From the NCBI RefSeq assembly GCF_000331305.1, contig NZ_KB217478.1:4552296-4616295 (forward strand): a DNA stretch of 64,000 nucleotides, written 5' to 3'. The first letter of the stretch is position 1; every line of letters begins with the position of its first letter. Under the pieces are notes generated by a model. That model worked only from the letters and a program-made list of their open reading frames with translations, was not told the DNA's origin and did no database searches. The stretch comes from Calothrix sp. PCC 7103. Its GTDB lineage: Bacteria; Cyanobacteriota; Cyanobacteriia; Cyanobacteriales; Nostocaceae. Below, one piece after another: positions 1 through 64,000 of this stretch. The translations under genes and the position numbers were made by a program.

Positions 1-1
1 T

Positions 2-172
2 TTAGACCGCTTCCACCTGGTAATTGACGTTATTGACCGTGTCTCTAAATTAGGCGCCTCAGTAGCTTATGTCAAGCAAATGCTTCAAGACAAATTAATT
101 GAACACAAACATTACATCCGCGAACATGGTGAAGATATGCCAGAAATTCGGGATTGGAAGTGGATGTATTAG
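2..172 (+). CDS. xfp: Phosphoketolase, C-terminal end (gene truncated by window edge)
   Basis: Only the last 56 codons are in the window. The frame opens at base 2 and reads [20 protein letters not shown], ending [13 protein letters not shown] and a TAG. This matches the conserved tail of xylulose-5-phosphate/fructose-6-phosphate phosphoketolase, which cleaves sugar phosphates to acetyl phosphate. Its position ahead of pflB, pflA and adhE fits a carbon-overflow or fermentation block, and acetate kinase (39.0 kb) would use its product. The N-terminal thiamine diphosphate domains lie outside the window, so integrity of the whole gene cannot be judged. Confidence 0.85.
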
Positions 173-907
173 TTAGCTATTTTTAGGTTAGATGTAGAGA
201 CCGAGTATATTCGGTCTCTCCTTGGCATACTTCTACACCGACCTTGCGGTACGTTGTTAGACTTTTACGCTATATAACTATATAGTAGAATCGCGATAAG
301 ATAGGTAAGGATTCACTGTTAATTCGTGGTTGTGGGCAAACTGACTTCCAAGGTGGGAGTGCCCTTCGGATGTATGAATCGATAACACAAAGGTGTTGAC
401 ACTGCCTGATGAAACATTGGTTCTGGTCATGATTATCGAGGAAATACAGTTTCCACTATTGGTGAACAGAAGCTGCTAGACGCTTGTTGGGACTAAATGG
501 GATATATGATTCCGCTAATATAGTAAAACTATACTGTACAATAATTACAAAATATTACAATATAAAAAGATATATTAATTAACAATCATAATTTGGAGTT
601 CCCTCAGCCAAACCCAGATATTTCAAGGTTATCAAAAGAGTAACAAGTTACTATCAACCAAATTGCGCTCGCAAATTTATTGGTATGTAAACTGGAACTA
701 TCCACATTACAAGCTTAAAATTCCAAATTGGAAAAAAATGTTTATCTTCTTCTCATAATTTTTTTAAGCTTATTCAGATATAATCAAATTGTAGAGACCA
801 GTTACAAGTTAAACACCCCACAAAACATCCACCCCAAGAGAATAAGCAAGATATAGTCACAACCCAAAACTCGAATAACCAGAGATAAACAACTGGGGGA
901 ATAAAAT
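173..907. other. Long intergenic stretch before pflB; unexplained 240-520 block
   Basis: No complete gene was found. Bases about 300-510 are less AT-rich than their surroundings and carry several short inverted repeats (for example GGAAA-tacag-TTTCC near 450 and overlapping CCAC-tatt-GGTG). In one frame, stretches such as NTVSTIGEQKLLDACWD look protein-like but are interrupted by stops. It could be a decayed gene end or a structured RNA. Bases 520-900 are AT-rich and should hold the pflB promoter; no convincing FNR- or NtcA-type box was seen. Confidence 0.4.
196..219 (+). terminator. Hairpin after phosphoketolase gene
   Basis: Perfect 9-bp inverted repeat AGAGACCGA / TCGGTCTCT with a 6-nt loop, 24 nt after the stop codon. 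There is no strong T-run after it, so it may be a dispersed hairpin repeat acting as a terminator. Confidence 0.5.
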
Positions 908-3133
908 ATGCTGGAACAATGGCATAGCTTCAAAAGTGGTAAATGGATGAAAGAAATCAACGTCCGCGACTTCATCCAGAAAAATTACACTCCTTACACA
1001 GGCAACGAATCTTTTTTAACATCTGCAACCCAAAAGACTCAAACACTCTGGCATCAGGTTCAAGATTTAATGGCTGTTGAACGCGAAAAAGGTATTTTAG
1101 ATACAGATACTGAAGTTGTTTCTACTATTACTTCCCATCGCCCAGGTTACATTAACCGCGAACTCGAACAAATAGTCGGATTGCAAACAGAAAAACCCCT
1201 CAAACGCGCTATAATGCCCTTTGGTGGTATTCGCGTTGTTAAGGATTCATTACAAGCTTACGGTTACGAAATAAGTCCTAAAACGGCAGAGACATTCACC
1301 AAATACCGCAAAACTCATAACGATGGGGTATTTGATGCCTATACTCGCGAGATGCGGTTATGCCGACATTATGGCATTATTACAGGATTGCCAGATGCTT
1401 ACGGACGCGGCAGAATTATCGGAGATTATCGGCGAGTTGCATTGTATGGTGTTGATGCCCTAATTGAAGATAAAAAAGCGCAACTAGGGTCTCTAGAATT
1501 AGATGTAATTGACGAAGATACAATCCGTCTGCGCGAAGAAATTTCTGAACAAGTTAAAGCATTATTTGAACTCAAAGAAATGGCTGCAAGCTATGGTTTT
1601 GATATTAGCAAGCCAGCAGCTAATGCCAAAGAAGCCCTACAGTGGCTATATTTTGGATATCTTTCAGCAGTTAAAGAACAAAACGGCGCCGCAATGTCCT
1701 TGGGACGAGTTTCTACGTTCCTCGATATTTACTTTGAACGTGACTTACAACAAGGTAAAATAACTGAATCTGAACTGCAAGAACTCATCGACCATTTTGT
1801 TATGAAGTTGCGGATGGTAAGATTCTTGCGGGCACCTGACTATAATCAGCTATTCTCTGGTGATCCTACTTGGGTTACTGAATGTGTTGGTGGTATGGGT
1901 GAAGATGGCAGACCCTTGGTGACAAAAAATAGTTTCCGCATCCTGCATACTTTGTATAACCTAGGACCAGCACCAGAGCCTAATTTAACCGTGTTATGGT
2001 CGGAACGTTTGCCAGATAACTTTAAGCATTTCTGTACCAAAGTCTCAATTAAGACAAGCTCAATCCAGTATGAAAATGATGATTTGATGCGTCTTTATTG
2101 GGGAGATGATTACGCAATTGCATGTTGTGTTTCAGCAATGCGAATTGGTAAACAAATGCAATTCTTCGGCGCCAGAGTTAACCTTGCTAAGTGCTTGCTG
2201 TATGCTATTAACGGCGGTAAGGATGAAAAATCGGGCGAGCAAGTTGCAGCAGAAATTGTGCCTATTACTTCAGAATATCTAGATTACCAAGAGGTTTGGA
2301 GTAAATTTGAAAAAATGATGGCATGGTTGGCGAAAGCTTATATTAATACGCTCAACGTCATCCATTACATGCATGATAAATACTGCTACGAACGCATCGA
2401 GATGGCATTACACGACCGTGATATTCTGCGAACAATGGCTTGCGGAATTGCAGGATTGTCAGTCGTTACAGATGCTTTGTCTGCTATCAAATACGCAAGA
2501 GTAAAAGTATTGCGGGAAAACGGATTAGCTGTTGATTATCAAATTGAAGGAGATTTTCCTAAATACGGAAATAATGACGACCGAGTTGATGAAATTGCGG
2601 TGCATTTAGTCACCAGATTCATGAACGAACTTTGTAAACACAAGACCTATCGTAATGCAATACCTACACAGTCGGTGCTAACAATTACCTCAAACGTGGT
2701 GTATGGCAAGAAAACAGGAAATACACCCGATGGCAGAAAAGCTGGAGAACCCTTTGCACCTGGCGCCAACCCGATGCATGGACGCGATACAAAAGGTGCA
2801 GTAGCATCGCTGGCATCGGTCGCAAAACTCCCTTATGAGTATGCACAAGATGGTATTTCCAATACTTTCTCAGTAGTACCATCGGCATTAGGTAAATTAG
2901 AAGTTGACCAAATTACAAATCTGGTTGGAATGCTTGATGGTTACTTCCACGATGGAGGACATCATATTAATATCAACGTCTTGAACCGGGACACATTAAT
3001 GGATGCTATGGAACATCCAGAATTATACCCGCAGTTGACTATTCGGGTTTCGGGTTATGCAGTAAACTTTATAAAATTGACGCGCGAACAGCAGCTTGAT
3101 GTAATTAAGCGGACGTTCCACGAAAGGTTCTAA
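908..3133 (+). CDS. pflB: Formate C-acetyltransferase (pyruvate formate-lyase)
   Basis: Converts pyruvate and CoA to formate and acetyl-CoA using a glycyl radical, under anaerobic conditions in the cytoplasm. The 741-residue protein is close to the usual ~760. It has the paired active-site cysteines (Cys406-Cys407, in IACCVSAMR) and the C-terminal radical loop RVSGYAV, with the radical glycine at about residue 716, 26 residues from the end. A strong ribosome site (GGGGGA) lies 9 nt before the ATG. The activating enzyme gene follows 462 bp downstream. Pfl is uncommon in cyanobacteria, so this block is an accessory trait. No formate channel gene (focA) is next to it. Confidence 0.97.
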
Positions 3134-3142
3134 GAATAATGC

Positions 3143-3175
3143 AGGGTGAGTATCACTACTCACCCTTGTTTATTT
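3143..3175 (+). terminator. Rho-independent terminator after pflB
   Basis: Perfect 10-bp stem AGGGTGAGTA / TACTCACCCT with a 4-nt loop (tcac) followed by TTGTTTATTT, 9 nt after the pflB stop. It implies that pflA has its own promoter, at least in part. Confidence 0.85.
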
Positions 3176-3595
3176 AGTATGTTAAAAACCTCTCCCCTAA
3201 CCCCTCTCCTACCCAAGAGAGGGAGAAATGTACTCACCTTCCCTGGAGTTGGGGGTTAGGTTTGGAGAATAAGATTGCTTGTAAAAAACAATGGAAGTTT
3301 ATCATGTTGAGACATTTATTTAGCTTTCTTAACTTACAAAACCCTGACAGATACTGTTAAATTTATAAACATGGATTAATATAGTAGTGTCAGTAATTAA
3401 AAACTTGAAATTGATTACAGCAGATTTAAAAGTTTTCCCTAATGTATCCACAAATATTAAGTAGGAGAATTTTAATAAAAATATTGATTTTTTAAATAAC
3501 TTTCTACAGCAATATACCCTTACATTTTTTAGGTATAACTTATAGTTAGGTTGAGCATATAATATTAGTGGGTTGTATTAAGGTAGGCAAAGGTT
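3176..3595. other. pflB-pflA intergenic region with a cyanobacterial dispersed repeat
   Basis: Bases 3189-3270 carry the common CTCCCCTAACCCC type repeat with a facing GGGGTTAGG arm (3196-3204 and 3252-3260). The remaining ~320 bases are AT-rich with no ORF, and probably include the pflA promoter. Confidence 0.5.
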
Positions 3596-4381
3596 ATGCC
3601 AAATCTAGAATTTCCAACAACTAAAGTCGAAAATAATAAAGTAGTTCCAGAAATTACTTCTGGCTACATACACTCAGTAGAAAGTTGTGGGACTGTTGAT
3701 GGTCCAGGTATTCGTTTTGTAGTCTTCACATCTGGTTGTCCGCTTCGTTGTCTTTATTGCAGCAATCCTGATTGTCGGAAACTGGAAAATGGTAAACAAA
3801 TCAGTGTTGATGAAATTGTCACCGAAATCCAGAAGTATACATCTTATATGAAATCTTCTGGCGGTGGTGTTACAATAAGTGGTGGAGAACCTTTATTTCA
3901 ACCTAACTTTGTTCAAGAAATTTTCAAACGCTGTAGGTCATTAGGTATTCACACAGCATTGGATACTTCCGGTTTTTGCGATTTAGAATCTGCAAAATCT
4001 GTACTCGAATTTGTTGATTTAGTGTTACTAGATATTAAATCATTTGACCCAATAACCTATACATATGTAACAGGTGTTAGAATTGAACCAACGTTGGCTT
4101 TAGCTAAATACTTGGATGAAATAAAGAAGCCAACTTGGATTCGATATGTATTAGTTCCTGGTCTTACCGATGACCCTAAAAATATTGCAGGTTTAGCCGA
4201 TTTTCTCGCAACACTTAACAATGTTGAAAGAGTTGAGGTTTTACCATTTCATAAAATGGGTGAATACAAATGGGAACAATTGGGTTTTGAATACTTGTTG
4301 AAAGAAACTCCTACATCATCTCCAGAACAAGTACAAGTAGCAATAGATATTTTTCGGAGTAAGGGAATTTTCGCTATTTGA
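3596..4381 (+). CDS. pflA: Pyruvate formate-lyase activating enzyme (radical SAM)
   Basis: Installs the glycyl radical on PflB using S-adenosylmethionine and a [4Fe-4S] cluster. The 261-residue protein has the radical-SAM triad CPLRCLYC (Cys48, Cys52, Cys55), the following GGGVTISGGEPLFQ SAM-binding stretch, and the PflA-type N-terminus ESCGTVDGPGIRFVVF. The length is typical (E. coli PflA is 246). It sits between pflB and adhE on the same strand, 59 bp before adhE, so it probably belongs with both. Confidence 0.96.
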   Translation: MPNLEFPTTKVENNKVVPEITSGYIHSVESCGTVDGPGIRFVVFTSGCPLRCLYCSNPDCRKLENGKQISVDEIVTEIQKYTSYMKSSGGGVTISGGEPLFQPNFVQEIFKRCRSLGIHTALDTSGFCDLESAKSVLEFVDLVLLDIKSFDPITYTYVTGVRIEPTLALAKYLDEIKKPTWIRYVLVPGLTDDPKNIAGLADFLATLNNVERVEVLPFHKMGEYKWEQLGFEYLLKETPTSSPEQVQVAIDIFRSKGIFAI

Positions 4382-4440
4382 GTCGTATGGTAGGCATTTC
4401 CCACCCTACTCTGTTGTAAATTCTGCAAAAGGATAAATTT

Positions 4441-6654
4441 ATGCAAGTAATGAATTGTAAAGTCAGTAATATCGAAGAATTAGAAGCTCTCGTCCAACGA
4501 GTAAAAGCTGCACAAGAAAAATTCTCAACTTTCTCTCAAGACAAAATAGATTTAATTTTCCAAAAAGCCGCATTGGCAGCTAATGCAGAACGAATATCTC
4601 TAGCAAAGATGGCTGTTTCGGAAACAGGTATGGGTATCATCGAAGATAAAGTGATTAAAAACCACTTTGCTTCAGAATTTATTTACAACAAATATAAACA
4701 TGAGAAAACCTGCGGTGTAATTGAAGTAGATAAATCTTTTGGTATCCAAAAAATTGCTGAACCTGTAGGTATTGTCGCTGGAATTGTACCTGTAACTAAT
4801 CCAACTGCAACAACAATTTTTAAGGCTTTAATTGCCCTAAAAACTCGTAATGCTATTATTTTCTCTCCGCACCCTAAAGCTAAAGAATGCACTATTAAAG
4901 CAGCAAAAATTATCCTAGATGCTGCAATTAACGCAGGCGCCCCATCAGATATCATCAGTTGGATTGATGAACCAACGGTAGAATTATCTAAAGCATTGAT
5001 GCAGCACCCGGGAGTGAAACTAATTTTAGCAACTGGTGGTCCGGGAATGGTTCGCGCTGCTTATTCTTCAGGACATCCATCGTTAGGTGTTGGCGCCGGA
5101 AATACACCAGCAGTTATTGATAGTAGCGCGGATATTCAAACTGCTGTTAGTTCAATTTTACTAAGTAAAACCTTTGATAACGGCATGATTTGCGCTTCCG
5201 AACAATCGGTTGTCGTTGTTGACGAAGTTTACGAGCAAGTAAAACACGAATTTATTTGTCGCGGCGCCTATTTTCTTAGCTCGGAGCAAAAACATCAGCT
5301 TGGTAGCTTGATTTTGAAAGAAGGGCGATTAAATCCAGCAATTGTTGGGCAGTCGGCAGAAGCTCTTGCAAAACTCGCACAAATTGAACTTAAACATGAA
5401 ATACATGAGTCTGGAACGGATACATATTGTCCTGTACCCAACTATAAAGTATTAATCGCTGAAGTGGAAAACATTGGCGCCACTGAGCCTTTTGCTTATG
5501 AGAAACTATCGCCAATTTTAGCAATGTATCGTGCTTCTAATTTCCACGATGCGGTAGCTAAAGCAGAAAAATTAATCGAATTTGGTGGTCTTGGGCACAC
5601 TTCAGTACTACATACTAACCCAGCTAATCTTGATGATATTGCCTATTTCGAGAATATCGTCAAAACATCACGGGTTCTGATTAACACACCATCATCACAA
5701 GGCGCCATTGGCGATTTGTATAACTTTAAACTAGATCCTTCACTAACATTAGGTTGTGGAACTTGGGGTGGTAATACAATTTCCGATAACGTCACACCAC
5801 ACCACCTATTAAATATTAAAACAGTGTCGGAACGGCGAGAAAATATGTTGTGGTTCCGTGTTCCACCAAAAATTTACTTCAAATACGGTTCATTACCAGT
5901 GGCTTTACGCGAACTAGCAGGAAAACAACGCGCTTTTATTGTCACAGACAAACCATTATTTGATTTAGGAATAGTAGATAAAGTCACAGCAGTTTTGGAG
6001 GAAATTGGGGTTAAATATGATATATTCCACGACGTCGAACCTGACCCGACACTTTCAAATGTTAATAAAGGATTAGCTCTACTACGAAGCTATCAACCCG
6101 ATGTCATAATCGCGATTGGTGGAGGTTCACCAATGGATGCCGCCAAAGTCATGTGGTTGATGTACGAACATCCAGACGTGGAATTTGAAGGGTTAGCGAT
6201 GCGGTTTATGGATATCCGCAAACGGGTGTATGAATTACCTTCTTTAGGTCAAAAAGCGATGATGGTGGCTATCCCCACAACTTCAGGAACTGGTTCAGAG
6301 GTTACACCTTTTGCCGTTGTGACCGATGACCGAGTAGGAGTAAAATACCCCTTAGCTGATTATGCTTTGACACCAAATATTGCCATCGCAGACCCAGAGC
6401 TAGTGCAAAACATGCCGAAGAAGTTAACAGCATATGGTGGTATTGATGCATTAACTCATGCGCTTGAATCCTACGTATCAGTAATGGCAAGCGATTTTAC
6501 CGACGGTTTAGCGTTACAGGCGATTGATTTACTGTTTAAATATTTACCCAGCGCTTACAAAAAAGGAGCAAATGACCCCGAAGCGCGAGAAAAAGTACAC
6601 TATGCAGCTACAATTGCTGGAATGGCATTTGCCAACGCTTTTCTAGGTAAGTAG
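4441..6654 (+). pseudogene. adhE: adhE, 5' part (bifunctional aldehyde/alcohol dehydrogenase, interrupted by IS)
   Basis: AdhE reduces acetyl-CoA to acetaldehyde and then ethanol. This 737-codon piece keeps the whole CoA-acylating aldehyde dehydrogenase half, with its catalytic Cys at about residue 251 (NGMICASEQS). It also keeps most of the iron-dependent alcohol dehydrogenase half (TTSGTGSEVTPF, first iron His in DALTHALESY). After Leu-Gly at 6648 the frame enters an IS630-type element and stops at TAG two codons later. The alcohol dehydrogenase half therefore lacks two iron-ligand histidines. The aldehyde dehydrogenase half may still fold and work. Start ATG has AAAGGA 7 nt upstream. Confidence 0.93.
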
Positions 6655-7732
6655 GTACGCAAAAATATTTATGCATTTCATGATAAACTATGACTAGAAA
6701 ACTAAAACGTCAAGAAAGGGGTGCGAACATGCGTTTTATCAAAGGATTAAGTCAAGAAACCATCAAAATTTTAGAAAGAATTTATAAATACAGTAAATAT
6801 CATCAAGTACGGCAGAGAGCGCAGTGTATAAAATTAAGTCATGATGGATATAAAATAACCGACTTAACTAAAATTTTTAATGTCAGTCGTCTAACGATTA
6901 CTAACTGGTTTGATGATTGGGATAATTATGTACTAGCTGGGTTATACGACAAAAAGGGAAGAGGAAGAAAGTCAAAATTAGATGATGAACAAAAAGAGCA
7001 GGTTAAACACTGGTCGCTTGAAAATTCAAGAAATTTACATATTGTAAGAATGAAAATTAGAGATGAATGGGGAATTGATGTTAGTAATGATACAATTAAG
7101 CGAGTTTTAGAGTTTTTTGATGTTACATGGCGCCGCATTAAAAGAGGCGTGGCAGGAGAGCCAGAAGAGTCAGTATACAAGCAAAAAAAGGAAGAATTAG
7201 AAGAATTAAGAAAACAAGACGATAGAGGAGAAATTGATTTAAGATATGTTGATGAAACAGGGTTTTGCTTAACTTCTTATGTTCCATATGCATGGCAAGA
7301 AAAAGGAGAAACTATTATTGTAAAAACTCAGAGAAGTAAGCGTTTAAATGCTTTAGGCTTTTTAAATAGAAGAAACGATTTAGAGGTTTATTTATTTGAA
7401 CGCAGCATTAATAGTGATGTTGTAATAGCATGTATTGATAAATTTTGTGAAACTCTTGAGAAAAAGACTGTATTAGTAGTTGATAATTCTTCAATTCATA
7501 CTAGTCATGCGCTACTTGATAAACTAGAAGAATGGAAAGAAAAAGGATTAACCTTATTTTTCCTACCCACATACTCCCCCGAATTGAATATCATTGAATC
7601 TTTGTGGCGTTTTATTAAATATTATTGGCTAGAAATAGATGCTTATGAGAGTTGGGAGAGGTTGGTTGAGTCAGTAGAATACATCTTAAAGAATTTTGGA
7701 GAAGAATATATAATCGATTTTGCGTAACTACT
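6650..7732 (+). mobile_element. IS630-type insertion sequence inside adhE
   Basis: The 1,083-bp element is bounded by 15-bp inverted repeats AGTAGGTACGCAAAA (6650-6664) and its near-perfect partner at 7718-7732 (one mismatch). It is flanked by TA on both sides (6648-6649 and 7733-7734), the target duplication expected of IS630/Tc1/mariner elements. Deleting the element with one TA joins the two adhE parts in frame as Leu-Gly-Ile-Cys-His-Ser-Met. It encodes one intact transposase in the same direction as adhE. The ends and the ORF look undamaged. Confidence 0.93.
6729..7727 (+). CDS. IS630 family transposase
   Basis: DDE transposase of about 332 residues. An N-terminal helix-turn-helix (about residues 15-55, with SRLTITNWFDDWD) is followed by the catalytic core: first Asp in RYVDETGF, second in VLVVDNSSIH, and the Glu in SPELNIIESLWRFIKY. 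I chose the ATG at 6729 because AAAGGGG lies 7 nt upstream; an in-frame ATG at 6690 would add 13 residues. The stop codon lies inside the right inverted repeat. No frameshift is seen, so it may still be active. Confidence 0.92.
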   Translation: MRFIKGLSQETIKILERIYKYSKYHQVRQRAQCIKLSHDGYKITDLTKIFNVSRLTITNWFDDWDNYVLAGLYDKKGRGRKSKLDDEQKEQVKHWSLENSRNLHIVRMKIRDEWGIDVSNDTIKRVLEFFDVTWRRIKRGVAGEPEESVYKQKKEELEELRKQDDRGEIDLRYVDETGFCLTSYVPYAWQEKGETIIVKTQRSKRLNALGFLNRRNDLEVYLFERSINSDVVIACIDKFCETLEKKTVLVVDNSSIHTSHALLDKLEEWKEKGLTLFFLPTYSPELNIIESLWRFIKYYWLEIDAYESWERLVESVEYILKNFGEEYIIDFA

Positions 7733-7745
7733 TATATGTCACTCA

Positions 7746-8246
7746 ATGGCACACAAGCTTGGCGCCACATTCCACGTACCCCACGGACTCGCGAACGCGC
7801 TGATAATATCGCATGTGATTCGTTACAATGCTACCGACATTCCCTTCAAACAAGCGATTTTCCCTCAGTATAAGTACCCTCACGCAAAGGAACGTTACGC
7901 ACAAATTGCTGATTACTTACATTTAGGTGGTAGTACACCTGATGAAAAAGTTGAACGACTAGTGTCAGCGATAGAACACCTCAAACATCAACTTGATATC
8001 CCCAGCACTATTAAAGAAGCATTAGGGAACGAAGATAAAGAATTCTATGCCCAGCTTGAAGATATGGCAGAACAAGCTTTTGACGACCAATGTACAGGTG
8101 CTAATCCTCGTTATCCACTGATGAGCGACTTGAAAGAATTATATGTCTTGGCTTATCAAGGTTGCCGTATCGACGCTGCACTTTATCACGTCGAACCTGA
8201 ATTTTTTAATAGTGATGCGCTCGCTACTCTCACAAACCTCGTCTAG
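7746..8246 (+). pseudogene. adhE: adhE, 3' part (C-terminal alcohol dehydrogenase segment)
   Basis: This open frame of 166 codons begins at an internal AdhE methionine in the order SMAHKLGATFHVPHGLANAL, which carries the last two iron-binding histidines. It continues through the helical C-terminal domain to the normal end. Together with the 5' part and the four codons restored at the junction, the ancestral protein is about 906 residues, against 891 for E. coli AdhE. No ribosome site precedes the ATG, so it is unlikely to be translated well. Confidence 0.92.
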
Positions 8247-8253
8247 ATAGGAA

Positions 8254-8277
8254 ATTGGGAATTCTCTAATTCCCAAT
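8254..8277 (+). terminator. Hairpin between adhE and the acetate-CoA ligase gene
   Basis: Perfect 10-bp inverted repeat ATTGGGAATT / AATTCCCAAT with loop ctct, 8 nt after the adhE stop. There is no T-run, so it may be only a partial terminator. Confidence 0.5.
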
Positions 8278-8305
8278 GCCCAATCCAATTTAATACTATA
8301 TAACT

Positions 8306-11119
8306 ATGCAAAGTAGCATTAAACTCGCCTCAGTCGGTAGTCATGATATTCTCCGCTCCGAACACCAACCCTTAGATGCAATATTTTCTCCAAAAAGTAT
8401 CGCTGTTATTGGCGCCAGTGAAAGAGAAGATAGTGTGGGACGCACTTTGCTATGGAACTTAATTAGCAATCCATTTGGGGGAACGGTATTTCCTGTTAAC
8501 CCCAAACGAAATAGCATCCTTGGAATTAAAGCTTATCCAAATATTGCCGCAGTTCCTGAAAGTATAGATTTAGCAGTTATTGCCACTCCTGCTGCAACTG
8601 TCAAGAGTGTGATTAACGAATGTATAAATGCAGGAGTCAAGGGTACAATAGTTCTTTCAGCTGGGTTTAAAGAAATAGGTTCTGCTGGTGTAGAACTAGA
8701 ACGACAAATACTGGAACAAGTAAATCAAAGCCAAATGCGGCTAATTGGTCCCAACTGCTTGGGTGTGATGAATCCCCATACAGGTTTAAATGCAACATTT
8801 GCCAGCAGCATGGCACAGCCTGGTAAAGTTGGATTTATTAGTCAAAGTGGAGCTTTGTGTACAGCAATTTTAGACTGGAGTTTTAGAGAGAACGTTGGGT
8901 TTAGCTCGTTTATTTCTATTGGTTCGATGCTGGATGTTGGTTGGGGTGATTTGATTTATTACCTTGGCGATGATCCCCATACAGAAAGTATTGTTATCTA
9001 TATGGAATCTATCGGGGACGCACGTTCATTCTTGTCGGCAGCACGTGAGGTTGCTCTGACCAAACCAATAATTGTTATTAAAGCTGGACGCACAGAAGCA
9101 GCAGCACAAGCAGCAGCATCGCATACGGGTGCGCTTGCTGGAAGTGATGCCGTTTTTGATGCAGCATTGCGACGTTGCGGTGTATTACGAGTAAACCGTA
9201 TCTCTGAACTATTTGATATGGCGGAGGTTTTAGCAAAACAACCGCGTCCTAAAGGCAAACGACTCACCATTATTACCAACGCTGGGGGTCCAGGAGTATT
9301 AGCAACGGACGCGCTCATTAGCGATGGAGGTGAATTAGCCCAATTATCTCCCCAAACCCATGATGCACTCACTCAACTGTTACCCCCTAGTGGTAATCAC
9401 AGTAATCCTATCGACTTGCTAGGCGATGCTGACTCAACTCGTTATGCAAAAACTTTAGAAATTACCGCTAAAGACCCAAATACTGATGGGTTGTTAGTCA
9501 TTTTAACGCCACAGGCAATGACAAACCCAACTCAAACCGCAAACTTGTTGAGTTCTTATGCCAAAACTGGCAAACCCGTCTTAGCAAGTTGGATGGGAGA
9601 GCAAAATGTCAAAGCAGGAGCAGAAATTCTTAATCAAGCCTCAATTCCCACGTTCCCATACCCCGATACTGCCGCGCGTGTTTTTAATTACATGTGGCGT
9701 TACAGCTATAATTTGCGCGGTTTGTATGAAACTCCTGTACTTGCCAACCAAGGAGTTGAAGTTTGCGAGCGCATTTTAGTTGAAACCATAATTCAAAAAG
9801 CACGGCAAGCAGGAAGAACTTTATTAACAGAGGTAGAGTCAAAACAAATACTTGCAGCTTACGGAATTCCAACAGTAGAAACGCGGTTAGCAACAACTGT
9901 AGAAGAGGCAATTCAACAAGCTGATGAAATTGGTTATCCTGTCGTTCTCAAATTATACTCCCATACAATAACGCATAAAACAGATGTTGGTGGAGTACAT
10001 TTAAATTTATGCTGCGGCGATGCAGTACGTGAAGCATACCATGCAGTTCAAACTTCAGTTACATCTAAAGTTGGCGCCAGTCACTTTGGTGGAGTAACTA
10101 TTCAACCAATGGTTGATTTAAAAAACAGCTACGAATTGATTCTTGGTAGCAGCATTGACTCACAATTTGGTCCGGTGTTGCTTTTTGGTACAGGGGGACA
10201 GTTGGTAGAAGTATTTGAAGATAGAGCATTAGCACTACCTCCACTCAATACTACCCTAGCACGCCGAATGATGGAGCAAACACGGATTTATAAAGCATTG
10301 CAGGGAGTTAGAGGCAGAACATCTGTAGACTTAGAAGCTTTAGAACAGCTTTTAGTACGCTTCAGCCAATTAGTGGTCGAGCAACCTTGGATTAAGGAAA
10401 TTGATATTAATCCTTTACTTGCAAAACCAGATAATCAAACGCTGATTGCCCTTGATGGAAGAATTGTACTTCACAATTTAGAAATCAAAAAAGAGCAATT
10501 ACCAAAACCAGCAATTCGTCCTTATCCTGTACAATATATTTCAGCATGGACAATGGGAAATGGTAAGGAAGTAACCATACGTCCCATTCGTCCCGAAGAC
10601 GAACCATTGATGATTCAATTTCATCAAACATTGTCTGAAGAAAGCGTCTATTTTCGTTATTTTCATCTTATTAAACTGAGTCAACGCATTGCCCACGAAA
10701 GATTGACGCGCTTGTGTTTCATTGATTATGACCGAGAAATAGCTTTAGTTGCTGATTACAAAAATCCAGAAACAGGACAACATGAAATATTAGGAGTTGC
10801 TCGATTAAGTAAATTACACGGTAAAAAAGAAGCCGAGTTTGGAATTTTAGTTAGCGACTATTGTCAATGCCAGGGACTAGGAACTGAATTATTGAAGCAA
10901 TTGTTGCAAGTTAGTAAAAATGAAAATTTAACTGGAATTAATGCGGACATTCTCGCTGATAATATAGGAATGCAAAGAGTTTGTCAAAAATTAGGTTTTC
11001 GTATCACTCGCAGTAGTGAGACTTCTGTAATGAAAGCCGAAATTAAATTTGATGGTACTTGTACTCCCGAACTACCCGAAGAAGTGCTTTTTGGTAATGG
11101 ATTAAGGAAAGAGTTTTGA
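8306..11119 (+). CDS. ADP-forming acetate-CoA ligase fused to GNAT acetyltransferase (ACD/Pat-like)
   Basis: 937 residues. It has an N-terminal CoA-binding domain ([15 protein letters not shown], about 30-125), succinyl-CoA-ligase-like domains (about 170-470), an ATP-grasp part (about 500-720, [19 protein letters not shown]) and a C-terminal GNAT domain (about 765-915). The candidate phosphohistidine is kept (His273, in [11 protein letters not shown]). This suggests real ligase activity making acetate and ATP from acetyl-CoA, and not only a regulatory acetyltransferase like Pat/YfiQ. Its place after pflB-pflA-adhE supports a role in disposing of acetyl-CoA. The GNAT part could acetylate metabolic enzymes; which activity dominates cannot be told from sequence. 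Confidence 0.88.
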
Positions 11120-11182
11120 TAATTATCCCTTCTGCTTATAAATCAGAAGGGATATCAATACTTTTCCTAATTGAAAACGTGA

Positions 11183-12226
11183 TTATTTTTGCTCAAGACA
11201 CATATTTGCCCAATCTTGAGGCTGGAGGAAAAATTCGGTGAGTTGCGCTTCAGGACTTCCAGGTTCTGGTTCGTAGCAATATTCCCAACGTGTGAGTGGT
11301 GGTAGAGACATGAGAATCGATTCTGCTCTACCATTGGTTTGCAGACCAAAAACCGTTCCCCGGTCGTACACCAGGTTAAACTCAACATAACGACCCCGAC
11401 GGTAAAGTTGAAATTGACGTTGACGCTCACCATACTCTATACCTTGGCGCCGTTCTGCTATGGGCAAATAAGCAGGTAGAAACGCATGACCGCAGGACTG
11501 TACAAAAGCAAAGATATCTTCCCAGTTACGAGATACCGTTCCTACTTGCTGACTGTACATTGCTGCCTGACTGTCTGGCTGAGAACCAACATAAAGCTTT
11601 CCGCTAGCATCTTGATAATCAAAGAAAATGCCACCAATACCCCGTTGTTCTTGACGATGCCGCAAGTAAAAATACTCATCACACCAATGTTTAAAGGTTG
11701 GATAGTACTCTGGATGCGAAGTATCACACGCACGTTTTAGTAAAGAGTGAAAATGAATGGCATCTTCTACAAAGGGGTAATAAGGTGTTAAATCAGCCCC
11801 TCCACCAAACCACCAAATTGGACCAGCCTCAAAGTAGCGATAATTAAGGTGTACCGTTGGTACGTATGGATTACGAGGATGCAATACCATCGAAGTTCCA
11901 GTCACAAAGAACTCATGTCCAAGAGCTTCTGGACGTTGGGCAACAATTGAAGGAGGTAAACTATCACCCCAAACTTCTGAAAAATTCACACCTCCTTGTT
12001 CAAATACCCGTCCGTCTCGAATCACACGGGTGCGTCCTTCACCACCTTCAGTTCTTTGCCAATGGTCTTCTCGAAAACGAGCTTCTCCATCAAGTTTCTC
12101 TAAAGCTGTGCAAATTTCATCTTGTAAGTTCAACATAAACTGCTTCGCCCGTTGACGCGAATCAACAGGTGGTGTAGTGCCAGCAGATGAAAGTAATTGT
12201 GTTTGATTCTCTAGATAACTTCCCAT
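11183..12226 (-). CDS. hemF: Oxygen-dependent coproporphyrinogen III oxidase
   Basis: Decarboxylates coproporphyrinogen III to protoporphyrinogen IX with O2, in haem and chlorophyll synthesis. The 347-residue protein has the HemF signatures [30 protein letters not shown] and the [14 protein letters not shown] stretch. Start ATG is preceded by GAGG at a good distance. It is divergent from acsF, another oxygen-requiring tetrapyrrole gene, across a 247-bp gap. Confidence 0.97.
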
Positions 12227-12473
12227 GCCGAATACCTCTTAATCTTTGAGTAAGATCAACTTTTTAGACTTAACAACTATAAAGTTATTAAGCTGATTAG
12301 TCTGTAAGTATTATTAAAACTTAATAAATTTGTAACGCCCTTTCAGTCTAGTGTATGGACTAGCAAAGATTTCTTAAGGAATGTAAAAATTTTATCTATG
12401 GGCGCCAGTTTATGAATTAAACTTGCTATGACTTGATAGTTATCAACGTGTTTAGTTGATTAGGACAGCAATC

Positions 12474-13550
12474 ATGGTTAATACTATACCCCAATCTGCG
12501 TTATCGGAAACGAAGCCAGGGATAAAAACTCCAACTAAAGAAACTGTACTTACACCTAGATTTTATACAACAGATTTTGAAACTGCCGCTAACTTAGATT
12601 TATCTGCCCAAGAAGCTGAGTTACAGACACTGCTGGAAGAAATGCGGGCAGACTACAACCGTCATCATTTTGTTCGGGGTGAGGAGTTTGAACAGTCTTG
12701 GGAACATATTGACCCGGAAGCACGGCAAGCATTCATCGAGTATCTAGAGCGCTCTTGTATTTCCGAGTTTTCGGGATTTTTGCTGTTTAAAGAACTATCT
12801 CGCAAGCTCAAACAGCGTAACCCGCTTCTGGCAGAAATTTTTAATTTTATGGCTCGTGATGAAGCTCGTCACGCTGGGTTTCTCAACAAAGCAATGGGTG
12901 ACTTTAAACTTTCCCTTGACTTGGCTGATGTTACTAAAACCCGCACCTACACATTTTTCCCAATTGAGTGGGTGATTTATAGCGTATACCTGTCAGAAAA
13001 AATCGGTTACTGGCGTTATATTATAATCTATCGCCATTTAGAAAAGCACCCAGAGAATCAGTTTTACCCGATTTTCCGCTACTTTGAAAGTTGGTGTCAG
13101 GATGAAAACCGACATGGGGATATATTTAAGGCATTATTGCGCTCGCAACCAAAACTCTGGAATAACTGGAAAGCAAGGCTTTTGAGTCGCTTTTTCTTAT
13201 TATCAGTATTTGCTACCCACACCTTGACAGTTCACGAACGGTCTAATTTTTATAAGTCATTGGGACTTGACGCAACAGAATTTGATCGCCAAGTTGTTCG
13301 CGAAACTAACCAAACTGCTGGTCGTGCGTTTCCTGTGATGCTTAATACTGACCATCCTAAGTTTTTCCCACGTTTACACCAATGCTCAGATTACAACTTG
13401 AAAATGGTCGAGATTGAACGCAGTTCTCAACCCAAAGTTGTGAAGCTTGTTCGCAAATTACCTTTAATTGGCGCCATTATTTGGAATTTGCTCCTGCTTT
13501 ACCTAATTAAACCCATTGATACTGAATCATTGCGGGGAACAGTTCGATAA
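12474..13550 (+). CDS. acsF: Mg-protoporphyrin IX monomethyl ester oxidative cyclase
   Basis: Aerobic cyclase that builds the fifth ring of chlorophyll. The 358 residues equal the usual cyanobacterial AcsF length. Diiron ligand motifs are visible: EFSGFLLFKE, ARDEARHAGF and QDENRHGD. I chose ATG 12474, with AGGA 8 nt upstream, over the upstream TTG at 12456. It is divergent from hemF and ends in a UUCG-loop hairpin shared with the convergent PhyH-like gene. Confidence 0.96.
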   Translation: MVNTIPQSALSETKPGIKTPTKETVLTPRFYTTDFETAANLDLSAQEAELQTLLEEMRADYNRHHFVRGEEFEQSWEHIDPEARQAFIEYLERSCISEFSGFLLFKELSRKLKQRNPLLAEIFNFMARDEARHAGFLNKAMGDFKLSLDLADVTKTRTYTFFPIEWVIYSVYLSEKIGYWRYIIIYRHLEKHPENQFYPIFRYFESWCQDENRHGDIFKALLRSQPKLWNNWKARLLSRFFLLSVFATHTLTVHERSNFYKSLGLDATEFDRQVVRETNQTAGRAFPVMLNTDHPKFFPRLHQCSDYNLKMVEIERSSQPKVVKLVRKLPLIGAIIWNLLLLYLIKPIDTESLRGTVR

Positions 13551-13555
13551 ATTGT

Positions 13556-13587
13556 AGAAACCCGGTTTCTTCGGAAACCGGGTTTCT
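13556..13587. terminator. Bidirectional hairpin with UUCG loop made from the AGAAACC repeat
   Basis: 14-bp perfect stem AGAAACCCGGTTTC / GAAACCGGGTTTCT closed by TTCG, lying between the convergent acsF and PhyH-like genes. It is a double copy of the palindromic repeat that recurs across the window, apparently used as a terminator in both directions. Confidence 0.75.
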
Positions 13588-13594
13588 GTGCTAT

Positions 13595-14449
13595 TTAAAC
13601 AGGCACTACCCTTGCAAAAGTGTTGTCGCTATATTGGGTACAACATTCTGGTCGCAAAGGATTCTTAGCAGTATAAACAAAGAAAAGAGTAGACCTTGCT
13701 TGTTTACGCGATTTACCATGATGGAAAATAGCTTTTGGGTCTGCAAACACAACTGTTCCTGTGACTCCTGGACATGATTTCCACAACTTCCTAGGTACAA
13801 TTTTTTCTATTTCAGTATCATTAATTCCAACTTTTCCCATCTTCATCTTAGATGCAATCTTAGAACGGATTCGTAGCGCCATTGGTAGTGATACTTGAGA
13901 TTTGGGAATGTATTCAAAAGGACCATTTTCCTCACTGACATCATTGAGGTAGATAATTACTTTAATCATGCGACGGTCTTCTGCATCTAGATGCCATTGC
14001 TCTGTTGTCACTGGTTCTTCGTTTGCAAAGTCTCGTCGTAAATGTACACCTTGAAAAGCAATAGGAATGCCTATATAGTTCTCTACAATATTGAGTAAGC
14101 GTTGCTCGCTTCCCCACATTTGAAAGTCCGGTAAATCTGTGACAGTAAAAATTTGTGGATAGGCTGGGTTTTTGAGATTACCAAAGTTTTGCTGACTACT
14201 TCGACTTGCAGATAGAGTTAACTCCATATTGGATAACTCACTTTCAGCAGCTTTGATAAGGGTTGATGTTTTATCCAACCCTAAATCTTTCAAGGAAGTA
14301 ATAAAAACCCCTTCTTTACGTACTCCATCTACTATTAACTTATCTTGTGGAGAAAGTTTTGCTAATTTGCTCTTATGTTTGACTAAATCGATTCTGTAAC
14401 GCAATTCAGATGGAATCCGAGATATATATTCACGAAAATGATTAAACAT
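13595..14449 (-). CDS. PhyH-like Fe(II)/2-oxoglutarate-dependent dioxygenase
   Basis: 284 residues. The facial triad can be seen: HxD in TEQWHLDAEDRR, a distal His in KAIFHHGKSRK, and a following Arg (RSTLFFVYT) suited to 2-oxoglutarate binding. This places it in the phytanoyl-CoA dioxygenase superfamily. There is no signal peptide or membrane segment. The substrate is unknown; the neighbouring acsF ends 45 bp away on the other strand, which need not imply a functional link. Confidence 0.75.
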   Translation of the reverse strand: MFNHFREYISRIPSELRYRIDLVKHKSKLAKLSPQDKLIVDGVRKEGVFITSLKDLGLDKTSTLIKAAESELSNMELTLSASRSSQQNFGNLKNPAYPQIFTVTDLPDFQMWGSEQRLLNIVENYIGIPIAFQGVHLRRDFANEEPVTTEQWHLDAEDRRMIKVIIYLNDVSEENGPFEYIPKSQVSLPMALRIRSKIASKMKMGKVGINDTEIEKIVPRKLWKSCPGVTGTVVFADPKAIFHHGKSRKQARSTLFFVYTAKNPLRPECCTQYSDNTFARVVPV

Positions 14450-14685
14450 ATGCCAGTCTCAAGCTGAGTAATGTTTGTAGAAATTGCTATATAAGGAACG
14501 AGCGAACAGATAACGTAGTAAATCCATTATATTTACTCGTTGTTCACTCAGCGAAGCGTTAAACTACTTATTAAATATATAGCCGTTGAACTATTCAAAC
14601 AATAGCTTTAACAATTCTTGATAGTAAGATGAAATTTTTGTGTTTTTATGGTAAAAGAAACTTTTGCTAATTTAATGAGTTATAA

Positions 14686-15411
14686 TCAATTATAAATAGT
14701 TCCATCGGGCATAATTGCACCCTCTAAGTCAACATCCGTGAGAATTGCTCCGGTTAAGTCTGCTGCTTTTAAATTTGCTTTTCGTAGAATGGCGCCCGTT
14801 AGATTTGCATAACTCAAATCTGCTCCTTGCAAAGTAGCTTCTGTTAAGTCGGTCGGCAAATCCTCCCATTCTAATATCCGACTGAGATTTGCGCGACACA
14901 AAGAAGCCCCGTCTAAATTAGCGTGATACAGTGAAGCTGCTCTTAAGTCAGCATAGCTCAAATTAGCTCCGGTTAAAACTGCACTCTCTAAATTTGTACG
15001 CTGGTTAGTACTAGGACGAAAGTCCGCTTCAAATAATAAAGAATTAGAAAGATTGGCGCCATTGAGATTAACACCACATAAACTCGCCTTTATTAGGTTA
15101 GCTTCCTGAAGGCAAGTTTGAACTAGTTTTGCACCTGTTAAATCTGTTTCACGAAGGAGCGCGCGATACAAATCTGCCTCACTTAAGTCAATTCCCCAAA
15201 GGATTGCTTCACTTAAATTTGCAGAGCGCAAACAAGCTTGGCTTAAGTTGGTTTTACCTAACCGTGCCTGACGTAAATCAGCATAACTAAAATCTGTGCC
15301 TTGAAGGAAAGCATTTGTTAGCTCTGCTTCTAACAAATTGACTCGCTGAAAGTTTTTTTCTCCAGCAGCATAGTCTTTTATAATTTTATCCACATTTATA
15401 TCAATAAGCAT
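14686..15411 (-). CDS. Pentapeptide repeat protein
   Basis: 241 residues, almost all of it A(D/N)Lxx-type pentapeptide repeats (for example SYADLRQARLGKTNLSQACL), which fold as a right-handed quadrilateral beta-helix. A short N-terminal segment (about 20 residues) precedes the repeats. No membrane helix is evident, so it is likely cytoplasmic or lumenal. It is 33 bp downstream of the flavin oxidoreductase gene and on the same strand, so probably in an operon with it and the ArsR-type regulator. Function unknown. Confidence 0.9.
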   Translation of the reverse strand: MLIDINVDKIIKDYAAGEKNFQRVNLLEAELTNAFLQGTDFSYADLRQARLGKTNLSQACLRSANLSEAILWGIDLSEADLYRALLRETDLTGAKLVQTCLQEANLIKASLCGVNLNGANLSNSLLFEADFRPSTNQRTNLESAVLTGANLSYADLRAASLYHANLDGASLCRANLSRILEWEDLPTDLTEATLQGADLSYANLTGAILRKANLKAADLTGAILTDVDLEGAIMPDGTIYN

Positions 15412-15444
15412 ACATTACTACTATCCTTTATTTACAATTTAGAG

Positions 15445-16560
15445 TCAGTTTGTAATTTCAGCACTTCTTTTAAAAATCTTTGGCTGGGTAAGCTCGTTCA
15501 TTAATTCAGCTACAGACATAATACGCTCAATCGGTTGTCTGTTGGCTCCAGAAAAAATTAAACCATGTTCTATATCCCCACGCGCAGCTTTGGCAAGTGC
15601 TTGCAGAAGACAATAAGTTTTTCCACTGTCTCGACACAAACACTCTTCTAAACAGTTGCCAATACATCGCCGTTCTTGGATGGTTGATGAATTATTAATT
15701 ACCTGTTCTGTAAAAGAATTACTTATAGCACGACAAGGTTTTCCTACGGGACTTGGTATAGTTATAACATCTTCGGGAAGGGTTTTAAGATGATAATCTT
15801 TATAACGCTGGTCGGCATCACATTCGATTGTGGCGATAAAACGACTACCAATTTGTACACCCGAAGCGCCAATCGCTAACATACGCTCAATATCGCTGCG
15901 CTCGCAAATTCCACCTGTCACAATCAATGGAATCATTACACCCATTTTCTGTTTCAAATAGTCTCGAATTTGCAAAATCATAGATTCAATCGAGTATTCT
16001 ATAGAGTTTATTTGTTCGCACTCGGTAAAATGTCCTCCCACATAAAGGCAATTTTCTACAATTAAAGCATCTGGTAGACGATTATACCGACTTTGCCAGG
16101 TTTGACAAATTAACTCAACTGCCTGCAAATTAGATACAGTCGGCACCAGCGCTACATCGGGATAATCTGCGGTATATTCTGGTAAGGTTAAAGGCAATCC
16201 CGCGCTGGTAATAATTAAATTGGCGCCAGTTGCTGCTGCTGTCTGAGCTAACACAGAATAATCTTTGGTCGCAACAAGAATATTAACTCCAATTACCCCA
16301 TCTGGACTAAGGCTGCGAGCTTCTGCCAATTCATCAATTAAAGCAAGTCGATTGGCAGTAAAAAAACTTCCCCGTTTACGACGGTCAAAATACGGAGAAT
16401 TTAAACCCAAGCCCAAAGAGGCAATTACACCTATTCCTCCAGAGGAAGCAACCGCAGAAGCTAGCTTTGCACCAGATACACCCACCGCCATTGCAGCTTG
16501 AATAATGGGATAGCGAGAAATGTGTTTGCCAATCTTGAGAGGATTGAGAACTTGGGTCAT
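15445..16560 (-). CDS. NAD(P)H-dependent flavin oxidoreductase (nitronate monooxygenase family)
   Basis: 371 residues with an FMN-binding TIM barrel: N-terminal PIIQAAMAVGVSGAKLASAV, the phosphate-binding VTGGICERSD and IGASGVQIGSRF segments. After the barrel there is a cysteine-rich stretch (RRCIGNCLEECLCRDSGKTYC), found in a subgroup of these proteins and perhaps a metal or Fe-S site. The substrate is not clear; family members oxidise nitronates or reduce enoyl groups. It lies 74 bp after an ArsR-type regulator gene and before a pentapeptide protein gene, all on one strand. Confidence 0.8.
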   Translation of the reverse strand: MTQVLNPLKIGKHISRYPIIQAAMAVGVSGAKLASAVASSGGIGVIASLGLGLNSPYFDRRKRGSFFTANRLALIDELAEARSLSPDGVIGVNILVATKDYSVLAQTAAATGANLIITSAGLPLTLPEYTADYPDVALVPTVSNLQAVELICQTWQSRYNRLPDALIVENCLYVGGHFTECEQINSIEYSIESMILQIRDYLKQKMGVMIPLIVTGGICERSDIERMLAIGASGVQIGSRFIATIECDADQRYKDYHLKTLPEDVITIPSPVGKPCRAISNSFTEQVINNSSTIQERRCIGNCLEECLCRDSGKTYCLLQALAKAARGDIEHGLIFSGANRQPIERIMSVAELMNELTQPKIFKRSAEITN

Positions 16561-16634
16561 TACGGAATATTTGATTTATTAACTAAACAGTTGTCAAGCA
16601 ATTTTACCATCTGAGTGTTTTAAAATAACTTTTG

Positions 16635-16997
16635 TTAAAAAATTGCTGTTTTGCTCCGTAGAGCTTTGAGTTTTTGAGCTTGCTGTTGTAATCTTTCGCT
16701 AATGCGCTCGCACGCTAACTCACAAAGCTCAAAAATAATTGGGTCGGCAATCTCGTAAAAAGCGCTAGTACCTTGAGACTGACGGGATAAAACTCCTGCC
16801 TGAGTCAATACTTTCAAGTGCTTGGATAGATTTGCTTGCCCCAAACCCGTTGCTTCGGCAATTTCCATTACATTCATCCGACCTGATTTGAGACAAGTCA
16901 AAATCTCTAGTCGGCTTACTTCTGACAGTACCTTGAAATAGTCAGCAACCGCTTCGATAACAATTGGATTAGCCTTAGATGGCTTTGTTTTTGGCAT
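16635..16997 (-). CDS. ArsR family winged-helix transcriptional regulator
   Basis: About 120 residues from ATG 16997 (MPKTKPSK; a TTG at 17021 would add 8). It has the ArsR core: FKVLSEVSRLEILTCLKSG, then EIAEATGLGQANLSKHLKVL as the recognition helices, and the wing SRQSQGTSAFYEI. The cysteine pair typical of metal-sensing SmtB/ArsR members is not at the alpha-3 position, so the signal may be redox or an organic molecule. It is the first gene of a probable operon with the flavin oxidoreductase and pentapeptide genes, and divergent from the FAD oxidoreductase gene. Confidence 0.85.
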   Translation of the reverse strand: MPKTKPSKANPIVIEAVADYFKVLSEVSRLEILTCLKSGRMNVMEIAEATGLGQANLSKHLKVLTQAGVLSRQSQGTSAFYEIADPIIFELCELACERISERLQQQAQKLKALRSKTAIF

Positions 16998-17035
16998 AAG
17001 CAAATTGGGTCTTCTACACAAACTATAATTTAATA

Positions 17036-17045
17036 ACTAATTAGT
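17036..17045. promoter_or_regulatory. Candidate ArsR-type operator palindrome
   Basis: Perfect 10-bp palindrome ACTAATTAGT in the 170-bp space between the divergent regulator and FAD oxidoreductase genes, 39 bp before the regulator start. It is short and AT-rich, so it could be chance. Confidence 0.3.
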
Positions 17046-17167
17046 ATAATAACGAAATATGAATTAATTGTAAAAATCAAAATAATTTTTTATTGCTTAT
17101 TACACCGAAATTTTTGAAGGTGGGGAAATGCTAAAAATATATATGAACTACATTCAGTTAATTTAAA

Positions 17168-18727
17168 GTGACCCAAACAACATTGGCTGATATAAATACT
17201 GATATCATTGTTATTGGTAGCGGGATAGGTGGTTTAAGCTGCGCTGCTCTTTTAGCATCATACGGCTTCAATGTTATTGTTTGCGAAAGCCATTCTATTC
17301 CAGGAGGCGCCGCTCATGGTTTCGAGCGCAACGGCTTTAAGTTTGATTCGGGACCATCGCTTTACTCAGGGTTATCATATAGTCCCTCACCAAATCCTCT
17401 CCAACAAGTACTTGCGGCAATTGGTGAAGAATTACCTTATGTAACTTATGATACTTGGGGTTGTTGTTTACCTGAAGGTGATTTTGATACATCTGTAGGC
17501 GCCGAACAATTTTGTGAAGTGTTACAAAAACTTCGTGGTGAGCAAGCTGTAGCTGAATGGCGCCAGCTTCAACGAGTTATGGAACCATATGCACAAGCTG
17601 CGGTGGCACTTCCAACTGCTGCTCTACGTTTAGATTTCGGCGCCGTTTGGACTTTAGGACGGTATGCCCCAACTATGTTACGTCATGCTGCTAGTCTTAA
17701 TAAACTAACAGGGTCGTTTTCGCAAATTATGAATGGAACTGTTAATGACCCGTTTATTCGCAACTGGCTAAATTTATTATGCTTTCTTTTATCTGGATTA
17801 CCTGCTAATGATACAAATGCAGCGGAAGTTGCTTTTATGTTTGCTGACTGGTATAGACCGAATGTAAAACTTGATTATCCTGTTGGTGGTAGTGAAGCGT
17901 TAGTTAATGCGTTAGTCAGAGGGTTAACAAAGCATAATGGTATGTTAATGCTTAATGCCCATGTTGAAAGTATACTAACAGAAAACAAACGTGCATCTGG
18001 TGCGAAGTTACGTAATGGTAAAATTATCAAGGCACGTAAAGCTGTAATATCTAATGCGTCTGTATGGGATACGCTTAAACTAATTCCTGAAGGCACCGTG
18101 CCATTAAAATATCGCTCATCAAAACAAGCTACACCCGAATGTGGCAGCTTTATGCATCTGCATCTTGGTATCAATGCTAAAAATATTCGCACAGATTTAG
18201 CTTGTCATTATATATATGTTAAAGATTGGGGATTAGGCATCACCGCAGAACAAAACGTTGTACTTATTTCTATTCCATCATTATTAGACCCTTCACTGGC
18301 ACCACCTGGTAAACATGTAATTCACGTTTATACTCCAGGGAATGAGCCATATAAATTATGGCAAGGTATGGATAGACTTTGCGAAGAATACAAACAACAA
18401 AAACAAGTGCGTGCAGAAATTATGTGGCAAGCGCTTGAACGTATTATTCCAGATATTAAACAACGCTGTGAAGTCACATTAGTAGGTACACCGCTTACCC
18501 ACGAACGTTACTTGCGACGACATAATGGTTCTTATGGCCCAGCTATTAAAGCAAGCGAAGGTTTATTCCCTAGCGCACGTACACCTTTAACTGGGTTATT
18601 TTGCTGTGGAGATTCTACTTTTCCTGGTATCGGTTTACCAGCGGTTGCAGCTAGCGGTATGATTGCTGCAAATACTTTGGCGCCTGTACACAAGCATTTA
18701 GCTATGCTTGAAAATATTGGACTTTAA
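17168..18727 (+). CDS. FAD-dependent carotenoid isomerase/desaturase-like oxidoreductase
   Basis: 519 residues with a GTG start. The N-terminal dinucleotide-binding motif is DIIVIGSGIGGLSCAALLAS, and the C-terminal CrtI/CrtISO-type FAD signature is in GLFCCGDSTFPGIGLPAVAASG. This places it in the phytoene desaturase / prolycopene isomerase superfamily. It may act on a carotenoid or another polyene; the true CrtISO and CrtP/Q genes may lie elsewhere. It contains four GGCGCC sites in its first 500 bp. Its stop lies 2 bp from the end of the convergent PEP-CTERM gene. Confidence 0.75.
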   Translation: MTQTTLADINTDIIVIGSGIGGLSCAALLASYGFNVIVCESHSIPGGAAHGFERNGFKFDSGPSLYSGLSYSPSPNPLQQVLAAIGEELPYVTYDTWGCCLPEGDFDTSVGAEQFCEVLQKLRGEQAVAEWRQLQRVMEPYAQAAVALPTAALRLDFGAVWTLGRYAPTMLRHAASLNKLTGSFSQIMNGTVNDPFIRNWLNLLCFLLSGLPANDTNAAEVAFMFADWYRPNVKLDYPVGGSEALVNALVRGLTKHNGMLMLNAHVESILTENKRASGAKLRNGKIIKARKAVISNASVWDTLKLIPEGTVPLKYRSSKQATPECGSFMHLHLGINAKNIRTDLACHYIYVKDWGLGITAEQNVVLISIPSLLDPSLAPPGKHVIHVYTPGNEPYKLWQGMDRLCEEYKQQKQVRAEIMWQALERIIPDIKQRCEVTLVGTPLTHERYLRRHNGSYGPAIKASEGLFPSARTPLTGLFCCGDSTFPGIGLPAVAASGMIAANTLAPVHKHLAMLENIGL

Positions 18728-18729
18728 TC

Positions 18730-19491
18730 CTAGAAACCTGGTTTCTTACGCTTGGCGCCTGCTATTATACCGGAAGCTACAACCAAAGCAGCAAATGTAC
18801 TAGGTTCCGGTACACTTTGAGTACCTCCACTAACAACTTTGATTTGGTAAGCTAACTGGGAATTTTTGGGTACAGCACCTGTCCAAGAAAATATTGATTG
18901 ACCTGTTAGCTTAAACGGTGAAGTAATATTACTAATTTGAAGATAATCAACATCAAGAACACTAGTTGCTGTTGAAGTTAAATTCTTACCAACCGCTTTA
19001 CCATTTAAAACAAGATTAGTCAGTGCTGATGTGCTGTCTTTAAGTGCAAAGGTTCGTAAGAAAATATTGCTTGCGGCGCCTGTAAATGCTGTGGTGCTAA
19101 GTAACTTGTCGCCTACAGTATAATTTACTACACTGCCATTGTATTCGAGTATGAAATCTACAGGAGTTCCACTTGTCCAAGTGCGGTCTCCTCTAGCAAC
19201 TGGGTCTCCACCTACAAGTTTTCCATTTGCATTCGTAAGCCAAGGACTATTAATTCCTAATTCCCGTTCGCCATTCCCTCCAAAACCATTGTTACCCATT
19301 CGACTTTCTGCAACAAAAGTTTCTGTATACTCTTTCGTTAGGAGCAAATCGTTAAACTGCGTATCAGTCAAACTATCTCTGTTAACGAGGGTAAAAGCGC
19401 TTGCTTGATTTGGCGCCGCTACTACTCCAATTGCTGACAAACTTAAAAGTAACAGTTTCTGCTGATTTAAAAACTTATTTAAACAAATCAT
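18730..19491 (-). CDS. PEP-CTERM sorted exported protein (choice-of-anchor W-like)
   Basis: 253 residues: an N-terminal signal peptide ending near ASA (residue 32), a beta-rich body, then SVPEPSTFAALVVASGIIAG and a basic tail KRKKPGF. This is the VPEP, hydrophobic helix, basic-tail signal read by exosortase. The body (LTDTQFNDLLLTKEYTETFV) resembles choice-of-anchor W proteins. It is probably released or anchored outside the cell. The last codons (RKKPGF and stop) are formed by a copy of the AGAAACC palindromic repeat. Start ATG has AGGA 6 nt upstream. Confidence 0.88.
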   Translation of the reverse strand: MICLNKFLNQQKLLLLSLSAIGVVAAPNQASAFTLVNRDSLTDTQFNDLLLTKEYTETFVAESRMGNNGFGGNGERELGINSPWLTNANGKLVGGDPVARGDRTWTSGTPVDFILEYNGSVVNYTVGDKLLSTTAFTGAASNIFLRTFALKDSTSALTNLVLNGKAVGKNLTSTATSVLDVDYLQISNITSPFKLTGQSIFSWTGAVPKNSQLAYQIKVVSGGTQSVPEPSTFAALVVASGIIAGAKRKKPGF

Positions 19492-19515
19492 TGTTTTCCT
19501 TAGCTATTAAATTCT

Positions 19516-19581
19516 AGAAACCCGGTTTCTAATCAAAACCATCGTTTTATTACAAGATTTCAACAAAGAAACCGGGTTTCT
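19516..19581. repeat. Composite AGAAACC palindromic repeat element, copy 1
   Basis: Two 15-nt palindromes (AGAAACCCGGTTTCT and AGAAACCGGGTTTCT) enclose a ~36-nt interior containing TTTTATTACAAGATTTCAA. The same plan and interior occur near 38.5, 45.8, 19.75 and 62.9 kb. Confidence 0.85.
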
Positions 19582-19745
19582 TATTTCTACAGCTTAAGGA
19601 AAACAGGAAGTGCTGTCGATAAAAAATTCTCTAATTTACTTAATATTTGCTTTGAGATGAAACTATCAATTTTTCATGTATAAATACTTAAATTAGAAAA
19701 ATATTTTATACTCGTAAATCAGGAACTAAAATTGATTTTCTACTT

Positions 19746-19827
19746 AGAAACCGGGTTTCTTTATTAAAATATTGTAATAACAATCACGATTTGTCTGCGA
19801 CAATGAATGCGTAGAAACCCAGTTTCT
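19746..19827. repeat. Composite AGAAACC palindromic repeat element, long form copy 2
   Basis: Outer palindromes AGAAACCGGGTTTCT and AGAAACCCAGTTTCT with a longer interior. The interior contains TTGTAATAA and GATTTGTCTGCGACAATGAA, the latter identical in the copy near 62.95 kb. Confidence 0.85.
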
Positions 19828-19842
19828 TGGGTTAAATGCAAT

Positions 19843-19944
19843 AGGACTTACGCATTTTAACGAAAAACTGTCATTCTGAACGCAGTGAAGCATCTGTGAG
19901 ATGCTTCACTGCGTTCAGCATGACAAAATTTTTGCGTAAGTCCT
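19843..19944. repeat. About 100-bp nearly perfect hairpin element (MITE-like)
   Basis: Outer arms AGGACTTACGCA (19843-19854) and TGCGTAAGTCCT (19933-19944). A second, inner inverted repeat of about 20 bp (GAACGCAGTGAAGCATCT / AGATGCTTCACTGCGTTC) is closed by a 3-nt loop. It has the form of a folded non-autonomous mobile element; similar AGGACTTACGC ends are common in cyanobacterial genomes. No clear target duplication was seen. Confidence 0.8.
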
Positions 19945-20028
19945 GTGCAAAAAATAATGGGTAATTAAAATTCTTAATTACCCACTATGTTTATTTAATT
20001 AAGTAAACTGGTTAACTATGTGCTTCAA

Positions 20029-21327
20029 CTATGCAGGTGTGAGTTCTTTTGCTGGTGTTGGTGCTGCGACTGGTAATGGTTCTGGCTGTTTGATTAAGTC
20101 GATATAGAGTTCACTTAATTGCTCTGCTACACCATCCCAACTGAATTTCTTCTGAACACGAACTTTTGCTGCTACACCTAGTTTTGCACGCCATTCAGGA
20201 TTTTCTAAAATTCGGTCTATTGCTTGTGCAAATACTGGTACATCTTGAGGTGGTGCCAATAAACCTGTTTGTTCGGGAACAACTGTAAACTGAAGTCCAC
20301 CGACATCACTTGCAATTACTGGTGTACCACTAGCCATTGCTTCTATAGCAACTAATCCAAATGGTTCATAATGACTAGGTACGACACATATATCTGCTGC
20401 TGCATAATACGTTGGTAATATTTCTTGACTCAAACGACCAGCAAATGTTGTTATTGAGCGTAATCCTAATTCGTTTACTATTGCTTCAATACGGTCGCGC
20501 TCAATTCCATCGCTTTGTCCAGGTACGCTACCACCACCAATTATTACTCGTAATTTCTCATCTCCGTAAAACTTTGACTCTCGTAACGCGCGTACTAAAG
20601 TCTCGATACCTTTACGCGGGTCAAATCGCCCTACATATAATACTAGTTTTGCATTACTGTCTATTTTTAACGCTGCTCTTGCCTCGTCTCTACCTACCGA
20701 CCCAAAACGTTGAATATCTGTACCACAAGGAATAATATCTATATTTCCTTTTGTGGAAACCAACTGACGCATGTGCGCTTTTTCTTGCGGACTTGTCGCG
20801 ACTACTCGCTCTGCTGTTTCCAATAGCTGACACTCTATGTCTAGTCGATTCGCTGCAATTGGTGGAATATCTTTTTCATCTATTGTTGCGTATTTAACGG
20901 CGCCAAGCGAATGGTAAGTGTGAACTTGTTTACAGCCTATCTTCTTCTTCAATTGCATTCCTACCCAACTTGAAAGCCAGTAGTTTGTATGCACTAATTC
21001 GTAAGTCAGACCGTTTTCTTGCTGGAATTTTAAAAACTTCTCAACAAATTCTGGCAAGTAACCAAACAACTCATCTCGCGGAACAAATTCCAATGGACCA
21101 GCACTAAAACGAATAGTTCGGCAGTTTGGCATGTGTTGAACAATTTCGTCTTGCGCTGCGCTAACTCTGCGCGTATACATATCAACTTGCCATCCTAGTC
21201 GAGCCAGAGCTTCACCTACGTTACGCACGTAAACATTTTGCCCTCCAGCCTCTTCTTTACCGAATTCAATTGCTGGGTCGCCGTGGACTGAAATTAAAGC
21301 GATGCGCCGTTGTGTTTTAGAGTTCAT
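20029..21327 (-). CDS. Sucrose-phosphate-synthase-like GT4 glycosyltransferase
   Basis: About 432 residues from ATG 21327 (MNSKTQRRIALISVHGDPAI); a TTG at 21366 would add 13. The N-terminal domain has the EEAGGQNVYVRNVGEALARL loop typical of cyanobacterial sucrose-phosphate synthase/sucrose synthase relatives. The C-terminal Rossmann domain has YVGRFDPRKGIETLVRAL and the donor-binding EPFGLVAIEAMASGTPVIAS stretch. It probably transfers glucose from a nucleotide sugar; sucrose-6-phosphate synthesis is likely but not certain. There is no phosphatase domain. A proline- and alanine-rich tail of about 20 residues ends the protein. Confidence 0.75.
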   Translation of the reverse strand: MNSKTQRRIALISVHGDPAIEFGKEEAGGQNVYVRNVGEALARLGWQVDMYTRRVSAAQDEIVQHMPNCRTIRFSAGPLEFVPRDELFGYLPEFVEKFLKFQQENGLTYELVHTNYWLSSWVGMQLKKKIGCKQVHTYHSLGAVKYATIDEKDIPPIAANRLDIECQLLETAERVVATSPQEKAHMRQLVSTKGNIDIIPCGTDIQRFGSVGRDEARAALKIDSNAKLVLYVGRFDPRKGIETLVRALRESKFYGDEKLRVIIGGGSVPGQSDGIERDRIEAIVNELGLRSITTFAGRLSQEILPTYYAAADICVVPSHYEPFGLVAIEAMASGTPVIASDVGGLQFTVVPEQTGLLAPPQDVPVFAQAIDRILENPEWRAKLGVAAKVRVQKKFSWDGVAEQLSELYIDLIKQPEPLPVAAPTPAKELTPA

Positions 21328-22372
21328 AGTTAGTTGGTTTTTTATGTTACAGAGGTATATGGGCAACTCACAGAACGAGTTTATTCCTAATACCTCAATC
21401 TGTGGAAAGTTTAGTAATTAACATTGTAATTTACACTGTGTAACTTTTAGATACATCTCCTCATGGAAATAGGCTTTTTTTCGTAAGTATTTGCATTCAA
21501 TTATTTTATACATATCTTAGATTTTGCTTATGATTTCTACAGGTATATCTAAATATAGATATTAGCTCTAATGCCTACTCTACAATGCTTACGCTTATAA
21601 GTAATTACAAATAAGTACAGCTTTCTTGCTAATAAAATTAACATTAAAGCTGTAACCTAAAAAGTTTTTGACTATTCCATTTTACGTATTCCCAAACTGT
21701 CAATAATTTAACGGCATAAATATTCTTTCCGTAATAAATAAATTCTTGAAGTTTGCATTTTCGCTATTTTGTATAACACTAGCATTTTGTTGCTAATTTG
21801 TTAGGGATTATACTAACTGTCAAATCAGTAGATTTTTGTAACAATCAATACAGTTCGTTAAGAAAGTTGACAATTTTGATAACGGATAGATATTTAATAT
21901 TACGCTTTGTAAAAGAAAATTCAATCTGACCTTGGGAATAAATGTATTTGCTTATCTTGCCATTTTTACGGCTGAGTGTTTATATAGTAATCAATTAATA
22001 GTATCTGTATAAAATTAGTATAAAAAATAACCTAATCACGGTGAGTGAATACGTTAGATTTTAATATTGTTCAGTTAATACATGTTGTTTTTGTTTTTAT
22101 GGAACGGGCAAGGATGCCCATTCAACAATAAAAGAGAGTCGCGCGCGTTAGGTTGAATGTAGCGAGTAACGCGCGATGTATGACTATATATATAGATATT
22201 TAGATTTTTTTGAAAATTTTAATTTATGGTTGGACGCCCGATGACGAGCGCTTTCCCAACAACATACTCAAGATTTTGTTCTAATGCAATAAAGCTGTTT
22301 TGCCGTTAGAGAAGATAAAAATTAAAAATCAATAAATTTGGTTTTTAATTTTTAATCTTGCTCTGAAACGAA
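21328..22372. other. 1-kb AT-rich gap with repeats and a terminator
   Basis: No ORF with coding character. It holds a GGGCAAGGATGCCC dispersed repeat (22101-22126), an inverted repeat CGCGCGTTA / TAACGCGCG (22142-22150, 22167-22175) and the RNA-binding protein gene terminator. Bases 21328-22080 show nothing recognisable apart from promoter-like AT-rich sequence; a small RNA cannot be excluded. Confidence 0.5.
22312..22359 (-). terminator. AT-rich terminator after the RNA-binding protein gene
   Basis: Long stem of AAGATAAAAATTAAAAA (22312-22328) against TTTTTAATTTTTAATCTT (22342-22359), 14 nt beyond the stop of the minus-strand gene. It would give a U-rich descending arm on the minus strand. 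Confidence 0.6.
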
Positions 22373-22906
22373 TTAGTTTGTGGTTTGTGCTGCAAGACGT
22401 TGTTTGAGTGTTTCCAACTGAGCTGCCCAACGTGGGTCTGGACGAATTGCATCGGAGTCTCCACCACTTGATGTTGATACGGTTTCTTTTTGACCGCCAC
22501 CACCACGACGTGATTTTTTCGAGCTTTTTCTGCTAGATTCTCGGTTGCTACCACCACCACTATTGCTTACTGGTGCCGCTGGGCTACCACTACTTTCTTT
22601 TCTTTCTTTGACCGGCGCAGCTTGTTGTGGCTGTTCGTCACCCTCTTCACCTTTAGTTCTAGGCAAAGCCTTTTCTAATTTGATGGGAGAATCTTTGAAC
22701 ATCTGACCGTTATATTTCTCAATAATCGCGTCAGCTTGGTCATCATTGTTAACCGTTAAAAAACCGAAACCACGGCATTTACCAGTTTTTCGGTCTTTTA
22801 TCAACTTAGTTGTTACAGCATCGCCTTCAGCAGCAAATACAGCTTGTAAGTCTTGACGGTCAATTTCTTCTTTTGGCAAATTGCCTATGTATAGGCGAAC
22901 AGACAT
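22373..22906 (-). CDS. RRM-domain RNA-binding protein (cyanobacterial Rbp type)
   Basis: 177 residues from ATG 22906, with GGAGG 8 nt upstream. One RNA recognition motif fills residues 1-80, with RNP2 (LYIGNL) and RNP1 (RGFGFLTV). Then comes a low-complexity tail rich in Gly, Ser, Lys and Arg, and a conserved-looking end PDPRWAAQLETLKQRLAAQ. Cyanobacterial Rbp proteins bind mRNA and are often cold-induced or help localise thylakoid-protein mRNAs. The tail is longer than in the short (~100-residue) Rbps and differs from the usual Gly-rich type. Confidence 0.9.
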   Translation of the reverse strand: MSVRLYIGNLPKEEIDRQDLQAVFAAEGDAVTTKLIKDRKTGKCRGFGFLTVNNDDQADAIIEKYNGQMFKDSPIKLEKALPRTKGEEGDEQPQQAAPVKERKESSGSPAAPVSNSGGGSNRESSRKSSKKSRRGGGGQKETVSTSSGGDSDAIRPDPRWAAQLETLKQRLAAQTTN

Positions 22907-23519
22907 GAACAATACCTCCAATCAGAGAATTAATAAAACGTGTGAAGAAACCCGAAGCTTGGCGAGCGGTTATTGATAGATGCGATTTACATCACAACAG
23001 CAACCAATTTTGTACTCAAAAATGTCATCCTATACAATACAGTCTTTCCGCAGAGTGAAGCTTATATAATACAAGAGTGTACAAAGCGCCAAAAATTTCT
23101 TAATTGTAAGAGCCTTTTATTTTACAACTTTCTCAGTGCCACTATAATTCCATTTAATGCTTTTGCTTTTCAATTCAAACACCATTTTTTAGATTATCAT
23201 GCCTTGTTGTGCAAAGCTTGCTCAATGCCTACATTTTCATTACTTTATACAAATATCGTAACATAAATTACATTTTTCCTACCATTGAAGAGCGTGAAAC
23301 AAAAACCAGCCGACTATGGCTGGTCAATTTTATGCTGTGTTGGGGGAATAATGTAGGTGGTTTGGGCATACTAATTGACACTTCTTTAGACTCTTTACTA
23401 ACCAAGTTTATGCACCCAGTTATACTAACCGCATTCGTCATCTTTGAAAAACTCTTTATGAAATTTAACATTATTTACCTAAAAACGCAACAAAAATTTA
23501 CAAATAAATAAATTGCTAA
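22907..23519. other. Intergenic region between rbp and the M48-like gene
   Basis: AT-rich, holding the rbp promoter and 5' leader plus the terminator of the M48-like gene. Two overlapping plus-strand open frames (22973-23511) have no start signal, no domain and phenylalanine/isoleucine-rich translations, so I do not call them genes. Confidence 0.5.
23297..23324 (-). terminator. Terminator of the M48-like gene
   Basis: Read on the minus strand: ACCAGCC, 6-nt loop, GGCTGGT, then TTTTGTTT. It lies about 200 nt beyond the M48-like stop codon. Confidence 0.7.
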
Positions 23520-25733
23520 TTATCCTTTAAGCAAGATGTAGGCGCCCCATGCTTGGAAAGCAACGGCAACAACAGTAGCCCAAATTGGGTGTGTACTATT
23601 GATTGTTTTACCAGTTTGTGTTCTAACCGATTGAATGTCAAGCCAAGGTGTAGCATCTCGTCGTAACCAACCTGTAACAGTGACTTGTCTGCCAATAAAA
23701 TCTTGGGGGTTAACAGGTTGTCCAAATGAAACGTGATGCATTTTAATTAAGGCTGTGTTTGTTTGAAGTATCAAGTCTTGTCCCAAGCTATTACTTACAC
23801 CCCGACGACCGAGTATTTTGCCATGTAGCTTTACTCCATGACTATCAATGCCAATTGCAGCAGGGTTTGTTAGTAAGGCAGGCAAATGCTCGTTAGTTTG
23901 TAATCTCGAAGTTGATTTTAGTTCGGGGAAGTAGGCATTGATTCGGATTAAAGTACCAATACTAAAACCAATGGCAATACAACCAGCAGCGAAGCCCCAA
24001 TCATCATATATCCATTTTAGATTAAGAATTTTCAAAGCGTACAGCGTTTGCCAAACCACCCCAATTAACAACGCAAACGCTAAACCTGTTGGAATTCCCA
24101 GAAACGGGGCTATTTGTAAGCCAAATATTTGCTTTCTCACTTTTATCGCGTTTGTGTTGTCAATGTCTAGTTCCCTATCTAGGCGCCATTTCCCCACAAT
24201 CGCCAATAAACGTTGAATACGGTCGCCAATTAAAGGATGAGTATTATTTACAGTTAACCAGTAACGATAAGGGTTAAGATAATCCCACATTAAAAGAGAT
24301 TCAAACGTTACATACGGTGCAAGACTCCCTAATGTAATACTTTGCTTGAACCCTACTGGCAAACTTATATTCAAACTTTCCAGGTGCCAGTTTGTTTGTT
24401 CTTGCTTTTGAATGTCGTTGGCAATACCATTTGAAATTTTGAGCAAAGCACGGGTTATACCATTTGGGTTGCCAGTAAAGTTAGCAGCAAACAGGTCTGC
24501 ATAATAAAGTCTGACCTGAGATAGTGCAATCACGCATCCAGTACATAAACACCAAACTCCGTAAAGAAAACTTGATATGGCTATATATATATAGCTAACA
24601 AAAGTTATATTCGTCCTGTCTCCCCAAGTCGAAACCAACTGATATAACTTATAAATTGGAATCGTTACTAACAAAACTAGCGACATTACGCTGGCATCCC
24701 AATGAGCAATATGTCCTAATTGCAGTGCTAACATTGCCGCTATTTCATCATCTGTTAGTTGCTGTAAAAGTCCTTGACTTACTACAATACGAGACATAGA
24801 GGGTAAATGCCCGTATGTAAATGCTATTGGCGCCGCAATTGGTAAAAGTTTAATTTTAATATTACCGCGACGTTGCGTATTAAATCTTTTGACAATCCGC
24901 GATGCTTCTTGACTATGCATTTCTAGCACTGTAGCTTCCAGCGACTGTATACCGTACAACGAAGATAATAATTTATCTAGTAACCACGGTGACGTTGCTG
25001 TTAGTAACAAAAATATTACTAGTAAAAACGTTGTTGGGTCTTGGTACAAAAGCTGTATTGGTTCAAGAAATGGCAACCAGACTAAAGTGTTATTTATAGT
25101 TGACGTTATAAAAACGATTATTATCCGTACTACCCAAAACAAAGCTACAAAACTTCCAGCCGTCAATAATCGTAATGGGATTAAATCGAGTTTTTTCTCT
25201 TGCCAAGTTTTTGCACGTCCACTCCGGCGCCAATGAATTGTTGGTAGCTTATTTATTTTAACTGGTACTATACTACTATGTTCATGATTATTTGGTGTAT
25301 TATCTGGTGTAATAATGGTTTCGTTGATATTTGGTTTAGAATCACTAAAATCTTTAAAAGCGACAAAACCTGTGTCCGAATCTTCGATACGCGCGTTAAT
25401 ATCGGTACGATTACGTTTGAGTAACTCTTCTAACGAACGGTTAGCCCATTCTTGAATTTGAGGATTATTACTTTGGGCAAGAATCTCAGAAAGAGTCATG
25501 GCGCCTGCAATATCACCTGTTTTTGCGTATACTACAACTAAACCAATTTGGGCTTGGACTGCACGTTGCGGGTTATCTTCAATTGCAACAGTTTCCAAAA
25601 TGGTTTTAGCTGTTTTCCAATCTTCACTTTTAACAGCTGCTAACCCTGCTTCTAAAGAAGTCTTTGAATCTCTTGACATAACTAGTTCAATATCGTTTGA
25701 AGTTGAAGGATATGGGGAGAATATTCCCCACAT
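23520..25733 (-). CDS. M48-like membrane protein with a degenerate zinc site
   Basis: 737 residues: an N-terminal TPR-like helical part (about 20-115), then several membrane helices (about 190-265, 365-425, 560-620) around an M48-type domain, and a C-terminal soluble part. The expected HEXXH reads ALQLGHIAHWD, so the first His is Leu and the catalytic Glu is Gln. The second motif is YYADLFAANFTGNPNG without the usual Glu. It is therefore probably not an active peptidase. It starts 3 bp after prfC, with AGGGG 6 nt before ATG 25733; an internal ATG at 25679 (MSRDSKTS) is the alternative. Cotranscribed with prfC. Confidence 0.8.
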   Translation of the reverse strand: MWGIFSPYPSTSNDIELVMSRDSKTSLEAGLAAVKSEDWKTAKTILETVAIEDNPQRAVQAQIGLVVVYAKTGDIAGAMTLSEILAQSNNPQIQEWANRSLEELLKRNRTDINARIEDSDTGFVAFKDFSDSKPNINETIITPDNTPNNHEHSSIVPVKINKLPTIHWRRSGRAKTWQEKKLDLIPLRLLTAGSFVALFWVVRIIIVFITSTINNTLVWLPFLEPIQLLYQDPTTFLLVIFLLLTATSPWLLDKLLSSLYGIQSLEATVLEMHSQEASRIVKRFNTQRRGNIKIKLLPIAAPIAFTYGHLPSMSRIVVSQGLLQQLTDDEIAAMLALQLGHIAHWDASVMSLVLLVTIPIYKLYQLVSTWGDRTNITFVSYIYIAISSFLYGVWCLCTGCVIALSQVRLYYADLFAANFTGNPNGITRALLKISNGIANDIQKQEQTNWHLESLNISLPVGFKQSITLGSLAPYVTFESLLMWDYLNPYRYWLTVNNTHPLIGDRIQRLLAIVGKWRLDRELDIDNTNAIKVRKQIFGLQIAPFLGIPTGLAFALLIGVVWQTLYALKILNLKWIYDDWGFAAGCIAIGFSIGTLIRINAYFPELKSTSRLQTNEHLPALLTNPAAIGIDSHGVKLHGKILGRRGVSNSLGQDLILQTNTALIKMHHVSFGQPVNPQDFIGRQVTVTGWLRRDATPWLDIQSVRTQTGKTINSTHPIWATVVAVAFQAWGAYILLKG

Positions 25734-25736
25734 TCA

Positions 25737-27365
25737 TCACCCCTGAACTGATGGTTGTATTGAAGTTACTGGTGCAATTGCACTCAATATTAACTCTGGA
25801 TGGTCGCCTATAAGTTGCTGGCAGTTCCACTCGTTGCGGAATAAAAGGACTGGGCGCCCCATACTATCTTTTACAGTAGTGGTATTAAACAAGCGTCCAA
25901 CTTTTTCAAGTACTTCCCAACCGTTACTAACCCAACGAGCCACACTGTAAGGTAGTACATCAAGAGTAGTTTCTACACCATACTCGTTTTGTAAACGGAA
26001 CTGTACGACCTCAAATTGCAATTGACCAACAGCAGCTAAAATTGGGTCACGTTTGGCTTCATCGGTGGAATACATTATTTGCACTGCTCCTTCTTCACGC
26101 AATTCAGAAACACCTTTTTGAAATTGCTTAAACTTAGAAGGGTTAGGGTTTCGTAGATTTGCAAATAACTCAGGCGAAAAATAGGGTATACCTTCGTATT
26201 CTATTTTTTGTCCAGTATAAATTGTATCTCCAATGGCGAAGACTCCAGGATTATTTAAACCAATTACATCACCTGCATATGCTTCGTCTATAGACTCACG
26301 CTCTTGAGCAAACAACTTTTGTGGACGTGACAACCGCACTGCTTTTCCTGTACGAGCGTGGTTTACCGTCATATCTTTTTCAAACCTACCCGTACAAACT
26401 CGGACGAATGCGATACGGTCACGATGTTTCGGATCCATATTCGCTTGTAATTTAAATACAAATCCTGAGAATTCTGGATAAGTTGGTTCAATAGAGCCAA
26501 TATTACTATCGTGCGAACCTGGTTTTAAAGCATACTCTAGAAAATTTTCTAGAAATAGCTCAACGCCAAAATTGGTCATTGCACTACCGAAAAACACAGG
26601 TGTCATTTTACCCGCATGTACTAAATCTAAATCTAACTCAGGCCCTACTCCATCAAGTAGTTCTAAGTCATTTTTTAATTGGTAGTACAAATCTTGTTCG
26701 AGTAACTCTTCAATACGGTTGTCACCAAGGTCAATAACTGTATCTTGAGCTTCGCGACTACCATGAGCGGTACGTTCAAACAAATGTATTTGCTGTTTAA
26801 AACGGTCGTATACTCCTTTAAACCTATCCCCCATACCAATGGGCCAGTTTACAGCATAAGTTTGTAGACCTAGCTCTTGTTCAATTTCATCGAGTAAATC
26901 TAAGGGTTCGCGTCCTGGACGGTCGAGTTTATTAACAAATGTAAAAATTGGAATTCCACGCAGCTTACAAACCTCAAATAACTTCCGCGTTTGTGGCTCT
27001 AAACCTTTGGCAACATCTATTAACATTACTGCGTTATCAGCAGCCGCTAAGGTTCTATAAGTATCTTCGCTGAAATCTTGGTGTCCTGGTGTATCCAATA
27101 AATTGATTTGACAATTGCTGTACTCAAACTGTAACACTGTTGAGGTAATAGAAATACCCCGTTGTTGTTCCATCGCCATCCAGTCTGATGTTGCTTTACG
27201 TTGCGAACGTCGAGCTTTAACGGCGCCTGCTTCGTGAATAGCACCTCCGTACAGCAAGAGTTTTTCGGTCAGCGTTGTTTTTCCCGCATCAGGGTGAGAA
27301 ATAATCGCAAAATTTCGGCGCCGTTCAACTGCTTGGCTAATTTCTGTCTGAAGTTCAGTTGACAT
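25737..27365 (-). CDS. prfC: Peptide chain release factor 3 (RF3 GTPase)
   Basis: 542 residues. It recycles RF1/RF2 from the ribosome after termination. The GTPase domain has the P-loop [15 protein letters not shown], switch region [26 protein letters not shown] and [10 protein letters not shown]-Tu-like domains follow ([12 protein letters not shown]). The length is near the standard 529. The M48-like gene follows almost directly. A single GGCGCC sits near each end. Confidence 0.97.
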
Positions 27366-27550
27366 AAATGTATTTGCTTGACTTTACCTAATTTAATTTA
27401 ACTTTTTTGATTTAAGGCTGAACTTTTAATCTTAAAGCAACAACGCTCATGATAGGGTCTTAATAGCGCGATTCCAATCGATTCTTGACAATCATCGATT
27501 GAAAGAGCATTGCTATATAGACGTTTATAAGGAGATGTGAGGGAGTTAGG

Positions 27551-27892
27551 ATGTACGATACTGATAAACGAAAGGTGCTATCAGCACTATGTCACGGTGC
27601 CATTTTTTTCAGCATGACATTAGTTTCTGTTGCTGTGCCTATTTTTATCACTTTTGTCACCAATGACCCAGTTGTTAGAGAAAATGCCAAAGAATCTATC
27701 AACTTTCATATCAATGTCTGGGTCTATGGATTTATTCTTGGCGTATTGATATCTATGACTTGGGGTATACTAGTCCCTGTTGCGGGTATCGGCTTTATAA
27801 TACATTGGAGTTTAACAGTCTTGGCTTTATTCTATGTTTTGAGCGACACACGCAAACCTTTTCGTTATCCTCTAATATTCCGTTTAGTCTAA
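27551..27892 (+). CDS. DUF4870/Tic20-like small membrane protein
   Basis: 113 residues with three to four hydrophobic helices (about 15-38, 55-75, 75-98). The pattern KRKVLSALCHGAIFFS... NAKESINFHINVWVYG is typical of DUF4870 proteins, distantly related to Tic20. Function unknown. GGAG upstream of the ATG. Monocistronic, between prfC (divergent) and hemB. Confidence 0.75.
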   Translation: MYDTDKRKVLSALCHGAIFFSMTLVSVAVPIFITFVTNDPVVRENAKESINFHINVWVYGFILGVLISMTWGILVPVAGIGFIIHWSLTVLALFYVLSDTRKPFRYPLIFRLV

Positions 27893-28215
27893 AAATCAGA
27901 TTTTGGTATGTCTCAATTGTAACATTTGTCTAGCAATAATTATTGCTCCTTGCCATTGATTTCAAAAGATAATGCTTCAGCTTTGACGACAGGGGCCTGT
28001 TTTGAAAACTTTTAATAACTTTTGCTTGCATTAATTTAGATGAATCGAGTAGGCAATGTAAAATACAAAATTGCCCCACACTACCGGAGCAGCAATAGGG
28101 CAGAGGACAGTTAAGCGCTACATGCTAGTTTGCTTTACTGACGTACAAATCTGCCCTCAGTTTGTGACGCTTTGTTGATTGTCCATTATTCGCTGTTGAG
28201 CATTAATAAAAATTT
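27893..28215 (+). other. Leader region of hemB
   Basis: 323 bp with no ORF. An 8-bp inverted repeat AGGGCAGA (28097-28104) / TCTGCCCT (28150-28157) separated by 45 nt could form a long hairpin in the hemB leader. Otherwise nothing recognised. Confidence 0.4.
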
Positions 28216-29196
28216 ATGTTTCCCATCCATCGCCCTCGTCGTTTGCGTACTCATTCTCAATTACGCCGAATGGTACGTGAAACAGTTTTAACGACAAACG
28301 ATTTAATTTACCCATTATTTGCTGTACCGGGCGAAGGAATAGCAAAAGAAGTTAAATCGATGCCAGGAGTCTATCAGCTTTCGGTTGATAAAATCGTAGA
28401 GGAAGCAAAAGAAGTTTATGATTTAGGAATTCCAGCAATTATATTATTTGGGATTCCAGCAGATAAAGATGTTGATGCTACAGGGGCATGGCATGATTGT
28501 GGCATGATACAAAAAGCTGCAACAGCCGTAAAATCAGCAGTTCCCGATTTGATAGTAATCGCTGATACTTGTTTGTGCGAGTATACAAATCATGGGCATT
28601 GTGGTTACTTGCAAGTTGGTGATTTAAGCGGAAGGGTACTTAATGACCCTACATTAGAGTTATTAAAGAAAACAGCCGTATCTCAAGCCAAAGCTGGCGC
28701 CGACATTATAGCTCCTTCGGGAATGATGGATGGGTTTGTGCAAGCTATACGTAGTGGTTTAGACGAAGCTGGTTTTATTGACACACCAATATTATCCTAC
28801 GCAGCAAAATACGCATCAGCATACTATGGCCCATTCCGTGATGCTGCTGAGTCCGCACCACAATTTGGCGACCGTAGAACATATCAAATGGACCCAGGTA
28901 ACGCGCGTGAAGCGATAAAAGAAATTCAACTCGACGTTGCTGAAGGCGCCGATATGCTAATGGTAAAACCAGCATTAGCGTACATGGATATTATTTGGCG
29001 TGTAAAAGAAGCCAGTAACCTACCAGTTGCAGCATACAACGTCTCTGGTGAGTACGCGATGGTAAAAGCTGCCGCCTTAAACGGTTGGATTGACGAACAG
29101 CGCGTAGTCATGGAAACCCTAACCAGCTTCAAACGCGCAGGTGCAGACTTAATACTGACTTATCACGCCAAAGATGCCGCACGGTGGTTAAGTTAA
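28216..29196 (+). CDS. hemB: Delta-aminolevulinic acid dehydratase (porphobilinogen synthase)
   Basis: 326 residues. Condenses two 5-aminolevulinate molecules to porphobilinogen for haem, chlorophyll, bilins and cobalamin. The two active-site lysines are in [17 protein letters not shown] and [13 protein letters not shown]. The metal-binding stretch [14 protein letters not shown] keeps the three cysteines of zinc-type enzymes. Length is standard. A terminator hairpin follows. Confidence 0.98.
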
Positions 29197-29218
29197 AAGT
29201 TGAAAGTGCTGAGTGTAG

Positions 29219-29238
29219 AGACGCGATTTATCGCGTCT
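29219..29238 (+). terminator. Hairpin after hemB
   Basis: 8-bp stem AGACGCGA / TCGCGTCT with loop ttta, 22 nt after the hemB stop. It belongs to the GTAGAGACGCGA repeat type also seen at 47.0 kb. Confidence 0.6.
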
Positions 29239-29647
29239 TCATTGGTACGCTTTTGTAGGGATGTAGTTAATTGCTTAATTGCATCTTCACACAAGTGCAT
29301 TACTTTTTATATATTCCATGAGTAAGAAATTACTTACACTGTTTGCAGATGACAGTGTAATCGTATATGAAATAATATAGATAGATACAATATTTCAGTT
29401 TGCAATATTTGTTAGTAGGTGTCTTTACAAAGCATCTGCTGGCATGTATTCGTGTCTACCAGCTTTGCGCTGTGGATACTTTGTCAATTTATAGTTTTAA
29501 ATTTAGGCTAGGTAATATCCGAAGCTTTAAAATAAACTATGTAACTATCCTAATTAGATAGATACTTAAAATGGCTAGAAGCAAATAGCCTTGAATTGAA
29601 AGTGAAATCAGGTAAATCTATAATTAGTACAAAGGGAGCATTGAGAT
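29239..29647. other. Intergenic region before the XRE-type gene
   Basis: About 410 bp of AT-rich sequence with no ORF; presumably the promoter region of the XRE-type gene. Nothing else recognised. Confidence 0.4.
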
Positions 29648-29956
29648 ATGGATATGCAAGTTCTGAGAGAACGGGCAGGGTTAAGTCGCGCGGAAGTAGC
29701 CTTCAGACTTGCAATTAGCGAAACCAGTGTTCGTAACTGGGAAGCTGGACGTACTGAACCGACCATGACACCAAAGAAATATTTAGACGCGCTGCGACTA
29801 TTTAAATGCACCCCTGAAGAATTAGCGGCAGCAAGCGAAAAATCTATTAATCAACGACATAAGCGCAAACCTGGAAGACCAAGGCGTTTTCCTGATACTC
29901 AAATCAGCCAGGTACCACAAACTATGGCTTTAACTGATACCCCTGTTTTATATTAG
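29648..29956 (+). CDS. XRE-type helix-turn-helix DNA-binding protein
   Basis: 102 residues. An HTH_3/XRE domain covers residues 3-58 (LRERAGLSRAEVAFRLAISE, then TSVRNWEAGRTEPTM). A basic stretch RHKRKPGRPRRF resembling an AT-hook follows. It probably acts as a small transcription regulator, with no visible effector domain. AAGGGAG precedes the start. Convergent with coaR. Confidence 0.85.
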   Translation: MDMQVLRERAGLSRAEVAFRLAISETSVRNWEAGRTEPTMTPKKYLDALRLFKCTPEELAAASEKSINQRHKRKPGRPRRFPDTQISQVPQTMALTDTPVLY

Positions 29957-30019
29957 TACTCCATTTTTTCAATTCGATAAAATGTAGCATAGGCATCCTT
30001 GCCCGTCCCTAAAACCAAC

Positions 30020-31129
30020 CTACATGTTTTTGAGATAACAATGGCAATGGGGCTTCTCAATTAATGATTCAATTAGCGCATTTAATGCCACTGCTGCAAG
30101 TAATCCACCACCATTTATACCTACAGTTGTAATATACTCAACACCAGAACGTATAAGGCGCCGTTTTGCAGCAGGTGCATGACTAAAACCAATTGGCATT
30201 CCAATAATTAAAGCTGGTTGAAGTTGCTTTTTCTCGACTAAATTACAAATTGATATTAAAACCGATGGTGCATAACCTACTACTAATATGCATCCTGGAG
30301 TTGCCTGCTGTAATTTTTCCTGCCATTTTATCGATGAACAGTATTCTTGTTCAACTTCTGTAAAACTGGTAATATGAGGGTCATCGATAAGAGTGGTAAA
30401 GAAGGCGCCTAGATGTGCAGCGCGAGCTTGGTCAATACCAGCATAAACCGCTGGAACATCGACAATAATCTCACATTTATTTTGAATAGCACTGCGACTT
30501 GATGCAATTGCGTTTTGACTCCAGCGCACAAAGTCTACTAAAGTAACATCACCAGAAGCTATTACTAATTTTGATAATAAATCTACTTCTATTTGTGAAC
30601 GTGCAGGTAATGGTAGTAACTGCTGTAATGATTCATTAAAGTCTTCAGGATGAGCATCGGTTGCTGCATCCAAACCATCCCAAAGTTGTTCGAGTTGTTC
30701 CAAAGAAGCACTCGTTTCTACTTCTAACTGTTGTAATTGTAACAACGCTTCAGCTTGCACGTTTAAACATGAATGGTCTCTACCGAGTAAACCTTCTAAT
30801 GCGCTTGCTGTTTGCCGCAGTTTAGTTAACTGTTGCATCACTGACCGATATTGCTGCTGTAAACTATCAAGTAAATCATTACTCAACGGCGCCTTTGAGC
30901 CAGGTTGTAGTAATTTACGAATATGGTCAAGTTGAAAACCTTGTGATTTGAGAGCTACGATTCGTCGTAAGTGCTGAATATCTTTATCTGTATATAAGCG
31001 GTAGTTGCTTTGAGACCTTGATGCTTCAGGTAGTAATCCTAGTTTGTGATAGTGTCTCACCATCCTTGGAGTTAAACCACCACCTACTTGTTCTGTTAAT
31101 TCTTTGATTGTTAAATTTTGCGCGCGCAT
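30020..31129 (-). CDS. coaR: Cobalt-responsive MerR-type regulator with precorrin isomerase domain
   Basis: 369 residues: an N-terminal MerR helix-turn-helix (about 1-75, LTPRMVRHYHKLGLLPEASR), a coiled-coil linker, and a C-terminal domain like precorrin-8X methylmutase (CbiC/CobH, about 170-358). It ends in Cys-His-Cys (362-364), as in Synechocystis CoaR, where this motif is needed to sense cobalt. It should activate the cobalt exporter gene coaT. Here coaT lies 1 kb away with a toxin-antitoxin pair between. Two GGCGCC sites fall in the C-terminal half and one near the middle. Confidence 0.93.
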   Translation of the reverse strand: MRAQNLTIKELTEQVGGGLTPRMVRHYHKLGLLPEASRSQSNYRLYTDKDIQHLRRIVALKSQGFQLDHIRKLLQPGSKAPLSNDLLDSLQQQYRSVMQQLTKLRQTASALEGLLGRDHSCLNVQAEALLQLQQLEVETSASLEQLEQLWDGLDAATDAHPEDFNESLQQLLPLPARSQIEVDLLSKLVIASGDVTLVDFVRWSQNAIASSRSAIQNKCEIIVDVPAVYAGIDQARAAHLGAFFTTLIDDPHITSFTEVEQEYCSSIKWQEKLQQATPGCILVVGYAPSVLISICNLVEKKQLQPALIIGMPIGFSHAPAAKRRLIRSGVEYITTVGINGGGLLAAVALNALIESLIEKPHCHCYLKNM

Positions 31130-31204
31130 TGAAAATATTTACCATTGTGCGACAGAAGACTTTCTTTTAGGTTACTCAATGCGGTGACAAAATGGCACCA
31201 TTAA

Positions 31205-31220
31205 GTTATAATAATATAAC
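31205..31220 (+). promoter_or_regulatory. Candidate autoregulatory operator of the toxin-antitoxin pair
   Basis: Perfect inverted repeat GTTATA-ATAA-TATAAC, 17 bp before the antitoxin ATG and overlapping a likely -10 region. DUF1778 antitoxins are ribbon-helix-helix proteins that bind such palindromes. Confidence 0.55.
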
Positions 31221-31237
31221 ATTAAGTTTAATTAGAT

Positions 31238-31525
31238 ATGCTTAACAGTCACGAAAATACGGTTCGGGTGACAGCTAGAATTCCTGCAAGCGTTCAAGAA
31301 ACATTACAAGAAGCAGCAGAATTATCTGGCGCAACATTAAATCAGTTTATTGTTCAGGCAGCATTGAAAGAAGCAAAAAAAATCATTGAAGATGAACGAG
31401 TTATAGTTTTATCTGAGAGTGATGCTGATAAAGTGTTTAGTTTAATTGAGAATCCCCCACCACCTAATGCCTATCTAAAAGCTGCGATGAAAAAACATAA
31501 GGAATTGTTAGGTGAGACTATTTGA
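31238..31525 (+). CDS. DUF1778 (TacA-like) antitoxin
   Basis: 95 residues. The ribbon-helix-helix domain is residues 5-50 (VRVTARIPASVQETLQEAAE, then LSGATLNQFIVQAAL). The C-terminal part (ESDADKVFSLIENPPPPN) matches the toxin-neutralising region of TacA-type antitoxins. It probably neutralises the GNAT toxin encoded by the next gene, whose start it overlaps by 14 nt, and represses its own promoter. The pair sits between coaR and coaT. Confidence 0.9.
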   Translation: MLNSHENTVRVTARIPASVQETLQEAAELSGATLNQFIVQAALKEAKKIIEDERVIVLSESDADKVFSLIENPPPPNAYLKAAMKKHKELLGETI

Positions 31526-32015
31526 ACTGCTAGATAAACATCATGACCGCGATGGTTTTGATTGCGGTAGTGAAGCTCTCAATAGATTCCTTAAGCAGAC
31601 TGCAAGGCAGCATATTCAAAAAGGAATTTCTCGTACTTTTGTCTTTGTTGATACAAACCAGCCTGAAAAAATAATTGGTTTCTTCACTTTGACTTTATGT
31701 GAAATTCGTGTGGAAAAACTTCCATTGCGGTTTAACAAAAAATATCCTCGAATCATACCTAGTTTAAAACTTGCAAGACTGGCTGTTAATACAGCTAATC
31801 AGCGACAAGGAATTGGGCAAGCTCTTTTGTTTGAAGCGATGAAGCGTGCTTTGGTTGTAGCGGAAAATGCTAGAGGTATTGGATTGTTTGTTGATGCTAA
31901 AGATGAATTTGCCAGAACTTACTACGAACGTTATGGCTTTATTAATCTACAAAATACTCCATTAGAACTATTTTTGCCTTTGTCAACAATTATGGAAATG
32001 CTTAACCAACAATAG
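31512..32015 (+). CDS. GNAT acetyltransferase toxin (TacT-like)
   Basis: 167 residues with GTG start. The opening HHDRDGFDCGSEALNRFLKQ and the core LARLAVNTANQRQGIGQALL (acetyl-CoA binding) match the TacT/AtaT toxin group. These acetylate the amino group of charged tRNAs and stop translation. The end TYYERYGFINL with a conserved Tyr is intact. Overlaps the DUF1778 antitoxin gene. No frameshift is seen, so the system looks functional. Confidence 0.9.
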   Translation: MRLFELLDKHHDRDGFDCGSEALNRFLKQTARQHIQKGISRTFVFVDTNQPEKIIGFFTLTLCEIRVEKLPLRFNKKYPRIIPSLKLARLAVNTANQRQGIGQALLFEAMKRALVVAENARGIGLFVDAKDEFARTYYERYGFINLQNTPLELFLPLSTIMEMLNQQ

Positions 32016-32067
32016 TCCAGGTTTTACCTCTTTCCGTACAGGATAAAAAATATTTTTAGTCTTATAG

Positions 32068-32100
32068 CTTGACATTGACATTAATGTCAAGGTTTAGGGT
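32068..32100 (+). promoter_or_regulatory. Candidate CoaR operator and coaT promoter
   Basis: Perfect 9-bp inverted repeat CTTGACATT-gacatt-AATGTCAAG (32068-32091). It contains TTGACA as a -35 box, with TAGGGT (32095-32100) 20 bp downstream as the -10. A 20-bp spacer with a palindrome inside is the hallmark of promoters activated by MerR-type regulators. It lies 33 bp before coaT and after the toxin gene. Confidence 0.75.
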
Positions 32101-32132
32101 GAGTAGAGGAAATATATTGCTCTACCACTGTT

Positions 32133-34067
32133 ATGACTAGCTATTCTTTTACAAAACTTGATATTAGGCGCCTGACTGCCGAACACCCAGATGCTGTAGC
32201 TGCGGGTTGTTGTGCTTTATTTCTACTCTTTGGTTGGCTTGGTCTTTATTTTGGTTGGGTTGGGTTAGCTTTACTGCTGTTGCCTGTTGCTTATGTGGTG
32301 GGTGGATATGCGAGTGCGAAGGAAGGTTTGACGACGCTTGTTAAAGAAAAAGAGTTTGATGTTGATTTATTAATGATTGTTGCTGCACTCGGCGCCGCTG
32401 CTTTAGGTTTATGGAAGCGTGAGTATCATTTAATTGTTGATGGTGCTGTGCTAATTTTAATTTTTGCTATTAGTGGCGCCTTGGAAGGTTACGCAATGGC
32501 AAGAACTAACCGCGCTATCACTGGTTTGATGCGTTTAACCCCTGATACCGCAAGGGTTATTTCGCGTGGTCAAGAAAAACAGATTGCTATAAATCAATTA
32601 CAAATTGGCGATAAGTTATTAGTTAAACCAGGTGAATTAATTCCTACTGACAGTGTAATAACTGAAGGTGCTAGTAATTTAAATGAAGCTTCGATTACGG
32701 GTGAATCTTTACCAGTAGAAAAAACTATTGGAGATTACGTTTATGCTGGCACAATTAATGGTACTGGTGCATTAGTCGTTGAAGTATACCAACCACCTGA
32801 AAGTAGTTTAATTCAAAGAGTAATTCGTTTGGTTGAACAGGCACAAAATGAGGCGCCTGCTTCACAGTTGTTTATCGAACGGTTTGAGCGCGCTTATGCC
32901 AAAGTAATTATTCTATGTGGAATAGTATTGATGACTGTACCGTCAATATTTTTGAATCAAGACTGGGAAACTACTATTTATCGCGCACTGATTTTTTTAG
33001 TGGTTGCTTCTCCATGTGCTTTGATGGCAGCAATCATGCCCGCTTTATTATCTGGTATTGCCACAGGTGCCCGCAACGGTATTTTGTTTAAAAGTGGTGC
33101 CGATTTAGAAATGGTTGGCAAGGTCAGAGCAGTAGCTTTCGATAAAACAGGTACTCTTACTACCGGGCAACCACGTGTCCAAGAAATTATACCCTCAGAT
33201 AGATGTAATGTAAATAGTTTATTAATAGTAGCGGCTGCGGTTGAAAGTTTTTCAGAACATCCAATTGGACAAGCTATTGTTACCTATGGCAATGATAATC
33301 AATTAGATATTCCATCTGCAACAAATGTAGTAGCACATACAGGTTTTGGAATTAGTGGTGAAGTTAACTCGCAACAGGTTTTAGTAGGAAAAGTAAGTTT
33401 TATACAAGCACAAACGGACATACTTATAAACCAAGACTTGATAGAGCATAGTACACGTCTTGAAACAGAAGGTAAAACAACTGTTTGGGTAGCAATGAAT
33501 AACCAAATACTTGGAATTATTGCAGTTGCGGATACTGTTCGTACAGAAGCAGCAATAATGGTAAAGCGTTTGAGAAAATTAGGCGCCGAAATTATTATGT
33601 TAACAGGCGATAATCAACGCACTGCTTCATATGTAGCCCAGCAACTAGGTATAAAAGAAGTATATGCCTCACTGTTACCTGAAGATAAAGTAACCGTGAT
33701 TAAACGTTTACAACGAGAATATAAAACAGTTGCAATGGTAGGTGATGGAATTAATGATGCACCTGCACTTGCTACCGCATCAGTTGGTATTGCAATGGGT
33801 GTGGCAGGTAGTGATGTTGCTCTAGAAACTGCTGATATTGTTTTAATGGCTGATAAGTTAGAAAAATTGGTTGTAGCTATTGAGTTGGGTAAACGTGCAA
33901 TACGGGTAGTTAAACAAAATATTGCGTTTGCACTTACATCTGTTCTAATACTATTAGTGATTAATTTTACTGTTGGTATTACTTTACCTTTAAGTGTGGT
34001 TGGACATGAGGGTTCTACAGTACTTGTAACTTTAAGTGGGTTACGATTGTTAAAGAATAGGTACTAA
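32133..34067 (+). CDS. coaT: Cobalt-exporting P-type ATPase (P1B-4 type)
   Basis: 644 residues, without an N-terminal CXXC metal domain. It has the phosphorylation motif DKTGTLTTG (Asp337), the actuator TGES, and the hinge GDGINDAPA. The transmembrane metal motif is Ser-Pro-Cys (293-295) instead of CPC, with HEGSTVLVTLSGLRLL near the end; both mark P1B-4 pumps such as Synechocystis CoaT. It exports Co2+ (perhaps also Zn2+) from the cytoplasm. Its promoter carries the candidate CoaR site. It overlaps the convergent downstream gene by 4 nt. Confidence 0.92.
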   Translation: MTSYSFTKLDIRRLTAEHPDAVAAGCCALFLLFGWLGLYFGWVGLALLLLPVAYVVGGYASAKEGLTTLVKEKEFDVDLLMIVAALGAAALGLWKREYHLIVDGAVLILIFAISGALEGYAMARTNRAITGLMRLTPDTARVISRGQEKQIAINQLQIGDKLLVKPGELIPTDSVITEGASNLNEASITGESLPVEKTIGDYVYAGTINGTGALVVEVYQPPESSLIQRVIRLVEQAQNEAPASQLFIERFERAYAKVIILCGIVLMTVPSIFLNQDWETTIYRALIFLVVASPCALMAAIMPALLSGIATGARNGILFKSGADLEMVGKVRAVAFDKTGTLTTGQPRVQEIIPSDRCNVNSLLIVAAAVESFSEHPIGQAIVTYGNDNQLDIPSATNVVAHTGFGISGEVNSQQVLVGKVSFIQAQTDILINQDLIEHSTRLETEGKTTVWVAMNNQILGIIAVADTVRTEAAIMVKRLRKLGAEIIMLTGDNQRTASYVAQQLGIKEVYASLLPEDKVTVIKRLQREYKTVAMVGDGINDAPALATASVGIAMGVAGSDVALETADIVLMADKLEKLVVAIELGKRAIRVVKQNIAFALTSVLILLVINFTVGITLPLSVVGHEGSTVLVTLSGLRLLKNRY

Positions 34068-34648
34068 TGTTTATAGCGTACAATTGCTTGTTGTTGTAGA
34101 AACGAATTGAGGCAATTATTGTTGAGAGTTAATATTTGACAAACTTCTCTAACCTCAGAAGCTCCAATAATCACACGAACTCTTAAACCGTATTCAGTTC
34201 GATATACTTCGTATATAAAAGGTTTCTCCGCGTCAGCAGTTAAGGCGCCTGCAAAAATAGGTGTTGTACAAATTATTGCTTTGGAAGAAGGTGGTACGTA
34301 GTAATCAACAAAAAAATCTGGGTCTTTTAAGTTTTGTGTCCAGCCGCTAACAACTGGTTCAGAATGCCATGTTAAACAGTTTGCATCTACTCCTTTGTCA
34401 TTATTGAAACCTTCTTGAACTACAACTTTCTGGGCAATTTTCTGAGTCGAACTCTGTTGCAATGCTTTTAATGGGTCGTTTTGAAACTGCGCTTCAAAGT
34501 GTTTGACTAAACTTTCAACTTTAACAATACGCGCTCGTATTATACTAGTGAAGAGACATACGTATACAATAAGTAAAAACCCTCCACTTAACATTGCTGC
34601 CAGAAGTAGTAACCTTTTTGGGGAAATAGATTTTATCTTAATTTTCAT
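34064..34648 (-). CDS. Membrane-anchored protein of unknown function
   Basis: 194 residues: a basic N-terminus, one membrane helix (about 13-36, LLLLAAMLSGGFLLIVYVCL), then a predicted periplasmic or lumenal domain with four cysteines that could pair (CLTW, ICTTP, VCQIL, NNCLNS). I do not recognise the family. It is convergent with coaT, with the ends overlapping by 4 nt. Confidence 0.65.
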   Translation of the reverse strand: MKIKIKSISPKRLLLLAAMLSGGFLLIVYVCLFTSIIRARIVKVESLVKHFEAQFQNDPLKALQQSSTQKIAQKVVVQEGFNNDKGVDANCLTWHSEPVVSGWTQNLKDPDFFVDYYVPPSSKAIICTTPIFAGALTADAEKPFIYEVYRTEYGLRVRVIIGASEVREVCQILTLNNNCLNSFLQQQAIVRYKH

Positions 34649-34752
34649 TTGTTGTAGGACTTACGATATTGTTACAATTACAGGTGCCTGAAATAAAACC
34701 AGCTTTCAAGCGCGATTTTGAATAAATAAATAAAATTACATAAGGGGAAATT

Positions 34753-35115
34753 TTGGCTCGTAAGTGTTTTATTATTGAAATGGGAATGGGAATTGACCAG
34801 CATGGTCAGGAACCAACGGTTGCAGCAGCTAGAGCAGTAAGGAATGCAATAGCTAATAATGCTTTACTTGGTGTTTGGGATGTGGCTGGTTTAACTGACC
34901 CAAATCAAATGATAGTCGAAGTACAAGTTGCTGTCCCTTATCCTGAACAAGTTCGTGAAGAGGAAGTTCTAGCTGTGCTGCCATTTGGTCAGAAATCACT
35001 TCGTGTTGAGGATGGTGGTATGGTTGTTCAGGGTCGCGCGATTCCTGTGCTGAACGATAAAAATGATGAGATGTTAATTGCTGTAGCTGCTGTTACAGTT
35101 TATATCGATAATTAA
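34753..35115 (+). CDS. Lin0512 family protein
   Basis: 120 residues with a TTG start placed after AAGGGG. The pattern IIEMGMGIDQHGQEPTVAAA, RAVRNAIANNALLG and the DVAGLTDPNQMIVEVQVAVP stretch match the small, uncharacterised Lin0512 family. There is no membrane segment. Function unknown. Confidence 0.8.
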   Translation: MARKCFIIEMGMGIDQHGQEPTVAAARAVRNAIANNALLGVWDVAGLTDPNQMIVEVQVAVPYPEQVREEEVLAVLPFGQKSLRVEDGGMVVQGRAIPVLNDKNDEMLIAVAAVTVYIDN

Positions 35116-35219
35116 AAATTTTTTATTTTCTTTTTCTACAAGTATCTAGTTATCGTTTCCTCTTTATAAAGCAGATGGTCTAATCGTCTAAAGTTCCATC
35201 TTCTTGACACGGGGGTTCG

Positions 35220-35657
35220 GTGAGAGTTTATTTTATTGCGCTGGGAATTTGTTTACTAACTTTTGCAAAAGTTAGTACGTTGACTTGTGAGCGTGCATTC
35301 GTTAAAGATGATAAATGTCAGATTGTTAAGCACGGGTTTTTATGGTCTGAAGAAAAGAATATTCCTGTTGACCAGTTGAAAGGTGCCCGTATGATAGTTG
35401 GTGGACGTGATATTGATTCGCATACTTACCAAGTTGTTTTGGTAACTGATAATGGAGATATTCCTTTTTCTCCAAATACTAATTTTGGTGATAAGAAGGA
35501 ACAGCAGGAAGCAGCATCTAGAATTGATAGTTTTGCCCGTTCTAGGAATAAAACGTCTTTAGATATAAGTCTCGATGATAGATGGTGGGTTGCTATGGGG
35601 TTAATAAGCCTAACTATTGGTCTGTATCCTTATTTGTTCAGACAAAAGCTTGCTTAA
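35220..35657 (+). CDS. Small membrane protein of unknown function
   Basis: 145 residues with GTG start. An N-terminal hydrophobic segment (3-18) and a C-terminal one (about 124-140, WVAMGLISLTIGLYPYLF) frame a beta-rich middle (CERAFVKDDKCQIVKHGFLW). No family recognised. A 9-bp stem terminator follows. Confidence 0.6.
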   Translation: MRVYFIALGICLLTFAKVSTLTCERAFVKDDKCQIVKHGFLWSEEKNIPVDQLKGARMIVGGRDIDSHTYQVVLVTDNGDIPFSPNTNFGDKKEQQEAASRIDSFARSRNKTSLDISLDDRWWVAMGLISLTIGLYPYLFRQKLA

Positions 35658-35670
35658 ATTTAAGTAATTA

Positions 35671-35700
35671 GATTCCCAAATTACAATTAAATTGGGAATC
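35671..35700. terminator. Hairpin between convergent genes
   Basis: GATTCCCAA / TTGGGAATC stem with a 12-nt loop, followed by TTATCTT on the plus strand. It serves the 35.2-kb gene and possibly comB from the other side. Confidence 0.65.
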
Positions 35701-35724
35701 TTATCTTACTTAGTTTATAAAGAA

Positions 35725-36462
35725 TTATCCGTATTTTTTCAAAACTCCTGGCTCTTGCTGCATTGGTAAAACATCTAAGATATCTGTTTGAGAACAGTAT
35801 TTTAAGTCTTCATGACAATCAAGACGTAGTAAACGCTGTCCATGACTAGCATGATGCAATAACCCTAACAGGTTTTTCTCCCACTGCGAATACAGCGAAA
35901 TTGCACTAATCATTTCATCGTTACCAGCTAGTTTTTCAATGGGTAAGTTCGTGTGCTGACAAACACTGTGGGCAATGGCGCCTGCACACACGGTATCTTC
36001 AAGAGAGTAACTTCCTTCCCAACCTGAACCAACTATCCAAACATTCTCTGGTTCTTTGTCTACAACGTACTTTACTACCGCAGCACGATTAATTAGTGCT
36101 GCGGCGATTACTGCACCAGCATCCTGAATTCTTTGTAAAGTTCGAGTGCCATTAGTAGTGCTAATAAATAAACGCCTTCCTTGTACTAGCTCTGGAGTAC
36201 AATCGAGAGGAGAATTACCTAGCTCAAAACCAGGAACTTTGCCGCCACCCCTTTCTCCAGCACGTAGCCGTTTTTCGGGCTGCCAGTTTTCGCTTTCCTG
36301 TATTAATTTCTCTAAGTCACTAAAGACTTGCACCGCTTCGCCTCCAGCGGCTAAAACTGTGGCTATAGTGCTTGTAGCCCTCAATACATCAACCGCGATA
36401 GCACATTCGGGTACTTCGCTGTTAGGAGCCTGCTCTGGAGTGTGATAAACAAATAGCTTCAC
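35725..36462 (-). CDS. comB: 2-phosphosulfolactate phosphatase family protein
   Basis: 245 residues with GTG start. The ComB signatures [38 protein letters not shown] and [10 protein letters not shown] are intact. In methanogens ComB acts in coenzyme M synthesis; in cyanobacteria the family is conserved but its true substrate is unknown, perhaps a sulfonate phosphate. Monocistronic. Confidence 0.9.
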
Positions 36463-36782
36463 GCTCTATATACACCTGAATTTTATATTTACTACCGAAT
36501 TTACATTCTAAGCTAGTTGATGTAACCAACTAGAAGCGCAATACCCAAACAATATTGTTATGTAGGATATTACTCATGTATCTACCTTATCTTTGGTTGT
36601 GCTTTGTGCAACTACTTTTGAGCGTCTTGACATGTAACCTAAAAAAAGCAGAAATATACAACGTATACGTTTGAAGTGAATTTGCCTCTGACGATAGTAA
36701 TTTCAAATAGTATGTATAGTACGCTCGTGTTGAGTGGTGAGTGAAATTCAAATTCTAAAACTAAAACAGAATCTATAATTCT
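36463..36782. other. comB-blaI divergent intergenic region
   Basis: 320 bp, AT-rich. It has a direct repeat ATAGTA-tgt-ATAGTA type sequence near 36709-36722 and an inverted repeat AGAAT-ctata-ATTCT at 36768-36782, abutting the blaI-like start. Either could be the regulator's operator, but both are short. Confidence 0.35.
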
Positions 36783-37202
36783 ATGGCGCCTTTACCTGAT
36801 TACCGTCCGAAACAACTTTCAGTTGGTCCACTGGAAGCAGAAATATTAAATATCGTGTGGGAACTCGGTAGCGTTACAGTTAAAGATGTACACGACCGTA
36901 TCTTAGCTGACCCCAACCGCGAATTAGCGTATACTTCTGTTACTACTGTGCTACGTCGTCTGACTGATAAAGGTTGGTTAAAGTGTGATAAGTGTGGACG
37001 TGCATTTTTTTGGCGCCCATTACTTACAAAACAGCAAGCTGAAGTCATTAAAGCCCACGAACAGCTACAGCGATTTCTTGCTATTGGAAATCCTGATATA
37101 ATTGCCGCTTTTGCTGATAGTCTTGATGAAGCGGCTAGCACACAAATTCAAGCAATCGCAAAACGTATACAAGATGCACGTCAAGCAAGAGAGGAACAGT
37201 AA
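36783..37202 (+). CDS. BlaI/MecI family transcriptional repressor
   Basis: 139 residues. The winged helix covers 10-85 (LGPLEAEILNIVWELGSVTV, then SVTTVLRRLTDKGWL). A CDKCG pair (Cys-x-x-Cys) may bind metal. The C-terminal helical part should dimerise and in the family carries the cleavage point. It is 2 bp before an M56 peptidase gene, the classic BlaI-BlaR-type pairing, here without a beta-lactamase. The target genes are unknown. Confidence 0.9.
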   Translation: MAPLPDYRPKQLSVGPLEAEILNIVWELGSVTVKDVHDRILADPNRELAYTSVTTVLRRLTDKGWLKCDKCGRAFFWRPLLTKQQAEVIKAHEQLQRFLAIGNPDIIAAFADSLDEAASTQIQAIAKRIQDARQAREEQ

Positions 37203-37204
37203 TA

Positions 37205-38083
37205 ATGCATCTAATTATCATTTTCGCATCCTTAACCACCACCTGGTTTATACGACGTAATGCTTCTATAAGTGCCCAATGTTACCATAACTTCTCTTCG
37301 CGCTGGCGCCAAGCTTTATTTTTCTTCCTATTTCCACCTTTGCTCATTTTTACTACCGCAATCGCACTATTGTGTATGGGTACCCAAGGTAAAATGGGTA
37401 TGTGGCAAACTGGTTGTTTAAGCTATGGTTTTGCAATTGGTAGCCTTGTACTGTTTGTCGTTTTATTAGTAAGATTAGCTTATCAAGGGTGGCAATCATT
37501 ACGTTCTGTAAAAGTGTGTACTGAGACTAAATTAGGTAATCAAAATGTACGATTACTAGATACAGCAGCACTTTTTGCAGGGCAAATAGGTTTTTGGAAG
37601 TCGGAGCTTGTCATTAGTAAAGGTTTATTGCAAAGCCTTTCTCCTGCTCATTTAGAAACAGTTCTTGCTCACGAACAAGGTCATTACTATTATCGCGATA
37701 CATTTTGGTTTTTTTGGCTTGGTTGGATACGTGAATGCAGTAGTTGGTTGCCTAACACTGACGCTTTATGGCAAGAGCTTTTAATTTTGCGTGAACTCCG
37801 TGCAGATGCTTATGCTGCGAGTAGAGTTGATAATTTACTTTTAGCTGAGTCACTATTACTTGTTGTTTCTGGACAAACACAGTCAGAAAATAACTTTTCA
37901 GGGGGTGCTGAAATCTTTTGTGCTGCTTTAGGTTCGTCAAGTGAAGGTACACGCTTGGAGCAGCGTATCGAAGCTTTACTTAACTATCAGCAGCAATTTA
38001 CTGATGCACAACCGTGTTCACAATACTGGCATAACTTTTTGCTGGCATTGCTACCCTTGATAACTGTATTATTTCATCAATAA
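37205..38083 (+). CDS. M56 family membrane metallopeptidase (BlaR1-like, no sensor domain)
   Basis: 292 residues with membrane helices at about 36-58, 72-96 and near 255-290. The zinc motif HEQGH is in LAHEQGHYYYRD, with the downstream Glu in ILRELRADAYAASR. It lacks the extracytoplasmic penicillin-binding domain of BlaR1, so it should sense something through the membrane part or a partner. It probably cleaves the BlaI-type repressor of the preceding gene in response to that signal. Confidence 0.9.
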   Translation: MHLIIIFASLTTTWFIRRNASISAQCYHNFSSRWRQALFFFLFPPLLIFTTAIALLCMGTQGKMGMWQTGCLSYGFAIGSLVLFVVLLVRLAYQGWQSLRSVKVCTETKLGNQNVRLLDTAALFAGQIGFWKSELVISKGLLQSLSPAHLETVLAHEQGHYYYRDTFWFFWLGWIRECSSWLPNTDALWQELLILRELRADAYAASRVDNLLLAESLLLVVSGQTQSENNFSGGAEIFCAALGSSSEGTRLEQRIEALLNYQQQFTDAQPCSQYWHNFLLALLPLITVLFHQ

Positions 38084-38088
38084 TTGCT

Positions 38089-38370
38089 TTAATGATTTAT
38101 TTTGGAAGCGTCCATTTTCCAGACACGTTCCAAAAATTCCACATCTCTTACTCTCTTGGACTTTTTCCCCAAACCTGTTTGAGATATCATGCGTGTAATT
38201 GCTAAAAATATCAGCATCATTGCTAACCCGCCTAAATAATCACATACTGTTAGCGATGCTATACTATCACTTATTTTTGCTACTGGCGCCTGTTCAGTAC
38301 GCTGTTGATTTGCTGAAGTGGACATCTCAGACTGTGAGTTCAAATTAGTATTTATGTTCGACGAATCCAT
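38089..38370 (-). CDS. Single-pass membrane protein of unknown function
   Basis: About 93 residues from ATG 38370 (MDSSNINTN), with AAGGTG 7 nt upstream. A polar, Ser/Asn/Gln-rich N-terminal 45 residues is followed by one membrane helix (LGGLAMMLIFLAITRMI) and a basic tail. Family not recognised. Convergent with the M56 gene. Confidence 0.55.
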   Translation of the reverse strand: MDSSNINTNLNSQSEMSTSANQQRTEQAPVAKISDSIASLTVCDYLGGLAMMLIFLAITRMISQTGLGKKSKRVRDVEFLERVWKMDASKINH

Positions 38371-38505
38371 ATTTATCACCTTTTTTTGCAGTATAAATCG
38401 CTTCGGTAAAATTACTCCCAAATCGAGCAACCATCCCTTATTTACTTCTATAGAGGATGATTGTGGGTTTTATGCGGTTGTTTAAGAAACTTTAAGTTTA
38501 TGCTC

Positions 38506-38572
38506 AGAAACCGGGTTTCTACGCAAAATCGTTATTTTCCTTACAAGATTTCAATGAAGAAACCCGGTTTCT
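38506..38572. repeat. Composite AGAAACC palindromic repeat element, copy 3
   Basis: AGAAACCGGGTTTCT and AGAAACCCGGTTTCT palindromes around an interior with GCAAAATCG and TTACAAGATTTCAA, matching copy 1 at 19.5 kb. Its right end overlaps the stop codon of the next minus-strand gene. Confidence 0.85.
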
Positions 38573-38942
38573 ATATACCAAAACGTCGGAGAAAACCGCG
38601 TTTTTGCTTTCTTGGCTGTTTGTTTCTATTTTGCCCTAATCTAAATCTACTCAAAAAACCTTGACGTTTCTGTTTTTGCTGCACTTTTGGCTTACGCTCA
38701 GAACGGTTCCGCTTGAACCCAAATCTCTGTAAAAACCCTTTACGCTGTTTCGTTTGTTTTTTTGCCAGGTCAATTATAATTTGTTGCTGTCGGACATATT
38801 CCTGTATTCCTGACTGAATATTGGATTTTCTAATGCTATGCATTGATTTATCTTTATTTATTACTGCCAATACCGGGGGATAAACTAAAGAAAATATTAA
38901 GATTAAGATTAAGATTACTGAGATTTTTTTCGGAAGCTTCAT
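38571..38942 (-). CDS. Exported basic protein with KxGFLxRF repeats
   Basis: About 123 residues from ATG 38942 (MKLPKK; a TTG at 38966 would add 8). A signal-peptide-like segment (6-27, ISVILILILIFSLVYPPVLA) is followed by a very basic body. The C-terminal half holds three copies of a short motif: KGFLQRFGFKRNR, QGFLSRFRLGQNRN and RGFLRRFGI. I do not recognise the family. The strong charge and the small internal repeats suggest binding to nucleic acid, envelope polymers or another acidic surface, but this is a guess. Confidence 0.6.
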   Translation of the reverse strand: MKLPKKISVILILILIFSLVYPPVLAVINKDKSMHSIRKSNIQSGIQEYVRQQQIIIDLAKKQTKQRKGFLQRFGFKRNRSERKPKVQQKQKRQGFLSRFRLGQNRNKQPRKQKRGFLRRFGI

Positions 38943-39001
38943 TTTTATGCTTTTACGTAGATTCAATTCGAGTAGTTTAGCAATTATGCCCGTCTAAGTG
39001 T

Positions 39002-40198
39002 ATGAAAATACTGGTATTAAATGCAGGTTCTAGCAGTCAGAAAAGCTGTTTATACGAAATTCAGGGTAATATTCCTGAAAATCCACCAAACGCTATATGG
39101 GAGGCACAGGTTGAATGGCGCACCGAACTTGCTAAAATCAAAATTAAAACAGCAACAGCGGAGTTACAGCAAGATATATCAGCATCTCATTCTGAAATTA
39201 TTGCCTACTTAATAGACAGTCTTCATCAAGGTGCCACTAAAGTAATAAACGATTTATCAGAAATAGATGTAGTTGGACATCGAGTTGTGCATGGTGGTAA
39301 AGAATACCAGAGTAGTACATTGATTACGCAAGAAGTAATTGATACAATTCAACAGCTTTCAACTCTGGCACCTGCTCATAATCCAGTAAATTTAAAAGGT
39401 ATTCAAGCGATTCAAGAACACTTAGGTGATATAAAACAAGTTGCAGTATTTGATACAGCCTTTCATAGCCATATACCTGATGCTGCGGCGATATTTTCAG
39501 GTACTTACGAATGGGTATCTCAAGGTATACGTCGTTATGGCTTTCATGGTATTAGCCATCAATACTGTACACAACGTGCAGCGAAAATTCTTGGTCAAAA
39601 TTTAGACTCATTACGGTTAATTAGCTGCCACCTTGGTAATGGTTGCTCGCTGGCAGCAGTTAAAAATGGGCGGAGTATAGATACTACAATGGGTTTTACG
39701 CCTTTAGATGGCTTAATGATGGGTAGTCGTTCTGGCGCCATCGACCCAGGTCTTTTAATTCATTTACTACGTCAACAAAATTATACACCTGAAACACTCG
39801 ATAATCTTCTTAATAAATCATCTGGTTTACTTGGCATTTCTGGTATTTCCGGGGATATGCGGCAAATACTCGGCGCAATATCTCAAGGTAACGAGCGCGC
39901 ACAGCTAGCCTACGATATATATATACACCGTCTGAGATACTACATTGGCGCCATGCTTGCCAGTTTACAGGGTTTAGACGTTTTAGTATTTACTGCTGGA
40001 GTTGGCGAAAACTCTGCAGATGTGCGCTTTTCTGTCTGTGAAGCTTTCGGTTTTTTAGGATTGTTACTAGATAACCAGAAAAACCACAATCACCCTATTG
40101 ATATAGATATTGCGGTGCCCGAAAGCAAAGTCAAGGTTTTAGTGATACATACACAAGAAGATTGGCAAATTGCTTGTGAGTGTTTCAAGCTCCATTAA
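39002..40198 (+). CDS. ackA: Acetate kinase
   Basis: 398 residues, standard length. Converts acetyl phosphate and ADP to acetate and ATP. Signatures include the N-terminal LVLNAGSSSQK, GHRVVHGG, DTAFH and the HGISHQY and HLGNGCSLAA stretches of the ASKHA fold. It would use acetyl phosphate from phosphoketolase, whose gene ends at the left edge of the window. No phosphotransacetylase gene is adjacent. Confidence 0.97.
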   Translation: MKILVLNAGSSSQKSCLYEIQGNIPENPPNAIWEAQVEWRTELAKIKIKTATAELQQDISASHSEIIAYLIDSLHQGATKVINDLSEIDVVGHRVVHGGKEYQSSTLITQEVIDTIQQLSTLAPAHNPVNLKGIQAIQEHLGDIKQVAVFDTAFHSHIPDAAAIFSGTYEWVSQGIRRYGFHGISHQYCTQRAAKILGQNLDSLRLISCHLGNGCSLAAVKNGRSIDTTMGFTPLDGLMMGSRSGAIDPGLLIHLLRQQNYTPETLDNLLNKSSGLLGISGISGDMRQILGAISQGNERAQLAYDIYIHRLRYYIGAMLASLQGLDVLVFTAGVGENSADVRFSVCEAFGFLGLLLDNQKNHNHPIDIDIAVPESKVKVLVIHTQEDWQIACECFKLH

Positions 40199-40249
40199 AT
40201 AAACATTAAGTATTACAAAGGATTATGAATAAATGTAAATATAAGGTAG

Positions 40250-40307
40250 GGTGCGTGGCACCATCAACAATTCCAAACGAAGCGAGTTCCTAGTAGTGCC
40301 ACGCACC
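40250..40307. repeat. Inverted repeat element GGTGCGTGGCAC
   Basis: Perfect 12-bp arms GGTGCGTGGCAC and GTGCCACGCACC separated by 34 nt, 52 bp after ackA. This resembles a dispersed repeat common in filamentous cyanobacteria; it may also act as a terminator. Confidence 0.75.
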
Positions 40308-40601
40308 ATACATACCATTACCATATAGATGTAATATGAGGAATTATAAAGACAAAATTCAAATATTAAAATTATCATTCACCCTTGAGGTGTAACTCAT
40401 GCGGATAGGTTTTGTTACATCGGTAGATGGACACATTAGCAGAAAAGTTCTACAATTTGAACAAATTCTGGTAACTGTACTTATTGCTTAATAAATACAA
40501 CCATAGTAAACATTAGTAAAGATTTTCGATTAATAATCTTTAAGCCAGGGTTACATTTTTACAAAACTCAAAACTGCTTATTAAGAAAGGAAACAAATCA
40601 A
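40308..40601. other. Region between the repeat and the small membrane protein gene
   Basis: About 290 bp without a convincing ORF; probably the promoter of the 40-residue membrane protein. Nothing else recognised. Confidence 0.35.
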
Positions 40602-40724
40602 ATGACCGTAAAGCTAATTTTAGTAGGATTAACAGTTGTGTTTACATTCGCTTGTCTGTTCTTTGGTACCAAGAATGGATTTTACGATACAGACAACTAT
40701 CACGGTAATGGTTCTGCCCACTAA
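40602..40724 (+). CDS. 40-residue single-helix membrane protein
   Basis: Short ORF with a good ribosome site (AAGAAAGGA) before ATG. It has one hydrophobic helix (about 3-22, VKLILVGLTVVFTFACLFFG) and a polar tail with NGFYDTDNYHGNGSAH. Length and form resemble the tiny subunits of thylakoid complexes. I cannot name it with certainty. A strong terminator follows 12 nt after the stop, which supports it being a real transcript. Confidence 0.65.
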   Translation: MTVKLILVGLTVVFTFACLFFGTKNGFYDTDNYHGNGSAH

Positions 40725-40736
40725 ACTTCAGTTTTA

Positions 40737-40772
40737 AAACGCGACATGTAGAGAACATCACATGTCGCGTTT
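40737..40772 (+). terminator. Terminator after the 40-residue protein gene
   Basis: Perfect 13-bp stem AAACGCGACATGT / ACATGTCGCGTTT with a 10-nt loop, ending in TTT. Confidence 0.75.
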
Positions 40773-40828
40773 CTCGCATCAGCAATTAGAGCGATAATTA
40801 GAGAGATTTATTATAGGGAGGGTTCATA

Positions 40829-42505
40829 ATGAGTGAGCGCATTTCGGTATCCTCTCGGTTTGATACTGGGGAACCGATATGTGAATTGGAATGCTTGCCG
40901 TATGGTGTTCATCATAACGGTGAAGGCGTTTGTTTGTTGGTACGCCTTGGACAATATCGCATTTTACTTGATTGTGGTTTGGATGATATTTCTCCTTTAG
41001 TCAAAGGGTTAAAAAAATCTGCACGTCAAGGTAGTTCACCCTTACCAGCCGATTTCGCTTTAATTAGCCATGCTCACTCTGACCATGCCAAAGGTTTGTT
41101 ACAGCTACATGAAACATTCCCACTTTTACCTATTTATGCTAGCGAGGTAACTAGTAAATTACTTCCTCTAAATTGGTTAGAACGTGAAGACAAAGATAAC
41201 TTGCTCTTTTGCCAAGCTTTGCCACTGCGTACTCCAATTGAACTTAAAGATGGTTTAGTTGTAGAGTTATTTCCAGCAGGTCATTTACCTGGCGCCGTTG
41301 CCACATTACTAACTTACACTACACCGCAGCGTATTTATAAGCTTTTATATACGGGTGATTTTTTTCTATCGAATTCGCGTTTGGTAGAAGGTTTACGGTT
41401 AGAAGAGTTGAGGGGATTAGAGCTAGATGTTCTAATTATTGAAGGTTCATATGGTACCGCGCGTCATTCGCATCGTCGTAATCAAGAAAATCAGCTAGCA
41501 GAACGAGTTAATCGGGCAGTTGCAGAAGGTTACTCGGTTTTAATGTTGACTACTGCATTAGGTTTAGGGCAAGAAATGCTAATGCTACTTCGTAGTCATC
41601 ACCATTTTACTGGACGTGATATAGATATTTGGGTTGATGATACTGTTGCTGTTGGCTGTGATGCTTATTTAGAACTTTTGCCACATTTACCAGCATCCGT
41701 CCAAAACTTTGCTCGACATCAACCGTTATTTTGGGATGAACGAGTTCGTCCACGAGTACGACGTTTACATCCTCAGTCACGTTCAATTGTCGGCAAATCT
41801 TCTTGTATTGTTTTAACTGATTCTCTTCAAGTTGATATTGACGAGTATTGTCAGCTTGACACAGGTCCTTGGTTAATTTTGGCGCCTGAAAAAGTTGACA
41901 TAAAAATTAACTCTCTTTTATCACGATTAGTGCAGGTCGAAAGTTATCTTCTTGCTCAACACAGTGATGGACCAGGTACCACTCAATTAATTCACAACCT
42001 CCGACCGCAACATGTAATGTTCGTTCACGGTTCACCCACTTATCTTGCTGATTTAACAAGTCTTGAAGAATTACAAAATCGTTACCACGTACATTCACCC
42101 GCAATTGGTGTATTAGTTGAGCTACCAATTGGTGATACATTTTTACAACCAGCCCCTCCAGAAACTAATTATGAAGGTGAACTTACAGAGTTAGGTTCAG
42201 TAGTATCTATTACATTACCAGAGTCTATTGCCGCAGACCCACGCTGGCGCCAGTTTGCTGACACAGGATTAATTGAAGCTCGTTGGCAAGGTGAAGAATT
42301 AGTATTAAGAGGATTGTCGCAACGCGAATTACTGAGTCAAAATAGTGATAAATTTATTTGGCATGACGTTGACTGCTGTGGAACTTGCCGACATCAACGA
42401 GGTGGACGCTGTTGGAACCCCATTTCTCCTTTATTTAATTTTAGAGTCACGCTCGAAGGGTATTGTCCCGCTTTTGAAAGTTTAAATCAAGAACGCTCAG
42501 ATTAA
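40829..42505 (+). CDS. Metallo-beta-lactamase/beta-CASP RNase-like protein with C-terminal Cys cluster
   Basis: 558 residues. The N-terminal metallo-beta-lactamase domain has the zinc motif SHAHSDHAKG (HxHxDH) and further ligands in PAGHLPGA and LYTGDF. A beta-CASP insertion follows (about 210-400), with the final His in FVHGSPTYLADL. This is the fold of RNA-processing nucleases such as CPSF-73 and RNase J-like enzymes. The last ~50 residues carry five cysteines (CCGTCRHQRGGRCWNP... YCPAF), perhaps an extra metal site. GGAGG precedes ATG. The exact RNA target is unknown. Confidence 0.82.
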   Translation: MSERISVSSRFDTGEPICELECLPYGVHHNGEGVCLLVRLGQYRILLDCGLDDISPLVKGLKKSARQGSSPLPADFALISHAHSDHAKGLLQLHETFPLLPIYASEVTSKLLPLNWLEREDKDNLLFCQALPLRTPIELKDGLVVELFPAGHLPGAVATLLTYTTPQRIYKLLYTGDFFLSNSRLVEGLRLEELRGLELDVLIIEGSYGTARHSHRRNQENQLAERVNRAVAEGYSVLMLTTALGLGQEMLMLLRSHHHFTGRDIDIWVDDTVAVGCDAYLELLPHLPASVQNFARHQPLFWDERVRPRVRRLHPQSRSIVGKSSCIVLTDSLQVDIDEYCQLDTGPWLILAPEKVDIKINSLLSRLVQVESYLLAQHSDGPGTTQLIHNLRPQHVMFVHGSPTYLADLTSLEELQNRYHVHSPAIGVLVELPIGDTFLQPAPPETNYEGELTELGSVVSITLPESIAADPRWRQFADTGLIEARWQGEELVLRGLSQRELLSQNSDKFIWHDVDCCGTCRHQRGGRCWNPISPLFNFRVTLEGYCPAFESLNQERSD

Positions 42506-42660
42506 AAAAACCTACAGCATTTAACCCCTCTTTACAATATCTTTATAAAGACACGTAAAAAGGGGTTAGTGCTGTGATTGCGAGGTTTGTGCTGCTTGCG
42601 AAAGCAAAAAACTTTTTAGAAAGAGAAGCTTCTTAACTTTTGGTGAGAATGTACTATCAT

Positions 42661-42711
42661 GGCGCCTATGCTTTTTACGACGATAATTCATATAAAACAT
42701 TTATAGGCGCC
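42661..42711. repeat. Inverted pair of GGCGCC sites between convergent genes
   Basis: Perfect 9-bp arms GGCGCCTAT and ATAGGCGCC separated by 33 nt, just beyond the stop of the minus-strand gene. It could form a weak terminator; both arms are built from the abundant GGCGCC hexamer. Confidence 0.5.
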
Positions 42712-42716
42712 GTGAG

Positions 42717-43031
42717 TTATGTTTCAGGATTTGAGTCGGTGTAATTGTTGCGAATACGTTCAGCTTCGGGACAGTCTTCTGTCAAAAGTGGCTCAACGTT
42801 ACCGCGCGGTACAGAAGCCAATTTTTGCGTTACAGCACCAATACTTTCAAGCCGAACCATTTCTTCCCATGAACAAACTTCGTCTTCTTCGTCTGTTTCA
42901 TATCGGAGAGTCACTAAATCTCCTTCAATGTCTAAAATGCGGGCACGCTCTATCCAGCGTTGCTGGTCTCGCAAGAAAACACAAACCTCACGCCCATCGC
43001 AGCACAATTGATAAATCTTGCGGTGTAGCAT
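42717..43031 (-). CDS. Conserved cyanobacterial protein (DUF6679-like)
   Basis: 104 residues: MLHRKIYQLCCDGREVCVFL, RDQQRWIERARILDIEGDLV and the acidic TDEEDEVCSWEEM stretch. It is a small soluble protein with a beta-rich pattern, widely conserved in cyanobacteria as I recall it; the DUF number is from memory. Function unknown. Confidence 0.7.
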   Translation of the reverse strand: MLHRKIYQLCCDGREVCVFLRDQQRWIERARILDIEGDLVTLRYETDEEDEVCSWEEMVRLESIGAVTQKLASVPRGNVEPLLTEDCPEAERIRNNYTDSNPET

Positions 43032-43653
43032 CTACTGCTTCTGCCTTTGTTAACGAAGTTAATTTTTTTATTGAAAATTCGGGTATTAACCCCGTAGATA
43101 GCACCATTTGAAAGTCCGAATTATGACACCTCAAAATGGCTTTTACCTGACCCAAGTCTAAGTAGCTCGTTTTTGCGGTTTTCTGAAATTTCAGACAACA
43201 CCCTGCATTAGGTGCCTATCTGTGTACTTCATTTTTAAACCGGGTCTAGAGTAAGAATATCTACCTCATAGAAATCGTATAAGTCAGGATTTTTCCTTAC
43301 CAGATTGACCATTACTGGCGAGTCCTTACTTGTGTAACGTAATAAATTATACTCTAAAACAAGAGAGAGTTGCGGTTGCGTGAGTTGCCGACTGGTAGTT
43401 TTTGACATCGTTGGGAACTCAGGGGACTATGCTTGAGTAAAACCCCTATGTATATGATCTTAGCTCATTAATAGGCTGTCCTGAATGATATTTCGCAACA
43501 TAAATACAACAGTTTTTAGAGTTCGAGGTTTTTTTGTTAAAGAAGCGTGAAGAATAGGGAGTAAATATAAGCAATTAGATGAATATGCCAAGATGATTAT
43601 ACAAAATTCAGATATATCTAGTGTATCGGAGCGGTTTCCCGCTATCTATATGA
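43032..43653. other. Intergenic region without recognised features
   Basis: About 620 bp. It includes one of the very few GATC sites of the window (near 43455). I see no ORF with coding character, no tRNA and no known small RNA motif. Confidence 0.4.
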
Positions 43654-43863
43654 TTATTTGTACTGGGCAATCAGTTCAAATAAAAGGTTTGAGGATGCTT
43701 CTCGCTTTACATGGCCTGCGTGTAAAGCATCACATAATGTCACCAAAGCTTTTAAGTCTTCTGATTGATAGCTTCTAGTCCCTAGCACCTGATGGATAAG
43801 ACCTTCGGACTCAACACTTAAATATCCTGTCTGAAAAGCAGACTCAATTAAGGCGCGAATCAT
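43654..43863 (-). CDS. Small conserved cyanobacterial protein, 69 residues
   Basis: Reads MIRALIESAFQTGYLSVESE and continues with two helical segments (EDLKALVTLCDALHAGHVKR). It looks like a small all-alpha protein found in Nostocales. Function unknown. A perfect CRP-type palindrome lies about 108 bp upstream, which may indicate cAMP-dependent control. No membrane segment. Confidence 0.65.
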   Translation of the reverse strand: MIRALIESAFQTGYLSVESEGLIHQVLGTRSYQSEDLKALVTLCDALHAGHVKREASSNLLFELIAQYK

Positions 43864-43970
43864 AATTCACACAGCACTTCGGTAGTTTGATACTTCTACT
43901 GTGGAATATTTTTAGCCGTTCTCAACTGATATGAGTCAGCTAACGTTGGTGATTCAATCAACTTAGTTAA

Positions 43971-43986
43971 TGTGATTAAAATCACA
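43971..43986. promoter_or_regulatory. CRP-type binding site
   Basis: TGTGATTAAAATCACA fits TGTGA-N6-TCACA exactly and is fully palindromic. It lies upstream of the 69-residue protein gene (minus strand). SyCRP1/AnCrpA-type regulators in cyanobacteria recognise this consensus. Confidence 0.6.
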
Positions 43987-44132
43987 TACATTTCCGTAAT
44001 GTTAGATATGGCTACAACCATTACCAATTACTTTGTATATTGTATCAAACTAGCCAGTTACAAAATTAACTATGTACCAAATATAACTTAATTATAAGTA
44101 ATATTATTTAGAAAAGTTTGGAATACTGCTCA

Positions 44133-44927
44133 TTAATAGAACAGTCGAAAATCCTCATCCATTTGACTCAAAAGCGATGTAACACCATTTCGACTAAATT
44201 TTTGCGCTAATTTGCTGCAAGCTGGACGCTCGGTGGCATAATGTCCAGCGTCTATTAAAATGACTTTATAGTCACGGCTTTCTTGAAAAGCATGAAACTT
44301 ACAGTCAGAAGTTAAATAAACCTCGGCGCCACAGCGTGCAACATCCTTTATATAACTGGCGCCGGAACCCCCCAAAACCGCGACCCGTTCAACAAGATGC
44401 TCTAAATTAGCAGGGGAGTACATTAAATTTGGCGGTTCAAGACTAGCCCGAATCTTCTTTAATAAATCTTTTAAAGTCATATTTGGCACCAAAGTACCAA
44501 CACGTCCATATCCTAAACCGTTTTGAGTATGTATTATGGGAGTAGTATCTTTCAATTCAAGAATTTGCGCCAAAACATCGGCAGTTCCATCTTGAACTTG
44601 GTCGAAGTTGGTATGCGCCGAATAAATACCTATATTATTGATAAACGCTAACCGCACCATCTCACCAACTGGGTCGTAAGCAGACAGCGACTTGGGTGGG
44701 TGAAAAATTAAAGGGTGGTGGGCAAATATTAAATTGATATTCGTGCCTGAATTACGAAGCGCAATAGCTTCTTGCATTACTGCTAAAGTTGGGGTCAAAC
44801 ACACGAGTACCGTCGCTGTTTGGTGTAACACCCCTGGTTCAACTTGCCAACCACAATTATCCCACTTTTCCTGCCAAGCTGGATTTGCCCAAGCTTCAAA
44901 CCAATTGATTAATTCAGAAATTTTCAT
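44133..44927 (-). CDS. Nif3-like dinuclear metal centre protein
   Basis: 264 residues. Metal-binding residues typical of the family are visible: FAHHPLIFHP, YSAHTNFDQVQDG and near the end IDAGHYATERPA. These proteins form toroidal hexamers with a di-metal site; some act as GTP cyclohydrolase I-like enzymes, but the role is mostly unknown. The start overlaps the preceding gene by 4 nt (ATGA), indicating translational coupling. Confidence 0.93.
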   Translation of the reverse strand: MKISELINWFEAWANPAWQEKWDNCGWQVEPGVLHQTATVLVCLTPTLAVMQEAIALRNSGTNINLIFAHHPLIFHPPKSLSAYDPVGEMVRLAFINNIGIYSAHTNFDQVQDGTADVLAQILELKDTTPIIHTQNGLGYGRVGTLVPNMTLKDLLKKIRASLEPPNLMYSPANLEHLVERVAVLGGSGASYIKDVARCGAEVYLTSDCKFHAFQESRDYKVILIDAGHYATERPACSKLAQKFSRNGVTSLLSQMDEDFRLFY

Positions 44928-45670
44928 TTTTGTGTGCGATTAAATAATGTCAACGATACCTGTTCGCGTAGCTGGTCGAATGGTTTATCCCATATAGTTG
45001 TAGCATTCCAATTCCATGCAGCTACTGGTATAAGCTGATATTCAGCAAGATACGTAAGTAATTTATATTCGTCTTTAGGGTCGCGCGAAAAACGAAAAGG
45101 ATTACGATAGCTACATGTAGAAATGTGGTGGTAGCGTTCATCATCTATACTGATTCTATGTAATAATTCTTTCCCTTTATTATGTAAACAATCCAGAAAA
45201 GCTAAACTAAAGGGTTGAATATTCGCTCGGTTTACAGGGTCTTTTTGTACCCAACGTGCCCAATCAAATCCATAGGTAAAATCATGTACATAGCGAAAAC
45301 GAATTTCGCACTCACATCCAAACATGTACATTAGCTCTACAACTTTATTGCCAAATACTTCTAAAAATCGAATCGCCCCTTCTTTAGCACTCAATGCTTG
45401 CTCGAACATACTGTATATCATAAAATCAAAATCCCAAAAAATATTTTCTGGAAAATTGTGTAATTGTGCGTTGATAATTTTTTCTAGGGTATTAAATAAA
45501 CATTGTACAAGTTGAGTATCATCTGTTCTTTCTGCTATAATATTACCGATATCTTGAAAACTCGTAATTATGTTTTTATGTGGATTTAATGACAATGGTG
45601 TAATTTTATGCTGCTGTATTATTTGGTCAATAGTTTGAAAGCGAGATGATATTAAAGGTTGTTTAGTCAT
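44924..45670 (-). CDS. Conserved protein of unknown function
   Basis: 248 residues, soluble, with several aromatic-rich segments (NIFWDFDFMIYSMFEQ, RYVHDFTYGFDWARWVQKDP, WNWNATTIWDKPF). I recognise no domain. Its stop overlaps the Nif3-like start, so the two are likely made together; that is the only clue to function. Confidence 0.7.
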   Translation of the reverse strand: MTKQPLISSRFQTIDQIIQQHKITPLSLNPHKNIITSFQDIGNIIAERTDDTQLVQCLFNTLEKIINAQLHNFPENIFWDFDFMIYSMFEQALSAKEGAIRFLEVFGNKVVELMYMFGCECEIRFRYVHDFTYGFDWARWVQKDPVNRANIQPFSLAFLDCLHNKGKELLHRISIDDERYHHISTCSYRNPFRFSRDPKDEYKLLTYLAEYQLIPVAAWNWNATTIWDKPFDQLREQVSLTLFNRTQK

Positions 45671-45792
45671 ATTTAAAACAGGATTAACAGCTTATATTTG
45701 TACTAATTATCTGCACTTGTTTAAATAATTATCATAATGGGAAAATAAATATAACTATATAAACATTTTTTGAAATATATTTCTAAATCTTA

Positions 45793-45857
45793 AGAAACCG
45801 GGTTTCTGCCCAAAATCTTTGTTTTTATTACAATATCGTAAAAGAAACCGGGTTTCT
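45793..45857. repeat. Composite AGAAACC palindromic repeat element, copy 4
   Basis: Two AGAAACCGGGTTTCT palindromes around an interior with AAAATCTTTG and TTTATTACAA, matching the interiors of the other copies. It lies between the divergent 45.7-kb gene and miaE. Confidence 0.85.
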
Positions 45858-45904
45858 GGTTTCTTTTGCCAAAATAAGCATAGTTCGCATTTTAGGTTTT
45901 CATA

Positions 45905-46498
45905 ATGCTTTCATTACCAACCATCAATGCTTTAAAGCAAACAACGAGTTCAGCTTGGGTAGAACAAGCTCTCGCAAACCTCGATACAATTTTGCTCGAC
46001 CATTCCCACTGTGAGCGTAAAGCAGCTGGTGTTGCGTTAAATTTTATGTTCCGCTACCCATCTAATACCAAAATGGTAAGGGAGCTAACGAAAATAGCTC
46101 AAGAAGAACTCGAACACTTTGAGCTAGTCAACCAGTGGCTCGAACGTCGTAATATACCTTTGGCGCCTTTGCCACCACCACCGTATGGAGCAGGTTTAAA
46201 AGCACAAGTTCGTCCCCAAGAACCATATAGATTTTTAGATTCATTGCTTGTGACAGGTTTAATTGAAGCGCGTAGTCACGAACGTTTAGGGTTATTAGCA
46301 ACACATTGCCCTGAACCTGAGTTAGCCAAGTTCTATAAAAGTTTAATGGCATCAGAAGCACGACACTTTGGCATGTACTGGGTACTCGCCGATACTTACT
46401 TCGACCGTAAAGATGTTATGCAGCGACTAGATGAGTTAGCAGCAGTTGAGAGTGAGCTACTAACAACTTTACACCCAGAACCAAGAATTCACAGTTAG
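45905..46498 (+). CDS. miaE: tRNA-(ms2io6A37) hydroxylase
   Basis: 197 residues. Hydroxylates the isopentenyl group of ms2i6A37 in tRNAs reading codons starting with U. The diiron ligands fit a ferritin-like four-helix bundle: HSHCERKAAG, QEELEHFELV, TGLIEARSHERL and ASEARHFGMY. The length is standard. It is followed 15 bp later by a GNAT gene. Confidence 0.95.
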   Translation: MLSLPTINALKQTTSSAWVEQALANLDTILLDHSHCERKAAGVALNFMFRYPSNTKMVRELTKIAQEELEHFELVNQWLERRNIPLAPLPPPPYGAGLKAQVRPQEPYRFLDSLLVTGLIEARSHERLGLLATHCPEPELAKFYKSLMASEARHFGMYWVLADTYFDRKDVMQRLDELAAVESELLTTLHPEPRIHS

Positions 46499-46513
46499 TT
46501 TTTATTTGCTTAC

Positions 46514-46999
46514 ATGAATCAATATTATAGAGATTATTTAATTCGCTCCTGGGAAAAATCTCATCGTATTCCCGCATCGGAAGTTATCCGTTGTGTACTT
46601 GCAGAATATGGTTTAGGTTGGGAACCAAATGGCGCCGATAAAGATGTACTACAAATTGAAGAATGTTACCTAGCGACTGGTGGTGAGTTTTGGGTCGTCG
46701 AATATCAAAACCAAGTAGTAGGTACAGGCGCCTATTATCCTATTCTTCGCGGACAAAAAGCTGTAGAAGTTAGAAAAATGTATTTATTACCGCAGGTTCG
46801 CGGATTTGGCGTAGGAAAATATTTGTTACAACAACTAGAAGAAACTATCAAAGCGCGTGGTTTCGAGCAAATTTGGATAGAAACCGCTAGCGTTCTCGTT
46901 GAAGCTGTCAGACTTTATGAAAATAATGGTTACGAACCAGCTACAGGGGTTGAAACGGCAAGATGCGATAGAGTCTACGTCAAAAATTTATTAATGTAG
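46514..46999 (+). CDS. GNAT family N-acetyltransferase
   Basis: 161 residues. The acetyl-CoA site is VRKMYLLPQVRGFGVGKYLL, and the C-terminal EAVRLYENNGYEPA completes the fold. Substrate unknown. It is likely in one transcript with miaE. The stop overlaps the hairpin repeat at 46996-47023. Confidence 0.88.
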   Translation: MNQYYRDYLIRSWEKSHRIPASEVIRCVLAEYGLGWEPNGADKDVLQIEECYLATGGEFWVVEYQNQVVGTGAYYPILRGQKAVEVRKMYLLPQVRGFGVGKYLLQQLEETIKARGFEQIWIETASVLVEAVRLYENNGYEPATGVETARCDRVYVKNLLM

Positions 47000-47023
47000 A
47001 GACGCGACGTGTCGCGTCTCTAC
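46996..47023. repeat. GTAGAGACGCGAC palindromic hairpin
   Basis: Perfect 13-bp arms around a 2-nt centre; the same repeat type as at 29.2 kb. It overlaps the GNAT gene stop and precedes comF by 10 nt. Confidence 0.75.
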
Positions 47024-47033
47024 CAACCATGCC

Positions 47034-47696
47034 ATGATACAAAATTTTTTCAATTTATTTTTAAAATCGAATTGTCCAATTTGCCAGCGTGCGACATCAA
47101 GTGAATTATGCTCTAACTGCACGAAGCAATTATATAAATGTCAGGTAAATGACGCGAGTGTTTTTTGGAAACCACCTATAAGAGTTTTTGCTTGGGGCGT
47201 CTATGCTGGTATTCTCAAACGAGCCATTGCTGTGATGAAATACGAAAAACATCCAGAAGTTGGTCGTTTGCTCGGTCAATGGTTAGGGCAAGAATGGTTA
47301 GGAAACGTACCATTACAGTCGGAATTAGGAAAATTTGTAGTTGTTCCCATACCTATCCACCCTGAAAAATTAAAAAAACGGGGTTTTAACCAAGCTGCGG
47401 TAATCGCCAAAGGTTTTTGTGATGTTACCAGATATCATATTAAAGAAGATTTACTGCTAAGAGTGCAAGATACCCAAACAATGCACAGCTTATCACTTCA
47501 GGAGCGCCAAAAAAACTTAACAGGCGCCTTCACAGTTAAAAATTTACACACTCATCCAAAGCGCGTACTGATTATAGATGATATCTATACAACAGGCACC
47601 ACCGCTTCGGAAGCAGTAATAACACTGAATCAGGCTGGAATAGAAGTCATTGGTGTTGCAGCAACCGCAATCGCAATAAAGCACCCTCTCCGTTGA
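47034..47696 (+). CDS. comF: ComF family phosphoribosyltransferase-like protein
   Basis: 220 residues. An N-terminal zinc ribbon (CPICQ... CSNC) is followed by a PRTase domain with RVLIIDDIYTTGTTASEA binding PRPP. ComF proteins are needed for DNA uptake in naturally competent bacteria, including cyanobacteria. ATG 47034 is chosen; another ATG lies at 47029 in a different frame. Confidence 0.92.
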   Translation: MIQNFFNLFLKSNCPICQRATSSELCSNCTKQLYKCQVNDASVFWKPPIRVFAWGVYAGILKRAIAVMKYEKHPEVGRLLGQWLGQEWLGNVPLQSELGKFVVVPIPIHPEKLKKRGFNQAAVIAKGFCDVTRYHIKEDLLLRVQDTQTMHSLSLQERQKNLTGAFTVKNLHTHPKRVLIIDDIYTTGTTASEAVITLNQAGIEVIGVAATAIAIKHPLR

Positions 47697-47807
47697 AAAA
47701 ATGGTTTGGAGAAATTAAGATTAAGAGAAATATTAAGCACCTGGGCAACTCAGGTTGTGAATTATTATAATTGACCAAAATATATTTTTATTGGAAAAGG
47801 TACTGTA

Positions 47808-48266
47808 ATGATTAGTAAAACTGTAGCGGTGTTCAGGCAATTATTAGTCATGAGTACCACATTACTAACGATTGGGATAACTGCAACCGCAAGTTTTGCT
47901 CAGGTAAATAAAATCTATAGTCCTTTACCCTTGCCTTCAACTTACGAAGTTACAGACTCGCTAACAGACAAAGACATCCCTACAGGTCAAGGTGGTTTTG
48001 CACGCGACTATACAGTCAAGTTGAACAAAGGTGAAAATTTGGCGGTAGACCTAGCTTCAGACAGTTTTGACAGCATTATTACTCTACTTGGTCCCAACGG
48101 CAGTACTGTCGCAGAAAATGACGATGGCCCAGATGGTAGCAGTAACTCATTATTATTTACTCGAATCAGCGAAACTGGGAGTTATATAGTTCGCGTGCGT
48201 TCATTCGGAGAAACCGGAGTTGGTGCATTTAAATTAAAAGTAACGCGATTACAACCAGTCAAATAA
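47808..48266 (+). CDS. Exported protein with PPC (pre-peptidase C-terminal) domain
   Basis: 152 residues: a signal peptide (about 1-34, cleaved after SFA), then a PPC-type beta-sandwich ([40 protein letters not shown]). Acidic loops ([10 protein letters not shown]) may bind calcium. It stands alone, without a peptidase domain. AAAAGG precedes the start. Its end overlaps cobS by 8 nt, tail to tail. Confidence 0.85.
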
Positions 48267-49035
48267 TTGTCATCGCACATAAAAATAGTGCTTCTGTCCA
48301 TTCAACGACTGCACCATAGGTATCACCTGTGTGTCCACCTAATTTATAGTTGAACCAGGCGCCTGTGATGAAAGATAGGGTGATACCAAGTAGTACTGTA
48401 CATGGTACAAAAATCAGATTTTGAGGATGTAGAAGCGCTGTTAGGGTGGTTATTGCCAAGAGTAATATTAATCCAGGTAGTAAATCGAATGGTGAATTTA
48501 TAGCTTCTTTATGAAAAGCTCCTTTTCCAGTCGGTTTTAAATAGCTGTAGCGTAAAATAGCTAATACTTGTGCCCAACGCGCCCAAGCACATGCTGCAAT
48601 AATCGCAAACCATCGATTTTGCGGGTTGAGGTCAGTTAGTGCTGCTGTTTTTAATAGTAATATTAATATACCAGCAATTGCCCCAAAGGCGCCTGTAGCA
48701 CTATCTGCCATCACTTCTAAGCGTCGTTCTGGGTTTGTCACTGCTAACCCATCAGCAGTGTCCATTGCACCATCTAAATGTAAACCCCCTGTAATGTAAA
48801 CCCAAAACCCAACTACCAAAACACTGCGCGTGAATGTTGGCACATCTAATAAAGTTAAACCTATATCAATTAGCAACAGTGGCATAGCTATTATTAACCC
48901 AACTACTGGCGCCAAGCGTGCTACTCGTTTAAAATCTAAGCCTTCTATGTATGGCAATGGTATTGATGTATAAAATACAATGCTAGATACAAAACTTAAC
49001 AATAAGTCTTTACACCACTGGCAAATAGTTGTCAT
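48259..49035 (-). CDS. cobS: Adenosylcobinamide-GDP ribazoletransferase (cobalamin synthase)
   Basis: 258 residues from ATG 49035 ([10 protein letters not shown]); a TTG at 49086 would add 17. Joins adenosylcobinamide-GDP and alpha-ribazole in the last step of cobalamin synthesis, in the membrane. Signatures: FYTSIPLPY, the metal-binding [15 protein letters not shown], and [15 protein letters not shown], with five to six membrane helices. Cyanobacterial genomes often place cobS near tgt and psbK, as here. Confidence 0.95.
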
Positions 49036-49422
49036 ATTAGTTACATTAATAATGTCGTTAATAAATTTCAAGATATGAGTAATCAAACGTATAGTTTATA
49101 CATGGGTAACAAGATGATTTTTAAAGCTTTCGATAAGATTGTTTTGTAAAAGGAACTCAGTACTGAAAATTTTGTTATGCTTGTGCCATAAGCAATAAAA
49201 AAATTGAAGTATAAAAAAGTACTTTAGTAAAAGTATGTTAAATGACACACAGTTCTATGTTACCGACTTTGGCTAATAATAAATTACAATTTATTAGGTG
49301 AATACCCTACATTTAACAAATTAATATAGATAATAATTAAAGTGCAGGGGGTCAACAAAGCTGTAACATTTTCTTTAGTTAGCATTGTTGTAAATTGTCT
49401 TTGAGCAGTCTTATTTTCTACT
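49036..49422. other. Divergent intergenic region between cobS and the 150-residue gene
   Basis: 387 bp of AT-rich sequence with no ORF. No cobalamin riboswitch (no B12-box-like segment) was seen upstream of cobS. Nothing else recognised. Confidence 0.4.
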
Positions 49423-49875
49423 ATGACTCATCATCTACCTGATACTAAGATACCAGCCCCATGTATAATAGACACGGGTGTAATTGTCAATAAATTGGAT
49501 ATGCGACGACTGCTAACTGATTTAGGTCGCGTCCGCTATATTTACCTTTTGGATGGTGAGGTACATACAGAGGGTGAGGGAGATGTGATGGAGGTATTTG
49601 CGAATCCTTCTCGTTCGACCTTGGTAGCAAATCAAGCGCTTTATTTAAATGTTTGCAGCTTTGACTACCTCGAACTCAGACAAACCCCAGAAAAGCAGAC
49701 TCACTTCGACTTGGTGCAAGAAGGATGGCGCCTGCGTATAATTCCTTTATCGACTCCTTTACAGGAGAGGCGTGACCGTAGTATGAATGTAAATGCCATT
49801 GAGGCGATGATGGAGCAGGTGCTTTCGGCGCGTTGGGATGCAGAATTTGATGATGATAGCTCTGATATGTTTTAA
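49423..49875 (+). CDS. Conserved cyanobacterial protein of unknown function
   Basis: 150 residues, soluble. A distinctive core LDMRRLLTDLGRVRYIYLLD and EVHTEGEGDVMEVFANPSRS is followed by an acidic C-terminus (EFDDDSSDMF). It matches a protein family I have seen only in cyanobacteria; no function is known to me. It is in the cobS-tgt-psbK neighbourhood and followed by a strong terminator. Confidence 0.75.
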   Translation: MTHHLPDTKIPAPCIIDTGVIVNKLDMRRLLTDLGRVRYIYLLDGEVHTEGEGDVMEVFANPSRSTLVANQALYLNVCSFDYLELRQTPEKQTHFDLVQEGWRLRIIPLSTPLQERRDRSMNVNAIEAMMEQVLSARWDAEFDDDSSDMF

Positions 49876-49936
49876 AGCAAATAAAAATAATTAACTTTTA
49901 CATTTTTTACAATTCTTTTAAAATAACCTCTGTATG

Positions 49937-49962
49937 GGCTTCTTGAAGAAGCCTGTTTTTTT
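49937..49962 (+). terminator. Terminator after the 150-residue gene
   Basis: GGCTTC-ttgaa-GAAGCC stem followed by TGTTTTTTT. Confidence 0.85.
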
Positions 49963-50000
49963 ATAAAAGAAATGCTGAAGAGCGAAGTTATAGAGGTTGA

Positions 50001-51158
<1,158 letters not shown>

Positions 51159-51261
51159 CTTTTGTAAACTCAACACTTAGCACCTAGCACTCTGGTACTG
51201 ATAACATGTTAAGATACATCTCAAATATTAAAGCTGTGTTGGATAGGTGGATTTAATTAAC

Positions 51262-51399
51262 ATGGAACCTACATTACTGTTGGCAAAGTTGCCTGAAGCA
51301 TACCAAATTTTCGACCCATTGGTAGATGTTCTGCCAATTATCCCTGTATTCTTCTTACTATTAGCCTTTGTTTGGCAAGCTGCCGTAGGTTTTCGGTAA
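51262..51399 (+). CDS. psbK: Photosystem II reaction centre protein K
   Basis: 45 residues. The mature sequence [20 protein letters not shown] followed by [17 protein letters not shown] is the PsbK signature, preceded by an 8-residue leader that is removed in cyanobacteria. One membrane helix at the periphery of photosystem II near CP43. It sits downstream of tgt, a known cyanobacterial arrangement, and has its own terminator. Confidence 0.97.
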
Positions 51400-51424
51400 G
51401 TTAGTTTTAAATTAATAAATGCCC

Positions 51425-51456
51425 AGACAGGTAAATAATGCCTGTCTTATTTTTTG
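51425..51456 (+). terminator. Terminator after psbK
   Basis: AGACAGG / CCTGTCT stem with a 9-nt loop, followed by TATTTTTTG. Confidence 0.85.
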
Positions 51457-51553
51457 AATTAACTATTTACATAGCTTAATCTTACTTAATGTAAGTTAAC
51501 ACTTAGATATAATAGTGTACGAAGTAAAACAGACCGTTTGTGAGGTAATGGGT

Positions 51554-51853
51554 ATGGGCAACATGAATTTCGTGAAGGAGAGTAAAGAAGTAATAGGAGC
51601 AAACGGTGCCAATTTGCGGCTTTCGGCAATGCAAAATGGGATAGATATATATAAAGTCTGGGGAAAAATGATGAACTGTGGTGGTTATGGACAATGCGGT
51701 ACATGCATTGTGGAAATCACAGAAGGAATAGAAAATCTATCACCACGTACAGACGCAGAAAATCGAATTTTAAAGAAAAAGCCAGAAAACTACCGTCTAG
51801 CTTGTCAAACTTTAGTTAATGGGCCAGTTAGCATAGTCACCAAACCGAAATAA
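51554..51853 (+). CDS. 2Fe-2S ferredoxin-like protein
   Basis: About 99 residues from ATG 51554, chosen because GAGG lies 8 nt upstream and [10 protein letters not shown] aligns with relatives; a GTG at 51515 would add 13. The [2Fe-2S] ligands are in [16 protein letters not shown] (three Cys), with the fourth in RLACQTLV. It is shorter and differently spaced than photosynthetic PetF. It lies directly upstream of psbM, an arrangement I recall from other Nostocales. Possible electron carrier of unknown partner. Confidence 0.88.
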
Positions 51854-51950
51854 AACAAGCCTACTCTTTGAATATATTTTTGACCTCCACATTCTAGGAG
51901 CGTGGTATCCTAAAATTGTTAAGTGGATAACAGAGAGAGGCTTCGCTGCT

Positions 51951-52070
51951 ATGCAAACTAATGATTTGGGGTTTATTGCGAGCATTTTGTTCGTATTGGT
52001 TCCTGCGGTCTTTTTAATTCTTCTTTACACCGTCACCGCAAGTCGTGAAGGTGGAAGAAAAGATTCTTAA
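51951..52070 (+). CDS. psbM: Photosystem II reaction centre protein M
   Basis: 39 residues: MQTNDLGFIASILFVLVPAV followed by FLILLYTVTASREG. This is the PsbM signature; it is a single helix at the photosystem II dimer interface. GAGAGAGG precedes it. The double AGAAACC palindrome downstream forms a terminator shared with usp. Confidence 0.95.
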   Translation: MQTNDLGFIASILFVLVPAVFLILLYTVTASREGGRKDS

Positions 52071-52071
52071 C

Positions 52072-52108
52072 TAAGAAACCTGGTTTCTTGAAGAAACCAG
52101 GTTTCTTA
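52072..52108. terminator. Bidirectional hairpin from paired AGAAACC repeats
   Basis: An 18-nt arm beginning TAAGAAACCTGGTTTCTT faces its reverse complement with one base between. It lies directly after the psbM stop and before the convergent usp stop, a second case of this repeat serving as a terminator. Confidence 0.75.
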
Positions 52109-52115
52109 TTGGAAA

Positions 52116-53003
52116 TTAAGCTGATTCTGTACGTGCCAGTAACACTGGACACGTCGCATTAACACGAACATAGTCTGAAAGAGAGGCGCCTAACAAGCGG
52201 TCTAAATCAACAAAGCTTTTAGCAATAGAAGGACGACGGTCAGGAGACCCCATTAGTAATAGGTCTATATTATTTTCTTCTGCCAAGCGACAAATTTCTT
52301 GACCTGCTCGACCACTGGTAGTAGCAATTGCCTCTTGTCCAGAAGTACCACTACTCGAAACACAACGAACAGATACACCATACTTTTTAGCTTCAGCAGC
52401 AGCAGCAGCTAAAACAGGGTTATCAGCGGGATTAAATTCAGGTTTGTTAGATTTGCCCATCCAGTCGGTATTAACATTGGCAAGAAACAACTCTGCTCCT
52501 TTTAAATCTTGCATTAGGAACAAAGCTAACTTTAAGCAGTGTTTAGCAGAATCAGAACCATCCATTGCCACCATGACCCGGTTAATCTTTTTAACGTATA
52601 TATCATCTTTAACCAATAGCATTGGACGTGATGATAATTGGAAAACGTATTGACTAACCGAGTTCGACAAAATTGACTGTAATCGCTTCAACCCACGCGA
52701 ACCCATAATAATCAAATCCGCTTCGATTTCATCTGCCACTTGACAAACTACATCTTTGGGTTCACCTTGACGTAAAATCGAAGAAACGCGACTAGGGTCT
52801 AAGTTGAGGTACTGAATTGCATTTGCTAATATTTTGCCACCTTCTTCCCACTTAGCAGTCATGGACTCCGCAGTTGTTTGACCCGGTACTACGTGTAAAA
52901 CAGTTATTTTCGCGCGCTTTGCTGCGGGTAATTCAGCAAAAGTTTTAAGCATTTCTTCTGCGTGTCCCAATCCGGAGACAGCTAGTAATATTTTTTCTAT
53001 CAT
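52116..53003 (-). CDS. Tandem universal stress protein
   Basis: 295 residues with two Usp domains (1-140 and 145-293). Each ends with a nucleotide-binding motif: MGSRGLKRLQSILSNSVSQY in the first and MGSPDRRPSIA in the second. The first has the full GxxG-x9-GS pattern typical of ATP-binding Usp; the second is altered. It probably acts in stress adaptation in the cytoplasm. Confidence 0.92.
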   Translation of the reverse strand: MIEKILLAVSGLGHAEEMLKTFAELPAAKRAKITVLHVVPGQTTAESMTAKWEEGGKILANAIQYLNLDPSRVSSILRQGEPKDVVCQVADEIEADLIIMGSRGLKRLQSILSNSVSQYVFQLSSRPMLLVKDDIYVKKINRVMVAMDGSDSAKHCLKLALFLMQDLKGAELFLANVNTDWMGKSNKPEFNPADNPVLAAAAAEAKKYGVSVRCVSSSGTSGQEAIATTSGRAGQEICRLAEENNIDLLLMGSPDRRPSIAKSFVDLDRLLGASLSDYVRVNATCPVLLARTESA

Positions 53004-53732
53004 CTTACTTGTTTACGTTCACAGTTTGGGTAGTAATCGGGTTTTTGCGTAAATAGACACTATCAATTAACAGCCAAACCATTACTGGCTGCTTATTAAT
53101 ACATGTTTTGCTTATCTGTTTATTCACGCAGAATTATTGTTTATTTTGTTTGGGTTAAAGCAGATAAACTAGTTAAATTACAGGAGTAAATAGTTCCTTG
53201 CAAATGTACTATTTACAAGCTGTTATGCATTTATTCTTGAATTATGTTTATCCACTCACTTTTGAGTATACTCTATTATTTTCCACTATTAAGTTTAACA
53301 ATTGTTATCTACGCTATTAGCCTTCATCTATATCTGCCAATTTTAATTAACCGAAATTATAAAATTTGTTGCAATTTGCACTGATAAAATAGCAACTAAT
53401 TAACTTTTGTAAAAAATAAATCAAAGTTTTCTAGCTTTCTGTTATACAAATATTAAGTTTTCTTGAAAGTGTTTAAGATAGCTTCATATTAAAATTAATT
53501 AACAATACGAATCGCTTTGTTTATCTTGCAGCACAGGCATCTTATTGTGCAGTCAAAGTGATTATTTTTACCACAGAGACTATAAGGATACAGAGTAAGG
53601 AGAAATTGGCGAATTTCGGTTTGTAGACCGTTAAAACGCATATCACTTTCAAGTAGTAGAGTGTTTTATAAATTAATTTGAGTAGGACGGGCGGGGGATG
53701 CCCGTTCCACAAGATTTTGTGCTTTGAGGTTT
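53004..53732. other. 730-bp AT-rich gap with a dispersed repeat
   Basis: No ORF of note. A GGACGGGC... GCCCGTTCC dispersed repeat (53681-53713) ends 20 bp before the oligopeptidase stop and may end its transcript. The rest should include the usp promoter. Confidence 0.45.
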
Positions 53733-55838
53733 TTAAGCTGCTACTGGCACCAACCCGTTATGACGAAGTAAAGGTTCGGTGCTTGGTTCGCGTCCTCTAA
53801 AGTTTTTGAAGACTTCCATTGGGTGTTTGCTTCCACCTAATGCGAGTACGGTTTCGCGGTAGCGTTTTCCTGTATCTTTTACTGCTGCTTCGTTTTCTAA
53901 ACCTGCTTCTTCAAATGCGGCGAAAGCATCTGCACTTAATACTTCTGCCCATTTGTAGCTGTAGTATCCTGATGCATATCCACCTGCAAAGATGTGACCG
54001 AAGGCACATAAAAATGCATCTTCTGGTAAGGGTGGAATAACAGTGGTTGTTTTGGCAAGACGTGCGCGCAGGTCTTTTGCTTTTTCTTCACCACCTGGTT
54101 GATAGCTGTTGTGAAGTTCTAAGTCTACTAAGCTAAAGTGAACTTGGCGCAATGTTGCTGTACCGCTCATATAATTCTTGGCGGCGAGTAGCTTTTGGTA
54201 GTAATGTTCAGGTAATGTTTCGCCTGTTTCGTAATGTTTTGCCATGCCAAACAATGTTGGACGCTCGTAACACCAGTTTTCCATAAATTGGCTGGGTAAT
54301 TCGACGGCATCCCATTCAACGTTGTTGATACCTGCTGCACTTACATAATCTACTTTTGTAAGCATGTGGTGCAAACCGTGTCCAAACTCGTGGAATAAAG
54401 TTTCGACTTCGCTGAATGTCATTAAGCTGGGTTTACCGTCAATTGGTGGAGTTTGGTTACATACCAAGTACGCTACAGGTAAACGAGTAGTGCTTGTACC
54501 ATTTTGGGTTATCTTTGCCCGGTTAATACAAGTATCCATCCAGGCGCCACCACGTTTTTCAGCGGGACGACTATATGGGTCAAGATAGAAGTAAGCAATA
54601 GGGGAACCTGTATCATCAGATATTTGGAAGTAGCGAACATCCGGATGCCAAACGGGTGCTTGTCCATCAGCAGGGGTAACAGTTACACCAAATAATCTTT
54701 GTACTAACCCAAACAAACCATCAAGAACTTGAGGTAGTGGGAAGTAAGGACGCAATTCTTCTGCTGTAAAATCAAATTTAGCTTCGCGTTCACGTTCTGC
54801 CCAAAAACTAATATCCCAGTGTTTAAAGTCTGATGCTTCAGGGGCGCCTTTTGACGCTGCAAATTCTTTTAGTTCTTCTAATTCTTTGACTGCTGCATCA
54901 TAAGAAGCTGCGCGTAGTTCTTCGAGTAATTTTTGTACAGCTTCGACACTTGGCGCCATTTTGCTCTTTAAGCTAACCTCGGCATAATTCTTATAACCCA
55001 GTAACTGTGCAAGTTCTTGACGTAATTCTAAAATACGCTCAATAAGAGGATTATTATCTAACTCACCTGAAGACGCGCGTGTTAAAAACGCTTTATATAG
55101 TTTTTCGCGTAAATCACGACGAGTACTATGCTGTAAAAACGGGCCATAGCTAGGAAAATCAAGCGTAATTACCCAAGGGCCATCTTCTGGTGTAGCATTT
55201 TCTTCTCCGGTAGCGCGCGCAGCTTGGGCAGCAAGACTTACTAAACTTGGTGGTAAACCTTGTATTTCGTCTTTGCTTGTTAACTTCAAACTGAAAGCTT
55301 TAGTCGCATCAAGCACATGGTTAGAAAACTTCGTCGAAAGTTCCGCTAACTGCATTTGAATAGCATTGAAACGTTCACGTGCTTGCGAGTCTAAACCAAT
55401 ACCTGATAGTTCAGCATCACGAATAGCGGAGTCAACAATACGCTTTTGAGCAGGTTCAAGCGTTGCCCATGTATCACTGTTACGTAGAGATTTAAAAGCG
55501 TTGTAAACAGGTTGACTTTGGCTCAGTTTGTTAGAAAACTGTACTACTTTTGGTTGAATTGTCTCATAAGCTTCACGCAACTCATTACTATTTTTAACAC
55601 CCATGAGGTGACTTACGGCGCCCCAAGTCCAGTACAAACGTTCAGAAATTTTTTCCAATGGTTCAACTAAACCACTCCAAGTTGGCTGTACGTTACTTTC
55701 CAGCTTAGTAAGTTCCGCATCCAGTTCGGTTATCAACTCAGTTACCGCTGGTTCCACGTGTTCGGGTTTAATTTCTGAGAACGGTGGCAAACCGGAACCT
55801 TTCAATAAAGGATTATTAGATATAGTTGCTGTACTCAT
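53733..55838 (-). CDS. prlC: Oligopeptidase A (M3 family metallopeptidase)
   Basis: 701 residues. Cytoplasmic zinc oligopeptidase that degrades peptides, including cleaved signal peptides. The zinc motif is in LFHEFGHGLHHML (HEFGH), with the downstream ligand Glu in WDAVELPSQFMENW. The length is standard for the family. Monocistronic. Confidence 0.95.
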   Translation of the reverse strand: MSTATISNNPLLKGSGLPPFSEIKPEHVEPAVTELITELDAELTKLESNVQPTWSGLVEPLEKISERLYWTWGAVSHLMGVKNSNELREAYETIQPKVVQFSNKLSQSQPVYNAFKSLRNSDTWATLEPAQKRIVDSAIRDAELSGIGLDSQARERFNAIQMQLAELSTKFSNHVLDATKAFSLKLTSKDEIQGLPPSLVSLAAQAARATGEENATPEDGPWVITLDFPSYGPFLQHSTRRDLREKLYKAFLTRASSGELDNNPLIERILELRQELAQLLGYKNYAEVSLKSKMAPSVEAVQKLLEELRAASYDAAVKELEELKEFAASKGAPEASDFKHWDISFWAEREREAKFDFTAEELRPYFPLPQVLDGLFGLVQRLFGVTVTPADGQAPVWHPDVRYFQISDDTGSPIAYFYLDPYSRPAEKRGGAWMDTCINRAKITQNGTSTTRLPVAYLVCNQTPPIDGKPSLMTFSEVETLFHEFGHGLHHMLTKVDYVSAAGINNVEWDAVELPSQFMENWCYERPTLFGMAKHYETGETLPEHYYQKLLAAKNYMSGTATLRQVHFSLVDLELHNSYQPGGEEKAKDLRARLAKTTTVIPPLPEDAFLCAFGHIFAGGYASGYYSYKWAEVLSADAFAAFEEAGLENEAAVKDTGKRYRETVLALGGSKHPMEVFKNFRGREPSTEPLLRHNGLVPVAA

Positions 55839-56099
55839 AGAAGTTGTGTGACGAAGCTAGCTCGAAATTAACTATCCTTATAATGTAGCGATTGTGGCTG
55901 AATTTTTAACTACGAGATTCCCGAACCAAACTAGCAACGGATGTAACGGATGATTTAATAAATATTATTGAATTTCTTGAAATGTAATTACAGAAATTCA
56001 TTTTGAGGTGCCCACTCAAGAAGAACTGCTCAGAACAAATTAACCATTGTTACATCCGTTGCCAGTTGGACAAAGCGGTTAGGCACCACCGATAAACGC

Positions 56100-57230
56100 T
56101 TAATTTAAGTTTTTCTTGCGAGCAACATCTTGCCTAGAAAAATTAATCTCTCCCTTTTGGCTAATACTGATTTTAGTATTAGGGAAACTCCGTTTTGTTA
56201 AAGACCTGATTAAATCAATAGTTTGTCCGTACTTATCTACTTGGGGAATTCCGGTTTTATCTAATTGAATCGAATCAATTTTACCTGATACAAAATCACC
56301 ATCTTGGTTTATTTTGGCTTCAAGAATTAGGGAGTCACCTTTTTCGGCAGTTGTTGAGAATGTTTTGTATCCTAAGAAGTTACCTAGGGAGTAAGCGATG
56401 AGTTTACCTTTGTATACTTCCATTGCGCGCGGAACGTGTGGACCATGACCTAAAATTAAATCGGCGCCTGCATCTACCATACTACGAGCGAATAATATAG
56501 AATTACCTCGGTTTTCTCCATAGAAATATTCGGTTGCGTTACGAACGTGGAGTGCATCACTACCTTCAGCGCCAACGTGCATTGATATAATAACTATCTT
56601 AGCTTTTTGCCTTGCTTGATTAACGAGTGCTTTGGCTTTTTGAATATCTTGAACTGTATTACAGTACTCGTAAAAACAAAATCCTATCCAAGCAACAGGA
56701 ATATTCTTGACTTTAGTATAGAGAATCTGATTTTTGGCGCCTACTGTTTTTACCCCAGCAGCATTTAAATTATTAACTGTATCAGAAAACCCTTTTCTAC
56801 CAAAGTCCATCGCGTGGTTATTGGCAACGCTCATTACATCAAAGCCAACTTGCGAAAACAAACTTGCATATTCTGGTGGAGAACGGAAAGCAAACACCGC
56901 TCCTTTTGTTGTATCTTTGGTAGTGTAAGGATGGTTTGTTAAAGTACTTTCGTAGTTACCAAATAGAATATCTGAATTTTTCAGCTTATCTCTAACTGGT
57001 TTAGGAAGAAGCTGGTTAGGATTTCTAGGAAGACGGTAATCTGGAAAATTTGTTCCAGCTACAATATCTCCAACAGCTTTGATTGTTATATATTTTTGTT
57101 CTACTTTCTCTGATGATTTTACGTTGTTGTTTATGTTAGTACTAGTAGGGAGAGAAAAAGACGAAGTTAAGAGTGAAATAACAGCTAAACCTGTAAAGTG
57201 AATAAAATAATTTTGTTTAAAAAAAGTCAT
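56100..57230 (-). CDS. CapA family (poly-gamma-glutamate synthesis-like) exported protein
   Basis: 376 residues: a membrane or signal segment (about 10-28), then the PGA_cap metallophosphatase-like domain. Landmarks are AVGDIVAGTNFPDYRLP, FGNYESTLT, VMSVANNHAMDFG, ISMHVGAEG and LILGHGPHVPRAME, which form the metal site. The family is linked to polyglutamate capsules, but in cyanobacteria the substrate is unknown. There is no capBC nearby. Confidence 0.9.
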   Translation of the reverse strand: MTFFKQNYFIHFTGLAVISLLTSSFSLPTSTNINNNVKSSEKVEQKYITIKAVGDIVAGTNFPDYRLPRNPNQLLPKPVRDKLKNSDILFGNYESTLTNHPYTTKDTTKGAVFAFRSPPEYASLFSQVGFDVMSVANNHAMDFGRKGFSDTVNNLNAAGVKTVGAKNQILYTKVKNIPVAWIGFCFYEYCNTVQDIQKAKALVNQARQKAKIVIISMHVGAEGSDALHVRNATEYFYGENRGNSILFARSMVDAGADLILGHGPHVPRAMEVYKGKLIAYSLGNFLGYKTFSTTAEKGDSLILEAKINQDGDFVSGKIDSIQLDKTGIPQVDKYGQTIDLIRSLTKRSFPNTKISISQKGEINFSRQDVARKKNLN

Positions 57231-57320
57231 AGATATACGCAGCTATAGCCAAGCTTCCCAATAGTCTGTAATTATTAAAACACCAGTAATTTGTTGTTTT
57301 CCGGAATGATGAACAACTGC

Positions 57321-57372
57321 TTGTGGAATGGGCATCCTTGCCCGTTTCTATGTTTAGGCAGGCAAGGATATC
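57321..57372. repeat. GGGCATCCTTGCCC dispersed repeat
   Basis: GGAATGGGCATCCTTGCCCG followed by a second GGCAAGGATATC segment. Related copies are at 22101, 29991, 53681, 57803 and 60421. Confidence 0.7.
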
Positions 57373-57584
57373 TACCCCACAATAAAATTTTGGAGACTTT
57401 TTGTTTAAAAGTTCCTGAAATATTAAACTGAGTTTTGTTAAAATTGTATTTATTTAATTTGCAATATAGTTGAGTGAAGATACGTATTTTATTAAATATT
57501 ATCAGAGAATATATATAATGTTTTTACGCAACAGTGGAAAAATATAAACGGTGCAGTTGACTATGCAATTTGAATTGACAATAA

Positions 57585-57761
57585 TTCTTAAGTTCCGATG
57601 GGAAACAAGTTTTAACGCGAGATAGGTACAATACTATCCGGGTGTGGCGCCTTGATAACTTAGATGGGTTAATTACCAGAGGTTGCGACTGGTTGCAAGA
57701 TTATCTCGCTACTCATCCTACTGCACGGGAAAGATTAAAAGTGTGTAATACAAAAATCTAA
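57585..57761 (+). pseudogene. Remnant of a WD40-repeat protein C-terminus
   Basis: A frame of 58 codons reads FLSSDGKQVLTRDRYNTIRV, then WRLDNLDGLITRGCDWLQDY and ends VCNTKI. This is the last WD40 blade and the typical cyanobacterial tail of NACHT/WD40 or Ser/Thr kinase-WD40 proteins. A stop lies just upstream in frame, and no start or remaining blades are present, so it is a leftover of a deleted gene. Confidence 0.8.
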
Positions 57762-57994
57762 AGTACAACTGCAGAATATATTAACTCTTGTAATAAGTCT
57801 TATGGGATGCCCACTCCACAAGAGAGAGGATACAATAAGCAGCTTGGGAATCATTTGAGTATGCTTGTAATAGAGGTGAAAGTATTACTAACGTTCATAT
57901 TAATAATTTTGAACTATACAGTAAAAAACGTTAAATATTAAGCTTCTGCGAGATAATAGCAAACATATGTACTAAGAAAGAGGCAGATAAACAA
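57762..57994. other. Remainder of the 57.2-58.1 kb gap
   Basis: AT-rich, with a partial GGATGCCC repeat (57803-57824) and no coding frame. Together with the WD40 remnant it marks a site of gene loss. Confidence 0.4.
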
Positions 57995-58072
57995 ATGGCA
58001 CCAGAAACCGCCGTAACTGAAAAAACTGTAGAGGTTTTGCAAGAATCTGTGAACTGGCATCCATACCATTAA
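57995..58072 (+). CDS. Possible 25-residue peptide
   Basis: A short frame starting MAPETAVTEK and ending NWHPYH, with AGAGG about 12 nt before the ATG. It is acidic at first and aromatic/His-rich at the end. There is no family match. It might be a small peptide gene or the tail of a lost gene. It lies 81 bp before the VIT/VWA gene. Confidence 0.3.
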   Translation: MAPETAVTEKTVEVLQESVNWHPYH

Positions 58073-58102
58073 TTTTAAGCACTAAAGTGTCTTAGTACGA
58101 GT

Positions 58103-58123
58103 ACGAATTACGAATTACGAATT
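58103..58123 (+). repeat. Short tandem repeat ACGAATT x3
   Basis: Three perfect 7-bp units, a short tandemly repeated repetitive sequence of the Nostocales type, about 30 bp before the VIT/VWA start codon. Confidence 0.8.
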
Positions 58124-58153
58124 ATAAATGTTTAATTTTCGGAGATTGAGCGA

Positions 58154-60415
58154 ATGTCTCGTAATACAGTAAATCCTGGACTTTTTGCAAAAGATAGTAA
58201 ACAATTATTTCCACTCAAATATACAGAAGTAGGCGCCAAAATTTCTGGAAACGTTGCGCGCGTAGAAGTGACACAAACTTTTGAAAACCCTTTTATAACA
58301 CCATTAGAAGCTGTTTATGTATTCCCACTACCTGATGAGTCAGCAGTGGATGAGATGGAGATTAAAGTTGGTGACAAAATAATTAAGGGAAGTATAAAAA
58401 AGCGACAGGAAGCACAGGAAATTTACGATAAGGCGAAGAAAGAAGGACGTACTGCTGGGTTGTTGGAGCAGGAACGAGATAATATTTTTACTCAGTCTTT
58501 GGCTAATATTCTGCCGGGTGAACAAATTGATGTCACGATTCGTTACACAGATAGTTTAAAGTTTGATGCGGGAAGTTATGAGTTTGTTTTCCCGATGGTG
58601 GTTGGACCAAGGTATATTTCTGGAGAGTTAATACCCTCAACTACTGATACTGATTTAGTGCCTGATGCTTCGCGAATTACTCCACCTGTGATTCCACCTG
58701 GAATGCGTACTGGGTATGATATAAATGTGACTGTAGAAATTCATGCAGGTGTTGTTGTTACTGAGATTAAATCACCTTCGCATCAGTTAGAAATAGAATA
58801 TGTTGGTGAAGTTACACGGGTGAAGCTGAGTGTTGAAGATACTATCCCGAATAAGGATTTTATTTTACGTTACCAAGTTGCTCAACGTGAAACGCAATCA
58901 ACTGTATTAACTCAAGTTGATGAGCGTGGTGGGCATTTTGCGGTTTATCTAATTCCAGCTTTGGAATATCAACCAAGTCAAATCGTTCCTAAAGATGTTG
59001 TATTTTTAGTTGATACATCTGGTTCACAGTCCGGCGCCCCTTTGCAGCAATGTCAGGAGTTAATGCGACGTTTCATTAATGGCTTGAACCCTGATGATAC
59101 TTTTGCAATTCTTGATTTTTCTGACAAGGTTAGGCAATTATCAAAGGCACCGTTAAACAATACTCCTGAAAATCGTACTTTAGCTATTGACCACATTAAC
59201 AAGCTCAAAGCATGTGGCGCCACGGAAATGCTCACTGGAATTACTGCTGCTATTAATTTCCCGGCGCCTATTGGGCGATTGCGAACAATAGTACTGTTGA
59301 GCGATGGCTATATCGGTAACGAGAATGATATTTTGGCAGAGGTGCAAAGTAACCTTAAAGCAGGAAATCGTTTATATAGCTTTGGTGCAGGTAGTTCAGT
59401 TAATCGTTTTTTACTCAACCGCATAGCAGAAATTGGGCGAGGTGTTTCATATATTATTCGCCATGATGAAAAAACTGACGAAGTTACAGAAAAGTTCTTT
59501 CGCCAAGTTAGTAATCCAGTACTGATGAATATTGAGATTACGTGTAACGGTGAAGGTGAAGCAGGCGTTATTTATCCTGCACAGGTGCCTGATTTATTTG
59601 CTGAACAACCTCTAGTTCTGTTTGGACGTAAAAAAGATGGTAATTCTGTAAATCTTAGTATTAGTGGAATAACTGCAAACTGCGAAACATATAAAAAGGT
59701 GTTTGACATTAACTTTGATGCAAATGGAAATCCTGCTATTGCCCAGTTATGGGGACGTGCTTGTATCAAAGCATTGATAAACGAAATGTTTGCATACGAA
59801 ACAACGGTCAAAACTCAAACAGTAAGCGATATTGCTTTAACTTATAAATTATTGTCGAAGTACACTGCTTTTGTAGCAGTTAGCGAGGATGTAAGAGTTA
59901 ATCCTGATAGTGGTAAGTTAGTTACAGTTGAAGTACCTGTAGAAATGCCTGAAGGTGTTGAATACGATGGTATTTTTGGTGGTTTTGCAGAAGCTGAGTC
60001 TGCTGAGTCTACTCGTGGAGCAGGTATATTCTACCTTGCATCTCCGGCGCCTGCTTCCTATGAACAACCAGAGTTTCTAAGAAGAAAACGCAGTATCTCT
60101 ACTAATTTACCTGCTCAACCAGCAACACCAATAAATCCTCAACTAGAAGTTATTAACATTACTGGTTTAGAACCGTCGATAGCTGCTACGCTGACCAACT
60201 ATTTACAAAGCAAAGAGTTACCCACTGGTTTTAATGGCAAAGTTGTTGTAGAACTCCAACTTAGTAAGGGACGTGTTCAACAAGTTAGTTTCGATGAAGA
60301 TGCTTCAACTTTAAATTCTGCCAAAATTTTAGCTGCCATTAGGCGCTTGCTCGTATCCTGGCAATCACCAAACCTTACAGCAACAGTGCATATAATTATA
60401 CAAATAAATTCTTAA
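58154..60415 (+). CDS. VIT and VWA domain protein with TonB-like C-terminus
   Basis: 753 residues. The N-terminal VIT domain (about 15-145: VTQTFENPFITPLEAVYVFP) and a VWA domain (about 280-450) with an intact MIDAS motif (VDTSGSQSG) resemble inter-alpha-trypsin inhibitor heavy chains. The last ~90 residues (GFNGKVVVELQLSKGRVQQV) resemble the TonB/AgmX C-terminal fold. There is no signal peptide or membrane helix. It may bind proteins in a metal-dependent way; role unknown. GGAG precedes ATG. Confidence 0.88.
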   Translation: MSRNTVNPGLFAKDSKQLFPLKYTEVGAKISGNVARVEVTQTFENPFITPLEAVYVFPLPDESAVDEMEIKVGDKIIKGSIKKRQEAQEIYDKAKKEGRTAGLLEQERDNIFTQSLANILPGEQIDVTIRYTDSLKFDAGSYEFVFPMVVGPRYISGELIPSTTDTDLVPDASRITPPVIPPGMRTGYDINVTVEIHAGVVVTEIKSPSHQLEIEYVGEVTRVKLSVEDTIPNKDFILRYQVAQRETQSTVLTQVDERGGHFAVYLIPALEYQPSQIVPKDVVFLVDTSGSQSGAPLQQCQELMRRFINGLNPDDTFAILDFSDKVRQLSKAPLNNTPENRTLAIDHINKLKACGATEMLTGITAAINFPAPIGRLRTIVLLSDGYIGNENDILAEVQSNLKAGNRLYSFGAGSSVNRFLLNRIAEIGRGVSYIIRHDEKTDEVTEKFFRQVSNPVLMNIEITCNGEGEAGVIYPAQVPDLFAEQPLVLFGRKKDGNSVNLSISGITANCETYKKVFDINFDANGNPAIAQLWGRACIKALINEMFAYETTVKTQTVSDIALTYKLLSKYTAFVAVSEDVRVNPDSGKLVTVEVPVEMPEGVEYDGIFGGFAEAESAESTRGAGIFYLASPAPASYEQPEFLRRKRSISTNLPAQPATPINPQLEVINITGLEPSIAATLTNYLQSKELPTGFNGKVVVELQLSKGRVQQVSFDEDASTLNSAKILAAIRRLLVSWQSPNLTATVHIIIQINS

Positions 60416-60420
60416 ATCCC

Positions 60421-60450
60421 TCTTGTGGAACAGGCATCGTGCCTGTTGTG
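60421..60450. repeat. GGAACAGGCATCGTGCCTGTT hairpin repeat
   Basis: AACAGGCA / TGCCTGTT stem with loop tcg, just after the VIT/VWA stop; part of the CTTGTGGAAC... dispersed family. It probably ends the transcript. Confidence 0.65.
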
Positions 60451-60518
60451 ACATCTAGGGCGGGTTTACTTATATCCTGATAAATAGTACAAAATTTAGG
60501 TTAACCCGCCCGTACTCG

Positions 60519-60974
60519 ATGTTGCAATTTAAATATTCTTCGTTAATTGAGGCGCCTGTTGAAGTTGTCTGGCAATTCCATGAGCGCGCGGATGTATTAA
60601 AATTACTCACTCCACCTTGGCAACCTATTCAAGTTGTTCGTCGCGAAGGTGGTTTGGGTGTTGGTGCTATTACAGAATTCCGAATGTTTTTAGGCCCGTT
60701 ACCTTTAACTTGGTTGGCACGACACACTGAGTATGAACAGTACCGTTTTTTTACTGATGAACAGCTTTCAGGTCCATTTGAGTTTTGGCAACACCGACAT
60801 TTGTTTGATACTGAACGTAATAAAACTAGATTAACTGATGCTATTTCGTTTTCTATGCCTGGTGGTGAAACTTTTGAATTTATCAGTGGTTGGGTAGTAC
60901 AAGCTCAACTCGAATCTACGTTTCGCTATCGTCATGAAATAACTAAGCGAGAATGCGAAGCGTCAGGAGTGTAA
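60519..60974 (+). CDS. SRPBCC (START-like) family protein
   Basis: 151 residues. LQFKYSSLIEAPVEVVWQFH and FEFWQHRHLFDTERNKTRLT match the SRPBCC lipid- or ligand-binding fold (polyketide cyclase/COQ10-like). It has a hydrophobic cavity but no catalytic signature. Likely binds a small hydrophobic molecule. Confidence 0.85.
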   Translation: MLQFKYSSLIEAPVEVVWQFHERADVLKLLTPPWQPIQVVRREGGLGVGAITEFRMFLGPLPLTWLARHTEYEQYRFFTDEQLSGPFEFWQHRHLFDTERNKTRLTDAISFSMPGGETFEFISGWVVQAQLESTFRYRHEITKRECEASGV

Positions 60975-61041
60975 AGTGCTGAGTGCTGAGTACTTAACCG
61001 AAAAATTATATTTTATTTCTTTTTATTAAAGAATATATGAA

Positions 61042-61077
61042 CGTCTAGGGTATTTAGTTGCTCTAGACGCTTTTTTT
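61042..61077 (+). terminator. Terminator after the SRPBCC gene
   Basis: CGTCTAG / CTAGACG stem followed by CTTTTTTT, 68 nt after the stop. Confidence 0.75.
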
Positions 61078-61191
61078 GACGATACTAACTCAATCATCAC
61101 AACAGTAAAAATACTTATACAACCCTGAACTTCTTTAATCTTGATTTAAATTCGCTCCGTAACATTACTTTAATAAATCTTTAAAATTAAT

Positions 61192-61905
61192 ATGTTGTTG
61201 AGTAAATCCCCTTGGCGCCTCGGATTCAATCTGACTTGTTTTGGTATATTGGCTTCGCAGTTTTTTCCTGTAACTCGAACTATGGCTGAGTCGTATATAT
61301 TACAGTTCAGTGAAGCAATGGGAATTTGCCCAATTCAGAACTCCTTTCCTAAGCGCAGCTTTGAGAGTTCAAAATACAAGGTTTATATCTGTTTAGGAGA
61401 TACTAAAAATCCTTTAGGTTATTACGTGCGCGTCACAAAGAGCGATGATATAAAAATTACACTGCCCATTGCCCGTAAGAACGGTGAGACTTATATCGCG
61501 AAACTAGGGGAAATTAGTTATATCGTTTCGCCTTATGAGTTTATGGTAAATAAGTTGGGGCGTATTCTAAATCGTGACAGAGTAACTAGCGCAATTTCTG
61601 GTAACGGGCAACTTCTTGTCAGCGCTTGTCCACAAGGGGAAAATGTTCTTATTGAGGCTGTGACTAAAAGCTTTATTGTATATATATGTGGCAACGATAA
61701 ACCCGGAAGTTATGTTGGTGTAGCAAGAATGGGTAATGAAAAAGTTACTATTCCTTTACGGAATATTAAAGCTGATGGCGCCTTTGAAAAACAAAACTAT
61801 GTAGCAGTTAAGGGTAATACTCGTTTTTTCTTAACTCGTGAGACTTTGGAAATAATGGTAGGTGATGCCACCATTGTTAAAGAAAAAGTGATTAGGTGGC
61901 AATAG
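61192..61905 (+). CDS. Exported protein of unknown function
   Basis: 237 residues with a signal peptide (about 1-31, cleaved near MAES). The body holds two related halves, each with a CP...-VYICLGD/VYICGND and GYYVRV/GSYVGVAR pattern (around 50-85 and 143-180), suggesting an internal duplication with paired cysteines. No family recognised. No membrane segment after the signal. Confidence 0.65.
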   Translation: MLLSKSPWRLGFNLTCFGILASQFFPVTRTMAESYILQFSEAMGICPIQNSFPKRSFESSKYKVYICLGDTKNPLGYYVRVTKSDDIKITLPIARKNGETYIAKLGEISYIVSPYEFMVNKLGRILNRDRVTSAISGNGQLLVSACPQGENVLIEAVTKSFIVYICGNDKPGSYVGVARMGNEKVTIPLRNIKADGAFEKQNYVAVKGNTRFFLTRETLEIMVGDATIVKEKVIRWQ

Positions 61906-62007
61906 TAAGTGCTAAGTGCAGTGTTTTAACTCTTTAATTTTAAGTTTGTGTTTCGTACAGACATAATTAATCACGTCTCGACTCAGCACTCAGCACTTTC
62001 CACTAAT

Positions 62008-62829
62008 TTAAGTGTCTTTATTTTTGAGGGCTTGTCGCGAAGCCCATTGCAGTACACCTGGAAAAAGACGATACGTGAGTTGTGAGACGTTAGCAGAACC
62101 TACCATTACCTCTGATTTTTGATTGCTTACTGCATCCCAAATTGCATTTGCGACATCTTTGGGTTTCTCTACGACCGGAACATTTGTAATTTGACCTAAT
62201 TGTTCACGACGTTTCTGCGTGTCTTCTTCATCTTTACCGCGAAAGATTGCTCGCTCTAAAAGACTACTAGCTATTAAGTTTGGGTAAATACCACAAACCT
62301 GAATACCTTTTGGTTTCAATTCTGCTTGCAGTGCTTCGGTTAACCCTGTTACAGCAAATTTACTAGTACAGTATGCTGCCATATAAGGTGTAGGTACTTT
62401 CCCACCTATTGAACTCAGATTGACTATTGTTCCAGTTCCGCGTTCAAGGAAATGCGGTAGTAGCGCGTTTATTGTATGGATATATCCCCACAAATTCGTA
62501 TCGATGATTCGATGCCAGTCATCTAATGAAAAATCCTCTACTGTTCCTGTCGCGAATATACCAGCATTATTTACCAGTACATCAATAGTGCCAAAATGCG
62601 CTAATGCTTTTTCTACAAGCGTTTTAACTTGCTCGGAGTCACGAACGTCGCAAACAACAGTCAAAACATCATTGTTGTTACCAAGATTTTTTATTTCTTG
62701 CGCTGCTGCTTCCAGTACCTCGGGTCTGCGTGCAGCTAGTACTAAGTTATATCCTTTGCGTGCGAACAAAAGTGCAGTCTGTTTACCTATTCCTTGTGAG
62801 GCGCCTGTTATTAGTATTGTTGGACTCAT
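62008..62829 (-). CDS. Short-chain dehydrogenase/reductase
   Basis: 273 residues. Nucleotide-binding TGASQGIG (near residue 8), NNAG, and the catalytic set Ser (NLSSIGG), Tyr-x-x-x-Lys (YCTSK) are all present. Classical SDR; NADP(H) preference is suggested by ARRPE after beta-2. Substrate unknown. Its gene is convergent with the unknown exported protein gene. Confidence 0.92.
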   Translation of the reverse strand: MSPTILITGASQGIGKQTALLFARKGYNLVLAARRPEVLEAAAQEIKNLGNNNDVLTVVCDVRDSEQVKTLVEKALAHFGTIDVLVNNAGIFATGTVEDFSLDDWHRIIDTNLWGYIHTINALLPHFLERGTGTIVNLSSIGGKVPTPYMAAYCTSKFAVTGLTEALQAELKPKGIQVCGIYPNLIASSLLERAIFRGKDEEDTQKRREQLGQITNVPVVEKPKDVANAIWDAVSNQKSEVMVGSANVSQLTYRLFPGVLQWASRQALKNKDT

Positions 62830-62911
62830 AATAATTTTTCTAAAAGTACACTTTTATAAGTTTGGTGAACTAGCTGATATAAACCTTCTCGCTAAAGTTA
62901 GATAAAATTCT

Positions 62912-62990
62912 AGAAACCGGGTTTCTTCCCTGAAACTTGTAATAAAAATAAAGATTTGTCTGCGACAATGAATGCGTAGACACCCGGTTG
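62912..62990. repeat. Composite AGAAACC palindromic repeat element, long form copy 5
   Basis: Begins AGAAACCGGGTTTCT, contains TTGTAATAAAAATAAAG and GATTTGTCTGCGACAATGAA, and ends in a decayed arm GACACCCGGTT. The 33-nt segment from GATTTG through GCGTAGA is identical in copy 2 at 19.8 kb apart from the arm. Confidence 0.85.
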
Positions 62991-63308
62991 ATTAGTTAAA
63001 GTTTTACAGAGTTTCGCGAAGCATTATATATTTATGTTAAATATATTTGATATTTTTAATACTTATTAAATTTGTACGATGTCGCTCCCATCAGCTTTAA
63101 GAATGACAAAGTAGTATCCAAAAGTTACAAATATATGATTTTCTTTAAGATAAATTTTGAAACTACAGACAGAGAGTTAAATTCTGATAAATACTTAGTA
63201 TTAGAGTAAACGTTAATTTTTTTTATAGTGAGTTATACAAAATACTTAGCCCAGCCGCAAAAAAATGTTAACATTTTTACGTTAGTACTCAATAACTACC
63301 TTACATCA
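62991..63308. other. Upstream region of crtW
   Basis: About 320 bp, AT-rich, no ORF; presumably the crtW promoter. Nothing else recognised. Confidence 0.4.
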
Positions 63309-64000
63309 ATGCAACAAAAATCAATTGTATATCCATCACAAATACCTTTTGAAAATAGTATACATCCTTACCGAGGGATAATTACAGCTATTGCTATTAT
63401 TGGTATATGGACAGTTAGTTTAATTTTATTAATGACTGTAAATGTTCAAGAAACTAATATAATTGCTTTAGTTACTGCTGTGTTATGGCAAACTTTTTGT
63501 TACACAGGAATTTTTATTACGACACATGACGCAATGCATGGAGCAGTTAGCTCTCATAATATTAAATTAAATCATTCTATCGGTTTACTATGTCTATTTT
63601 TATACGGTGCATTATCGTATAAAACACTGCTCAAAAAACACTGGCAACACCATCAACGTCCTGCAACCGCAGATGACCCAGATTTCCACGATGGAAAGCA
63701 CCAAAATATTATTGCATGGTATTTACATTTCATGAAGGGGTATTGGAGTTGGAAGCAAATTATTATAATAACGATTGTTTATAACTCACTTGCTTACCTT
63801 GCCCATATACCACAAATAAATCTTATTTTATTTTGGGTAACACCTTCATTACTAAGTTCACTACAATTGTTTTATTTTGGTACATTTGAACCTCATAGTG
63901 AACCAATTACTGGATACACAGATTCATCTCATACCCGTACAATTTCTCGTCCTGTGTGGTTATCTTTTTTAACTTGCTATCATTTTGGATACCATGAAGA
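63309..64000 (+). CDS. crtW: Beta-carotene ketolase, N-terminal part (cut by window edge)
   Basis: 230 codons are visible. Di-iron membrane oxygenase that adds keto groups to beta-carotene (echinenone or canthaxanthin). The histidine boxes are HDAMH, HWQHH and the start of FGYHE at the right edge. The family segments QTFCYTGIFITTHDAMHGAV and SSLQLFYFGTFEPHSEP are present, with hydrophobic helices at about 22-45, 48-70 and 155-190. The last histidine box and the C-terminus lie outside the window. Confidence 0.93.
   Translation, partial: MQQKSIVYPSQIPFENSIHPYRGIITAIAIIGIWTVSLILLMTVNVQETNIIALVTAVLWQTFCYTGIFITTHDAMHGAVSSHNIKLNHSIGLLCLFLYGALSYKTLLKKHWQHHQRPATADDPDFHDGKHQNIIAWYLHFMKGYWSWKQIIIITIVYNSLAYLAHIPQINLILFWVTPSLLSSLQLFYFGTFEPHSEPITGYTDSSHTRTISRPVWLSFLTCYHFGYHE

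Follow-up and report, generated by a model that had tools for sequence, protein, structure and literature searches.

The function of highly iterated palindromes (HIPs), and the reason for their commonness, have been in question since 1995. The 64,000-nucleotide stretch of the Calothrix PCC 7103 genome analysed here (the window) raises this question anew, for a palindrome other than HIP1. A direct count found 88 copies of GGCGCC in the window (G+C content 38.7%), against 3.3 expected from base composition and 5.2 or 4.0 under first- or second-order Markov models, close to the 85–90 copies, with about 4 expected by chance, given by the initial annotation. A maximal-order model gave 41.6, a figure that is uninformative because the GGCGCC sites themselves create the 5-mers used. 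No other palindromic hexamer in the window is as strongly over-represented as GGCGCC. HIP1 (GCGATCGC) is absent there, as the annotation had stated, and CGATCG as well; GATC occurs 7 times and GGCC 11 times.

The sites (Table 1) are dispersed across the whole window. GGCGCC reads alike on both strands, so the strand bias looked for with DNA uptake sequences or Chi sites does not arise for it. Most are coding (83 of 88 lie inside mechanically called ORFs of at least 100 aa), often in the Gly-Ala frame (54 of 88), and the base 5' of the site, read on both strands (n = 176), is A 60, C 39, T 67 and G 10 times, that is, G in 5.7% of cases vs a G frequency of 19.3%. All three tendencies had been annotated by eye and were borne out. 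A megablast search with 3846 window bases found no match among plasmid records.

Table 1. First bases of the GGCGCC alternate HIP sites in the window, and the candidate methyltransferase gene
Feature	Position	Strand	Location	Basis
GGCGCC sites, part 1	53, 1685, 2168, 2762, 4936, 5092, 5263, 5476, 5701, 7129, 7761, 8411, 10073, 11446, 12401, 13470, 14791, 15055	.	window	window count
GGCGCC sites, part 2	16222, 17306, 17498, 17559, 17639, 18679, 18754, 19075, 19412, 20899, 23541, 24182, 24829, 25226, 25500, 25853, 27222, 27317	.	window	window count
GGCGCC sites, part 3	28696, 28945, 30157, 30404, 30888, 32167, 32391, 32475, 32852, 33582, 34244, 35977, 36785, 37012, 37305, 38285, 39734, 39947	.	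window	window count
GGCGCC sites, part 4	41291, 41881, 42246, 42661, 42706, 44325, 44358, 46162, 46631, 46727, 47523, 48358, 48688, 48908, 49727, 50427, 50711, 52185	.	window	window count
GGCGCC sites, part 5	54543, 54843, 54952, 55617, 56463, 56736, 57646, 58232, 59033, 59216, 59263, 60046, 60551, 61214, 61777, 62800	.	window	window count
Candidate HindV-type m5C methyltransferase gene	G000:C7:8004469-8005407		outside window	homology

The excess extends to the whole genome, with 17,704 copies of GGCGCC in 11,584,393 bases (1528 per Mb), about 16 times the first-order expectation in sampled DNA, vs only 8 copies of the reversed control word CCGCGG. HIP1 is without excess (163 copies, 14.07 per Mb), so that the annotated replacement of HIP1 by GGCGCC holds genome-wide. 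Each of 68 sampled genomes from other genera of the same family carries at least 1117 copies of HIP1 and at most 530 of GGCGCC; within this sample, the two excesses are mutually exclusive. As in the HIP class, the word is a GC-rich palindrome in gross excess (about 1000–2000 per Mb), and it occurs where HIP1 is low or absent. These data support GGCGCC as the highly iterated palindrome of the Calothrix lineage, an alternate HIP in HIP1's place. Two f9 genomes considered as further GGCGCC cases (G170 and G060) turned out to be HIP1 genomes, with GGCGCC at 1.7 and 0.9 times expectation. A further genome, G136, is an rCCGGy case.

The case itself is already published. The passages of Elhai 2015 cited here (PMC4390886) report GGCGCC as an alternate HIP in strain PCC 7103, where it is by far the most over-represented hexamer among 97 cyanobacterial genomes, in agreement with the annotated view of this genome as an alternate-HIP case. 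The table of that paper gives 14 HIP1 copies per Mb, vs 14.07 here, so the two genomes are very probably identical. The same passages judge alternate HIPs to be non-persistent, sporadic by-products, drawing on a single genome plus 19 kb from a second strain. What we add is the persistence of the trait across seven genomes of the genus, a syntenic HindV-type enzyme without a detected nuclease, and a pattern of inner-cytosine loss and outer-letter protection.

GGCGCC was in excess in all seven genomes of the genus that were compared (1150–1711 per Mb, about 1.2–1.7 per kb). HIP1 numbered 163, 31 and 88 copies in the three counted whole, and at most 2 per 100 kb in sampled DNA of the other four. 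The two further methyltransferase-target words remained rare, GACGTC among them at 0.08–0.15 of expectation; the excess is therefore confined to GGCGCC. In one genome, G390, GGCGCC was 13 times over expectation, with GATC at 0.44 times and CGATCG at 1.20 times the expected level, and the deepest branch suggests that the loss of HIP1 and the gain of GGCGCC preceded the extreme rarity of GATC. Comparison with the six relatives suggests an old, actively kept trait bearing methylation-like mutational scars.

A conserved chromosomal gene for an m5C methyltransferase of HindV type was found in all seven genomes, always adjoined by an MtnW-like gene and, in six (the exception being G353), flanked on the other side by GHL10. 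The enzyme is 53–73% identical to those adjoining RE_HindVP in relatives, and a homologue at 54% is annotated as HindV methylase. HindV recognizes GRCGYC. The expectation of a solitary methyltransferase for GGCGCC or GCGC thus stood as to a solitary candidate, but by homology the putative enzyme is of HindV (GRCGYC) type and not strictly specific for either word. Profile searches (E up to 0.001) for the HindVP nuclease, PF09519, found no match for the nuclease half of a HindV-type restriction-modification system in the seven genomes, vs matches in 51 of 73 genomes tested outside the genus. In the other 22, which hold the methyltransferase, no nuclease was detected either; apart from G059 they show no GGCGCC excess, and an orphan enzyme is therefore insufficient.

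The way in which sites are lost bears on methylation. Per inner cytosine, C-to-T changes amounted to 122/794 at GGCGCC vs 818/16168 in other CpG contexts; such losses, to GGTGCC or GGCACC, are frequent and the main route of site loss. When columns were compared across the seven genomes with outgroups, T was confined to a single tip in 23, and to a scattered set of tips in 10, of the 159 HIP columns with C in the outgroup; no such column had T in a sister pair, a clade or the whole ingroup. Control columns (n = 2902) had T in 112 single tips, 56 scattered sets, 10 sister pairs, 12 clades and 238 whole ingroups. With T in the outgroup, 4 of 20 HIP columns were T throughout the ingroup; with mixed outgroups, 2 of 28 had C confined to a sister pair or clade. 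This analysis replaced three-way comparisons in which 20 of 45 GGTGCC places seemed to be GGCGCC gains, which we distrust because a hot site that is lost in parallel gives an identical picture. Likelihood fits put inner T-to-C change far above control (25–37 times at third codon positions). Some free fits reached extreme rates (small shape parameter, outer letters, position 1), and weight was placed on contrasts of free and fixed fits and on plain counts.

At third codon positions, the outer letters deviated 2.5–5 times less than matched controls (5/56 vs 430/1038, 12/106 vs 454/806, 7/34 vs 46/90 and 2/31 vs 25/132), position 2 taken singly not being significant (p = 0.11). None of the comparisons reached significance at first or second codon positions, and in a strict count without codon matching the outer letters appeared unprotected (5/151 vs 41/809; 6/152 vs 38/751). 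An earlier reading, in which only the inner letter was maintained, was dropped after the codon-matched count, together with a flux estimate resting on it; its controls had not been matched for codon position. GGTGCC depletion was not seen, and the abundances of neighbour words did not discriminate between models. The 29 Nostoc-group loci compared for HIP1 were too few to yield rates, and several fits ended at extreme or default values.

We consider it probable that GGCGCC is a maintained alternate HIP of the lineage, methylated at the inner cytosine by the orphan HindV-type enzyme. We infer this methylation, which would yield GG(m5C)GCC; deamination of m5C would then render the site prone to loss, and some process acting on the entire hexamer would keep GGCGCC. 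The hexamer could be maintained by selection acting on the methylated mark or, alternatively, by methylation-directed repair favouring GGCGCC. The most plausible use of such a mark is as a dispersed signal, for strand choice in mismatch repair, as proposed by Elhai, or for recombinational repair.

Elhai's own model is the strongest competitor, although we regard it as rather doubtful. There, mismatch repair directed by G(m5C) retains new GGCGCC mutations as a functionless by-product, after a GATC nuclease has removed HIP1 and a second copy of the GRCGYC methyltransferase has been acquired. The outer-letter protection and the inner-cytosine pattern fit site-favouring repair, and the density, about 1 per 650 bases, falls within the range predicted in the passages cited. 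However, only one close enzyme copy is present in each of G388 and G390, the G390 values given above suggest that GATC became extremely rare later, the required G(m5C) nickase is as yet hypothetical, and the trait persists in seven genomes, contrary to the non-persistence that those passages expect.

In a tentative and somewhat less likely reading, a genome-wide mark would have grown out of a restriction-modification system: once the HindV nuclease was lost, the orphan methyltransferase would have become the basis of a self-maintaining HIP, with a hitherto unrecognised, Vsr-free process restoring to GGCGCC the GGTGCC that arises through m5C deamination. If so, HIPs generally could be footprints of methylation-coupled correction, not of selected function. 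That Vsr-like repair alone drives the excess, by converting T:G in GGTGCC context to C:G, seems improbable: the elevated inner T-to-C rate and the short life of the T state agree with it, but it leaves the outer-letter protection and the undepleted GGTGCC unexplained, and the Vsr endonuclease (PF03852) was found in none of 18 genomes searched, three of the genus included, vs 5 of 14 control genomes. A mere by-product of base or codon composition, through frequent Gly-Ala pairs and with no role for the motif, is refuted by the counts and deserves practically no credence: the Gly-Ala frame does hold 194 of 398 sites in 260 kb (and the majority in the window), but 69 and 91 lie in the other frames and 44 outside ORFs or at edges, Gly codons before GCC (n = 225) are GGC 194 and GGT 31 times and never GGA or GGG, CCGCGG, of the same composition, is very scarce, and the sampled genomes of other genera of the family have at most 530 copies of GGCGCC.

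Returning to the maintained, probably methylated HIP, seven genomes sharing an alternate HIP supply aligned sites and outgroups, which make it possible to measure how sites are lost, restored and maintained, and the hot inner cytosine, short-lived losses and protected outer letters make the standing question experimentally decidable.

Among known systems, GGCGCC resembles HIP1 in being highly iterated, palindromic, GC-rich and present about once per kb, and differs from it in sequence and methyltransferase; the HIP1 core carries m5C in Synechocystis, according to the part of PMC6604393 cited here. Its methyltransferase is akin to those of HindV systems, but the seven genomes gave no nuclease match to accompany it, and the word is amplified, not avoided. 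In the portions of PMC12907096 concerning ScmA/VsrA, Caulobacter likewise has a solitary m5C methyltransferase, which marks thousands of palindromic sites, methylation being deduced in our case; Caulobacter has a Vsr-like protein, whereas PF03852 had no match in the three Calothrix genomes searched. As described for PCC 7103 and D253 in the cited passages of Elhai 2015 (PMC4390886), we find the same word, its excess, the lack of HIP1 and GRCGYC-type methyltransferases. Unlike in that account, a single copy of the enzyme is enough in two genomes and the loss of GATC seems to follow the switch, and the seven genomes, aligned sites, syntenic orphan enzyme and substitution pattern go beyond it.

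The window holds 88 copies of GGCGCC at 38.7% G+C, against 3.3, 5.2 and 4.0 expected from zero-, first- and second-order Markov models, in good agreement with the initial annotation, which had estimated 85–90 copies against about four. HIP1 (GCGATCGC), the usual cyanobacterial highly iterated palindrome (HIP), was indeed absent from the window, as was CGATCG, while GATC occurred 7 times; the whole genome has 163 HIP1 copies in 11.584 Mb. The genome-wide count proposed earlier (11,584,393 bases, 12 contigs) gave 17,704 GGCGCC, far beyond the 8 copies of the reversed control word, CCGCGG. The sites had also been described as mostly coding, often Gly-Ala codons, and seldom preceded by G; by mechanical ORF calls, 83 of the 88 are coding and 54 lie in the Gly-Ala frame, and G precedes the word in 10 of 176 flanks.

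Spacing was near random (mean gap 678, CV 1.06, 710 gaps; mean 7.35 and variance 7.85 sites per 5 kb bin), with gaps below 100 bases scarcer than expected (0.086 vs 0.137; KS p = 0.03). Density was 1.49–1.60 sites/kb in DNA alignable to the congeneric genome G353, vs 1.18–1.36/kb in non-alignable DNA. Single 20 kb samples per contig differed tenfold, from 2.5–5.5 per 10 kb (L138, L139 and L141, on C2, C3 and C5) to 24.5–27.5 (L143 and L145, on C8 and C10), a contrast that perhaps reflects the age of the replicons in the lineage.

The core finding, GGCGCC as alternate HIP of Calothrix PCC 7103, counts as already published: Elhai 2015 (PMC4390886) reports it for this strain and for 19 kb of strain D253. 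In that paper HIP1 stands at 14/Mb (14.07/Mb by our count) and GATC at 16% of its expected frequency, the CGATCG methyltransferase is broken, and there are two methyltransferases for GRCGYC. The two HindV-like methyltransferases that we found in this genome share 59% identity. Searches of the open-access literature, which leaves out most subscription papers, turned up no subsequent study of GGCGCC as a HIP, so that absence is unproved.

Among 388 genomes sampled from the order, GGCGCC was outstanding in three, all of the window's genus (17,704, 14,889 and 15,449 copies; control word 6–8), vs at most 530 in each of the 68 genomes from other genera of the family. HIP1 behaved oppositely, with 163, 31 and 88 copies in the three and no fewer than 1117 in any of the 68. 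A genus-wide search found the excess in seven of seven genomes (7,475–20,380 copies, 1150–1711/Mb, control word 1–8), and one locus of Calothrix sp. HK-06 has the same pattern; the loci seen from C. elsteri and NIES-4101 contain HIP1 and no GGCGCC. In the aligned region, five of the seven genomes are 94–96% identical pairwise, and NIES-4105 and MAG C42_A2020_038 are at ~87% and ~82%. Elhai 2015 (PMC4390886) infers that alternate HIPs do not persist; for GGCGCC this fails, because all seven genomes, down to ~82% identity, carry the excess.

The same paper proposes extreme GATC loss as the trigger of the HIP switch. Observed/expected GATC was 0.09–0.12 in G353, G380, G388 and Calothrix sp. PCC 7716 (G391), 0.21 in this genome, 0.23 in NIES-4105 (G389) and 0.44 in the MAG (G390), the deepest genus member, word counts for G388–G391 resting on 120–160 kb each. 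In the MAG, CGATCG stood at 1.20 and HIP1 at 1.14 of expectation (HIP1 copies being very few). Since GGCGCC is already 13-fold over there, with GATC at 0.44, the switch seems to predate the extreme depletion of GATC.

Outside the genus, G059, from another family, has 9489 GGCGCC at 54.6% G+C, together with 2450 occurrences of the control word and a different motif. Other alternate HIP-like excesses occur in HIP1-poor genomes of the order: rGCGCy-like with CGGCGCCG in G059 (L073–L076), GGCC-containing words in G007 (L081–L083), and rCCGGy, an alternate HIP type already described in Elhai 2015 (PMC4390886), in G136 (L077–L080). At L087 (G159:C37:1-20000), likewise from a HIP1-poor genome, GGGCGCTG occurs 8 times vs 0.1 expected in 20 kb, being either a local repeat or a further alternate HIP. 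The palindromes CCGCGG, GTGCAC, GCATGC, TTCGAA and TGCGCA are near-absent (0.00–0.07 of expectation) from the seven genus genomes and the sampled HIP1 relatives.

Over 217,716 triple-aligned bases, 170 losses were observed among 397 ancestral GGCGCC places, 122 of them to GGTGCC/GGCACC; C-to-T per inner cytosine was 122/794 vs 818/16168 at other CpG contexts. For polarity, seven genomes were aligned to C7:6,755,001-7,015,000, one palindrome possibly entering the HIP columns twice, once per strand. When the outgroup had C, T was confined to one tip in 23 of the 159 HIP columns and to a scattered set of tips in 10, and occupied no sister pair, larger clade or whole ingroup; the 2902 controls gave 112 single tips, 56 scattered sets, 10 sister pairs, 12 clades and 238 whole ingroups. 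When the outgroup had T, 16 of 20 HIP columns had C somewhere in the ingroup (in all five members in 10) and 4 had T throughout, vs 496/4999 controls with ingroup C. The 28 columns with a mixed outgroup had C in all (14), in scattered sets (12), in a clade (1) or in a sister pair (1). Likelihood fits put inner T-to-C far over control, also with rate variation allowed. Inner losses are frequent and mostly short-lived, a pattern that by itself does not distinguish whether repair restores the sites or selection removes the altered ones.

For the outer letters, controls were matched by base, by neighbouring bases and by third codon position. At third codon positions, deviating columns were rarer than in controls for position 1 (5/56 vs 430/1038, p = 2e-7), position 6 (12/106 vs 454/806, p = 1e-19) and position 5 (7/34 vs 46/90, p = 0.002); position 2 did not differ significantly (2/31 vs 25/132, p = 0.11), and the inner positions equalled controls (56/120 vs 169/343, 27/58 vs 126/258). 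No individual comparison at first and second codon positions was significant, and in a strict count without codon matching the outer letters did not differ from controls. Their protection in the codon-matched count implies that the hexamer is maintained; as the inner CpG deviates as often as controls despite this maintenance, it must mutate faster, for which m5C deamination is the simplest reason.

PF00145 gave 15 matches in the genome (fewer genes, some matching twice) and a single fitting family, that of a 313 aa protein (see table). Its orthologue adjoins the MtnW-like gene in seven of seven genus genomes, with GHL10 on the opposite flank in six, the exception being G353. Identities are 99% (G388), 97% (G353), 91% (PCC 7716), 83% (MAG) and 81% (NIES-4105); the G380 orthologue is in two pieces at contig ends (95–96%). 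Additional copies or pieces (~56–83%) vary among the genus genomes, those of NIES-4105 and one of PCC 7716's being on plasmid records; no second close match was found in G388 or the MAG. A plasmid homologue (54% identity) is annotated as modification methylase HindV, an enzyme that recognizes GRCGYC. The suggested search for a solitary GGCGCC or GCGC methyltransferase thus yielded a candidate without detected nuclease in all seven genomes, although of HindV (GRCGYC) type. Next to extra, partly broken copies in L028 (G380:C60) and L291 (G391:C2) lies a weakly DpdA-like ORF (PF23859, under its cut-off, checked in L028 only), perhaps forming with them a mobile DNA-modification cassette.

Features located in this genome and in the window
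Feature	Position	Description
Candidate methyltransferase	C7:8004469	MtnW-like (RuBisCO-like) gene on one side, GHL10 gene on the other
Interspersed repeat, ~84 bases	window 19745-19828; copies 62911-62989, 38526-38573	Arms GAAACC(C/G)GGTTTC-like

Methyltransferase matches (53–73% identity over most of the protein) occur in 98 non-genus genomes. Of 27 loci of this kind that were read (L046–L072), many have an adjoining HindVP-like ORF, and Pfam, run on five of these ORFs, returned RE_HindVP for four (L049, L051, L058, L069) and not for L046. PF09519 matched in 51 of 73 non-genus carriers tested (35 stop-free over the full profile, 3 interrupted by stops, 13 partial or split) vs none of the seven genus genomes (Fisher p = 0.0005, genomes being non-independent). 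Median GGCGCC density in these carriers was 1.9/Mb with a nuclease match (n = 51) and 20.5/Mb without (n = 22), and outside the genus only G059 exceeded 150/Mb. A tendency of carriers of such enzymes to avoid the site was seen earlier, in Elhai 2015 (PMC4390886). Nuclease loss relaxes GGCGCC avoidance and is insufficient alone for amplification. In the mechanism that we propose, the candidate enzyme would methylate the inner C (third base), and either selection or biased repair would keep GGCGCC in place. No Vsr was detected in 18 genomes, three of the genus included.

As for other window features, the ~84-base repeat has many copies in G353 and G380. A fermentation set at 908-11119 comprises pyruvate formate-lyase-like, fused aldehyde/alcohol dehydrogenase and ADP-forming acyl-CoA synthetase-like genes, within a segment (1–16.3 kb) whose G353/G380 matches are short or 67–82% only.

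For HIP1 itself, PMC6604393 gives the first C of CGATCG as m5C in Synechocystis and, citing Xu et al. 2018, reports maintenance by selection. In a small test on 29 Nostoc-group loci, not codon-matched, HIP1 letter 4 equalled controls (4/33 vs 21/178), and letters 1–3 deviated below them (4/34 vs 261/687, 7/32 vs 55/124 and 5/34 vs 50/100).
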